DNA of 64,000 nucleotides from Undaria pinnatifida. Taxonomy: Eukaryota; Sar; Phaeophyceae; Laminariales; Alariaceae. The notes below the pieces were generated by a model, which was not told the DNA's origin, ran no database searches, and was given only the letters and a program-made list of their open reading frames with translations. The stretch is from positions 1,162,001 to 1,226,000 of the forward strand of contig JABAKD010000027.1 in NCBI GenBank assembly GCA_012845835.1, read 5' to 3'. This document shows positions 1-64,000 of the stretch, one piece after another. The translations under genes were made by a program, and so were the position numbers. Numbering within the stretch: position 1 is the stretch's first letter; each line of letters opens with the position of its first letter.

Positions 1-3000
1 CGTCTCGCATGGCACGCGTCGGGCACCTACTCGAAGGTGAGGTGATGTCGAAAGACAAGGCGTTTAGAAAAGGGACGCTGTTTGATTGTATTTGGTTGTG
101 TACGACGCCCCTCGAAGACTAGGACGAGGGGCGCTGCTTGAATGTGCGCAACGCTCCTTTTGAGCCCGTCATAGGTCACCATGGCTCCTACCGTGTGCAG
201 GTGTGGATGCATGCTTGGCGGCAAATGTAACGCCAAGTTGAGACAATTTTTTTCCGCCAGCCAATCATCGTATTCTTTTGCAGCGGCTTGTTGTGCGTCA
301 ACCAACCATAGTAAATACAAGCAGCCCTTTGCATTGGGTTGGGCGTGCCCCATTCTTAAAGCTTATGTGTTGGCTAAGGCTATCGTTATCCTTCGTAGCC
401 GGCCAATCAACGCAGAGTGCGCGCTGGCATTTTTCACGGCCGTGTGCTGACCGTTGACTTGTTGTTCTGTGATTCCAGCAGTATTTCCTAGTGTAGATCC
501 TACTGCGTGGCCAACGGTATTGCCAACTGTATGGTCTACTATTAATATATGGCTTACTGTACTTTTCCACTGATATAGCTCTTTATTGCCACTACGTTGG
601 CTGCTATTTGCTCTACTAGGTGGCTTACTGTATTTTCCTGCTGATGTACCTCTTTGTTGTCGCTGTATTGCGATTCGTACGATACTGTATACAATACTGC
701 ATTGCCTACTTGTGCCACCTACTGGCTTAACTGTATTTTGTACTGCTACTGTATTGCGAATTTGTCTTTTAGGTGGACGGCACAGGCGGGTCGAACGGTG
801 CTTGCATGCGCATGTCCCCTGAGAAGGACTGGGGGGCCAACGCGGGCCTCGACGTAGGCAGGGATTTTATTGAAGGTGCAAAACCGTAAACATAGCATAC
901 CAGTAGCTATGAACAGGTGTTCACCGCTCACGAAGAGGTTACCGGCAGGTGGTGAATAGGTGGTCGATAGGTGACCAATAGGTGACCAATAGGTTGGCAG
1001 CAGGTCGTCAATATGTCGCCAATACGTGACCAATAGGTGGCCAGCAGGTCGACAGTACGTTGACCATAGGTAGTCAATTGGTGGCCAATAGTTGGCCAAC
1101 TGGTCGCCAATACGTCGCCAGTAGGTGTACTTTCAATGCGTCCTGTACGGGAAACTAGTACGGTATTAAGTATTAATTGCTGCCGGCGCAACCAGATCCG
1201 ACAGGACGAATGCGAGATTTTGTACTATACCTGGTATGTGGGAGCCGGGTATTTGCTATCCGCCGGAGTTAGGGTTGAGATACGCATCACTTGCTCAGCA
1301 GGTAGGCGGACACGGAGCACTTTTTCCCGTCGTTCAATTCCTACCGCGTTAGTGTGCCCACGAACAATGGCGGTGACTGTCAGGTTGACTACGTGATGTA
1401 CCTGATACTGCTGTATGTATGATCGTTGTGTCAGGCTTAAAGGAGGATCTATTTGATGCACCTGATATGTGCGCATGTTTATTTTGTCAGACGACTTGCA
1501 GACTTATCAAATAGGGCGACCTATAATGGCATGCCAGTACATAACATGAACATGTACCGTATGATCTATGTGGCCTATATTGTATGATCTATATGCTGAC
1601 TCCCTGATATGTAGGTGATCGTGGTTCGGTTGTTGTTTGTTGTGCTCGATTTCCGTGCCACAGCGATTAAGGCGAAGTACCCTTCTGTCTCTTACGCGGA
1701 CCTGTGGACACTCGCCGGCGCCACCGCGATCAAGCACATGGGCGGGCCTCAAGTAGCGTGGTCATCTGGCAGGACTGACTCCGACAAGCCTACCACTGTC
1801 CCTGACGGTGAGTGTGAGGTCCAACAGGAGGGGGACGGGGATGTGCTCATTTCATGCATGGCCGTAGTGGCGGGGGGGAGAGGGAAGGAACGGTAGGGGG
1901 GGGGAGGATGGGCGGGTTACGGTATTTCTTTTTTCGGGGTACTGTTTATACTGTTATCCCTTGTAAGGTCCACGTATAGCTACCAAATACATCGATTGCG
2001 GTCTTCCCAAGCGTCAATTAGGAGGCGCGTTCAGCAGTACGAGTACCTCCATGCTCCGCGCGTAAAACATTACAGCTCGTTACGTTGAAGTTCGGACACA
2101 TCCCCTACCCCAGTGGTAGTAGCCCAGGTGACTTCGTGGGGCCAGTTCTACAAGGAAGCGATGGGCAGAAAATTCAACACATACGGTACCGGTATTGGTA
2201 CCCTTTTCCGGTACTTGTTGTTACCTTCTATTGTAACCTGGTGTTGGTGCCGTGCCGTTTGTGGTTATCATACCTTGTGTCGGTTCCGCCTTCCGGACGC
2301 CGACCAGGGAACGATCGGCAGAACCATCCAGCATTTATGGTATCTTCTGTCGGTAAAATGCTTTCGGTATGTGTTTTACCATTAACGTGTACCTATTCAT
2401 GCCTTTTCGTTGATATCATACTTTTTGTCGGCTCCTTGTGTCTGTGCCACCTTTAGGCCGCCTCCCGGACGCCGACAAGGGAACGATCGGCGGAACGATC
2501 CAGCACATTCGCGACATATTCGGCCGCATGGGCTTCAACGATCGCGAGATGGTGGCGCTTATTGGGGCCCACGCCGTTGGCCGGTGCCACACCGATGCTT
2601 CCGGTACGCAATTCTCGCACTCAGGATTTACAACTGTTAACGCTATTACTTGTACCGAGTTGTGGTGTGGTGTAGGAAGATACCGATAAAGAGAAGCTGA
2701 AACACGACGATAAGGACGAAGATGAACATTCGAATGCCACACGAAGTTGATTTGTAGCAGTGTTGTGATGATGTGATGTGGATGTGATGCGGCGCGAAAT
2801 GTTGCGATGTAATGTGTATGTCGTGTGATGTAATTTACTGTAAAGTGGCTGCGAGTTTCTACTTTTGACCGCGCCAACGAAACGGACCCTGTTGGAGTTG
2901 CCTGGAACGTCCGCCTGCCACCAATGCGCACAGGTTGATAGTTGGCGGCAGTTACAGTTATCCTGCGCGAGTTCCCAGCGACAGCTATGCTGTCTTGGAT

Positions 3001-5202
3001 GCGATGTTGTGTGTGTGATGGCTTGAACAGGGTGCTGGGGGCCGGTGACTTGACGTGACGCGATGTCGCGTCGTGTCATGTAAATATAAAGTGATGCGGT
3101 TATTGTGATGACCGTGTCATGTGAGGTAATGGGATGGTTGTGTCGTCTGATGTGATGTGATGCGAGTCAATGTGATGCTGTGTGTTGCCTTGAGCAGGGT
3201 ACTGGGGGCCGTGGACGAACGCGGAATCTACATTTTCCAACGAGTATTTCCGTCTTCTCGTAGAAGAGAAGTGGACGATCAAGACCACCCATGAGGGCAA
3301 GAAGTGAGATATTTTGCCACGTAGCCCTAGCCTTGTAGCTGTATTCTACCACTTTGTGTTCTAGCTTTAGACTGATTCTTAGCTCTTGCCTTGTATTGTC
3401 GCTCCACGGTCTTAGCTCTAGCTTTGTAGTTCTAGCCTTGAGCTCTCGCGTTAAATATGCACCAGCCTTGTAGGTCTAGACTATCTAGCCTTAAAGCTCT
3501 ATCCTTGTAGCTCTAAGAACCAGTAGCTCTTTGAGCCCGGTAGCTCTAGTTTATTTTGTAGCGTTAGCTTTTGTAGCTCTAGCCTTTTGTAGTTCTACGA
3601 GCCTTGCAGTATAAGCCTCCTACTGTAGCTCTACGACCCTATAGTGTCTACTGGTAGCTGCTTTACCCTGTAGTTTCAGACGCTTTTACGGACTACCAAT
3701 GTTTCAGACGCCTTTACGGTGCGTGTTGCGTTGGAGTACACCGTCCGTGCCGGACTGAGTCTTGTTGCAGCCTTTTCAGCACTTTATGGCCGAGCCTTGT
3801 TGTAGTCTTGGTCTATGCGACGCTACTTCTGGGCCGTAACCCGATGTTTGTGAACTGTTAACCTGTGAAATATTATTGATACGTGGCAGTACGTTGAAGC
3901 TACCATACCTCCTGTTGAACTTGTTGCCATTCTGCATTGTGCATTACGGTGCTGTGGGCAACTCAACACCACATGTAGACAGTATTACAACTCGACAACA
4001 TGTACGCCTCTACAACTATTGGCACATTGTAACAGGTGGACCGGTCCGGAACAGTTCGAAGACCCGAGCGGCCAGCTGATGATGCTGCACGCCGACTTGG
4101 CCCTCGTCTGGGACAAAGGTCAGTACACGCGTTGTATCGTACGAATACATGTATATGTTTTTGTTTGTCTATGTTACCCATGATGGGGGACAAGGGTCTG
4201 TTTGTGACTAGTAGTGTATTATGCTGCACGAACAGCTACGAAAAACGGGAATTTGTGTCGATGTTCGGCGTTCAATTGCTCTGCACTCAACCATGATGAA
4301 GTTTTGCACCCCTTGGCAGTACGTGATGTCGCGTCTATGGCCTTTGCCTATGACATCCTCGACCCTTAAGGGCATGCGCGGAGCCGCAGGAGAGCGTCAG
4401 CCTGCCGCGGCGAAGCCCCCCTTGTATTGATTACGATGTTTCGTTTTGTTGTGCTGCCGCCTTCCCTTCCGGCCTTGTTACTGACAGTACGACTGCTGTA
4501 ATCATGCTGTGCGGGTGCGTGCCATACTGGGTCATGGAAGTTGGGTTATTTTACGAGTACTGTCGTGGAAGTTGGATACCTTACTCTCCTGTTCTTCGAT
4601 CTTGAACACGACGTTTGGCCCTTTCTCTGCTGAACCCACGTTTAGGGCGGGACAACAAGTAGTAGCTTGTTCGTTTCGTCTGGTGTTGGTTTGATGACCC
4701 TTGATGGCTTGTTTACTTATGGGATTGTTCGCTCGATTGCTTGCCCCCTTGTGCGCTTGATGGCCTGTTCTCTCGATGACGCTTGTTCGCTTGTTCGCTT
4801 GTTCGCTCGATGACTCCATATCTTGGTGGGGTGTTCGCGTGCTGCCTTGATCGCTTGTTCCTTCGATCCAGTGTTCGCTCTATTGCTTTATGGCTTGCTC
4901 GTTCGTTCCCTTAGTTCGCTCGGTCACGTGTTCGCTTGATGTGCTTCTATTGATAACGCCTGTTCCCCGTGATTATGCTGGTTCGTTTGTCCGCATGTTC
5001 GCTTTCGGTTTTTGCAGAGTTCCGCAAGGTGGTGGAGGAGTACGTGGCCGACGAGGACCTCTTCTTCAAGGACTTCGCCGCCGCTTTCGCGAAGCTGATC
5101 TCTCTCGGCACCCCGAACAAACCCGCGGGGGTGGGTGGCGGAGGTGGCATCATGGGGCTTATTAACTCGCTCCTCGCCATGTTTGGCTTGGGGGGCAAGT
5201 AA
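1..5202 (+). CDS. Class I haem peroxidase (ascorbate / cytochrome c peroxidase type), 5' partial
   Basis: Coding exons: <1-36, 773-875, 1664-1807, 2457-2603, 3198-3303, 4036-4118, 5018-5202. They sum to 804 nt (267 codons plus TAA), open throughout, all introns GT-AG. The window starts inside the gene at the distal haem motif [12 protein letters not shown] (catalytic Arg, Trp and His). [20 protein letters not shown] follows, then [39 protein letters not shown], the proximal-His motif [26 protein letters not shown] (the Trp of class I peroxidases), HADLALVWD and [21 protein letters not shown]. Class I enzymes reduce H2O2 using ascorbate or cytochrome c; the sequence alone does not settle the donor. 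The last exon adds a tail absent from short cytosolic APX: a Gly-rich linker, then [18 protein letters not shown], mildly hydrophobic and perhaps membrane-associating (inference). N-terminal targeting cannot be judged because the 5' end lies outside the window. Confidence 0.93.
925..1135. repeat. Degenerate 12-bp tandem repeat in peroxidase intron
   Basis: Units resembling AGGTGACCAATA / AGGTGGCCAATA recur with an irregular period near 12 bp inside the intron between exons 773-875 and 1664-1807. No coding function is seen. Confidence 0.6.
2146..2334 (+). repeat. Decayed copies of the 5' edge of peroxidase exon 2457-2603
   Basis: About 165 bp upstream of the true exon, 2287-2333 repeats its first ~45 bases (TTCCGGACGCCGACCAGGGA against TCCCGGACGCCGACAAGGGA). 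It also repeats part of the preceding intron (CTTGTGTCGGTTCC against CTTGTGTCTGTGCC), but the acceptor AG is missing. A third, weaker copy lies at about 2146-2185. The copies are out of frame or lack splice sites, so they are read as intronic tandem-duplication relics. Confidence 0.7.
3015..3052 (+). repeat. Copy of the intron/exon boundary of peroxidase exon 3198-3303
   Basis: The string CTTGAACAGGGTGCTGGGGG matches the real acceptor region CTTGAGCAGGGTACTGGGGG, 167 bp upstream, and keeps the AG. Past GGGCCG the copy diverges and loses the reading frame, so the downstream site is the functional exon start. Confidence 0.65.
3320..3670. repeat. Degenerate TAGCTCTAGCCTTG tandem repeat
   Basis: Irregular repeats built from TAGCTCTA and GCCTTGTAG fill the middle of the intron between exons 3198-3303 and 4036-4118. 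No ORF or splice signal of note is seen. Confidence 0.55.
4690..4965. repeat. Degenerate TTGTTCGCTCGATG tandem repeat
   Basis: Repeats of CGCTTGTTCGCTCGATGNC with a variable period near 17-25 bp lie in the last peroxidase intron, just upstream of the final exon. Confidence 0.55.
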
Positions 5203-8200
5203 CAAACTTTGCGCGGTAAAAATCACACCCACCCGCCCACCCAACCACCCTCATTGCCTGAACCCAATTCTTCGAGATAAGGAGGGGAGAGGAGAGGTTC
5301 GCATACCTGGTTGGACATATCACAGCCGACATAGTTGGACAACTCACAGCCGGCAGTCACAAATTGCTATGCGTTCGTGCGCGGGACGGCCGCTGATTGG
5401 TTGGCGATTCAACCAACCTTCTCGAGGTCGGCACACGGAAGTATCAGGGAAAATGGATAGGCGCCCCTTCTAGAGCCTGCCTTGAACCCTCTGAAATCTG
5501 AAAAATAATCTAATGGAGGCAGTGTTGGTGTTGGTACACCTTGAGGTGGCGTGTTGTCTGGCTGTTCAAGTGTTGGAGCATCAATCCGCCTCAGGAAGCT
5601 TCATGGCCGATTTAGTTGTTAGGGAAGCTATTGATAGAGGTGGTTACATGTGGTGGGCGAGGTTAGTAGGAGAGGACCCGCCTGGGGAGCATCTACTATT
5701 AGTAAGTTGTGTTTAGCGCTGCAGTACGCGCGTTGTCTACGTGTGGCTGTGGCTATTCTTTTTTGTTGGTCGATGCTTCCGGGGTGGAGGGTGGAGGGTA
5801 TGAAGGGGGGGGGCATACTGTTGTATACAGTAGGTATACTGATATCGCCTCCTTATTGTCTTGCCCCCTCCCCTAATCCGGAGGTCAAGCCTCGATTGGT
5901 ATCATGTGTTGTCTATGGTATCACAGGGTATCACAATAATATGACTTACGTTACATCGCTTGGGACACTGCACCAGTTGGTGCTGCTGAAAATGCATGAG
6001 AGGTCGCCCGTATATCCGACCGTCTAACCGTTCGGTAAATAAAAGAAAGCATCACACTGGAAAAGCACGCCACAATCCTACCATTGGGTACTGGGGTTTT
6101 CTCTGTCTATGATATGATGACGATAAGTCCAAATATGTCGGATCAAAACGTGTCTGATCTAACTAAATACGCCTGATCTAAAGGTGTCCGATCAACATTT
6201 ACGTATCTAATTAATTGAATTTTGTCCGATAGTCGTTGTCACTCACAACGAGATTGCGCCGTCCAAACGTGTCTGATCAAATGTGCGTCCTATCAAAATG
6301 CGCGCGATCACTCACACTGTTGTCACTCACATTTATTTGTGCCATCGTTTGTACCTGGTATAGATATAGTCTATATATATCCTGATCAAAATGTGCCCGA
6401 CGAAAATGTTTTCGATGTTTAATCACTGTCGCCTACTATTCATACAACTTGTTTGAGCCAAGCTTGACTCGACTGTTGTTCAAACTTTCAGTTTCGATGC
6501 GTCTTATTAATAGAATCAATCCCGGACGATTGAGCCTCTCACGAGTGCATTTAATGGCAAACCTGACACACGAAGAAAATTATGATGATGGCCACACGAG
6601 AGAGCGAGAGAAGGGGGCGAGACGGGGACGAGATACCTGTATCCCGCTGCCAACCCAGACTTACATTATTATTTGCCCGGATTGTGATGGGAAGGGAAGG
6701 AATGTGATGGGAATCGAGGTGAAAACGGGGTAATTACAAACGGCCCCCCTATAACGAGCCGGGGGGAGGCGATGGCTTCGCGGCTGCACTACTACTACTA
6801 CTACAGTATATACTACTACTGCGGGAGTCCAGTATACAACAACTGTTAACAGGCTGTTACATTTTCCAGTATCTATTTTGTACATACATGGTATTATTGT
6901 GGCTTCGTCAGTAGCCAACCCTGCGTACAACATACATACCAGAGTGCGATGCAGATACCTACGAGGAGAGTGTTGTACTCAGCACGCTATTATTACGCAA
7001 TCTATGTAGTTCTACTAAACGCTCATCGTCTCTCCTCCATCTCTCAATCACAATATAATAATATCTGGTACGTACGGGTCATCCAGCTTTCTTTTTTAGC
7101 AAAAATCCAATTGAATTACATTATTAGTCTTCTAGTGAAGCTGCTTTATTGTTCCCCATCCGCCGGAGGACAAAGAAAAAAAAAGAAAAAAGAAATACCA
7201 CAAAGCTCAACGTCTTAGTCCTTCCTGTCGACCCTGGCGTTAGCAGGGGAGTCAGCGACCTGTATCCTTCACGAGGGTATACACAACAACCACCCGTAAC
7301 ACGCGCGATCGACGTATCACACGCAGCTTTTTTCGCAAAAAAAGCTGAGTTTTGATCAAATTTCTTCTTGTTTGGTCGATCTCACAGGCTGTCAGCAGAA
7401 AGAAGAAGTAAGTGTGTTTTTTCGTTTTGCAAGTACGTACGATACATATGCATAGATGGGGTAAAAAGTAAAAAGCTTGGTCAACTTATGACCCCTGGAC
7501 AGCGCTGAATGAAGCAGCAGTGTTTATTTTTTATTTTTTCATATTTCTAAACATACTGGGCGTGTTCGTATGTTATAATTCTTGTAAATAATACTGTAAT
7601 AATATTAGTACTGGTATTAAGTACCAGGTACTCGACGTGGGGCGCGGAGTGTGGCCTCGGTTACGTCCGCCCTGGCTACAGGCTATACATCTATGCATGC
7701 GCAGGAAGGAGTACAACAGCAGCCTTTGCACGGTGAGATCGTGCAATTGGCAGTCGTGTCACGGATACCCCGTGAGCGCACCAGCCGCATTTATTATTGT
7801 GCGGTGGATCATGATTTGATGCTGCATCTGGCATGCATTACATCACCGACATCACAACTACAAAATGCGGGGGGTTACGTGTTGTATCCCCTCTCAAGGA
7901 ACCCCTCCAAAACTTTGTTGGGTTCCTCTCCGCTCGAATCGAGAGCAGCAGTTTTCCGCTCGTGTGATTTATTCGTAGTAGCGCTAAAGAGCGGTTATCA
8001 ACCCCTGTTGCCCGTAGCTGGAAAGGAAGCTGCGCTTGGGTCTGCCGCCCAGAGATTCGCGGGCTCTTCCTCTACCTAGAGCTCGTGGTAATTCGCTTGG
8101 AAGGCCCTGCCTTGGTGTCTGCGTTGACCGATCTCGAAAGAATAGTCGTCGAGCTTTCGGCTTTTCGCCTTGCTGTGTTGTTGTGTTGTGTGCCCGCTGC

Positions 8201-8419
8201 CCGCACAAGGCGTTCATTGAAGCCCGGGCTCTCATTTTTGGCATCGAAACCAGTGCCCTAGGCTTCCTCGGAGGAAAAACTAAGGTCGGTTCGCGCAAGC
8301 TTCCATCCGGCTCGAAGGAGTGTGCAACAGGGCCGGGTGATTACCGGCAAAGGCAGGCGGCAGGTGGAGGCTGGAAGGCCGGGGGGAGGAAAGGGGGTGA
8401 TAAGCTTGGTTGGGACGGT
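5203..8419. other. Intergenic region between the peroxidase and TSG101 genes
   Basis: No gene is recognised. It contains a degenerate repeat around TGATCAAAATGTG / GTGTCTGATC (about 6128-6420), a short TAC triplet run near 6790, and a segment at about 7215-7375 related to the arms of the inverted-repeat element at 60.7-62.7 kb. Near 7155 is the motif CCCCATCCGCCGGAGGA, repeated near 53893 and, inverted and diverged, near 11340. The last few hundred bases before 8420 are probably promoter and 5' UTR of the next gene; no clear TATA box is seen. Confidence 0.5.
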
Positions 8420-11400
8420 ATGGCCCAATTGCCGGTTTCGGTCGACCTGAACCAACTTCTCAGCCAGTTCACCATCTACCAGGTTAGGACGGGGGGATGG
8501 GGATGAGGAGAGGGGGGGGGTTAGCTTGAGCAGTATCTATGACTGGGCAAGGGAGTGTTGGCGGCGCTGCTGAGGTAGCGGTGTGGGGTGGCTAGGTTAT
8601 ACTACTGCTGCTTGAACGTTCTGCGTGCCGCTCGGCTGTGCACGACGGCCAAATTGTACGGAAATATAATAATCGTATTACAATAATATTAATAAAAAAC
8701 GGTTCTTATATTTTAGTACATTGTCTTATGAGTTTTCGACGAGAGGCGGTCTCATCAGCTTTTCCTTCCGCTGCTGGGTGTACTTTTCGTACCAGTAGTA
8801 TCGATGCCATCACAAGAAACTGTTTGGTACGTCGAGCAAAGAGTAAAGGTGAAGGTTGGCCAGAAGGAGGGGGGGAGGTAAGGGGATTTTAAGGGAGGCG
8901 GCGGCAGGGTGGGGAATAAAATGATATCTGGAAGGGTGGGGAATAATATGATATCAGGTACCTGGTCAGTCTGACATGTTACGTGTCAGGTGTGTCGAGA
9001 GGCCCCAGGTCTACGAGTAGCGACCGAAAACGCGAAAAGTGCGGTGTCATCTGTCATCAATGAATAGCAGAGCTTCCTCCAGCACCATTATGCTGCCCTG
9101 CGTGCGTTGTGGCGTGGCGGTGTCGTTCATCTTGCTTCCGTTGCACTTTGACCGCGTCCCCTGTGTAATCTGTACATATGAGCTGCTGTTCGAAATAGCA
9201 GGTAACTATTATTAGTCCGTACCCCATTTTCCGGGCTTGTCGGTGTTGCCGATATTGCACACATCGCATGCCGGATACTTTTTTAGACCCGTCTCCCGTC
9301 AGAACTCTGAAATCCCATACTCGTAGCAGTTAGCAAGAGGGTACTTGTACTGAGCGAGTAGTGAGATATATGCACCAGTATGGACCTGGGACATCGTAGG
9401 CTGACTCCCGATTTCACTTTTATATGTTTGTGGTGGAGGCATGAATTGCGTCAGCTGCGATGTATGCGTGTACCACCTTAGGTTTGTGTTTTTTCCCTGG
9501 GGTATTCCTCAGCTCCAGAGTGACTGGAGCCTGTCACAATTATAATGCGAGTTAATGTGAGAACAACCAACAACAGGTACTAGGTACTGTACACGGATGA
9601 TCTGCGGTATGGCTGGGATGGCCCTATGATACTTGTATTTGTCCCGCAGTTTTTTTGGGTAGTAGTGACGTGTCCAAGATAGAAGTGGGATCACGACCCA
9701 CCGACGGTTTTGACTACGAATCTTAGTAGCCGACTTGACAGTGAGAACACTCTGCTTACGCAGAGAGAAAATATTCTTCAACCGTGAGAACACTGCTTAC
9801 GCAGAGAGAAGTGGGATCACGACCCACCGACGGTTTTGTCTACGAATCTTAGTATTAATAGATCTGACGTCTATCTATTTCATAAATTTATTACTAATAA
9901 ATAATACTGCTGTAGTTTCCCCTATACTGCTCTATCGTATGTATGGGGAGGTGATTTATTTTGTTTTTTCTCTGCTTTAATATCGGGAGGAGTACGAATA
10001 CTGGACAGAGTATTACTAGTTATCTAATATGTTACCATTAATACGGCATTCGAGAGTAAAAGTCGGCTATTAATAGCTCAAAACTCCCCATCTAAAGTAA
10101 CAATACCATTACAATGGAGAATAACAAAACATACATGTATATTTTAAAAAATAGGACCCCTCCCAATAAAACCTCACCCACATATACTAGTAGACGATTA
10201 TAAGTACTTGTACCAACAACGCGGCTTTCATAGATGAGTATTGTAACCGGTCGCCCCGGTGGCGTATCAGGTTATCCTCGAGCCTGGTATAGGTCAGTTT
10301 CGTGAGTTCGAGCCCCGCCGAGTGCATACTCGTATAAATTCGTTGGGACTTTTTCTTGTGCACAAATTGACTTGCGGAAAGCGCGAGAGCGTGAGTTAGC
10401 AACATTCGATGAACAATCGACGAGCAGTGGGATTGCTGAACCCTACGATGCGCGATAAAAATTGAAGGCAAGAACCGGGGAGGAGAAGGGATGACACCTG
10501 TGACCACGGCTTGTCCAGAAGCTGGAAAGTGAAAGTGTGCAAAAAAAAAAAAAAAAAAAAAAAAAATTGACCTGGTTTTGACCCGAAATTCGTCGAACTC
10601 ACAGCTGACGTCCTGAAAATATTTTTATATAATATCAGCACTAGCGTTTTCAGTACTTTTTTTTTTTTTTTTTTCTCTTACACTTTTACTTTCCAGCTTC
10701 TGGACAAGCCGTGGTCACAGGTGTCGTCCCTTCTTCCCCCCGGTTCTTGCCTTCAACTTTTATCGCGCATAGGGTTCAGCAAATCCCACTGCTCGTCGAT
10801 TTTTCATCGAGTGTTGCTAACTCACGCTCTCGCGTTTTCCGCAAGTCAATTTGTGCACAAGAAAAAGGCCCAACGAATTTATACGAGTATGCACTCGGCG
10901 GGGCTCGAGCTCACGAAACTGACCTATACCAGGCTCGAGGATAACCTGATACCATACGCTACCGGGGCGACTGGCTTTAGTATGTTCAGTACCAGGTACT
11001 CGAGTTGGACCATGATGGGGTACCCGATTTAAGAGCCTCTCGGAAAAAGGCTGTATTACCGCTGTTATCTCCTTACGTACCACTCCTGTCTCAGGTTGGG
11101 GATCATGTGTCGCAGGTCTTAGTGCTTAGTGCAGGCGTCACAAGGCGCGACAAGACGATTTTACGGCTTTTCTCTTATTAATACCTACCTGGTACAGCAG
11201 TTGTAGTATTTTAGACGCTCTTAAACCGGATGTCCTACGACTCTGTACTCACACTCGAGTGAGACCGCAAGTTGATTGTACCCTGCACACATGCACTTCG
11301 CGCGGCATCTTTATTTTTTACTTTTCTTTTTTTCCGCCCTCCGACGGATGGGGCAAATCAAGCTTAAGCTCACCACACTTCCACGCATGTTCATGCACGT

Positions 11401-12459
11401 CGTGTGTCAATTTAACTCAATTGCACTCGCAATCCAGCGTTAGCTGGCGTGTCCTTCAGTTCACGTGATAGCGACAGCACGAGCTGTCCCTACCGGCGGT
11501 CCCCGTTACAACTCTGGTATATTCACCTCACTCCAGAGTGACTGGAGCCTGTCCTGTGACCACGGACTTGAGTACCGTAACTGACACAAGATATCACCCG
11601 TACGTAAGAAATCACACCCCCCACAGGATACGACACCCCGGTGATAATTGTGGGCGTTTCTGACGAACCATCGATTTATCACCCGGGGTACATAAGATAA
11701 CACACCCCGGTGATATCGTAGTGTAGATTTGTGGTTTGTGGCTTCGATTTTTGGTCGTGGTGTCTCTGCGTATATCTTTTTTGGTCGTACCGATAGCGAG
11801 GTAGGTAGCAGCAGCCCACTTTTGTGTGGGGGCAGGACGGATGGCGCAGGCACCACCTCGTTTCATATCGGGCGAGGTACCTTCGATTCAGGTATATTTT
11901 GTTTTTTTATGCTCCAATCCAAGCCCATATTTTGTTTGAAACTTTTTTTCTCCCGCGTTGAGGGGGTTGAGTCATCGCCGAGGCCATGTGCTAAGGAGTT
12001 TCGTGACCTACGTTGGGCCCCTGTGTTTTACCACAACCCGGTATCACAGGTAGGTACCTACAGCAGGAGTGCGGGGCAGCTGCAAGTGTTCGTGCAGGCA
12101 TACAACACCCCTTCAAGTGTGCGGCGGCAGCGGTTCAACTGTTATCACGCCCGCTTTTAACACACCCCCAAACACACCCTGTGGGTGTTCGGACGTGCTA
12201 TCACACTCCCTTTTTATAACCCCACATCATTTATCACACCCTCAAACACACCTTGTGGGTGTTCGGACGTCCTATCACACCCACTGGTTTATCACACCCC
12301 CCTCAAGCCGCCTGCGAGCTGCACTTTATCACCCGGGGTACACAAGATATCACCCCCCCCCACGGGACACCGCACCCGGTGATGGTATTTAGAAATCCCA
12401 AAATGTTACCCCCGGGGTGTGTTATCTTTTGTCAGTTACGGTATGCGAGTTAATGTGAG

Positions 12460-12494
<35 letters not shown>

Positions 12495-15400
12495 CCCTTT
12501 ACGTCATGATACGAGTTGCGAGGGCTCTCTGCTCATTACAGTATGATACCTTGTAGCGTTCTTGGACAGTTGCGACTATTAATACTGCTGTAATGCTTTT
12601 CATACATACCTGGTACCTGGTTAGTACGGACTCTGGCTGGCGCAAACCAGTGCACAACAATCTACTGAATGTATTTGCACCCATCATACTGGTTTACGTC
12701 TAGTTTGTTTGTTTTTTCCCCATCCTATTTATTATCCTTGCACTGCTCTTCTCGCGCTCCCTCTCAGTAGTAACTCAGATCCGGGGTTACATGTTTTTAG
12801 TAATGCATCCAATACTCGTACACGTACTGGTTTAGTATCCAGCTTACTTGGTTCTTTGTTCCTAGAGTGCGGCAACGCAGCCATAAATTTCTTGCAGCAG
12901 TTTCAGTGTCGTGTCGAATACTATTACTCTGTACTCTACCGTGTATTGCGTGTTGCCGCGGTTGTCATCCCTCCTTATCCTTGGCATTGGCTTGGTTCAT
13001 ACCATACCATACCATACCAGGTATGAGTAGTCCCTCGTTTTCAGACATGTAATACCAGTGTTTTATGGTAGCTGCTTTCTGCGTTCGATTTTCTGCTCTC
13101 TGGCACCAAGCTTTCCCCTCTTTTTTTCCCCGTATTTCCCCCCCGTTTTTGTTTCCCACTGCTCCGCGACGAGCAGAGCCTCTTGCTAATGTGTCTGGTC
13201 AAGCTGACGCGCCCTGAGACGGTTGGGTTTGTTTGATGTCTGTGGCTGTTGTGCTGGCCCGGGGTGCACCTATCGCGCTTCCTTGTGCTATCTGAAGCAC
13301 CTATCAAGACTGAAAACGAGGCCCTTTGTCCCCTCTAAGAATGCCGCCTCTATTTACAACGGCAGTGTTTGTAGTAGTGTAGTAGAGCCTTAGCTTTCCA
13401 CCACGTCTTCTTGACCACGTCCTTGGCATGCTGCTAGATAACTATGTGCTACTTGTGGGCGCTGAGGTGGCCTCCTGCGCTGTTGCTGGTTCCATGCCTG
13501 GTTCTCCGTATATGTGCCGCAAGAAGCGGTTTCCACAAATGCTGTTGGCGGTAAAAACGAAAAAACGATCCCCGCGTGATGAATTTCTTGCCGGAAAACA
13601 GAAAAGGGAGAGAGGAGCGGAGAGGTTCAGGTACCTGGGACGCGTAACTACTGACATACCGGCACGGAGCAGTGCCCGTGCTTCAGTACGAGGAGTGTTG
13701 CCATACGATCACTCTCCTACTCTTTCCTGCGTATTCGTATGACTATGATATCAAAAGCAATACAAGCATCTTGTACGTCGTATCTATCTGGTACTACCAG
13801 TAGAGGGGAGTACAATATTGAGTAACTGCAGGGCTGGGTACTGACTGGCACAGCCAGTACGATATCTACTGGCTGTTGAGCCAGTATGCCAGATCCGTAC
13901 TGGCTGTTCAGCCAGTATGCCAGATCCCCCCAGTACACTGCTGTTGCGGCGAACTCGACCATCGGCTTACCCCGGCTGTTTAGATGGCCTCGCCGGATGC
14001 ACCCTGGAGGCGTGGAAGCGATGAACATTGTTGTAAATTGCAGTGTTCGCTATACTTCCTGTTCCGCCTAAAATCCGTTAAATTCGCAATTTCATTTGTA
14101 TCACTCTTCATATGCTTCCTATTCATGAAGAAACCGCTAAACACGTAACTACACCTCTTCACTGGTTTTCCTTTTTCCACTTGTGTGGTTGTTTCGGATG
14201 AATTTTTTGGTGGGAGTACGTTACGTTCCACGTGCTTAACTTCCACTGGTGCTTTCAGCCAGTTCAAGTACAAGTATTCAGGCAGCATATTTGTAAATGC
14301 CGTTTTGTTGGAGTACGTGGTACATACTGCGGCATTATCCGTCCCTGCTTATTTGGCACCCCTTTGCTGGCATTGGCGTCAACGTCGACACGAATGTCAA
14401 GATCAATGGCAAGATCGACGTCAAGATCAACGTGAAGATCAACGTCTAGATCCATGCCAACGTCACACGTCACACGTCACACGTCACCGTTGCAAACATC
14501 AAGCCCGCGCTTTCTGGCCCCTTCTTCGGTAATGATTTTGGGTGTACGTTTTCCCTTTTGCTAAATATAGTAATGACACTTTTGGCACCCGTACATGGCT
14601 ACGAAAAAATGACCCGATTGGAATGTTTTCAAGCGTCTCCGAGGACCTTGGGCGCGCAGCAGTACTATGAATAGTTGGATCATGATGCACCCGTCCGGCG
14701 TTAGAGTGTTTGCATTTTGTTGTTTGTTGTACTTCGGACTCCACTTTTATCATCGTGGCGAACTAGTTTTAATACTAGTATTAATACTATTACTACTAGT
14801 ATTGATGATGGTATTGATGATGGTATTGATGATAGTATTGATGATAGTATTGATAATAGTATTGATAATAGTATTCATATAGTATTAGTACTATTATATA
14901 TTAATAATAGTTTTGATAATAGTACTATTACTATTGATAGTATTAATAATGCCAGTAGCCGATGCCGTAATCGTCAATTTTCGTCATGTTTTCCCTCTGA
15001 AGCCAACAAGGGGTTAATATCGTTCTGTAATGGTGTGTACCTATGTGTGGTTTCATTTTACCTTCACCCTTACTCCTTACTTCGCCCTTGAACTTTTTTT
15101 CGTCCCTACCTTTTCTTTTACCTGTACCTTTGCCTACTCCTTTATCTTCACCTCCACCTCCACCTGAGCTTCAAGAACTTCAACCTATCATATCGTTTTT
15201 CTTTTTCGTCTACCTTCACCTCTACTAACATTTACCCTTTCCTTTCCCTTCACCTTCACCTTCACCTTCACCTTGTTGCCTCTGATTTGACCGTTGCTTG
15301 TACCTTCTTGCCTCTACTTTCACCTTTACCTTTTCCTTTTCCTTAACCGTTTGCCTCTGCATGCCATACTTTTGCCTTTGTCTTGGCCTTTGCCTTTGCA

Positions 15401-18400
15401 TTTTCTTATTAATTTTCGCTCACCTTGTTTTTTCCCGTGTTTTGACCGTTGCCTTCGCTTTCGCCTTCGCCTTCGCCTTCGCCTTTGCTTTGTCTCTGCG
15501 ATTGTCTTTGCCGCTTGCAGGACCCGAATCGTATTCGACAAGACGTGCTGAATGTGTCTCGACACAGCAGGACACTCATCCCCAAGCGTGGAACCCTGAG
15601 TGAGTCAAACCTCTACACTAACACTACTGATAACACCATTAATAACACCATTAATAACACTATTAATAACACTAGAACTTGAAACACAAAACAAGGCTGT
15701 AATAGTGAACAGGCACGAATGGGTACTTGCTTCATGGTATACGATGTATAGTGTACCAGGTAGCGTGGCAATCAGTCAGCTGTTTTAATGTTATCATAGG
15801 CGACACCAATGACCTCTATTATTATATGAAAAATACTACTGTTATATTAACACAGCAAGTACGATCTGCAACGCCAGCGCTCATAGCCGAACAACGAGGT
15901 CGGCGCCGGCAGGGCGACCGACCCTCCCGGGGGAGGTCGGAGAGCACGCCCCCGAAGAAATCGCGACAAAATACAGTAGAGTAGTTCCTGCGACGAGCGG
16001 TGTGGGTCAAAACGCTGAGCGCCAGGCTAAGAAAAGAGATTTATAGATATATTTATAATATAGTATAGTATAGTATAGTATAGTAAAGTATGGTGCATGG
16101 TATATAGTATGGTATATAATATATCGTATGTATTGTTCTATACCGGTACTATTAAGGGTCAAGGAATCGGTCTTGTATTACCTGTTTCAAAGCCTCTGTT
16201 GATGCCTCTTTGTTGCCTCTTTTGGCATCTGTTTTGTTTCCTCTATGAATCTCCTTGTAGTTCCTCTTTCAATGCCTGTTTTATGTAATGCCTCTGTTAA
16301 TCCAGCTTTTTGCCTTTGTTGATCCCTCTTTCAATCGTACCTCGCTACCCCCGTGCCACCGCCGCTGCCGCTGCTTTCTCGCCCCTCGCGTTGTTGTTGT
16401 TGTTCTTGTTCTTGTTCTTGTTCTTGTTCTTGTTCTTGTTCTTGTTCTTGTTCTTGTTCTTGTTCTTGTTCTTGTTGTTGTTGTCGTCGTCGTTGTTGTT
16501 CACGGAATGTGTTGAATTGTTTGTTGGTGGCGGTCAGCTTTGAATACAGGACAGGATTGCGAGCTCATGATGCTGGAGGGAACGGTGCCGACGTTTTTCA
16601 GGGGAGCACAGTACCACACCCCCGTCGAGGTCAGAAACACACCGCTTATACACGTTCAGTAGCAGTATCTATATACCAGGTACTATTTATTGAGTGTGCT
16701 TTCTCATGGTCTTGCTAGTGCGCTTGATCTCGGTCTTGCTGTTGTTGCTCTTGCTCTTGCTCTTGCTTTTGCTCTTGTTCTTGCTCTCGTTTTTGCTCTT
16801 GCTCTTGCTCTTGCTCTCGTTTTTGCTCTTGCTCTTGCTCTTTCTCTTGCCTTTGCTCTTGCTCTTGCTCTTGCCTCGCTGTAGCTCTTGCTCATGCTCT
16901 TGCTCTTTTTGTTCTTGCTCTTTTTGTTGTTACTCTTTTTGTTCTTGCCCTTGCTCGTGTTCATATAATTTATCTTGTTCTTGCTCTCTTTTTCCCACGC
17001 TCCTGCTCTTGCCCTTGGCGTCGCTCTTTTTTTTTCTTTCTGTTAGATCTACATAACGCAGAACTACCCAATGTCGCCGCCAATGTGCTACATCCGGCCT
17101 ATAGCCGGTGAGGGCTTTTGCCGTATGCAACATGTCATACCTCTCGTGACCTTCGAGTAGACTCGGGAAGCTATTTGTTTTACGCGCATTTACTGGGCGC
17201 CCTGTTACCAGAGTTTTTCATGCGAGTAGGACGCGGCCACGACTCTGCGTACCTGGTATCTAATATTGCTTGTAAGATGACTGCCTGATGCTCATTATAC
17301 ATGAAACTCGATCCATTTATTTTGGGTTTCGGGGGCGGCGTACTGGTTTGTTGCTTGCCTTGAATCACTTGACCATAGCATTGACCACGTATCCCTTTCG
17401 AGACGGAGCCCGGCGCACTAGTTTGTTGCTTGCCTTAAGTCACTCGACCATACCGTTGACCACGCAACCATTTCGAGACGGAGCACCGTCCCTACTCCTA
17501 ATAGAGACAACTCCAACATTTGGGCGCTTTCTTCCATAAATGACATGGAAGTTTATTCGTACGAGTATCTTATTCGTACGAGCATCTTGTTCGTACGAGC
17601 ATCTTATTCGTACGAGCATCTTATTCGTACAACAATCTCATTCGTACGAGCATTTTATTCGTATCTTATTTGGGATATCAAGGGAGGGGGGAATCGCGAA
17701 CATGTATGACGATTGACGATGGCAGCATCGGCAACACCAAGCAGCACTGGCTTCAGGCGTTGCTGGGGGTAAATATTGCCTCCGAATTGCCACGTACGGA
17801 GATGTACAATGCGACGCGCGCCTCCTGGTTATGGTTGTACGATACTGCTGCACCCTCTTGCTTGACCAGTGCAAAATTAATGCCGCACATTCCGCTGTTT
17901 CGGTCTCTACGCTGCAGTGAAGATATCTACACTATAATCAAGATATAATCAACATATAATCAAGATATATTCAAGATATAATCAAGATATAATCAAGATA
18001 TAATCAAGATATAATCAAGATATAATCAAGATATAATCAAGATATAATCAAGATATAATCAAGACATAATCAAGATATAATCAAGATATAATCAAGATAT
18101 AATCAAGATATAACCAAGTCCCAAAAGGGTTAATGGGTTATTGGAACCTCTTCGGTATCATTTTCGCGCTCTGCGTGGAGAGGCTTGCTGAACTTTTATC
18201 TTGGTGGGGTGAGGCTGTTATCGATCTCATGCTTGAATCTCGCGCTAGCGTTGTGACGCTAGGCCTCCGGTGGCACGTCGCGCCCCCCTTTGTTCGTTTC
18301 CTCTCATGCCGGAAACACCCCCTTACTGTTGTCTAACCACCTATTTATACGTTTTGACCTAATTCGTTACCAGGGTACCTATTACCAGGTTCTTTCTCAC

Positions 18401-21400
18401 ATAAATACCCAGATAGTTACGTACCAGGTACATAGTAAATGGGATGGAACTGCAAAATGTATTCCATACTGTTTGAAAGTAGTGTTTTTCCCCAATAACG
18501 CTGGCGCGGTTCTAAAGGAGATACTCACCCACCTATCAGTATCTATGACTACCTTTAGTTACTGAAAACTTACGTAAATACCTACCAGTACCTGTGCGTA
18601 CCAGGGACCCGGTACACAGTACCTGGTATACAATTCCTGACAGATTAGTCTACCCGGTTTATTAGCACCTAAATGATTACCTATTTTTCGTACCCGGCAG
18701 GTATGGCTCTCAAAAAGGGTCACAAGCACGTAGACCAGAGCGGACTGGTTTATCTCCCGTACTTGCACGAGTGGTCGGCGAGGACTCACAACCTGGTACA
18801 GCTGTGCGCGCACATGTCGAGCGTTTTTGGGGCGGAACCCCCGGTAAGTTTAGGCCGGGCATATGCACGCTATGGTGTGTGCAGCGATACAACAAAAGAG
18901 AAGAGGGTCTCATAATTTTGTGCGCGTGTAGTATACGATGGTGCATGCTATGATACGCACAATATCTTGCATGTGCGATCCTGGCAGATAGACATAACCC
19001 GATGTTTCAATTTTTCGTCCGTTGACCCGTTCAGAACCCCATACCCCCTCCCTTCGTATACAAATATCAAGTAAGTTGTCCCCTAAAACAGGTTTCCTGT
19101 TGGAAAGTCGTTGTGAAGGCGTTAACCTAGGATCACCCCGCTTTGCTTGGTGTGGAGGATGCTGTACTGTAGTTGTAATTTGCGTTTGTAATTTTTTCCC
19201 TCTGCGGTCCCGAAAGGGTTGAGACGAAGCCGCCGACCAGTCGTCGCCAGGGTGCTGGAACGCGGAAAACATAGTAGTACCGCTGAAGTCCTTACATTTA
19301 GTGCGTAGGATTGGCATCCTACGTTTTCAGCACGTCGTGTCAACAGCTACGTGCGCATATGTCGAGCGTTTTTTTGGACGTTTTTTTTGGGCGAAACACC
19401 TGGTACGTTTGGGCCGGGCTCGCGACAAACGCGCCGAGCTGTCGCGACAAGGGTTTCGAAACGTGGCAACAATAATGCCAGGTAGTGCTCTACTCATTAT
19501 CCTCCACCCTCCCCGTCCTTTCGCCCCTCCTTCCCCTCCCCCCTCCAGCTCTTCGCCTCCACTCCGCAAACCACAGCTACCCCAACCCCTACGAGCTATC
19601 GCACCACCCCAACCCCGTCACCAGCTATGCCCAACCCGGCGAGGTCATCAGGAGGGTACCCATACTCCACGTACGGAGACCCTCAAAGTGCGGGGCAGCA
19701 TACTTCGCCGAATTTGCATTCTCAGACGCCGGGTCCGATGCAGCAGATGCAGCCTAAGCCTGCCCTGCCCCCCAGGCCCTCCCCGGAGCAAGTACGAGAA
19801 GAGAAGGAGAAGGCCTTGACCTTGAAGCTTCAGGTGCGCGTTCGCTTAGGGGGGTTACTTGTTATTCCCATTTCTTGGCGGGGGTAATTGCGAAAATGAA
19901 CAGTGAGTGGGAGTACGTGAATGACTATGGGCATGCCTGTAACGTGTTTTTTTCTGCCGGGTAAGGTCTGTGGTGATTGCAGGGTGGAAGCAGTTTATGT
20001 ATTTGTATAGATTCCTCTTGCTTCACATCGTCCTCTTGCTTCACATCGTCTTTTCGCTTCACACCGTCCTCTTGCTTCACATGGTACCACGATAGGGTTA
20101 GGGTTAGGGTTAGGGTTAGGGCCACGGTTACTTTAGACTGGAAGAAAGCCTAGGCCCCTCCCCGCAGCACGAACGAGAAGAGAACACCTTGGCCTCCAAG
20201 CTGCAGGTGCGAGTTCGGTCTGGGTAGCAGCAGTGTTATTTTTTTTGGTGTAATTTTCTGACTGTTGTAGCTTAGTGTGGTGTATTTTGGTGTATGTAGT
20301 GTGGTGTGCCCTATTAATAGATGTCCGATCGGAGGTGGTTGTGGTTAAGCGGCAAAGCTGAAACGACGGATGCCGCGTGACGTCGCCTACTTTCAACTCG
20401 AACATGACCTTCAGTGTACCAACCGAAAACAATAGCTTGGGATCGCCAACTGAAATTTTATTTCCCTATGCAACCCTCATTCTCTGTCCTCGCATTCCCC
20501 TTTCTTCACTCGTCCCCTCCTACCCCCCCCATCCCATCCCGCTCCGCTCCCGTGCCCCCTCGCGCATCCCCCCCTTCCCTTACCGTCTCTCTCCCCTCCC
20601 TCACTTATGCTCTCTCTTTCCCTGTACAATTCCCTCCATCCCTCCTTACGTTGTGCTTGGTACGTATTCCTCTTTCGCTGCCATTGTCACTGTCAGAGTG
20701 AGCTTCAGGCGACGTACAACCTTGTCAGGTCAGAGATGGATTCGGCCTTTGAAACCCAGGCCGACCTGGAGGATCACCAACAAAAGGTAAGGGATTTTCT
20801 CACCGAACCGAACCAAAAATACGTTGTTCCTTCCACCTTCATATTCCTTCATATATGCAATCGTTTGGGTTGGGTTGGGTTGGGTTGGGTTGGGTTGGGT
20901 TGGGTTGGGTTGGGTTGGGTTGGGTTGGGTTGGGTTGGGTTGGGTTGGGTTGGGTTGGGTTGGGTTGGGTTGGGTTGGGTTGGGTTGGGTTGGGTTGGGT
21001 TGGGTTGGGTTGGAGGGTCACACCGGCAGATAGCTAGCGGTTTTCTCACAGAAGCAAGCACGATGGTCTTTGGAGGTTGCTCGTATGATTGCTTTGATTG
21101 CTTCGATGGTTAGGTGACCCTAATGGGACATGATTAAAGTATACCAGGTCCTTAGTATGGAGCAAAATCACGGGAAGTGCGATGTTGTCAACCGTCTAGT
21201 AACAATGTATTACGGTAGTCTATAAATAGTTTCCTTCGTGGTTATTCTCCTCGCCCTGGCCCTACTGCATTGCTGCTGTTGCGTTGTCGTTGCGTCATCA
21301 ATCACCAAGCTGTTTTGTGTTGTTAAATTTGTCCGTTTCATCAATGTCGATGTGGTTTATGCTATGCCGTTCTTGTCCGTGCGGTTGATGCGATCACAAT

Positions 21401-24400
21401 GTTGTCCGTGCCGGTAACTTGAAGGTTTTTAGTGTCATCAAAATGTCGTCCGTGCCGCGTTTGTGTTCTCGTATCGTCTGTGTGTTCGTATGGTGTGTGC
21501 TGTTGTGGTTTAGGTGGAGGAGGACGTGGAAGAGCTGTCACGCCGAAAGAAGGAGCTCGAGCGTCTTGTTGAGGTGAGAGGAACCAAACATATAAATAAC
21601 TCCAACCATAGAAGAGGAGATAGTAAAGGACATGGTAAGATAACGTATGGTAAAACAGGGCATATAACAAAGGCAAGCGAAGATATAATCATCACGAAAA
21701 AGATGCGGCGAGGTACGGTAAACTAGGAGAAGAGAGGACGATAGAAGATAAGGGAAGGGGAGATAAGAGACGAGAGGACGAGAAATACAGAATATAGGAT
21801 AATGTGTGGTCATATACGGCAAGGAAAAGTAAGGCAAGGTAAGGTAAGGTAAAGGTACGCAAACAGAGAACGAGAAGAGAGCGCAGAGGGTACGGTATGG
21901 TCAGGTATGGTTGAATAAGAGAGGATAGAGTACGGCGAGGTACGGTATGGTGAGAGAAGGTACATCATAAAAGAGCGAGAAAATAAGCGAAGAGAAGAGA
22001 AAAGCAGAGCAGAGAGGAGACGAGAACAGAAGAGAAGCGAGGATGTACCCTTTTTTTTGTCGGTTTGGTCCGCTATTCGTGGGGCCCTTCTGTTTATCGA
22101 GTTTGACTGTTTTTTGTGATACGTCGGTTTCGTCATCTGCTCGTGTGGTGCCTCTCGCGTTGCTTCCCTCCATCCCTTATTGTTTTGTTTGTCGTTCTGT
22201 GCATTTGGTAGGTGGCCAAGGAGCGTCGGGCTGAGCTTGACGCGTACCTTCTGGAAAGAGAGAACGAGGGGGAACCGTCCGTGGACGACTTAATCGAACC
22301 CAAGGATGCCTTATCGCAGCAGTGAGTATCTAAAACGGTGGTATGTGTTATACGAAGAGTATATACTGGTATACTGCTGTCGTTATTTCCCACAGAGGTG
22401 CAGTCGTGATACATCGTTAGTGCGGTGTGTTGTAGTGCGGTGAAAAGCTGTGGTCACGACGTCGTCCTACGATAGAGTACCTATCGTATTTGACGTAAGA
22501 TAACACCCTTCCCTTAGATGCCACCCCACCTCAACGAATCACCCCCGGTGAAAATGAAATCAAACCTAGGTTCCCTTAGATGGCACCCCTTTTAGCCGGT
22601 ACGACTTTGAAACAACACAAGAAGTAATATCATCCCATCCGTGATCTTCTAGACACTTGACAATGTTAAGGTTCACTCATGACCAATTACGAAAAACAGG
22701 CGACCGGTGTGGTGTTTTACGCAGCTTGCAGAGATTATATCAATTGTAAATTTGTCGAACTCGCAGCTGACGTTGTTAGAATAGTTTTATCAAGTATCAC
22801 CCGGGTTTCACACGAAAATAGTGTCCGGTACCGCACGTCATGAGGAACAAGTACTGGTATAACCCCCGAGTATTTCGCTTTGAAGGCAAGTAGGGCTGTT
22901 GGCTAGCACCCACGGCATTATCGATGTCATCGCCGAAACCTGTATACTGTACTGTAAACCTTACCGGACAGCGGGAACGCCAAAGCTATTTCAGATCAAG
23001 TGATACTTGCAAACAATAGGGTAATGCTATGTACTCGTGTTTCTACCATCCGCTGGTTTTCGCCCCTCCTGGCTCTTTAGAATCAAGTGATGTGCAAACG
23101 TGACGCGTATTTCTACGCGATGTTATCACCCTCTTGCTATCCCCCCCCGGCCATTTTGCCTGAATGTGTAAAAAAAAGAAACAATTCGAGTTGTGGTATC
23201 ACCCCTCTTGTTATCTCCGCCCTGTGCTGCCTGTGTACCAAGTAGTACCCGTTATTTTGCTATCAACCCCCTCGGTATCACCCTCCCCACGAGAACCCCC
23301 CCCCGCCCGTGATGAATATATAACCCAAATACTAAAGGTCTCTTACCACCTAGGTTCCCCCTTAGATGCCACCCGGCCACGGGAAACACCCCGGGTGGTA
23401 AAAAAGGCAAAACGCGAAATAATTGTCACCCGGGGTGGTTCCCTACGTCAAATACGGTACCGCACTATCCCGGGATTGTTGGGGGTCCCACTTTAGTGCA
23501 GGTGTGTCATGCTGCTATTAATATTAATATGCACTGATGTATTCCCATTGCTTCCTACGGATAAGGATAGGGTTACGTAGGGTTTGGGTTAGGGTTTGTA
23601 CCAGATTTTTGGCATGTCCCGCGTTCTCTTTCCCGCCATTTGGCATATGCTTGAGGATAATCTGTCTTTCTCACCTCACACCACTGACTGACAAGCTAAG
23701 CTCTGCCAAAGTAGGCATGCAGCTGTAGTAGTGGGATTGTTGATCCGGTTTTCATCCGTGTCCCCGTTTTTGTTTTGTCTTTATTTTGTCAGGATGCTGG
23801 AGCTGGTCGCTGAAAACGCTGCGTTGGAAGATGCATTGTACTACTTAGATCAGGGCTTGACGGACGGAGTGATTACGGTGGATGTCTTCATGAAGGAAGT
23901 CAGGCGACTTGCGAGGAAACAGTTCGTAGCTAGGGCGACCATGAAAAAGGTCAGCCCATTGCTCTTGGGGGAAGAAGGATGCAGAGTGGGGGTTGTTGCG
24001 GTTTGGCGTTTTCGTCGTATTTTTCGTGGTTATCGTTATGGTTGTTGTCGTTAGCGTTAGCGTTAGCGTTAGCGTTAGCGTTAGCGTTAGCGTTCGCGTT
24101 AGCGTTCGCGTCAGCGTTAGCGTTCGCGTTAGCGTTAGCGTTGGTGTTAGCGTTAGCGTTGGTGTTAGCGTTAGCGTTGGTGTTAACGTTAGCGTTGCCG
24201 TCAAAGTTAGTGTTACATTTATCGTCAGCGGTGGCGTTAGCGTTGGTGTTAGCGTTAGCGTTGCCGTCAAAGTTAGTGTTACATTTATCGTCAGCGGTGG
24301 CGTTAGCGTTGGCATTGGCGTTAGGTCTAGCGTTAGCATCAGCGTTAGCGTTAGCCTTAAAGTTAGGGTTAGGGTTAGCGTTAGCGTTAGCGTTAACGTT

Positions 24401-25103
24401 AGCGTTAGCGTTAGCGTTAGCGTTAGCGTTAGCGTTAGCGTTAGTGTTGGCGTTAGCGTTAGCGTTAGCGTTAGCGTTGGCGTTAGCGTTAGCGTTAGTG
24501 TTGGTGTTAGCGTTAGTGTTGTTAGCGTTAGTGTTTTAGCGTTGGCGTTGTCGTGTTCGTTAGCGTTAGCGTTAGCGCTAACATTTTATGTACGTGTGGT
24601 ACACGCAATGGTACACGCTAAGCGATAGCCTTGCCCGCATTGTAGGGGTGCGAGGTTATCTCGTCTGATAGACTGCGGCTTTGCATGACAATGATGATCC
24701 TCCCCCCTCCCCCGCCCGCTGCTGCTCGTGATGTGTTGACCTAAAGGTCGAACGAGTGCAGGAGGAGCTGCTGGCCAGCCGTGCGACCTTCGCCGCAGAA
24801 CAAGCCGGAAACAAAAATGCCGGCTTGTACCCCCACCTCTCGCCACAACAACAACACCACCAACAACAGCAACACCATCAACAGCACACCGGGCAGAGAG
24901 GATACAACAACGGTCCTCCCGCGTACACGCGTACCGCGAACGTCGGAAGCAGCAGTTATGCAACGGCGGCGGGCTACAGCCAGCCTCCTCCAGCCACGGG
25001 TGGGGGATGGGGGGCGGTGGCGGCGACAAGGGGTGTTTATACGCCGTCATTTGGGAACGGGGGCGGTTACGGAGCACAGGCACCCTACACACAACGCCGT
25101 TGA
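8420..25103 (+). CDS. TSG101: TSG101/VPS23 homologue, ESCRT-I subunit
   Basis: Exons: 8420-8482, 15521-15599, 16538-16629, 17047-17107, 18701-18843, 19549-19833, 20168-20206 (candidate), 20697-20786, 21514-21573, 22212-22321, 23793-23949, 24747-25103; 511 codons with the candidate, 498 without. Residues 1-146 form the UEV (ubiquitin E2 variant) domain: [76 protein letters not shown]. These align almost gap-free with animal TSG101, and no catalytic Cys is seen. A Pro/Thr/Ser-rich linker follows, then a charged coiled coil split over several exons, then the steadiness box ([36 protein letters not shown]). TSG101 normally ends just after that box; here 118 residues follow, with [19 protein letters not shown], a His/Gln run and a Gly/Tyr/Pro-rich end. 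Known family role: endosomal sorting of ubiquitinated cargo. The start matches the family N-terminus. Intron 1 is 7.0 kb. Confidence 0.92.
9357..9577. repeat. Dispersed repeat, family A, copy 1
   Basis: About 210 bp, closely similar to 27935-28168; shared strings include GACATCGTAGGCTGACTCCC and GAGGCATGAATTGCGTCAGC. It ends in GCGAGTTAATGTGAGAACAA. It lies in TSG101 intron 1. No ORF or terminal repeats were recognised, so the class is unknown. A third copy at 11.5-12.5 kb is split by a transposon. Confidence 0.7.
9682..9851. repeat. Local direct duplication in TSG101 intron 1
   Basis: A 45-bp unit beginning GAAGTGGGATCACGACCCAC occurs at 9682-9726 and 9807-9851. Between them a second small duplication (GTGAGAACAC...TGCTTACGCAGAGAGA) also occurs twice. 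Confidence 0.75.
10249..10566 (+). mobile_element. tRNA-derived SINE, copy 1
   Basis: A pol III type-2 promoter is visible: A box TGGCGTATCAG at 10260-10270 and B box GTTCGAGCC at 10306-10314, both exact matches to TRGYNNANNNG and GWTCRANNC. A ~230-bp body follows and then 26 A residues (10541-10566). Two further copies lie at 10657-10972 and 50142-50460. This is the layout of a tRNA-related head plus body plus poly-A SINE, which would need a partner LINE elsewhere. Target-site duplications are not clear. It lies in TSG101 intron 1. Confidence 0.85.
10657..10972 (-). mobile_element. tRNA-derived SINE, copy 2 (inverted)
   Basis: Same body as copy 1 in reverse orientation, starting with a poly-T tract (10657-10674). 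The B box carries one change (GCTCGAGCC) and there is a small insertion near the A box, so this copy is more decayed. It lies tail to tail with copy 1, about 90 bp apart, giving two ~290-bp complementary arms in the TSG101 pre-mRNA. Confidence 0.85.
11505..12500. repeat. Dispersed repeat, family A, copy 3, split by a transposon
   Basis: The left part (about 11505-11574) ends GTGACCACGGACTTGAGTA and the right part (12442-12500) starts TATGCGAGTTAATGTGAGAA. In the copy at 27935-28168 the same two parts are contiguous as ACTTGATTATGCGAG. The right part runs into an (AAC)n tract. Confidence 0.8.
11575..12441. mobile_element. Non-autonomous DNA element with TA target sites (element 1)
   Basis: 867 bp. 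The left end CCGTAACTGACACAAGATA and the right end (reverse complement CCGTAACTGACAAAAGATA) form ~23-bp terminal inverted repeats with two mismatches. Both ends are flanked by TA (11573-11574, 12442-12443), and the uninterrupted site is visible at 28136-28137. The interior is rich in CACCCCGGTGATA and TATCACACCC motifs and has no transposase-like ORF. It resembles a MITE of a TA-targeting superfamily (Tc1/mariner-like is a guess from the TA duplication). It is nested in family A repeat copy 3 inside TSG101 intron 1. Confidence 0.8.
13836..13928. repeat. Two tandem hairpin units (ACTGGCTGTT/AGCCAGTA)
   Basis: TACTGGCTGTTGAGCCAGTA and TACTGGCTGTTCAGCCAGTA, each a potential stem-loop and each followed by TGCCAGATCC, lie in tandem. 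A related half (GACTGGCACAGCCAGTA) lies just before. All are within TSG101 intron 1. Confidence 0.65.
14385..14485. repeat. 12-bp and 8-bp tandem repeats
   Basis: Units like GTCAAGATCAAC (12 bp), then three or four copies of CACACGTC (8 bp), lie in TSG101 intron 1. Confidence 0.65.
14785..14945. repeat. TATTGATGATGG-type minisatellite
   Basis: 12-bp units (TATTGATGATGG, then TATTGATAATAG) shade into other TA-rich repeats. Located in TSG101 intron 1. Confidence 0.7.
16403..16500. repeat. (CTTGTT)n microsatellite
   Basis: About twelve uninterrupted hexamers, then GTT/GTC triplets, end about 40 bp before the TSG101 exon at 16538. The tract supplies a pyrimidine-rich but non-standard acceptor context. 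Confidence 0.9.
16735..16990. repeat. (CTTGCT)n-like tract
   Basis: Imperfect GCTCTTGCTCTTGCT hexamers fill most of the intron between the exons at 16538-16629 and 17047-17107. ORFs across it are low-complexity artefacts. Confidence 0.85.
17550..17668. repeat. 17-bp minisatellite (TTATTCGTACGAGCATC)
   Basis: About six or seven copies of TTATTCGTACGAGCATC with few changes, in the TSG101 intron between 17107 and 18701. Confidence 0.85.
17930..18116. repeat. 11-bp minisatellite (AAGATATAATC)
   Basis: About 15 near-perfect copies of AAGATATAATC, in the TSG101 intron between 17107 and 18701. Confidence 0.92.
19342..19421 (+). repeat. Copy of the 3' edge of TSG101 exon 18701-18843
   Basis: GTGCGCATATGTCGAGCGTT, then GGGCGAAACACCTGGTACGT and TTGGGCCGGGC, mirrors the exon end and donor of 18798-18870 (GCGCGCACATGTCGAGCGTT, GGGGCGGAACCCCCGGTAAG, TTAGGCCGGGC). 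It is decayed and carries an extra TTTTTTTGGACG insertion; not in frame. Confidence 0.7.
20093..20121 (+). repeat. Interstitial TTAGGG telomere-like repeat
   Basis: Four to five tandem TTAGGG units sit in the intron after the TSG101 exon 19549-19833. Related GGGTTAGGG fragments lie near 23567-23600. This is an internal patch and not a chromosome end. Confidence 0.85.
20150..20222 (+). repeat. Tandem copy of the 3' edge of TSG101 exon 19549-19833, with a candidate 39-bp exon at 20168-20206
   Basis: About 70 bp match the end of the upstream exon plus its donor (AGGCCCCTCCCCGCAGCACGAACGAGAAGAG... against AGGCCCTCCCCGGAGCAAGTACGAGAAGAG... when read in pieces). A change creates the acceptor CCCCTCCCCGCAG, and the copy keeps a CAG|GTGCGA donor. 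Bases 20168-20206 therefore read [13 protein letters not shown], phase 0 at both sides, echoing [13 protein letters not shown] at the end of the preceding exon. If spliced in, it lengthens the coiled coil by 13 residues. Confidence 0.6.
20864..21013 (+). repeat. (TTGGG)n pentanucleotide satellite
   Basis: About 30 uninterrupted TTGGG/TGGGT units (150 bp) in a TSG101 intron. Repetitive ORFs on both strands here are artefacts. A shorter related patch is at 37503-37552. The strand is G-rich and could form G-quadruplexes. Confidence 0.95.
22494..23457. mobile_element. Non-autonomous DNA element with TA target sites (element 2)
   Basis: About 964 bp. Left end TCGTATTTGACGTAAGATAA; right end reverse complement CCGTATTTGACGTAGGGAAC; both flanked by TA (22492-22493, 23458-23459). 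The interior shares the CACCCCGGTGA style of element 1 but little exact sequence. It contains no transposase-like ORF. It lies in the TSG101 intron between 22321 and 23793. Confidence 0.7.
24049..24580 (+). repeat. (TTAGCG)n array with internal 75-bp duplication
   Basis: About 530 bp of TTAGCG hexamers and variants (TTGGCG, TTCGCG, TTGGTG). A 75-bp unit containing GTCAAAGTTAGTGTTACATT occurs twice (from about 24196 and 24271). Long ORFs in all plus frames and one minus frame simply reflect the stop-free hexamer. It lies in the last TSG101 intron. Confidence 0.92.
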
Positions 25104-28100
25104 CGGAGTTTCTTGTTCTCGATGATGGGTGATGGTATGGTACGTACGAGTTGTGTAGAAGTTTTTGCTCTTGTGCCTGTTGTTGTTATCCTTTTGAGCC
25201 GACGGATGGGCGGATGACTGGATGATGCGGCGCGATTACCTTGCGGGGCTATTTCCGTGATAATTTCCCTTATGACTCGGGGGAAATTACCGTGTAATTA
25301 CGCGGGGTAATTGCCGTGTAATTCCAAGGGGTAATTGTCGTGTAATTGCGCGGGGTAATTACGGGGTAAGGACAGTAGCTGCGCAGTAGTTGCGGTGTAA
25401 TAACCTTTTGCGACGTTTTTCGCGGCTGGGGCTTCGCGCGGGGCGTTGATATCCGTGCGGGGGAATATGTGTCCGAGATTGTTGAAGGTTGGGCGATTGA
25501 TCGGTAATCGTCCGGGGTTTTGCCGTGGTTGAATGGGGACGCGCTATTATTTACAATAGTTTTGGGCCGTGAGGGTGTGCTGTGTCTACAACAACAATAA
25601 TAGCAGCGCGAACGACGCAGCGTGACGGGCCGTGGAATGACCCGCCTCTCGTCCTGTCCTGTCCTGTCCTGTCGTGCGTCAGGGCGGAGCGGCCGTGTTT
25701 TCTGTTCTTTCTCGGACGGTGCCGTATGTGTGTCGTGTCGTGTAGGCTTCGCCCCCTGGGCGAGTTTTCCCCCATTTTTTTTTCGTTTTTGTCTTTGGTT
25801 GTTTTGGGTGGGTGTGTGGGTGGGTGGGCGGGCGGGTGGGTGTATGGGCGAGGGTAGGATATTCTCGAGGCATAGGCTAGGGGGTTATGCGGTGAGTGTG
25901 GCCACCACCGTGCTTCACTGTGTGTGTATGTGTTTTTTCCCCCGTCTTGATGTCGTGTTTCGTTGTAGTCTACCCGTGCAGTGCAGCGGAGGGAGTGTAG
26001 GGTCTACGTTACGCACTGACTGCTAATCATGGACTCGCAGCCTTTCTCTCTGGAAGGCGTAATTTCATCATTTTTGATTATTTCCCCGTCTTCTTGGCGC
26101 TGGCAGTATGCTGCCTTTTTGTGTATATGCTATCAAGTGTGCCGTCAGTGTAGTTAGGTGTACGTACACAGCTTCTCGCTCTCCTTTTGCGGCGGCTGCT
26201 GGGTGATATCAACAAAGGTGTGTTTTTTTTCTCTATTGGGCACTCCGATGGGCACTCCAATGGATAGGAGGCGATAGTCTCGCCTTCTATTTTGTTAAGG
26301 CTTTTCATGGACTATAATACGACACGCGGGTCGGGCCAAGAGGTGTTGGACATGTCATGGGCTCATGGGTCAGGTCTGGTGGGGTCGGGTCAGGAGAGGA
26401 GGCTTTCGAATCTCACGGGTCGGCTCACCAGCACCCGACACGCGAGAAGTGACTCGATCTATCACCTGAGTTTGTACCACCCCCCCCCCACATTCTGCGC
26501 CAGACCGCCACGTCGTGGGCGCAGCTCGGATGTCGAATCTATCCGCACCGTATGACAAACTAGACAGCAGCACCGTTTAACGGCGTACCTGTAGAGCTCT
26601 AAACTATACCGTTATTAATGGGCTTTCTGCGAGACGGTGCGGTTCAACGGCCCCTGCTAAACACGGCTCCTCCGTGGTCGATGGCGTTTGCGATTAGGAA
26701 TTTTTTCACATCCGTACCTGTATACCAGGTACATCATCTACCCGTGGACGCAGAGATCTACACGTACTTCGGACAAAACAAAGGCCCATGCACAAGTCAT
26801 GCGCAAGTGTGTGTGTATTTGTGGACTTCTCCGCAGACGTGTTTTATCATTTTTTCTGGCGGACTCATCTAGACACTACAGAAAAGGATCAAAGGCTAAA
26901 ATAGATGTCTGCAGCAGTGTTGCAGCACTTCGCACATATGGGAACCCGGAAACAAATCGCCGCAGGCTCGAAATGTAACGACCGTGGCATGACAGTTGCC
27001 GAGTACAAGTCGCAACGGACTGCGTACAAATGAATACCCCTACCTGGTACCCGTACGTACTGGTCTATAATACCAGGTACATAACACGACGAGTACGAGA
27101 TTGTTGTTTGTTCTTGTAGTAGGCGAGCTCTTCTTCAATGTCTCTTGTTTTTGCTCTTCTGCAGGGTGGAGCTGGACCTGGTGATGATTTTGCATTTTTG
27201 GAGCTTCCCTCTCCCTCGCGTATCATCTTGTATCTATAGTTCATGCTGGAGTGTTTTGAAGTATAAGCGTTTGATGTGCCGTTGGATGGTGTCACTAGAT
27301 GCAACGTGTTTGGAGAAAAACGTAACCTTTGGGCAATCATGGCTCCTTATAAGGGAGACCGCACGATAAGGAAAAGTGGTACATAAGGCATATAAAATTT
27401 CTTCGTCCCTTATAGAGGACGAAGCATTCAACAAAGCACTCCAGGTTCCGCCCGTAAAAGAAGCCACCGCACTGTCTCCCGATTGCAATACGCAACCTCA
27501 AAATGTACAACGAATTATTATGTTTTTTCCCCGAGTGCCAGAGAAACGGATCCCGCAACAAACATCGAGTTCTTGGTTTATAGACAGCAATGCTCGATAT
27601 GTTGCGTTTCATTTGCCGTGAGGTTTTAGAAAACACCAACACATATCATGAACAACCGCGATCGCGACACGTCCTACATAAGTCCATTGCGCCAAGCGAA
27701 AAAAATATGCGACGAGATGTACGTACGTATAATAGCAGGCGGGAAATCCGACCACCAGGCCCCATGAAACTGTCCACAGTAACTTACGAGTAGTAATAGC
27801 AGGGGCAGCGTAGGGAAGGGACAGCCACACCCCAACACATCATACATTTGAGTGATGGGTACTACGAACGTGCAATATATACGTGGTAGTCTTTCTTGGG
27901 TGGTGCGCGGTATAGTCGGTTGTTCCAGGCGCGGGTAGTGAGAGGTATGCACCAGTATGAACCTGGGACATCGTAGGCTGACTCCCGATTTCACTTTCAT
28001 GTGTTTCCGGTGGAGGCATGAATTGCGTCAGCTGTGATATATGCGTTCACCACCTTTGATTTGTTTGTGTTTTCTTCCTGGGGTATTCCTCAGCTCCAGA

Positions 28101-28829
28101 GTGAGTGGAGCCTGTCCTGTGACCACGGACTTGATTATGCGAGTTAATGTGAGAACAACAAAGAAAACATTTGACGCGAGGATGTGGAGGGCGAGAAGTG
28201 AGTGGGGTCCACAAGCTATTATGTGCGGCATTGATAACGTTACTTTTGATGAAGATAATCACCGGTAACTGTAAGTTTGTCAAACAGCATACCCACGATA
28301 GCAAAGACCAAACCATAACCATTCAGCAGCACCAGTGCAACTCCTTCGCTTGGTCAATGCGATCCATCATTCTATCCATCAATTCAATTATGAGGCAGAG
28401 ACCCTTGATTAATTCATTGCGTCGACCAAAAACACAACGCGTATCACTGGAGGACCCGGCGTGCGCACAACGAGCAAAGCCGCGACAACGTCAACCGTAC
28501 CCTGCACGTGTTGTGGCCGAGAGCACGATCCCATTACAGCCACGTGTCGTGCCCTAAAGCACACCCCGTACGGGCCGGGGCGTTCGTCCTCACCCCCAAA
28601 ACGCCATCCTCAATGCACCAACTCCACGCAAAGCCAAGTCAGAAAGCACACCACACCACATCGCCTCTGCCCGCTGAACGACAATGTCCAAGAGGTAGGT
28701 AAAGGTGTCGGAGGGTGGACGGGAGGGGGGTCGATCGCAAGAAAATGCCAAGAAAAAGCCATAAAGCAACCGCAAGCGTAAGAATGACCCAATGGGCCAA
28801 GGCGTGATCGGTTCTTGAAGGCGTTTGAT
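25104..28829. other. Intergenic region between TSG101 and the eL40 fusion gene (convergent ends)
   Basis: No gene is recognised. Contents: TSG101 3' flank; a degenerate GGGGTAATTACCGTGTAATT repeat (25255-25370); a G-rich GTGGGTGGGTGGGCGG patch near 25810-25850; family A repeat copy 2 (27935-28168). Short open frames at 27065-27640 on both strands (for example + 27376-27621) have no recognised relatives. Confidence 0.5.
27935..28168. repeat. Dispersed repeat, family A, copy 2 (uninterrupted)
   Basis: Near-identical to 9357-9577. It carries the uninterrupted ACTTGATTATGCGAG site where element 1 sits in copy 3. It includes CTCCAGAGTGAGTGGAGCCT, a potential hairpin (CTCCAGAGTG/CACTCTGGAG). Confidence 0.75.
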
Positions 28830-31800
28830 CTATTTCAGCTTCTTCTTGGGGCGAAGCTGGTTGGTGTGACCGCACTTCTTCTTGCGGCAGTTCTTAGCGC
28901 GGGGGGGCAGCCGTGCGTAACACCTGTGGCAGTCGCCAAATTATCGAAAGAAACAAAAAAGGCAGCATAAACGTACCCGGAAAGGGGGGAGGGGTGCAAA
29001 GGATACCACGGACAAAGGGGGGGGGGGGGAGGGGGTCGTGCTGAGCGAGGTTGTGCACGCATGAGTTCGCTTTGTTTTTACGTGTAATCAAGCCCTGTTT
29101 GCGCTAGCCGGTGAAATGAAAGAGCCGCTCTTGGAAGCCGGTGGTTTGGTCACGCTAAAATACCGCGGTGTGAGGTGTTTTGGTGGTGGGACAGAACATT
29201 TCTGTCGAATTTCATCGAACACTGAAAAGCGAGACGATGCAATAATCATGGCCATAACAAACATAGCAGGTAACCCTCAACACCGCTCGCATCGGGTCAT
29301 GTAGTACTCGACTACACTAGACGATTCGTTTTGTGTTCCTGTTGTCTGTTGTTTTCGGCTCTCACTTGCGGCACACCATCTTCTCGGTGTTGAAGGTCTT
29401 GGCCAGGGCGGCGAGCGAAGGGTCGTACACGCCACCGTGCAGGCTTAGAAGGACGTGGACTGTGGACTCCTGCAGAACCGCCGCACAACACCATTTCCGA
29501 AACGAACAAAACACGCCACAAAAAGAATGTCAGTAAGGCGTTATCATAGAGTGGGGCCGAAGTAAAATAAATACGCCGGGAAGGTAATTTTATGGCCGTC
29601 TTCGGTGAGGCGTTATCATAGAGGGGGGCCAACTCAAACAAAACATGCCACTGTGCAGGCTCAAACGGATGTGGACGGTGGACTTCTGCCGACCCGCATC
29701 ACACCATGCCGGAAACAAAAACACGGTGCAAAAATAATAACAGGGTTCGCCGTGGACGGTGGACTCCTGCCGATCATCACACTACCATGCCGAACCAACA
29801 AAACACGCTGCAAATAAGAATAACAGGCGTCGTCGTTAGTGAGGCGATGTCATAAAGGGGGGCGGTACAACAAAAAATACGCGACACAACGAGGGAAGAA
29901 ATGGCCCGTTAGAGGGAGGCATTATGACAAGGAGGAAGGGGGGGCCAAACAAAACACGCCTTGGAGGAGGGGAAACGCACAGATAGAACAGTCACGTGAA
30001 GACACTCGCCATCTATCGCGCACATAAAGCATTACCAGGCCAAAAGTACACAGTACGAGTACTAATCGGAAATATAAGATAATCCACAGCAAAGAAAAAG
30101 AGCACACGCGCGTTGCTCTGAAACAACCCATCCAAACACGCCATCTAGGCGCCGCACAGACTCCCTCACGTTCTCTATGATTTCGCCAGCCCACTGGCTG
30201 CCTCGGGTCGTTATCGACTAATTATTAAAAACATATCCAGTTCCGTATCCAGTGTCCAAACCGTTCAAGCTACGCATATACACCATGGTCCAATATCGAC
30301 ATATTCGAGTCTTATCGACGGTCTATCCATTGAGCCGTACCGACGGCTTTACCGAGCGCACCGCAAACCAATCACGTGCGAACACAGCGAAATGACCAGT
30401 TATGATGATCGGTACCACAAAAACAATGGCCAAGGGATGAGTCGCTATCAGCCACCTTGAAGAACACGCAAAAGGGGAGGTTATCAACGTATACGTGGAG
30501 GCGTTTACAACGGCTTACCGACAGCAGTAACGACCAAAATCCCCCGTAAGATAAAAGCGACAAAACCAATAATTTGCCCGCCGCAGGGTCGATTTCTGAG
30601 TCTATGTTGTAGCCCAATGTTAATACCACATTTCAAAGGGTATCTATCTGGCATAACCAAAACCAGATGCGACGGTCTGCCTGCCACAGAAGAGAAAATA
30701 ACAGCGTGAAGCCATCTGTACCTTCTGTACGTTGTAGTCTCCCAGAGTGCGGCCCTCCTCGAGCTGCTTGGCTCCGAGGACCAACCGCTGCTGGCAAGCA
30801 GGGATGCCTGCTTGTTCATGACACCGTGACACAAGGGGCAAGGTCAGCGCTACAAACAACACGGACGTTCCCTCTTAGCAGCGAGCTATCTGCGGTAAAA
30901 AACATCAATAGACCAATCATACGAGAGTACCAGCTCAAGTAGCCCACATCATTCAGCTAGGCTGAGGCTGAGCGACCACATTATAACTCCCTGGGGGTTG
31001 AGTTATGAGAGTTGAGAGAGGGAAAACACCAAACCAGAAGGGTAATACAGCATCGCGGCCCGGGCTGTCGGGAGCTACGGCCCAAATCCATCAATCCATC
31101 AATCCATCACACCTGAGTGCCACTTCAGGTAGCACACACCATTTCGCAGAGTTGAGTGTATACAGCATTGAGCAATGAACCCCTTTAGGGCCTCAATCAA
31201 TTGCAACAATGTCGACACAAAAATAGACCATTACAGCTCCGACCACACCAAGCAACCCGGGAACTTGCGGTAGGGGGGGTGTCCCAAGCGCAATGCACGC
31301 GCGCAGCATAGCGGTGCTCGTACGTTTGCCCGTTCTTCCTAGACGCTCGACAACATACAACTCTGTCCTGTTTTGGGTCTCTACGCATGGACCCCAAGAT
31401 TGACGGCGAGGGGCAACTCCAGCATCAAACACCACACCTATCGTAGACACCATAAATAGGAGCATCACCGCGAATGTTCTGAACCGCGACAGGGCGACTT
31501 CAAGCCAACACAACGAATGCAGCAGGAGGGGAGTACTTTTAGCACTTCTAGAAGCGCACACCTTGTCTCGTGGTGGGATTGGTGACATTTAAAGCTCAAA
31601 TCCTCTACACCTCGAAACCCCTGCCCATAATAATTTCAAGTGATTTGTCCAACAAAACGGGTTTCCAGTTGTAAAGGCGTTAAGCTTGTTAATTAGACTC
31701 ATTAGTACCATCAATGCTATATGCAAGGCGTGGTTTAGTAGTATCGTATGAGCGACTCACCCTCCCTGTCCTGGATGATCTGCTTGACGCCGACGATCGT

Positions 31801-31836
31801 GTCAGACGACTCAACATCTAAGGTGATGGTCCTACC
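28830..31836 (-). CDS. UBA52: Ubiquitin-like / ribosomal protein eL40 fusion, divergent ubiquitin part, first exon not found
   Basis: Minus-strand exons in transcript order: 31836-31761, 30807-30722, 29469-29366, 28923-28830. They sum to 360 nt (119 residues plus TAG) with matching phases. The eL40 part is well conserved: [20 protein letters not shown], then [20 protein letters not shown] and [10 protein letters not shown], keeping the four zinc-site Cys. The upstream half aligns with ubiquitin residues 10-76 with no gap but matches only about 46 of 67 positions. It has K11R, K29I, K33R, I44V, F45L, G47A, R72S and R74H; K27, K48, K63, R42 and the terminal GG remain. In the family, the fusion is cut after GG to give ubiquitin and the 60S subunit protein. 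The exon for residues 1-9 was not found intact. Orthology to UBA52 rests on the eL40 half. Confidence 0.9.
29533..29960 (-). repeat. Tandem relics of the 5' edge of eL40-fusion exon 29469-29366 and its intron
   Basis: The true exon edge (+ strand GGACGTGGACTGTGGACTCC) recurs at about 29651-29690 (GGATGTGGACGGTGGACTTC) and 29751-29790 (CGCCGTGGACGGTGGACTCC). The flanking intron motif (GAGGCGTTATCATAGAGGGG) recurs near 29533, 29610, 29843 and 29918. All copies lie upstream in the transcript, inside the intron. Confidence 0.7.
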
Positions 31837-34553
31837 CTGTGAGCCAAAATATCATCACCACAATGCACGCCGGGAGGGGGGAGGGGGGAGGGAGGGAGGG
31901 AAGGAGGGAGGGAGGGAGGGAGGGAGGGAGGGAGGGAGGGAGGGAGGGGGGAACAGAGGGGAGGGAGCTAGGGTTCAGAGTTGAAAAAAACAACAAGCAC
32001 ATGACGAGACATGGAACGCGGTGACCATGTCAAAGTCAAACGAATATGAGCTTTGTTGTTGTTCTTACGTTGTACGCGGCCGATGTTGCGTTTGTTTCGT
32101 ATGCTGTGCGTGTTGTGAGCTCGTGCCGGTGCAGGAAGGAGTCACGTTGGGTGGGCATGGATAGATGCCCTAATGGCGAACGCACGTCTCCAAAAACAAG
32201 GCCGTTAGTCAGGGACTCGCAAAAAAAAGAGAACAGGGTAGACCCCCTGTTCCCCTTCTTCGAAGCAAGTTCTCTCGCCCTGACGGCCAAAAGAGCGTTT
32301 CAAACACATATTACAGCCCCTGTCCCCCACTTCTTGGGAGTAACGGTTGGGCACGATGATAGTCATCAAGGGAGGTAAAGCACCTGACACTACGAACCTA
32401 TTCCACTGCCACAATTCCGATTACTTTTCCCCTCAAAACGTGCGTGCATGAGCCTTGAAACGTGGTTTACCCTTTCTTTGCCTGACGACGAACCTTGACC
32501 GTAAAAGCCTTGACAGCAGGTGTTCAAATGGTACTTTTACAGCGGTAGTTAGTGGATTACTGCGCCGCGCCTTCGCTTGCCCAGGAAATACCACATGTAC
32601 TTCTGCTGTAAGCTATAGCTGGCTTATACCAAGTACGCAAGCATTGAGACTGACCGGCGCATTTCGGGGTCAGGGTTCCCATCCTAAACAAACCCTACAC
32701 CCATACCCGGTACCAGTATACTATCTATCTGCTGTAAGCAGTACCGGTAGGTGGAAACGCAACCTTCATCCCTGGATAATATAAACCAGTAACTGCTACC
32801 TGGTATGATATTTAGTACATAATCGACTCTGAACAGCAAATTTACATTGCTGGTGCCTATTACAACAGTCGGCCAACAAGGGTCGTATTGGTATACATTA
32901 GTTGGAATTACTCTCGTGTATGTTCGCGTTCGGTTCGACGCTCCACCCATTCGACCTCACACGACACTACTTACTCGTGGTATAGTCTAATATGTAATCA
33001 ATTACGTACGTACGAGTATCAGGTGCATACCTCGGACCAGCATGTGCCCCATACTTCCGTCAGTCTTTCCACGTCTTACAATGCTGCTTCTACTGTCGGC
33101 TGCGAGCACTCTGCACACGAGGGGCGACTTTCTGACATTGTGTACCTGCTACGCTTCTGTTGAGTGTGTAGTGTGCAGCCATCACAAACGAACAGAGGTT
33201 GTTGAAACGGTAAGTGATACGTAGCCGGAGATGACTGCTGTCCTGCTCGTGTACGTACCTCGTTGAGAACGCCGGTTTAGGACCGCCAGTACGTCTAGAC
33301 GACTTCTACGAGTGATAGTAAGTATTTGCCTCTACCAAATCCCAGCACCCAGGTTAGCGTAGCTTCTACGCTCACTTCCCGCTGCCTGCCTTGAGTGTGT
33401 GGCTCTTTAAACCCGTCGACAACACCCACAGGATTTACGTTCACTTCCGCGCTGCTGCACGCTGGCTGGCCATACAGGTGGCCTAGCTACCTACTACCAA
33501 AATGAGTAGTTTTCGTCTCATCCACTACCACCGTAACACCATAGCCTGGAGCAACCCATTCCAGCCCAACAAGAATAGGGCAATGAGGGCAGCGTATACC
33601 TAACCAAGACAACCTGCTCGAGCCACCCATCACGTGGCTGGAACCGGCCGGGCCGAATGCTCCGGTACAGCCACACAAGAGCCGCGCGCGCGCCCTTGCT
33701 TGGTTGCGGTGGGTGTGAAACGACACCACCAACATATAACCATCAGAAAAGGATGTATCTCTGAAGACAACACGCGCTCGATTAGAGGTACCACCTGAAC
33801 GTCGTACCACACGAGAGAGGCTCTTGACATGCCAGATGCCTGGCACCAGCTTGCTTGGGAAGCACAGCACCAAAGGACAAGACGTTAGACGCTAGGAAGC
33901 GCACCAATTGCCTCGAAAACAAGCATTTCGAACCCCAAAGACAAACAAATACAACTCCTCATTTAGCATTCCCACCCTCCCGACCGTACCATTCCCAAGC
34001 TTCAGCACCTCACCGTAAGGGTCTTCCCGAAGATTTGCATGTTTGCAAGGCCCTGGGATCCTCTAACGAGCCGCGGGTCTCTGTGTCTCCTTTGGAGTGT
34101 GGTGCTCTCCGAGACCACCCACGAAAAGGGTTTTACATACTTGCGCGGCGTTTTAGTTCATCGCGTTTTGCAAATCTGGTATCTATGAGGAGCTCTGCAT
34201 CTGGATCTGTTCTCATCTTCAGCTAGCGGGCGTCGTTCAGGTAACCGGATATTGGCGTCTCGTGCGCGCTTGCATCCTTTTGGTCTTGTGACGGTGATAG
34301 TTGCATCCTACCTTGGGTCAGGCAGGTCGAGATAATTCAGTAACTCTCACAGGCAAAGACGGTGTTTGTTGAATTCGAAGAAGTAAAAAAGCGCGCCCGT
34401 CTCGAAGGTGATATATGACCTCACGACCGCACCACTCCAGGCCAACCTACACAGGCAGACATAACAGGTGGACATCCAATAACGCACTCTTCTCTGCCAG
34501 GTATCACACCAGAGCATTAATCTGCTTTAGTGGTAGCGGAGCTCGGCTTGATC
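31837..34553. other. Divergent intergenic/5' region between the eL40 fusion and CCT3
   Basis: It should hold the promoters of both genes and the missing first exon of the eL40 fusion. A (GGGA)n tract covers about 31868-31950. At 32026-32050 the minus strand reads ATATTCGTT-TG-ACTTTGACA, which resembles ubiquitin codons for IFVKTLT with a base missing and no start codon; it may be a degenerate first exon or chance. No other gene is recognised; a 128-codon minus-strand frame at 33487-33873 has no known relatives. Confidence 0.4.
31868..31952. repeat. (GGGA)n microsatellite
   Basis: Near-perfect GGGA tetramers over about 80 bp in the intron or 5' region upstream of the eL40-fusion exon. Confidence 0.95.
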
Positions 34554-37500
34554 ATGAGCGCTCCCGTGATGGTCCTCCCGGTGAACACCAAGAGGGAGAC
34601 CGGCCGTGCTGCCCAGCTTGGAAACATCACAGCCGCAAAGGCTGTATCGGATATCATCAGGACCACCTTGGGACCTAGGTGAGAGGATAGCTGAGCTAGT
34701 TGGCATGCCATGCTAGGCAGTGCAGGGTACTGCATGCAATGAGGTGCAGGGTAGTTGCACACAATAGACGGCCGGGTGGGCGACTGTGTAGGCGGCTGCA
34801 GCTTCTGCGTCGAGAAAAAACGTTTCTGTGTGTTCCTTACACGATGTTTTGTTTCCGAATTCGTAGATGGCCAGTAAACTGGCAGTATCAAACTCCTAAT
34901 CTATCGTAGCCTCTTGCATTTGTACACACGTACACACAGATCACCACATCACGTCTCATTCATTGCAGTTCACAACAGCAGTTCACAACGCGTGGTACAA
35001 CACCAGGTGTACCGATTGTATAGGCAACATGGGCCCGTCGTCAATTACTGCTTTGCGATGCTGTTAATAGATTAATAGTGGCGTGTCGTTGACTCGTCGT
35101 GGCTTTCGCCGAGTGCGCTCGTACGCGGGATACGGCTTATCAGCACCAGGTCGTTATATTGTGTGTTGCAATCAACAAACTTCTTGCTCACCTTCAGCAG
35201 TAGTATCTGGTATAGATCGTGCAACACGAACGGGCAGTTTGAATACGGTATTGCTGTACAGCAGCAGTACGTATTTGTGCACTCTTGTGCGGAGTAGATA
35301 TCATGTCTGGTAATTCCAACAACGCATTCGAATAATTCCGGCAACGCACTCAACGAAAATGAGCGAGAACCTGAGATTGCAAGGAATGCTGAACCGTCGT
35401 GCAAATTCAGTACATGTGGCCATGGGGGAGACGGGGAGACACCAGTAAACACGGGTTGCTCACAAGACTGCCGAGTGTAAGGCTAAGGCCCCTTCGAGTT
35501 GATCGATGCATCTGGTACCTTCGTTATACCTGGTACTGACTTGTGTATCAGCAGAAGGGTTACCAGTTAAGGTTTTTGCATGGCGTTGTATTGGTTTCGC
35601 ACGGAAGTGCGATTATCCAAACATGAAACATACTAATCCCTGGTACTGGCTTGTGTATCAGCAGAGGGTTACGAAGGGTGCATGGTGTTGTATAGGTTTC
35701 GCACGAAAGTGCAGGATTGTCCAAACATAAACATACCAACGTGGCGCAAGTAATGCTGCTGCAGCATGGTTTTGTGCCTCGCGTGTCGTGTGTCGAATAC
35801 GTCCCACACTCGCGTGTTGGCTGCTGACGGGCTGCATCACGAGATCCCGTGAAGCTGACGAAGAGCCAACCGCGAAGCTGATTACAACGAAGAGCCAACC
35901 GCGATATTGACAACTACTGGTACTGAATATTGCGTGCCATATTGTCGTTGTGTCCTCCGCCCTTTTCGTGGGTAAAATCGTCTCGGGAAGATCATCCCAG
36001 ACAGGCGGTCTTTTATCTTATAAACTTGTTTCAAATAGGTCAGCTGCTATGATGAGTTCGATCCGTTTAAGGGTCGATACTCATATTTTTCAAGCTGCGT
36101 GATACTCCGCTTGCGCGTTTGCACAGATGTATTACTCTTTGAAGATACACCTTGCGCGTGGTATGATCTATACCAGGTACTCGTACCAGGCATAAATTAA
36201 GCTATAAGCTCGTTGAGGCTGGTCAGTGTTTCTTTCAGGGGTACTTGGTCGGTTAAGATTACTAGTGTACTTTTTCTTTAGTTTCCAAGATTTTTTTTTT
36301 CGTCATACCTGGAACAGTTCATGGGAACGCCTGTGTTCCCCTCTCTCAACTTGCGAGACCCAAGGGATTTCAAGCCAACCACGAAGGGAAACTTTGTAGA
36401 CCACCAAGTATAGATAGAGATAGGCTAAGCTATAAACTCGTTGGGGTTGGTTGGTGTTACTTGCCGGGTTCGGGTTCCTTCCTGGGTGGATTTTCCCCCG
36501 TTTTGAACTTGACAACCCGGGATTTGAAGCAAACCGCACCCCGAAGGTTAAGCTTGTAAACTCAACTACAACTAAAAACTTGCAGGTTTTAAACTAACCT
36601 ATAAACTTGTTTTGACTGGCTGGTGTTACGTGCCCAGTTACTCGCGCGGTGGCTAGCATTTTCTTTAGCTTCCCCTTTTGAAGTTGCTACACCCCCCCGG
36701 GGTTTCGAGCCAACCACATTCCCAAGGGGAACCTTGCATACCTCATAGCTCAAATAACCCAAACCTTAACGATACCTGGTTCGGTACGTACCGTTACTGA
36801 AGTTGTACTCAGTTTTTCATGTTGAAAACGCAACTTGGTAGAGCTGTCAGTTGAATTATTTACCGGCAGTTGTTGGTTGGGTTACTGCACATACAGTCAG
36901 CCGTTTCTCAGAGGTATCAACTATCAACTATCCAACTTGCCAGTTGCCATTACGGGTTGCTTCACTTGCAAGAAGCTCAAGGTGTCAAGGGCGTGTTTAG
37001 TACCAGGCAGGGTATACCAGGTATACTCTAGATGTACCCGGGTACATACCCGGGCATGACCAAGATAACCAGGGCTATACTCCCCTAGATTATATACCCG
37101 GCTAATCGCACCCTTTGACAGGTTTGTATAGAATATTCGGGGTACAGCAATCTTCTTGTCCATATGTCAGTACTTCGAAGTATAAGGTTAGCCCAAGTTC
37201 GCGTACGTGGCACCTCCAACGGGGTCTTCTGGAAGTGCACCCGGTGGGTCCTCCGGGGTCGCCTCTGGCCGGCATGCCTCCCTTGGCCTGGGGGGACTGT
37301 TTTCTGCTCGCTTCGCTCGCCGGGCGTTGGTCGGCTGATTGGCTGGCGCCAGCCGGCGAAACCACCTGAGGACTCGACTAAGTGATGTATTAATAGTCGG
37401 CTAACACCGCATATTGATTAGTCGTCAGTTGTAAAGCCCTGCCGACTCACAGCTCTGCAATTTGGCAACTGACGGCAAGGCAACATCTCGGAAGCACGAA

Positions 37501-40500
37501 AGTGGGTTGGGTTGTGTTGGGTTGTGTTGGGTTGCATTGGGTTAGGTTGGATCTTTCATGCTTCCCACGTTTGCACACAGCTGACGACAGTTCCAAATAT
37601 CGCGCAGCGCGAGTTTCTAACGAGAGCTGCAGTATAATCGTGTATTCTTTGCTGTTGTAGGTATTATATTATGTGTCAGGATAATGCACGCTGCACGGTG
37701 GGCTACTACGGTACCTGTATATGCTCTTTCCTTCCAGTGCAATAGCTTGAGCGGCGCTGGTACTATGATACATATTTCATTGGCTCTTTTGATGGAGTCC
37801 CGCTTACGTCACCAGTTTCAGTGAGATTGCGTACGCTTTTTTTCCTATTTCAGCAGGTGGAGTGCATTTTTTGTACTGTACACACAATACCATGTGCCTA
37901 CCGTACCGCTAACCGCACCATAACGTACGGTATGTTACCTTACCCATACCCTGACCACCCGCCGTACCTTACCCGTCCGTCGCGTCCTTGTATCTCTCCT
38001 TTTGTTTTGTGACTTGTTTTCAGGTCGATGCTTAAAATGTTGCTGGACCCCATGGGTGGCATTGTCATCACCAACGACGGCAACTGCATCCTCCGCGAGG
38101 TAACAAGTCATCTAAACCATGAAGAATGTGTTAATGATGCCGGTATGATGCTACCCTATCCTTGTTATACACTTGGGAGCAACACGCGAACGTTGGTGGT
38201 GATGTCGTTCAGGCTTTTTATTCGCTGCATCCTCGGCGAGGTAACACAATATCTATCGTGCTAATGGTGTTTTATGATTTTTCAAGGGTCCCATTGAAGG
38301 TGCAGTTCCCTTCGAATCCCGGGAAGGTCGAAAGTAAAAAGGGAAAATGAAAGAAAAAATAAGTACGTGGCCACTACTATCAGACTATTAGTAGGCACCG
38401 CACTAGTAAAAGTAACGCCGACCAGCGCACACAACTTTTTAGTTTAGTCTAGTTGTATTTGCGGCACTCTCAATACTTATGGTGCTGTGAGGTGGCTGAC
38501 TAGAGCAATAAGTCGTCGACTAGTTACTCCCTGCTAGTTGGCTAGGTATTACAGTGTATTTTATGTATCGCAATTGTTTGCATTTTAAAGTTTGTTGCAC
38601 GCAGTGTCGGAGTTGTGCGTGTTTGTATCCGACCGTCGAGGTTGTGGCTGGACGCGTGGTTTTTAGTGGTATAGACTACCAGGTATGTCAGCTACTGCAG
38701 TTGACTTTTGCTTCGCCGCGAAGCTGATAACTAGCAGGTAGCCGTTAAGAAAAAAGTCGCAGCCCTTCTGTTATGCGTGGCTTGCGCCGCTATGTGCTAT
38801 TTATATGGACCGCATGAATCCTGGCATTGTTTTGATGCACGATTGCCACCGCTTATTGTAGCACCTGCTATGCCTTGTATGCGCCGCTGTGTGCTATTGA
38901 TATGAGCTTTGTGGCATCATACTAAGTTTTATGGTGTGTGGTGCGATACGGTGTTTAGGTTGACGTGGCTCACCCCGCGGCGAAGAGCATGATCGAGCTC
39001 AGCAGGGCCCAGGACGAAGAGGTCGGGGATGGCACCACGTCCGTCATCATTCTCAGTAAGCATGCTTAACCCCCTTGATTTTGTCCAGTTTGCTCTATAA
39101 GCTGTAGTGTAGTCTAGTAGTAGTCTTGTCTTTTATCTAGTCTAGTTCAGTTTAGTCAACGTGCCGCGGTTGGTCGGTAGGTCGACTGTTGGTTCTTTGT
39201 TGGCGGGTGTGTTGATTGATTGGCTGGTTGGCTGGTTAGCTAATTGTTGACTGGTTGGTCGGATGTGTGGTTGGTAGATAGCCGGTTGGTTGATTGGTTG
39301 GTTGTTAGTTGTTACTAATACGGTTGGCCGAGCACTACTGCCATCAATAGCGGCATCGGTCGATCGATCAACTTGGCTAGGTCATTGATTGGTTGGTGTG
39401 TTTCCTGCTCTTTCGACCAACCTCTACGGCCTGTGGCATCTCAAAATCATAATTACCCTTACACATAGCCCATTGGACGGCGGCCATGTGTTTGTGCTAT
39501 ATTTACCCGATCCTATTGACTGCCTTCCTTCTCGCCCTCTGATCCCCCCTACCTTGCGTTGCCTTGCCGTGCCCCCTTTGGCCTTGCCGCGTACCTGCTT
39601 TTGGTATCTGTTTTCTGGATTTTTCCCAGCCGGGGAGATGCTGGCAGTCGCGGAACCCATCCTCACGAGAAACGTGCACCCGACACAGGTGCGCAAACAT
39701 CTTGCCTACCCTCACGGCAAGATTCGTTATGCAACGGTTCCAGTACTGGTGCTATTAATATGAGTATGTTTGCAGTTGTGCCTGCGGGGTGAATATGTAC
39801 TGCAATATACGCAATTGCATGCAAGCAACAAATGAGGCGTTTATCTGATGCTTGGTTTCCAACGGTTATAGGTTCAAATCGTTACTAGTGAGATGCGGCG
39901 TTTTGAGCTAAAAGGAGACGGTGTGAGGTGTGTGTGATTGGTGTGTGTGATTGGTGTGTGTGATTGGTGTGTGTGATTGGTGTGTGTGATTGGTGTGTGT
40001 GATTGGTGTGTGTGATTGGTGTGTGTTATTGGTGTGTGTTATTGGTGTGTGTGATTGGTGTGTGTGATTGGTGTGTGTGATTGGTGTGTGTGATTGGTGT
40101 GTGTGATTGGTGTGTGTATTGGTATGATATGGTGGTATAGTACACCTGCTGTTTCGTCGTAGGTCGTAGGGAATGCTATGGCATGGTATAATATGGTATG
40201 GTGTGGTGTGGTACGTGGTGTGGTATGATATGGCGTGGTATGGTGTGGTATGATGCGGTATGACATCGTATGGTATGGTAGGACCTGGTACGTCGTAGTA
40301 GGGAGTGGTATGGCATGGTAAATATTGTATGGTATGGTATGGTATGGTATGGTATGTTATTTTATGGTACGGTAGTAGATGGCGTCAACACTGGGGTTCG
40401 AGTGTTTAGGTGTTGCGGGTGGCGCTGCGGGAAATGCAACGGGCACAATTGATTCACCGAACTACAGTATAGGAATGTCTAGGGTGGGGTGAGGTGGGAT

Positions 40501-43500
40501 GAGATGGGCAGGGGGGTGGAGTGGGGTGGAGCGGCGCGGGGTGGCATGGGGTGGAGTGGGTCGAGGGCAGTGGAAGGAAACCCGGCCAACGGACCGCTCG
40601 ATCGCGCGATCGCACCGCCAGAATCGGACCAGTTGAGGGATTCGAAACCGCCGGTGGGCGCACACGGTTCATTGCGTGGCCAATGTAAAGGCATTATGCA
40701 GGCGTGCTCTATCGAAGGTGTATTGCATCGCATACTGGTAGATACCTCACTTTGTTATGTGCGAATCAGCGGATGTTAACCTGTGGGAATTGACCTTTGG
40801 CGATCCCCTGTGTTTGCCAGATTGTGGCGGGGTACGCTCGCGCGTTGCAGACAGCTTTGGATGCGTGCGACGCTCTTGCGGAGACGATCGACATCGACAA
40901 CGGGCCGCAGTTAAAGAAACTTGTGGACGCTGCGGTTGGGACCAAGTTTTCCTTCAGGTATGACAGTATTATCACTCATGCTACTCGAACACTAATGACG
41001 TATCTGGTACTCGGTACTGTTGTATAAATTGATTGAGTGTTGTAATACTGGTAAACTAGCATGGGACATGCTTGTTTTAGATGGGGCGAGAAGTTGGTGT
41101 CGATGGCCATCGGCGCGGCGAAACATGGTTGCGATAGACCAACATGGTTGCAATGAACATACCATGGTTGGAATAGCAGAGCGTGGCTGGAATAAACACA
41201 TGCTTGCAATAAAATGCTGTAGCATAGTTGCTATCCGCAGACGTGGTTGCGGTAGACCATGCTACAATAGGAGTACACCAACCATTTCTGTTCCTAAAGC
41301 TCCTCGCTCGCGGGGCCTTTTGCCCTTTCATTTACCCCTTTCGTTTACCCCTTTAATCGAGTGTTTGCGTTAAAATAGTTCACTCAACATTCTTCCATCA
41401 TGCTAGAAAAAGGCCAGATTCACTCCGGCATGCGTTTGGTTGGGTTTGCGGTGAACGAATCGCAGAAAAGGCGTACACGACCTCCCTATCACAAGCGGGG
41501 AGTGGGGAGGCAACATCAAATTTTGAATTTAGACATGGTGCGGTAGCACCTACTAATAGACTCACCGACACGGGCAGGCCCAGCACAACACCATCAGACA
41601 AACAGCAGCACAGCAGCAGCAAAAGAAAGCTGCAGCAGCAGCGGCGGGGCGGAGGTGGCGGTGGCGATGGCCCCGCCAGATGAGTTGCGGCACAGCAGCT
41701 CGGCCTGGCTCGATCACCACCCACGATCACCACAACAACAGAACAGCCAGTTTTTTATTACTTTTTAGAAACAAACGCAGGAGACACCGACCGCAGCCGC
41801 AGCACAACAGCCGCCGCACAACAGAGGCAGCAGCAACAGCAGCAGCAGCAGCGGCGGCGGTGGCCGTGCGGCGCGGGTGGCGGTGGCGGTGGAGGCTTCG
41901 GCGACAGCGTTGTGGTATAGCGACGGTCGTTGACAAAATCAGCACCGAATACGACATCACGCAGCAGCAGCAGAGAACGAGGTAACATCGTACAAAGCGC
42001 GGTAGCGCTGGCTCACTAGCACCTACCCCTGAGGTTGCGCGTACGCGCCATGCTTCCCAGCTACCCTTTGGTGCCTCCGCATCAAGGTTGGGCTGTGTCT
42101 ACCGCTGCCAAGCACAGCGCACCGCGAGCAGTGTCTGCTGCGTGCTGCCGTGTGGGTTGTGCCCTCTTGCCCTCTGATTGTTGCGCCGTTGTGCCTGTAG
42201 AGCGACGGTGTTGAGCTCGGTATTTGTAGGCCAATCGTATGAGCTGGTCGACATTGATGGAAGTTCACTCTAAATCGTTCACTCAAATCGGAATTTTCAT
42301 GCCGTTTTGGGGCAAATTCTTCCTTCAAGGCTCGCTCGGCGATTTTTTTTTTTGGAATTTTAGATTGAACTATTTTTTCCGCAAGCACTCGAATTTACAC
42401 CTTTAATTTACGCCTCACGCAAAAACACTGACGTTATTAATGGGAAGAATAACATCGCCACCCGATTAAACGAGTCCAGGATCTACTGTAAGTATACACT
42501 GAATGAATAGACATATCGTATTTAGGTAGTTGCCTAGTTTAGGGACCCCGTCGATCATTTTTTTTTTTGTAACAAAATGCCACCCCTATGGGAGCAGGTG
42601 TCGGTTTTCAATTATGCAATGGTTGCAGTGATGCGATGGTCGTTGATTGCACAATGTTGTTGCAGGCGCGGAGGGAAGTTGGTGCCGATGGCCATTGACG
42701 CGGTGAAGCGTGGTTGCAATAATCAAACATGGTTGCAAACAACTTGGGATATGTTAACATGGTTGCAATGTACTATCATGGTCGGAATGAACTAACATGG
42801 TCGCAATATACTGATACTATCGCGGTTGGTATATGTTTATAAGAGTGATGATTGTACGTTGTTGTTTTAGGTGGGGCGAAAAGCTGGTGTCGATGGCCAT
42901 CGACGCGGTGAAGCGCGTTCGAACCGTAGTGGATGGGCGAGTGGAGGTGGACGTGAAGCGCTACGCCAGGGTGGAGAAGATACCCGGGGGGGAAATGGAG
43001 GACTCCATGGTGAGACAAAGAGCGAGAGAGAGAGTGAGAGAAGAAATGAAGGACTGGAATATTGAGGGAGAGCGAGGGAACGAGAGAGACGGAGAGAGGG
43101 GATGGTGAAACTGTGTGTAAGAAGGGAGAATAAGGGAAAGATAGTGAGCGTGTCAATTGTTGAGACGGACTGAGCGAGCGAGAGATTAACAGTCAGGAGA
43201 GAGAAAGGGGGTGGGGGGGAGAGAAAGGGCGGGGAAATGTTAAATGGAACTCGGGAGGTGAAGCGTGAGGTCTAAGAGAGAATGGGAGATAGAGGGGTGT
43301 GGAGAGAACAAGGGGGGAGGGGGGGGGCAAGGAGTGTACACCGAGGGAGAGGGGTGTACATGGGGCTGGACAACGCAAGGTCCCATTCTTTCTTCTTTTC
43401 GACTCCCGAGGGAATCAATGGTACCAGCCGCGAGCGCGACTTTTGCGAGACTGGTCAACCGAGCTGCAACCCAACGAAATACGTGTACTTGTAGAGCGTC

Positions 43501-46500
43501 TTGCCAACGGCAAGCGAACGAACTCGTTATGTACGTATATCAATAGCAAAATCGAGTAGTATCATGAGCCTGACATGCAAGCACATGCCCGGGAAGGACT
43601 ACCGCAGTAATAGTTGTTTTTTTTGCTGTTTTTGTCTTCGACCAATTTATCGCCATGCCCTCGTGTGTGGTTACACGACGGGCCCCGTTCGTTTGGACGA
43701 GGTTGAATAAAGTGTCCCAGGAAATGTATTAGGGAATGTATTAGGAACTGTATTAGGAAATGTATTAGGAAATGTATTAGGAAACGTGTTAGGAAATGTA
43801 TTAGGAAGCACCCTCCGACCACAGTATTGTATTGTATTTTAGTATTGTACCATGGTATTGTATTTTAGTATTGTGTTAATAGCATAGCATGGACGACTAC
43901 ATGCTACATGCGTGCTGTAAAGATAATGAAGTAGTGACACCGATAAACGAAACATGAAATGGATACATATACCTGGTAGGTCGTTTTTTTTCGTTCTGCA
44001 TAATAAAAAAAACGGGGAGGACAGGAGATAGAGGGCGGAAACGGGGAGGTTCGATACGGTATATCCAAAACGTCGACACCGGTCTACTTGATATGTGATA
44101 TTGCGATATATTGAAAGTTTCGATACGATATTCAACACTAGCCTGGTGTGGCTTCATTGCGTAATCTGCTGCTGTTGGTTTCTTCGTCCGTCGCCCGTTC
44201 CGTACCTCTTTGTGATTTTTTTTTGTCAGGTCCTGGATGGCGTCATGTTCAACAAGGATGTAACCCACTCCAAGATGAGGCGAAAGATCGAGAACCCTCG
44301 CGTGCTGCTGCTCGACTGCCCACTTGAATACAAGAAGGGAGAGGTAAGTGACATTACCGTCATTCCTATCATCCATACCTGTAGCTTCAAGCAGGGAGCT
44401 GCTTGTGACATTATTAACCATCCTTAGTTCTTCCCTTCGTGCTGCGCCATGCTCTTCCGTGATGTTTTGAGACCGAGATATTCTAGGACGGTGATTGAGG
44501 ATGCCGTGATGTTGCCAACGCATATGTCGTCACGAGGTGGCGCCCTCTTTTTGTTTGTACATGGTGGCGGCGTTTTCAACTAGAACTCCGTGGTGTGTGG
44601 CATGTCAATAGCAGTGCCTCTTGGCCCTACTGCTGTACTGCTGAACAAGGAGGGAAAATGTGGCTACGACTAAATAAGTATTTTTTCCTGTTTTGGTCTC
44701 CTATGTGCTTGTTTTGTGATATCTCGTGCATACGTAGAGCCAGACAAACGTTGAGGTGACGAAGGAGGAGGACTGGAACACCCTGCTCAGGATGGAGGAG
44801 GAGTACATAGAGAACATCTGCGCGCAGATCGTGGCTTTCCACCCGGACATCGTCATCACCGAGAAGGGCGTCAGCGACCTCGCACAGCACTACTTCATGA
44901 AGGCCGACATCACGGTAAGCTAGAATTTTGATAGAATAGCTTATCCTACAGTATCGTATCATACTTAGAAGTATCATGTGTATACGAGTAGCATACCATA
45001 TGTAGCATGAGCGGCATTAATAGTTCCAACAACTTGATGAACATCATTCTATTCAACCCCACCTTCATCAACCATCATATCAACCAATCGCCAACACCAA
45101 CAGCTTCATCATGTCAACACAATCACCTACACCAACTCCCATCACCGACAGCAACCATGGTCAACCCCACCACTACTGTCAACTTGAACACCAACACCAA
45201 TACCAACACCACCAAGTTCAATAACTTGAGCACAATCAAATCTACCACCATGAACAATACCAACATCGACAATACCAACCCGATCAACATCACCCCCTTC
45301 TACACCGCTTCCACCAACATCAGCAGCCTCAACCTCAACGCCACCACCAGCATCAACAATACCAACCCTAGCATCACTCCCGTCAACATCAACATCAACA
45401 TCAACATCAACACCAACACCAACATTAACAAAGCCAATAACTCGATGCATGTGATCCCCCCTTTACCAGGCGTTCCGCAGGCTCCGCAAGACGGACAACA
45501 ACCGGATTGCTAGGGCCGTGGGGGCCACGGTCGTGACCCGACCCGACGAGATTCAGGAATCCGACATCGGAACCGGCTGCGGGTTGTTCGAGGTCCGCAA
45601 GATCGGAGACGAGTGAGTGCCTCTTTAAGGAAGCTTTCGTACGTCGCTATCGCTTTCTTCAACGTTTTCGTGTTTCATTAAATTTATTTTGTCTAATACC
45701 CCAGGTATTAGTAATTCCAACGGTGTAATAGACATACATTGGTTTCATAGAATGTACTTGGAAAAACGCCTTCGTGAGTATTCAATTCCTGATATAGGAT
45801 TGCCGTAACGCTCTGATCTAACGGTTTCATAAATAGCGCCGCCTCCTGCTCCTCTCACGTGGCAACCCCCTTGATGGCTTTGATTGCTGCAGCACTGCAG
45901 CGGCAAGCTCTCGGCTGACCAGGCATTCGCAGAGCCCACCTTTATCCTTCGCGAGGTCGTACCCCTGCGTATTACACGCAGCTTCCGAACATGAGTTTCG
46001 AACAACCAATCTCACAGACTTTGCCTGTTACCGGTGGTGGGATATGGTACCGTCCGTTTTTGATAGTCGATCAGGATCGAAGCGCGTGCACAGTCATCAT
46101 CGTTCCAGTTTGTGGTTGTGATGGCGATTATGGTTGCTGTGATCTTGGTCGTGATTGCGAGTGTGGATGTGAATGTCCATGTGTTCGCTCCTCCGCGCTG
46201 TTCCCGCGGGAATGTTTGGACAATACCAGGTACTTTTCGTTCTTGGAGCAGTGCAAGGACGCCAAGGCGTGCACCGTCCTGCTCAGGGGCGGCAGCAAGG
46301 ACGTTCTCAACGAGGTCGAGCGAAACCTGGCTGACGCCATGCAGGTTCGTTGAAACCCCGCAATCATACAATGTACGAGGTTCTCCCTCGGAATGTTGTT
46401 GGCTTGAAGCCTGGGGGTGTCGCAAGTCGCAAGTTGAAAAGGGAGACAAACTAGAGAAACATCAAGAAGCCACCGCGCAAATAATCCGGTAAGTAACACT

Positions 46501-49500
46501 GACCAATCCAAACGAGTGTACCTGGTATAGTGTGATGTACCTGGTATGTAGTACTGATTCAGAGTCGATCCTTGATTTTCACTGTTTTGAACCGACGTGA
46601 ACCACTACCCAATTGGTCTAACTGTATGATACGGTAGTAGTCTGTTAATAGTATGCAAGTGTCGTTGTGACGCATTCAAGATGCACCCTACTCGTTAACC
46701 TGCGAACTGTGCAACTATCGCTTACGTCTGGTCAGGTTACTGCTCGTGGACTCATGCATCGTACTGAGAAGAATCTTGTACTCTCCAACGTGGTACTGGT
46801 ATTGTATGATATTGTACTAAGAGCTGAATGCTCAATATACCTGGCATTTAATGTTATAAGCTATCATGTGTATTGTTGTACACCTGATGTCTGATATTTG
46901 CCGTGTGCTACTGTTCGATATATTTGACGATGTATGCTGCTTGCTACATGTGTGTGGTACACCTGATATTATCCAATGCTTTCAAATATATTTGCGGTGT
47001 ATTGTTGTACTTGTTTTATTGTTGTTGATTGTTGCCAGGTGGTGCGTAACGTGGTGTTCGAGCCACGCCTTCTGCCCGGTGGTGGTGCCACGGAGATGGC
47101 CGTGTCCCAGGCCCTGTCTAAGAAGGCACAGGTGAGCATTGCTCGTACAGACACGAACCACCTCTATTGGCCGTGTCGTACCGTACCATGCCGTACCGTG
47201 TCATTCCATACCGGGTTGTATTTCATCGTATCAGATAATATATCATGGTGTCCCATGCCTTGTTTAAGAAGGCGCAGGTGGCCGTTGCTTATTTTAACGC
47301 GTTAAAACCGCTCCCGCTCTCGGTATTATAGGCAGCCGTTTTTATACCGTGATACTATGCCATGTCCTTTTATGTATTCAGACCCTGCCTCAGAAGTCAC
47401 GAGGGGGTTTTGCTCCGGCAGACGCGTTTCGCCGCTATTCAATGATACCGCTCTTGGTTGGCGGTAGGCAGACATTAACATACCGTGTTATGCCGTACCA
47501 TGTCGTATTATATGTATGATGGTGTCCCAGGCCTCGTCTAAGAAGACACGGTGGGTACAGTTCCCACAGACGCGAATCGTCGTTATTAGACCACTCTTGA
47601 TAGGCAGATCCTATCATGCTGTGTCATATTATACCGTGCCATGTCGTGTTCTATGTAATCGTCTTTCAGGCCCTGTCTAAGAAGGCACCGATGGCCATTG
47701 CTCCGACAAACGCGTTTCGACGCTACCGCTATCGGTTGCGGTAGGCACCCTCTTTCACACCATGTCGTACCGTACCGTACCGTACTGTACCGTACCGTAC
47801 CGTGCCATGCCTTAATACATATAATATGACCGTGCCCCAGACTCTGTCCAAGAGGGCGCAGGTGGGTGTTGCTCTGACAGACGTGATTCGCCGCTGTTAG
47901 ATCGCTCTTGGTTTATTGGGCAGCCGCTGTCATACCATGTCATGCTATGCCATGTCATTTTTTTTGTTGTAATGACAATTCATCCCAATTCTTATCAATT
48001 CATGTAACTTCACGTACCTGGTACATTGGAGTGAGTACGTACCACTGCTTTGTCTCACCTCGCGCCTGCCAAAATTTCCCATGTTTACCTACGTGGTCCT
48101 GTATGGCTGTATGGCTGCATGGCTGTATGGCTGTATGGCTGTATGGCTGTATCGGCGGGCAAGCTATCTCCAGGGTCCAAAGTTAGATTTTGTGTTTATT
48201 CGTCTTTTTATCGGTCGGCTTATCAACACTTATGTTCGGAGCGGTTGGATCCTGGGCGAACGTCGTTATCAAATGTCGCTTAGCTGTCATGCTGTCACAG
48301 CATTGCTTGTGGTATACCGGCTATTGTGTAAATTGTTGACATTTATCTAATTGTCTCTGTGTCTAATTGCTAATTGCCTTTGCCGAATTGTACACAAAGT
48401 GCTACAGCGATTGTATAGCGCACTGGTGTACCGATAGTAAAACGGCCAGGTGTAAGACTTTTCGGGAGGTAGGACCAGGTAAATCGTTTTGTCTCGAAGC
48501 AGAATACTCTTGTAATTTGTACGGGATCACTTTGTGCAGTATTAGTAAGTATTAGTAAGTATTAGTAAGCAGTAGTATTAGAGGATATTACCATGGTATA
48601 GATACGACCACCAAAATTGTCGTGTCAAGGGGTGGTCTTGCACTGGGTACACGACTGTAACATTTACCCGGTGTCGTGCTAACCGCCGGTGTTTCTCGGT
48701 CTGACGGTCTCTCTGTGGTGTGGGGATTTCACAGGAAGTGGAAGGAGTGCAGCAGTGGGCATTCAAGGCCGCCGCCTCTGCGCTGGAAGTCATCCCGAGA
48801 ACGCTCGCGCAAAACTGCGGGACCAACGTAGTACGAGTGCTCACCCAACTCAGGGTGAGGAGTAGACTAATAATGTACCTGGCATATCGTATGTTAGGCC
48901 TGAATACATTTCGTAGTAGCTGCTCCGCGGATGGCATGCCTGTCTTGCTCCCGCCTGAAACTCCGTTCGTCATTGCGCCCATCCATCCATCCATCCATCT
49001 ACCCATCCATCCATCCATCCATCCATCCATGTATCCGTCTATACAGCTATCCGTCTCTATCGTTTCCATTGCTCCCGTCCTGTCAAGCGACTGCGGCGTT
49101 GCACGAGGTACACGCCCAATGCTGAATGCAGCAAAAAAAAAGAGTTGAATACATACCAGGTATTGTAGTTGTTATGCCTGATACGTCCTTCGCGTCCGTG
49201 GACTTCTGATCACTGTACAATTTCAGCCACGATTGTGATTGGATCACGACGTGTGTAGACACAGCGCCAGAGCACGGCACCCCTGTGTCGACGCTGCAAT
49301 GCCTCAAGGTTGTACACAGACTGTACGTAGGGCCACAACGCTGTGCATACGATTAGGCGGTGTACTTGCCTGCTGAGCCAATTCAAGTTTTAACCGCTTT
49401 AGAGCCGACTGCACGTGTTTTGGGACATTCTACTTGAGATTAGTGCGCGATCGTTTTTGCAATTGTAAACAGCTCTACAAGCAGCTGCATAGAAGGTGGG

Positions 49501-51978
49501 AGTCCCTTTTGCTGGCTCCAAACGACTGCCGAAAAGCTGGTGTTTGGTGGGGCATACCTCAAAACGTCCTTGTGCTGTGTTGGCTCTTCGTGTTGTTTTC
49601 CCCCGTGTATGACAGGGTATACCACCCGCGGTTGTATATCACGCCCCAGGAGTATACCACCCGGGTGATGCAGTATTTTAATTATAAATAAAAAAACGAT
49701 TCATGACCCGGGTACGTTATATACCACCCCCCCCTGCGGTACCATGGCTTATAATCGGTAAAACAGCCCCAATGTACCGATATCTGCTCCCCCGAAATGC
49801 AGGACGGGCACGGCAACAACCTTTCTACCGGTCTTCTTTGGTGGTCGATTTCAATCTTGCACGTCGACCCAGACCAACATGATTCTATGCTTGATCCTGA
49901 CCCTAACCCCATAAAATTGACAATTATTTGACAAATTAAAAAATAAATTTGGTAATGATTTGAGGGGCTCGAGGTCGGTAGAGGCAGTCGCGCGAATCCT
50001 TTCTAAATGCTGATACTGTGGCAGTCCTTTACTGATGCCACCCGCCTAGTTTGCCATCTCGCTCGGTAATGCATGTTGTAAAATTCGAAACGACCACCCA
50101 GTTTATCATCGGGGGGCGTTGTATACCGCACCCCTGGGGTATTTTTTTTTCTTTTTTTTCTTTTTTTTTTGCACACTTTCACTTTCCAGCTTCTGGACAA
50201 GCCGTGGTCACAGGTGTTGTCCCTTCTCCCCCCCGGTTCTTGCCTTCAATTTTTATCGCGCATAGGGTTCAGCAATCCCACTGCTCGTCGATTGTTCATC
50301 GAGTGTTGCTAACTCACGCTCTCGCGCTTTCCGCAAGTCAATTTGTCCACAAGAAAAAGTCCCAACGAATTTATACGAGTATGCACTCGGCGGGGCTCGA
50401 ACTCACGAAACTGACCTTTACCAGGCTCGAGGATAACCTGATACGCCACCGGGGCGACCGATGTATACACCACACCAGGTGGTAAGTTTTTCCGATCCCC
50501 AAATGTTACCACCGGGGGTGTGGTGTACATCGTCATGTACGGTAGGCGAAGCACGCGAAAGAAGCAAAGTGCGCGTGAGGCATACCCGACATAACCTCCG
50601 TGTGCTGTGTTGACTCTACGTGATGTAGGAAACCAAGGGACTGTAGAAATGATGGTGTGTTTGGTGCATACCTGACAACGCACTATGGTTGTTGTGTTGG
50701 GTCGAGGTAATGTTTTTTGGCGAAGCACGCGAACGAATGACCGTGCGCGTGGGGCATACCTGACATGGCGTTATTACGCGTTGTTGACTCTACTAGGTGT
50801 GATATTTCTAGGCGAAGTACCCAAACGAGGCGAAGTGCGCGTGGGGCACATTACATTTTAGATTATTGTGCTGTGTTGCCTCTATCTACTGCCTGATGTT
50901 TTTAGGCAAAGCACGCAAACGAGGCGAAGTGCACGTGGGGCATCGACGGGACGACAGGCGTGATGACCGACATGAAGGACCTCGGCATCTGGGAGCCATA
51001 CACGGTCAAGACCCAGACCTACAAGACGGCGGTCGAGGTCAGCGTTCATGGATCTATATATCCATTACCATTACCTGGTAACGTTTTATGACCGATCTAT
51101 ACCGTAAGATATGGTATACATCTATTACCGTATTACGACCCATCTATTGATCTACTTCCTTTTTATGACCGACCTATGGATGTACTACCGCCGTGTAACC
51201 GATCTACGAAGCATAGCTTTTATGACCGACCTGTACATCTTAATATGTATTTCGGTGCTGTGACCTATCTATGGATTTTTCCCCGTACGATGACCGATCT
51301 ACTGATCTACCGATATTTTGGCAATACTAGGTATGCGTCTTGGCATTTTCATGCTGTACCGACACGTGTGCGGATTGTCCTGGTTGTTTTTTTCTCGATG
51401 GCCGTTGTACACCGCGCTTGCATTTGTGGAGATAAGAGTCGTGGTCCAACCGCGAAGGCATCTAATCGACTTGAACCGACTGTTCCTTGATCGAGTTATA
51501 TCCTGCAGACAAAAAACACCAAACAACGCGTGCTTTGGAGCTTCAAGATACAGTGGCTTATCGGCCAAAATGTTTCGGGCGTCGTCGTCGATGTTCACCC
51601 GTTCAGGGCCATCTCGAATCATTTTTTACTTGCGATGGGAGCCACAAACTCGATTCTGCGCTTGACAAGATGGTTCCGCGCTACTTTCCTGAACACTCAA
51701 CCTAGAACACGCGCACTTGCATAACGTACAGACGATGAGATACCTGGTACCGGATTTTTTTTTCCTGGTCAAGAAAAGCTATTCCCCTGCTATTTATCGA
51801 GAATTCTGACGCCTTTTGATACCTTGCCAGAATGTCCCCTAACGGGTATAATGTGGCGGTACTGATTTCTTACCCCCATCCTCTCCCGTGTTACCCGTCA
51901 CCCTTCCAGGCGGCTTGCATGATCCTTCGCATAGATGACATCGTCTCCGGGATCAAGCACGGACAAAAACAAGGGTGA
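34554..51978 (+). CDS. CCT3: CCT3, gamma subunit of the TRiC/CCT chaperonin
   Basis: Exons: 34554-34678, 38024-38099, 38959-39055, 39630-39688, 40821-40957, 42871-43009, 44230-44343, 44738-44914, 45470-45612, 46230-46344, 47039-47131, 48735-48854, 50906-51037, 51910-51978. They total 1596 nt, 531 residues plus TGA, all GT-AG and in phase. The protein aligns end to end with CCT gamma: [20 protein letters not shown], the ATP-site segments [15 protein letters not shown] and [161 protein letters not shown] folds actin, tubulin and other proteins in the cytosol by ATP-driven cycles. The acidic/Gln-rich tail of the animal protein is absent. Several introns hold decayed copies of exon edges. The start has a purine at -3 and matches the family N-terminus. 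Confidence 0.97.
38212..38256 (+). repeat. Copy of the 3' edge of CCT3 exon 38024-38099
   Basis: CGCTGCATCCTCGGCGAGGTAACA mirrors the real end ACTGCATCCTCCGCGAGGTAACA about 140 bp upstream and keeps the GT donor context. It lies in the following intron and would be a decoy donor only. Confidence 0.7.
38760..38945. repeat. Intron tandem duplication upstream of CCT3 exon 38959
   Basis: GCGCCGCTATGTGCTATTTA and GCGCCGCTGTGTGCTATTGA, about 100 bp apart, mark a two-copy unit. Confidence 0.6.
39918..40125. repeat. 13-bp minisatellite (TGGTGTGTGTGAT)
   Basis: About 15 near-perfect units of TGGTGTGTGTGAT in the CCT3 intron between 39688 and 40821. TATGG/GTATG-rich repeats follow (about 40190-40375). 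Confidence 0.9.
41068..41130 (+). repeat. Decoy copy of the 5' edge of CCT3 exon 42871-43009 (first)
   Basis: CTTGTTTTAGATGGGGCGAG, then AAGTTGGTGTCGATGGCCAT, mirrors the real TTGTTTTAGGTGGGGCGAAA/AGCTGGTGTCGATGGCCAT. The AG acceptor is kept; after GGCGCGGCGAA it runs into CATGGTTGCAATA repeats. It lies 1.8 kb upstream of the functional exon. Confidence 0.8.
42652..42712 (+). repeat. Decoy copy of the 5' edge of CCT3 exon 42871-43009 (second)
   Basis: TTGTTGCAGGCGCGGAGGGA, then AGTTGGTGCCGATGGCCATT and GACGCGGTGAAGCG, repeats the exon start 206 bp upstream of the true one, with AG kept. It then diverges to GTGGTTGCAATAATC. CATGGTTGCAAT repeats flank it (about 42590-42800). Confidence 0.82.
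45008..45445. repeat. CATCAA/CACCAA-rich low-complexity intron
   Basis: Nearly G-free plus strand with CATCAACACCAA-type trinucleotide-phased repeats between CCT3 exons 44738-44914 and 45470-45612. It yields a 168-codon open frame of Asn/Thr/Ile that is an artefact. Confidence 0.8.
47085..47905 (+). repeat. Array of about six copies of the 3' edge of CCT3 exon 11
   Basis: The functional edge GCCCTGTCTAAGAAGGCACAG|GTGAGC ends at 47131. Decayed copies have their junctions near 47277 (TTGTTTAAGAAGGCGCAG|GTGG), 47402, 47550 (CTCGTCTAAGAAGACACG|GTGG), 47690 (CCTGTCTAAGAAGGCACCGAT) and 47861 (CTGTCCAAGAGGGCGCAG|GTGG). Spacing is 125-171 bp. Shared intron sequence follows each (TTGCTCNGACAGACGCG...CGCCGCTATT). 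Two or three keep a GT after CAG and could act as alternative donors. Confidence 0.88.
48100..48158. repeat. 8-bp minisatellite (TGTATGGC)
   Basis: About seven units of TGTATGGC, one TGCATGGC variant, in the CCT3 intron 47132-48734. Confidence 0.9.
48978..49034. repeat. (ATCC)n microsatellite
   Basis: CCATCCATCCATC tetramers over about 55 bp in the CCT3 intron 48855-50905. Confidence 0.9.
49604..50542. mobile_element. Non-autonomous DNA element (element 3), carrying a SINE
   Basis: About 940 bp. Left end CGTGTATGACAGGGTATACC; right end reverse complement CCGTACATGACGATGTACAC. The ends are related to each other and to elements 1 and 2 (CCGTAnnTGAC...CACCC). TA is present on the right (50543-50544) but not clearly on the left. 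No transposase ORF is seen. It sits in the CCT3 exon-13 decoy array and holds SINE copy 3. Confidence 0.65.
50142..50460 (-). mobile_element. tRNA-derived SINE, copy 3
   Basis: Minus orientation: poly-T-rich tract 50142-50170, body, B box GTTCGAGCC and A box TGGCGTATCAG intact on the minus strand, ending at 50460. Very similar to copy 1 at 10249-10566. Flanks GTATACCGCACCCC (left) and GTATACACCACACC (right) may be a decayed target-site duplication. It is nested in element 3 in a CCT3 intron. Confidence 0.85.
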
Positions 51979-54900
51979 TCAGGGGATCATGTCCATGTTG
52001 CGCCTTGGTTTCTCAGGCCGTGAACATGCCGGAAATTAATTTCACTCTACGGCGGCCGTGCTTTGGTGTTTGGTGTCATGTCTCATGTTTAGCATGCCAT
52101 GTCTCTAGCACACCCCATGTCGAGCATGTGATGGTTCTGACATGTCACGTCTCTACTGTAGCACGTCATGTCTCTGGCCTGATGTTTCCAGTATGTCATG
52201 TTTCTAACACGCCATGTTTCTAACATGTGTCTCTAGCATGCCATGCTTGTAGCCTGCCATGTCTCCAGCATGCCATGAGTCTAGCATGCCATGTTTCTAG
52301 TATGCCATGCTTCTAGCGTGTCATGACTCTAGCATGTGGTGTCTGTAGCTTGTGATATCTGTGGTAAGGCGTACGGGTTTCGTTATGAAACTCTCGAACG
52401 TGTGTCTGCCGGCAGCTCTAGTCTAGTGCTGTGTCCGTCTGCTGGGTCGTTGAGGAGCCGGCAGATATTTTTCGTGCCTGTCAGCAGTGTCTTGACTTGA
52501 CGTTCTTCCACGTGGCGCTGTGTGGCGAGCCATGCGGCCCTCTCCAAACCCTGAGTTGGAATTAAAAATCTGGTGGCGAACTTATATTTTTTTGGTGTGA
52601 TGGTGTGTACAAGGGGTCTGGGCATCACAGCTACAACCACAACGGAATGGCGATGCGTTAATATAGCCACTCGGGGATCCTACTATGGCCCAGGGATGTC
52701 TGTGTAGACTAGTCAGTGTGTTGTGCTGTGTCAGCGGGATCAGTGCTCGCGGGGCGGGGTCGCCCTGCGTACGCACGTGAAGTATTAATTGGTAATACGA
52801 GTAGAACCCTATCGGGTCGCTGGTGCGTTAGTCTGGTGAGAAGTCAAGAGGACTATATCGTACACATGGCAATATCACCTGAAAGCAATAATACCACCAT
52901 ATCACACATGGAAATCGTGAACACGGACGATGACGCCAAATCGTGCTATTTTTACCTGTTTGGAATCCTCTTGACCTAATGGTGCATGGAGTTATTTCTT
53001 ATTACGGCGACATCCTACATGCAGTACTTGCAGCGGAGAGCAGGATAATAAGGCATACGTGGTATCAGGCACCCGCAAGCAACATGTACCAGGTACCCTG
53101 CAAGATGATATTCACTATATTCCATTCTTCTCGCAGCAGCACCGCATCTACAGCAACCATAACAAACTAAAAACAAGGCTGTGAGCGTGGCGGGGAGGGG
53201 AGCCGCGCACGGATAACCAAACAAAGCTCGGCGGGATCCATCCCACACGTCGAGGATACGTCATGGAGTCGAAAGCCTGGTCAACTGTCGCATACAAAAC
53301 TAACGGCACCAGCGGGGGATTCGTCTCGGGGGAAATCTGCCGTGAGACGGGTATACTAAGGGTTGGGCCTTTGAGAGATACGACAGAGCTAAGCGGGGAA
53401 TTGGAATCTGTTACAAATGTCACGAGTGAAGCTTGTGGCCGTACTGGTACACTGCAGCGGCGGTCCTTTAATGCGTTATTTACGTTTTCCTCTTTGCACT
53501 TCGCTTCTCGATTTCCATATAATTAGACTAATAATCATGCTCACTTGAAATACGGTATTATGTATGTGATACCGGGTGCATTTTACGTGCTCATCATCAC
53601 GGTCAGCAATCAAGTTGGTGTTGCGACAACGCCTTTAATAAATATTATGCACCCGAGGCCGTTTCACCGGCTATGGGCCATCTATCTATCCACGATCGTA
53701 TTTTGGTGGTACTAAACAGATCATCACACATACTGAGGACCGTCGATAGGGACAGCTCACGCTATCGCTATAGTGCAAACCTAAGGACACGCCGGCTACC
53801 GCTGGATTGCGAAGGTAATTGAGTTAAATCGACCCACGACGTGTATGAAGATACGTGGAAGTATGGTGAGCTTAATTAAGCTTTATTTTTCCCCATCCGC
53901 CGGAGGAAGAAAAAAAAACAAAAACACACGCGCGTACGTACTAGACTAGACTATAGTCTACCAGGTATGCTATTAGTCTAGACTAATACTGTAGTATTAA
54001 TAGTAGTAGGACCTATTTTGAATTACGAGACACACTGCGCATTAGTCGCACTTATCTCCATAAAGAGTTCGTTATATTACGGATAGTGCAAACAGGTCCC
54101 CTCACACGTGCTACGTGCAGGGAGTTGTTTAGTGTGTAGTATTGGAATACGAGACACAAAGCAGTAGCGAGGCATGACCGGACAGCATATAATTCCAGCA
54201 TCTTCCCCGGGTCTAGACTAATGGTATCGTCTAGACTAACGATGGAGCTGTTCTTCGGCGACGGCTAGTAGTGCCAGCACGCAGGCATGCACAAAGTCAG
54301 CCCCGAAGACCTGATCGTCTGGCCTCTTGCGGCTTGATGCCAATCAGTAACATAGAGGCTGTGATGCCGCAACAAAGACAGGATGAACTTGTATCCGTTC
54401 CCGATCCCCTAGACGCTACGTACCGCCTTTTTTTCGACATATATTGGAAAACTGAAATTCAAAACTTGCAGAAAAAGTTCCTCTTCATCGAGGCCCTTTC
54501 CACGCATAAAGAGTCAAGAAGTCCACAACGGCACCTGCTGGTACCTGAAGATCCACATATCTCGCCTCGCTGGTGGCGTGCCCGAGCAAGACGACCATCC
54601 TCACTCAGGCACATCGGTTCACCGCTGCTCCTCCTTGCCGATAAACCTCAACAAGTCAGGCTAACAAGGCCAAGTTAGGCAAGGCAAGTCAAGTCAAGGT
54701 CAGGTCGGTTCCAAGGAGATCGAACTTGCTTGTCTTTTTCGTCTTTCGTCTTTCCCACGAGGGACATTGAGCACGTCTTGGCTCTGTGGCTATTTGGTCA
54801 GAGAATGCAGTGCGCGGCGATGCCCCTGCCTTCCTTTTCGGTATTGGCGTGCATGGCGTAGTGGGTGGGCGTTGCAAATGTGTCAAAAGTCTACAGGACG

Positions 54901-55215
54901 CCGCGTGGTAAGTTGGATTTACAGTTTGCTTCTCTCTGTGGTTGCGTTGTGTACTGTTCAGGCTGGTGAAACAGGCACTGTGCAGGAAAAAGCGCAAACG
55001 CGTCAGCAACCCTACGCAACGGGACACACCATCAATACACGCAACACACGCAGCCCAGCAAAAAGCACGTGCCTTCGAGCGCATGCAGACTCCATGTATG
55101 TGTTGCTGTCTGTGCACTGCACCATATAGACTATACGTACAGTATTGTGCAATGCTGTACCACTGGTACCTGGCACTTACCAGGTACTAGTCTAGACTAA
55201 TAATATCATTAGACT
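51979..55215. other. CCT3 3' flank and gene-poor region
   Basis: A degenerate ATGCCATGTNTCTAGC repeat occupies about 52070-52345. The palindrome TAGTCTAGACTA and its halves cluster at about 53520-55215. Open frames at 53263-53526 (+), 54271-54678 (+) and 52383-52670 (-) show no recognised domain; 54271-54678 includes an unremarkable stretch DATYRLFFDIYWKTEIQNLQ. Confidence 0.45.
52070..52345. repeat. ATGCCATGTCTCTAGC degenerate tandem repeat
   Basis: Units such as AGCATGCCATGTTTCTAGTATGCC with a period of about 16-18 bp lie just downstream of the CCT3 stop codon, probably in the 3' flank. Confidence 0.75.
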
Positions 55216-55499
55216 ATATTAATTTTGAAAAAGGCAACGGCCGAAACAGAAACCACACGAATTTGTAGTTGTGAATGTCAACGGTGTGATGGCGCTCATT
55301 GCACATCAGCCTGGCGATTATGGCAGTATGTAGCGTGTAGCATCTATCAAATTTGTGTAGACTGCATTGGAAGAGCCGCCGTACCGGATGTTCATCGGCA
55401 CCGACTAAGGGCACTAGCTCGGGTTAACCATCTTGCTTCCTCTTTTATGTGGCTGAGAAACAAGAATTTAGACGCTTAAGACGGTTGCTATCGAAGTTG

Positions 55500-57420
55500 A
55501 CATCTCATGGCAACCCATGGGCAACCCATGGGTAACCCAAGGACAACCCATGAGTAACCCATGGGCAACCCATGGGCACCCCATGAGCAACTACAACTAT
55601 AGGCATCCCATATGCCTGTTCCATGTGCTGCCCGCGGGATATCTCACGGGAAACCATGGGATCCTATGGTCATCTCGTGGGCAACCCGTGGGCTACCACC
55701 ACGAACCCATGGGCCACCCATAAACAATCCATGGGCAACCCATGGACAACCCATATAGGAATCCGTGGGCTACCCATAGACTTGAAGTGCTAGACCATGG
55801 ACCGCCCATGGGCTGTCCATGGGTAGCCCATGGGTACCCCATAGGAGTCACCCCTCTAAAGTGTGGTGGTAACGGTGTTAGGGTTGCACTTTTTAGGTTA
55901 ACCAGGTAATGGTTCTGACCTTGGTAATGTTACCGTTGACCTCCTCAGGTGCGGAACTATTGGTTATCATGATAGCTTTACGGGTGGTATTATAGTTGTG
56001 TCAGGACTAGGGTGTCGAATTGCTTGTAGCAGTGTTGCGGGAGCTAATGTCTTCAAAGTAATGTAGTATCGGGTGATGATGATGTTGATATGTTGATATT
56101 GATCTACTCATCATGTTGGGAGCTCAGAAACTTCGTAGAATCTCCTGCACCCTTAGCGTGGGACAAATCATAGGTGACCCATGAGTTGAAAAATAGCAGC
56201 CCATGGGTGCCCCATGGGATCCCCACGGGTTGGTTGGTGATAGCCCATGGGTCTCCCACGGGCTGCCCATGTGTTGCTGTTGATAGATCTCTAAAGTTAA
56301 AGGTGTACACGTAGCTGGCGCGGGAAGGCGTGGCGATGACTCAAGACGGTGGCACAGAACTCTCTCTTATATTATCCAGCCGTCGAGCCTGACTCGGTCT
56401 CATATGGAGCAATACTACGAGTGACAGTTCATCACGGCAAATCATGCCGGGAAACATCCGGCCAAACATTCCCCTTACACCTTATACATGAATCCCTTAC
56501 CAACATATGGAACTCCCTGATATAAGATGGATCATAACCGTTGTGTTCATGAGGACAACCAACAGTTTCCCATGGGACGCCCACGTGTCCATCTTGGGTT
56601 GTCTACGGGTTGCCGATGGGATGCCGTTGGATTACCAATGGGATGCCCACGAGTTGATGGTGATAACCCAACGTTTGCCAATGGGTTTTCAATGGATTGC
56701 CCATGGGATGCCAACGGTTTCCGAGGGTTGCCCGTGGGAGGCCCATGGGATGTGCGTGGATTGGTGGTAATAGCCCAAAGGGTGCCCATGGGCATTCCAT
56801 GGGGCCGCCCATGGGTTTCCCATGGGATGCCCATGGGTGGCCCATGGAATGCCCATGGCTGGCCAATAGGTTGGTGGTGATAGTCCACGAGATGGTCGTG
56901 ATAGCCCAAACCCACGGGTTGCCCATGGATTGCCACCATGGGTTGCTCACTACCCACTAGATGCTCATGGGTTCCATGGTTTTTGCACTCGTTGGTAGTG
57001 ATTACCCACGTGGTCCCCACAGGTTGCCCATGAAATGCCTGTGGGATAGCGATGGGTGGCTCATGGGGTGAGAGTGCTGGCCCATGATCCGACCATGGAT
57101 AGCCCATGCGTTTCATGGGCAGCCCATGGGCGATCCATGATGTACGCATGAGCTTGCCCATGGGTGGCCCTTTGGTTTCCCGCTGGAGGCTCATGGGAGG
57201 CCCATGGGGTAGGATGAAATGGCCCATGCATCGGTCATGGGCAACTTCACACTAACCCATGGGTGGTCCATCCACGTGGCTTCAAGTACGAGCCCATGGC
57301 CCATCGATCGGCCCATGAATAAATAACCCATGGGTTCTCCATGCGTGGCCCATGGGTATCCCATGGGATTCAAGTACTACCCAATGGGTCGCCGACAGCA
57401 AAGTGTCCCATGGGGCTTCG
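55500..57420. repeat. Long degenerate array of CCCATGGG palindromes
   Basis: CCCATGGG or one-mismatch forms recur dozens of times with GCAAC/GATGC/GGTTG spacers (for example CAACCCATGGGCAACCCATG). Two parts (55500-55850 and 56180-57420) are separated by ordinary sequence. Because the unit is palindromic, both strands carry long Met-Gly-His-Pro-Trp frames, the largest on the minus strand at 56547-57227; these are artefacts. Confidence 0.9.
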
Positions 57421-57854
57421 GGAAAAAAGGCCAATAGTGCACATCAAACAAAATCACTCGAGTCTTTCTCGGCGGAGGCTGATATTGTTTTCTTAGGCAC
57501 ATTTTACGAAGTGTTAGCCTGTATGGAAAAACACGAATTGGCCGCCTAACGCACGTTGTTTCAAGTGGTTTTAGGGCGTTTATTCACGCATGTATATCGG
57601 TTTAGGCATCTATACACACTTCTTCAAGCGTTTTTCGGGCGTATACTCAGGCATGTATGTTTCGTTTTAGGCGCCTAAACGCTCTTTGGCAGCAGCTTTT
57701 CCGGCGAATGTTCACGCACGCATCGCAAAAAACAATACTCAAGCGTCCCATCGCGGGGTGTGCCGCCCGCGCAACATGCCTTTCGATTTTCGTCGAGTAT
57801 CGCACAACAGACGCCGGAACCAAACTGACGGAATGACAATAACACAGGTGCAGC

Positions 57855-58223
57855 TTGTTTGTGGGAGCCTATTTCCAGGTTTACAATCATTCCATGACAC
57901 ATAGCTTATATGACGACTCAGTCATCATGCAGGCATGGTACAACGAGCGCGTGTGGATTGCATTTGCGAGCTTACTTGATGTAATGTATCCATCTCCGCA
58001 ATGGAGAGATACCAAGATGTCGTACAAACTTGTTGACGTTAAAACCCCAAATTTATTCCCCGGCGAATCTCCACGCCATTTTCTCGATTCAGACCGTGAA
58101 TTTTGCACGTCTTCTTCTGTGTGCCCTTGCGAAGACCTCACCCGGTGTTTTTTAGTTTTTTTTTTTTTTTTTTACCTAATTTTTCGTCAGTTAAGCTTTT
58201 TCGGGAAATGTAGACCACCATAA
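57855..58223 (+). other. Unassigned open frame
   Basis: A 122-codon frame with a protein-like middle (LYDDSVIMQAWYNERVWIAF, then DTKMSYKLVDVKTPNLFPG) that ends in a poly-T-encoded run of Phe. I recognise no family. It could be an exon or gene relic; no splice structure was established. Confidence 0.2.
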
Positions 58224-58824
58224 TAGCCCAAATATTTTCGGCGAAAAAAAAAGAAGAAAAAGCCCCAGCAGGTCAAACTTTGGGATGGCCATGTAGAAGA
58301 CGTGTGCAAAATTTCAGGGTCAGTCTCTCGAAAGCGGCGTGGACATTTGGACTTTCGCGCGTAAAAATTTACGTACGATACGTTATTTCCTTCAAATTAC
58401 TTAGTTTAAGTATGGGATCCAATTCTTTCGGTAGATTCTGCTTAATAATGTTGAACACAGGCAGGTCAAATCTTCGATTTTTTGCGCGATAATTTCTACA
58501 GACATGACTTGAAGTACGTCCAACCGGATCGTGCAAAATGAGGCGCAATTGTGTTTTTCGTCCCCGCTTGGAAAAAAAAGCCTGAATATTATTTTAAAAC
58601 ATTGAAGACCCCTGTCATTGATTGGTCGATACGAGTTTTGGTACTAGACAGCCCGAGGCCGGTGAAAAAACACTGGTCATCTCACCCACTTTCACTGGTC
58701 ATGGAGGACAGTATGATATCAAATATTCACTCCTTGCCGAGATATTGCGAACGGCATTCGTGGGGGATACATATATATATATATGATTCGCATCCCTCCC
58801 TCTAATAATGCTCAATGGCGGAGA

Positions 58825-59018
58825 CAGCACATGGCCACATACATCACCTCGCATGCTGTGTTTGGCAATACGTATCTCTTTCGTATAATAAGCGATGTCG
58901 ATAATAATGGTAACTGTATGATGATGGTGACAAACAGTGCATGACCACATCACCTCGCCTGTTGCATTTGACAATACGTATCTCTTTCTTATAATTAGCG
59001 ATGTCAGAAATAATGGTA
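58825..59018. repeat. Two-copy tandem repeat (~110 bp apart)
   Basis: CACATCACCTCGC...GTTTGGCAATACGTATCTCTTTC...TAATAAGCGATGTC...AATAATGG occurs at about 58827-58909 and 58940-59017 with few changes. Confidence 0.8.
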
Positions 59019-59215
59019 CCTACAAATATTCTATAAAATATTCTAGCTTTCGATCCATGTATCATACAATAACAAATTATGAAGATTTAACACGTTATTT
59101 TCTACACTTAAACACTGGGTTGCATGCTGCATCTAACATCAAACCTTCTAGAATGGTAAACATTACAAGCCAGATGATATAAAGGGATGTCTTATTACTT
59201 CAATCGTCAGGTTTG

Positions 59216-62200
59216 TCCCCTTTGAGGATTTATAGTGTCCGCGCACATATTGAAATGTCCCGCCCCCCGCACCCCCCCCCCCCTCCCCTCCCCCTCCACT
59301 GACCCCTCTTTTTCATTAAAAACCCCAACCCTTCCCCCCCCGCCCCTCCGTCCCCCGATTCCCCCCCCCCCCCCCCCCTTCCGCCTAGTTTGTCCAAACG
59401 CCCCACTCACAATCAAAATCGGCCTGAGTAATAAACACCTATACGCAGTTGATATCACGTCATTATCTTTCTGACCATCCATGACGTAGTTTTCAATTAT
59501 TTTCCCCCCAACCCCCCCCCCCTCCCCCCCCCCCTCCAACGCCCCCTCTTTTCCGACCACCTGCACGATCGCCTAGACCTAGCACCACGCGTATAACAAG
59601 CTGCTACATATCTTTGATCTCACAGCCGAAGTGTATTTGAATATTATTTGTGACCTAAACCTCCTAAAAAATCCCCCCCCCCCCCCCCCCCCCCTCTTGC
59701 TCTCCCTCACTCAAACGCCCCACCAAATATCGAAATCCGCCACATTAATAAACACTTCACGCACAGGATATCACCTCATTATCTTTCGAGAGCCATCCAT
59801 GCCGCTGTGTCCCCCCCCCCCCCCCCCCCCCGCCTCGAACGCCCCCTTCTTCCCCATCACCCGCACCATCGCCTAGACCTAGCACCACACGTATAACAAA
59901 CCCCTCACCTAAAGCCCTTCCTCCCCCCCCCCGCCCCCCCCCCCTCCAACGCCCCCTCTTTTCCGACCACCTGCACGATCGCCTAGACCTAGCACCACGC
60001 GTATAACAAGCTGCTACATATCTTTGATCTCACAGCCGAAGTGTATTTGAATATTATTTGTGACCTAAACCTCCTAAAAATCTCTCCCCCCCCCCCCCCC
60101 CCCCCTCTTGCTCTCCCTCACTCAAACGCCCCACCAAATATCGAAATCCGCCACATTAATAAACACTTCACGCACAGGATATCACCTCATTATCTTTCGA
60201 GAGCCATCCATGCCGCTGTCCCCCCCCCCTCGCCCGCCTCGAACGTCCCCTTCTTCCCCATCACCCGCACCATCGCCTAGACCTAGCACCACACGTATAA
60301 CAAACCCCTCACCTGAAGCCCTCCCCCCCCCCCCCCGGCCCCCCCCCGCCCCCACCCCCCACCTTCCCCCCCAACCCATCCCAACCCCACCCCCTCGAAC
60401 ACTCCACCCTCTCTTTACTCACTGATTGTACGACTTACCCCAGGATATATACATGATAAACTGATGTATTATTTCCAAAACGGCCACATTTATCCTCTCA
60501 AAAAAATGTATAGTTTCCAGGCACATATTGAGCTGCCCCACACGCCCCCCTCCCCCCCCCCCCCCCCGCCCCAACCCCCCCCCCCCCTCCGCCCCCAATA
60601 AAATACTGGTGCCAAAACCGTCAGATTTATCCCCTCGAAAGGATTTATAGCTTACATGCACAAGTTGCCTCCTCCCCCCCCCCCCCCCCACCCTCCAAAC
60701 CCGCTCGCTTTTGATCAAACCAGGCCCCCTTTCTCTTCACAGCTGTCAGATTTTGTCCCCCTCAGAAACGAGTTTTATAGTTTCTGCGCACAGACTGACT
60801 AAAATCATCCTGTTGACCCTGATAGCTACACTGTAGTTGTAAGGGGAGTCGCCGACCTATATCCTTAATGAGGACACACAACTCGTAATGCGCGCGATCG
60901 GAGTATCACACACAGCTTGCAAAGATGACTTTCGACGAAATCTTCGATCTCACAGCTGGAGTGTATTTTCATTTTTTATAATATATATATTTGGACCAAT
61001 CAGTACCATATATTATATGTACAAGCAGTTATATGTGGCAAGGACACGACGTCCTCCCTCGCATGCGATACCCAGCGCGCCATCATATTATTGGAAAGGC
61101 TTGCCGATGATGGCAACTGTGTTTCGATGACTGCATGTGATTTTCGATACGAGGTGCACGAGATACATGAAAAAATAGAGCGAAGCGAGCAGTGCGGCAG
61201 ATTTCAAGGACCAACGTTCGGCAGCGCTTGTCGGTCTTCGATGTCTTCGCGGGCCACTAGTTCTTCTGTCGACCCCATTTGACAAGGAAGGGCTACAATT
61301 GACCTAACTAACTAGAATACGGTTGGGCGTACCCACCTACAATACTACAGTACAACGCCCCTGATTGTTAGCTCCGAAGCTAAATTACCACACCGAATGG
61401 AAGTGTCCCAATGTCATGTACTGTATACTGTGCACTGTATGCTGTACACTGTAGGGGTGAGCCTGGCTGCAAAAATATTTTGGCAGCCACCAGTCAGTGC
61501 CATTCTCATGGGGGCCCCTCTAGGGCTATCATTTGTTAAGGTATTAGTTAGTGGGGTACTAGCCCGTTTGACCACTTACTTGCAAAAGGTTAACCAATAG
61601 CTTACCCAAACTACGCCTTATAACACTATCATGCTATGCTGTAAATACGCATTGCCGCACGGGTGGACGGCACCCCCCGTTTCGTCGACACAGTAGAATG
61701 TGGGCGACAGGCAGAGCTTCACGTTTTGGTGCTGAATGACGCAAAATCCACAGAACGCCGGCAAAGTCGAGTCCAAACGGAACACATACATGCTAACATG
61801 CGAACACATGCTAACATACATGCTACGATAGAGAGTGCACTGCAGCACCCGTTTTTTTTTCGAAAACTTCTTGTTTTAGGGGTTATGTACGTCGTCCATT
61901 CGCACATTCACACACTTACACACAACAAGCAAGCTGATTGATGATGATGATGATGTTGCCTAAAATAAAAGTGCAGTCCGATCAACAATACAATGACCTA
62001 GATGGATAAAAAATCGTATTGAGAAACAAGGGTGACATGTCCGGACGATCGATGTTGACGATGTTGGGCCAAGGACCTCCGCAATTCGGAAAGTAAAACG
62101 CATAAAAATGCTGCCTTTATTGTAGCACGCGTCACGGTAGCCTTTGGAAGCATGTCACCATTTCGAACGCCAAACTCACGCCAACCCCGCAGAACGGGGG

Positions 62201-62985
62201 GCAGTCAGCACGTTTTCGTGATATTTGACGGTCCGAAAGGCTCTTAGAAGGTCGATATTTTGCCCGCTTTCTTCAATATCGGCAAACCGGGGGGATCCCG
62301 TCCATCCGTGTTTTGCGTTGTCTCTTCCGGGCTATCTTACAGTAATACTGTCCTTGCACGACATACATGCTGATGATGATGGTCATGTGTTGGTTTATGC
62401 CTTTCTTTGGACAAATCTGAATTACTATATATTACTCAGTGTAAAATAAAAATACACTCCAGCTGTGAGATCGAAGATTTTGTCGAAACTCATCTTTGCA
62501 AGCTGTGTGTGATACTCCGATCGCGCGTATTACGGGTTGTGTGTCCTCATTAAGGATATAGGTCGGCGACTCCCCTTGCAACTACAGTGTAGCTATCAGG
62601 GTCAACAGGGTGATGTTAGGCAGTCTGTGCGCGGAAACTATAAAAAAACCCGTTTCTGAGGGGGACAAAATCTGACAGCTGTGGAAGGAAATGCATCAGC
62701 ATATCAAGTGAATCCTGTAAGTCGAATATCCGGTGAGGGGGGGGCGGAGTTTTTAAGGACGTGGGGGCCTGATTTTGATCAAAAGGGGGGCGGGAGGGGG
62801 GGAGGGGGGGGAGGGGAAGGGTGGGGCAGGTCAATTTGTGCGTGGAAACTATAAATATTTCTTGTGGGGGAGGGGAGGGGGATGTGGCGGGGGGGGGCGG
62901 GGGCGGGGGGGGAGGGCTTTAGGTCGCATAGATGTAGGGGTTTGCTATACGCGTGGTGCTAGGTCTAGGCGATATATATATATGG
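59216..62985. mobile_element. Large inverted-repeat element with poly-C/poly-G arms
   Basis: Well-conserved inverted arms at 60731-60982 and 62447-62690 (shared TGTTGACCCTGATAGCTACA, CTCACAGCTGGAGTGTATTT). Outside them, the left side (59216-60720) is cytosine-run DNA with GATCGCCTAGACCTAGCACC, and the right side (62700-62985) is guanine-run DNA ending with its complement (GGTGCTAGGTCTAGGCGATA). The 1.46-kb centre has no recognised gene. It looks like a foldback-type or terminal-inverted-repeat element; the class is not determined. A diverged single-arm relative is at about 7215-7375. Confidence 0.65.
59535..60345. repeat. 410-bp direct tandem duplication in poly-C DNA
   Basis: TCCAACGCCCCCTCTTTTCC begins two copies at 59535 and 59945. 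They stay near-identical for almost the whole 410 bp apart from C-run lengths. Some C runs exceed 20 bases. This is a recent duplication or an assembly effect. Confidence 0.85.
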
Positions 62986-62999
62986 TGTTTTGGTCTGTG

Positions 63000-64000
63000 T
63001 GATGGTAGCATCTTCGGAGATGCGGCGGAACTCATTGTTTCCCGAAAGGGTACGATAAATTGGTGTACGCTCGCCACTTTGGGGTATCGTATACTATACA
63101 CTGTAAACCCACACACTTGATATGATCAGCGGGCAACGCCCCATCTGGTCAGTACTTTAATTTATATATTCTATCTTCTTATCTTCACCTCCGCCTGATG
63201 GTCCCTCGTCGGGTACCGAGAGCAATCTTCCCGTGAGCCACCCTACGCCGGGCATACAGATAGTCGATTATGCTAGCACAATGGAGTACCGCGTACACGG
63301 TGTTGCCTAAGTCATCATATGGTGGAGCATGTTGTCAAGGTGGGAGCCGCCGATTGCCCCTCGGAAGCAGTCGTGAAACAGGTCTCGATTATCGTTCTCT
63401 TCGTCGAAGAAAGGAAGTGCCAAACCGACTGCAAATCCATCATTCATCCGACATGCCAAATGCAAATATTGCAACAACTCTCTGAATACGAATTTAATAT
63501 AATGTTCTTCGTAGATACGTTACAGTTACATATATCAGACTTTGATACGAAAAAATAGTCAATCCTACATCCCCCCTGCTCGTGACAACTGTCATGATAA
63601 TGCTCATTCCATTATAGATTACTGCAAGCTCAAAAGTAGAATCCTCAAATGAAAATAAAGTATAAGGGCATCGCCTTCAACCATTATTTCATGATCCCTA
63701 AAATCAGCTAAAATACATAGCTCTTTTATTCCGGAATCAAGCCACATTTTGTCCAAACCGTCCCGCTCTGGTTTAGTCCATGCTAAGCTCTCAACACGCG
63801 TTGGCATTACAGGACACCTTGATTAGGACCTGTGATTCTTCAACTATGATGGAAGCCAGTATTCATCATACCTACCTACTCTACTACTACCTGTTCAATG
63901 CAAATAGCCTCTCTCAAATTGAATTATTCGCATCACGCATTCCACCAGCTCGCGAACAGGCCAGTCGCCGTCGGGTTCAGAATATTGTCGGACTCGTCGA
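63000..64000. other. Right edge, no recognised gene
   Basis: Open frames of 79 codons (+ 63319-63558) and 62 codons (- 63619-63807, starting MPTRVESLAWTKPERDGLDK) have protein-like composition but no family I recognise. The last bases on the minus strand also read open (DESDNILNPTATGLFASWWN before a stop), so a gene may continue beyond the window. Confidence 0.25.

Follow-up and report, generated by a model that had tools for sequence, protein, structure and literature searches.

The analyzed window is a 64,000-nucleotide stretch of the Undaria pinnatifida genome (contig JABAKD010000027.1, positions 1,162,001 to 1,226,000) containing four genes, whose models were rebuilt from reading frame, splice signals, and homology. 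The peroxidase and TSG101 models, of 6 and 7 exons respectively, are partial. A ubiquitin-eL40 (Ub-eL40) fusion on the minus strand (28830-34040) comprises 5 exons; its ubiquitin part, read from the joined exons, differs at many positions from canonical ubiquitin. The fourth gene, CCT3, comprises 14 exons, and the protein assembled from the window was 100% identical to U. pinnatifida protein P0001 over 489 aa. The 28 introns of the four genes have a mean length of 1,054 bp, and the 77 introns of the seven other CCT genes that we modeled have a mean length of 1,057 bp. The corresponding figures in PMC4421812 are 1,057 bp for Saccharina and 703 bp for Ectocarpus.

Copies of exon edges in the window

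The original prediction held that, in all four genes, on both strands and on both sides of the exons, introns contain decayed copies of the adjoining exon edge, and it proposed self-alignment of introns with their flanking exons, in comparison with shuffled introns, as a check. For every exon edge, a 40-bp query was aligned to the intron next to it, and the match was scored against dinucleotide shuffles of the query. Copies were detected for 7/56 edges at p < 1e-3 and for 10/56 at p < 0.01, whereas at p < 1e-3 none were detected with introns of other genes (0/400), opposite exon ends (0/46), or inverted edges (0/56). Thus, the exon-edge copies are real and exceed chance. The features are as follows.

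34554-51978, plus strand: CCT3 gene, 14 exons and 13 introns (gene model, in agreement with P0001)
2457-2603, plus strand: peroxidase exon 3, the 3′ splice-site edge of which is the copy source (gene model)
2199-2333, plus strand: decayed copy of the intron end and start of peroxidase exon 3, matching 2377-2505 (self-BLAST; p = 2e-8)
~2148-2190, plus strand: older fragment of a copy of the peroxidase exon 3 edge (p = 1.1e-5 within an 81-bp stretch)
3019-3049, plus strand: peroxidase exon 4 (3198-3303), copy of its 3′ splice-site edge (p = 0.005 for exon only; p = 1.1e-5 for the junction-spanning query in a 91-bp stretch)
19343-19419, plus strand: TSG101 exon 18701-18843, copy of its 5′ splice-site edge with GT retained (edge test, realignment)
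20149-20224, plus strand: TSG101 exon 19549-19833, copy of its 5′ splice-site edge with GT retained (self-BLAST, edge test)
29643-29743, minus strand: Ub-eL40 exon 4 (29366-29469), copy of its 3′ splice-site edge with AG retained (self-BLAST, edge test)
~29749-29775, minus strand: further copy of the Ub-eL40 exon 4 edge (p = 4.7e-5 within a 216-bp stretch)
38225-38246, plus strand: CCT3 exon 2 (38024-38099), short copy of its 5′ splice-site edge with GT retained (p = 0.002; p = 1.2e-5 within a 111-bp stretch)
41061-41122, plus strand: CCT3 exon 6 (42871-43009), first copy of its 3′ splice-site edge with AG retained, a AACATGGTTGCAATAG-type array coming next (self-BLAST, edge test)
42644-42710, plus strand: CCT3 exon 6, second copy of its 3′ splice-site edge with AG retained (self-BLAST, edge test)
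47248-47880 (limits approximate), plus strand: CCT3 exon 11 (47039-47131), four copies of its 5′ splice-site edge with adjoining intron, GT in three of the four (self-BLAST, edge test)
50546-50848 (limits approximate), plus strand: CCT3 exon 13 (50906-51037), three copies of its 3′ splice-site edge, AG in two of the three (self-BLAST, edge test)

The edge tests supported the occurrence of copies in all four genes, on both strands and on both exon sides. Every predicted locus was confirmed, except that the last CCT3 range was not supported at its 49510 end (p = 0.27). Two loci that were weak with the exon-only query, 3015-3052 (p = 0.005) and 38212-38256 (p = 0.002), became clear with a junction-spanning query (p of ~1e-5), these latter values applying to a prechosen stretch of ~90 to 110 bp rather than to the whole intron. 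The tenth edge detected at p < 0.01, the CCT3 donor at 40957 (p = 0.007), was absent from the predicted list, and its match may be due to chance. Tandem Repeats Finder (TRF) detected only two of the copy loci (29671-29827 and 50771-50942), the remainder probably being too decayed for this program. Copy extents obtained by x-drop extension are overestimates, and neighboring copies overlap; free realignment mostly aligned the sequences to themselves and was used for the TSG101 copy at 19343-19419 alone.

The window also contains repeats of other types. An inverted repeat with arms of 86% identity lies at 10247-10974, and a stretch of CCT3 intron 12 (50142-50460) is ~92 to 97% identical to its arms, a recent mobile element insertion being likely. 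A recent duplication has left two tandem copies (95% identity) of a 410-bp unit in the C-rich DNA at 59512-60347. The TSG101 introns contain a CGTTAG array of ~530 bp (24049-24577) and a 149-bp perfect array of TTGGG (20865-21013).

Recurrence in other genes and structure of the copies

The seven other CCT genes were modeled with a purpose-written splice-aware protein aligner. Applied to CCT3 with three relatives, the aligner exactly recovered 12, 13, and 12 of the 14 exons, one relative also yielding three short exon calls at or near decoy copies. For the seven paralogs, 13 very short or unsupported exon calls were removed before counting, and 5/154 intron edges were left out by eye as mis-modeled; an excluded CCT8 donor edge had copies (p = 5e-7 and 3e-4), so that its omission lowered the count. 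Edge copies were present at 19/149 edges at p < 1e-3, with 0/600 cross-gene, 0/126 far-end, and 1/149 inverted matches. Ras-type genes gave 7/56 at the same threshold (1/300 cross-gene, 0/54 far ends, 1/56 inverted) for 26 donor and 30 acceptor edges of 30 exons fetched out of the 66 hits listed; the splice sites of these exons are less certain, since they derive from single-exon prediction around profile hits, and the set stands outside the tandem-repeat-masked pool described below. In two HSP60 genes, for which the guide protein was partly missing and exon calls of <30 bp were left out, copies in tandem-repeat-masked introns (2/46 edges) did not exceed these genes' own background (17/228).

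All of the 13 genes modeled exon by exon, some of them partially, carried one or more edge copies at p < 1e-3. The copies are local, since cross-gene matches amounted to 1/1300 in the pooled controls at this threshold. Direct and often serial duplication leaving splice-site decoys in unrelated genes, as originally proposed, was borne out by the window, CCT, and Ras sets. The description of the introns as filled with such copies was right about their presence and overstated their extent, since a significant edge copy was found in 24/103 introns of the first 11 genes. Among the introns, some AG/GT sites in CCT8, CCT2, CCT6, and HSP60 were taken by the aligner as zero-length exons, and one such CCT8 site, which resembles a recursive splice site, sits within a decoy copy.

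Unmasked introns contained 48 distinct copies at 28/251 edges. Several edges carry arrays of 3 to 7 copies, the edge of intron 6 in the CCT1 model having seven. The orientation was mostly direct (33/261 edges versus 2/261 inverted at p < 1e-3), the latter value leading us to reject a contribution of inverted templating to the edge copies. Only one end of the exon was copied, pooled far exon ends giving 0/226. The 12 bp located past the splice dinucleotide were at least 50% identical in 45/48 copies versus 6% of random pairs, the copies being fitted with gaps and the random pairs without, and this conservation of the intron side indicates that the duplicated unit crosses the junction, as the original prediction had stated. 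Identity within the 48 copies was 0.83 to 0.84 on the exon side and 0.63 to 0.70 on the intron side, a contrast that is partly built in because the exon side was the search query. In the masked set, the identity of 25 edge copies over the matched portion of the 40-bp query was 76 to 95%.

The splice dinucleotide was retained in 35/48 copies. GT was present in 20/30 5′ copies, for 20.8 expected from exon-side identity, and AG in 15/18 3′ copies, for 12.9 expected. Retention is thus close to neutral, and the decoys look neither purged nor preserved.

Local duplication away from the junctions

Points chosen at random in the introns and intergenic regions of the window had local copies at about the same rate as exon edges (23/301 and 28/295, respectively, at p < 1e-3), which lends no support to the proposal that junctions are special targets. 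The background was of the same order in the CCT genes (18/171) and at the Ras loci (34/240) at this threshold, and it varied widely by gene, from 0/59 to 21/152. In a larger unmasked background sample, 203/1741 points had direct and 42/1741 inverted copies at p < 1e-3; the preference for the direct orientation is strong in the background, not absolute.

Comparison of edges with intron points in the tandem-repeat-masked pool gave the following results.

p < 0.01: edges 34/251, points 155/1285; odds ratio (OR) 1.14, p = 0.53
p < 1e-3: edges 27/251, points 101/1285; OR 1.41 (0.90-2.21), p = 0.13
p < 1e-4: edges 23/251, points 71/1285; OR 1.72 (1.06-2.82), p = 0.042
p < 1e-5: edges 19/251, points 51/1285; OR 1.98 (1.15-3.42), p = 0.019

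These values bear on the alternative that survives best, although we regard it as unlikely, namely, that splice junctions are preferred for duplication, owing, for example, to transcription, R-loops, or AG|GT microhomology, and that introns grow mainly by serial duplication of junctions. The excess at p < 1e-5, which was stronger in the first 11 genes alone (19/205 edges versus 44/1057 points; OR 2.35, p = 0.004), and the arrays present at several edges are in its favor, but the excess was not significant at the two more permissive thresholds and was not seen in the two HSP60 genes, where only 2 of the 46 edges had a copy. Moreover, in simulations of one-sided versus two-sided decay, an exon frozen by selection was by itself sufficient to generate detection ratios of 1.42, 2.07, and 2.22, depending on the age range, and the excess observed at strict cutoffs (OR of 1.7 to 2.0) matches this effect. 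Edge copies had a median identity of 0.87 and background copies one of 0.81; this difference points in the same direction, although two of the three simulated age ranges produced none. A modest true junction preference could also account for the enrichment seen at the p < 1e-4 and p < 1e-5 thresholds. Intron lengths lent no support to the lengthening of introns by the copies, also part of the original prediction, the median being 846 bp for edges that have a copy and 852.5 bp for those that have none.

Selection for a function of the copies, as alternative exons or as regulated decoy splice sites, is in our view highly unlikely. GT or AG is kept in most copies, and a purpose-written ab initio gene finder called exon-edge-like stretches exons in CCT6 and CCT8, where they stood out as unaligned insertions. 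This retention is near the neutral expectation, however, and only one exon end is copied. An insertion encoded by a decoy was sought in the Undaria protein P0001 (CCT3) and in the relatives P0241 (CCT8, 98% identical) and P0121 (CCT6, 93%), and none was found in these three proteins; the source contigs of P0241 and P0121 (~2 kb) look like transcripts since their reading frames are uninterrupted. As a separate observation on CCT8 (G000 C13, 3476000-3493000), the annotated Undaria protein P0249 (415 aa) appears to extend beyond an exon's donor site into intron sequence and to terminate early, its close relative P0241 having 545 aa.

False tandem duplications made by the assembler have a negligible probability, since we found no point in support of them, the pattern recurs across several contigs, assemblers do not invent decay to 76 to 95% identity, and the Undaria assembly is described in PMC7058681 as based on PacBio reads (~120X) plus Hi-C. 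Chance similarity due to low complexity or biased composition deserves equally little credence: short tandem arrays are abundant in the introns (TRF arrays of period ≤30 make up 9.6% of intron DNA), but 25/205 edges remained at p < 1e-3 after dinucleotide shuffling and tandem-repeat masking, and the cross-gene control was nearly empty.

Proposed duplication, tolerance, and decay of junction copies

The copies are best explained, with a probability that we estimate at roughly 0.78, by pervasive short local tandem duplication that is tolerated, and more visible, at exon edges. Short noncoding stretches, with units that copy distances place very roughly at 70 to 300 bp, would be duplicated nearby in direct orientation, with replication slippage, unequal exchange, or error-prone end joining as the most likely route. 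A duplication at an exon edge would survive if the unit spans a single splice junction, since the exon body would then still have one undamaged junction, and the additional exon fragment, together with the GT or AG that it carries, would end up within the intron and be spliced out. Decoys of this type may be tolerated because a fragment with a single splice site cannot be defined as an exon. The intron copies would subsequently decay neutrally, the exon original being held by selection, so that exon-edge duplications would remain recognizable up to ~2 times as often as duplications between two intron stretches.

Steady neutral duplication does not predict one feature of the data, the lack of near-identical edge copies. 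Identity of at least 0.96 was found for 0/27 edge copies versus 15/98 background pairs (Fisher p = 0.04), and the simulated share of edge copies at this level for frozen exons was ~12 to 18%. In a smaller pool, identity limits of 0.90, 0.93, 0.96, and 0.99 gave Fisher p values of 0.60, 0.066, 0.037, and 0.33, respectively, 0.96 being the sole limit repeated in the larger pool. With small numbers and four limits examined, the deficit is only a hint that fresh junction duplicates are selected against, or it is due to chance. It is conceivable, if doubtful, that splicing filters junction duplications, fresh full-strength decoys harming splice-site choice and being removed so that only decayed copies persist.

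Tandem exon duplication, which gives rise to mutually exclusive exons, also copies exon sequence into the neighboring intron. Mutually exclusive exons require a whole exon with both splice sites, unlike the kelp copies, for which far ends were never matched in the window, CCT, or Ras sets. Parallels also exist for local duplication itself. In flies and primates, short insertions are mostly local tandem duplications, according to PMC2374710, and direct local duplication is thus the main source of inserted DNA, as in kelp; those insertions are short and recent, some from the reverse strand, whereas the kelp copies, which were measured at exon edges, have a length of ~30 bp or more and are old and decayed. 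PMC3188502 similarly describes Drosophila regulatory DNA as shaped by local duplication, its authors having seen no such evidence in yeast. Pervasive duplication of neighboring sequence visible in functional elements is common to both systems, the Drosophila case involving pairs of binding sites up to ~50 bp apart, unlike the exon-intron junctions of kelp.

A comparable mutation is that of the potato RdRp gene, in which a tandem duplication across an intron-exon boundary made a new intron, as set out, along with the Rogers AGGT model, in PMC4974935. The unit likewise crosses the boundary and carries inherited splice signals; in potato an intron was gained, whereas in kelp the extra copy stays inside an existing intron and the junction at the exon body is used. 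The kelp copies look like the same kind of mutation with another outcome. A new intron of the Rogers type was not found in the coding sequence of CCT3, the gene considered, where the model with intronic copies matches P0001. Relatives of P0001 were sought in viral and genome contig sets outside the Undaria genome, and none were found. A search of one open-access library found no printed account of the exon-edge copy pattern in brown algae, nor of the edge frequency, the matched noncoding background, or the use of exons as frozen references.

Exon edges offer such frozen references, and their siblings in introns accordingly measure the rate of local duplication more cleanly than pairs of noncoding sequences that both decay. 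Decoys can also mislead gene prediction, as illustrated by the simple finder that took exon-edge-like stretches for exons of CCT6 and CCT8. If fresh decoys are truly absent, their absence would provide a direct readout of selection on splice-site competition. If splicing does filter junction duplications, the pool of decoys would record the splice-site competition tolerated by a long-intron, exon-defining spliceosome, and it would constitute a standing raw material for intron gain at about 1/9 of exon edges.
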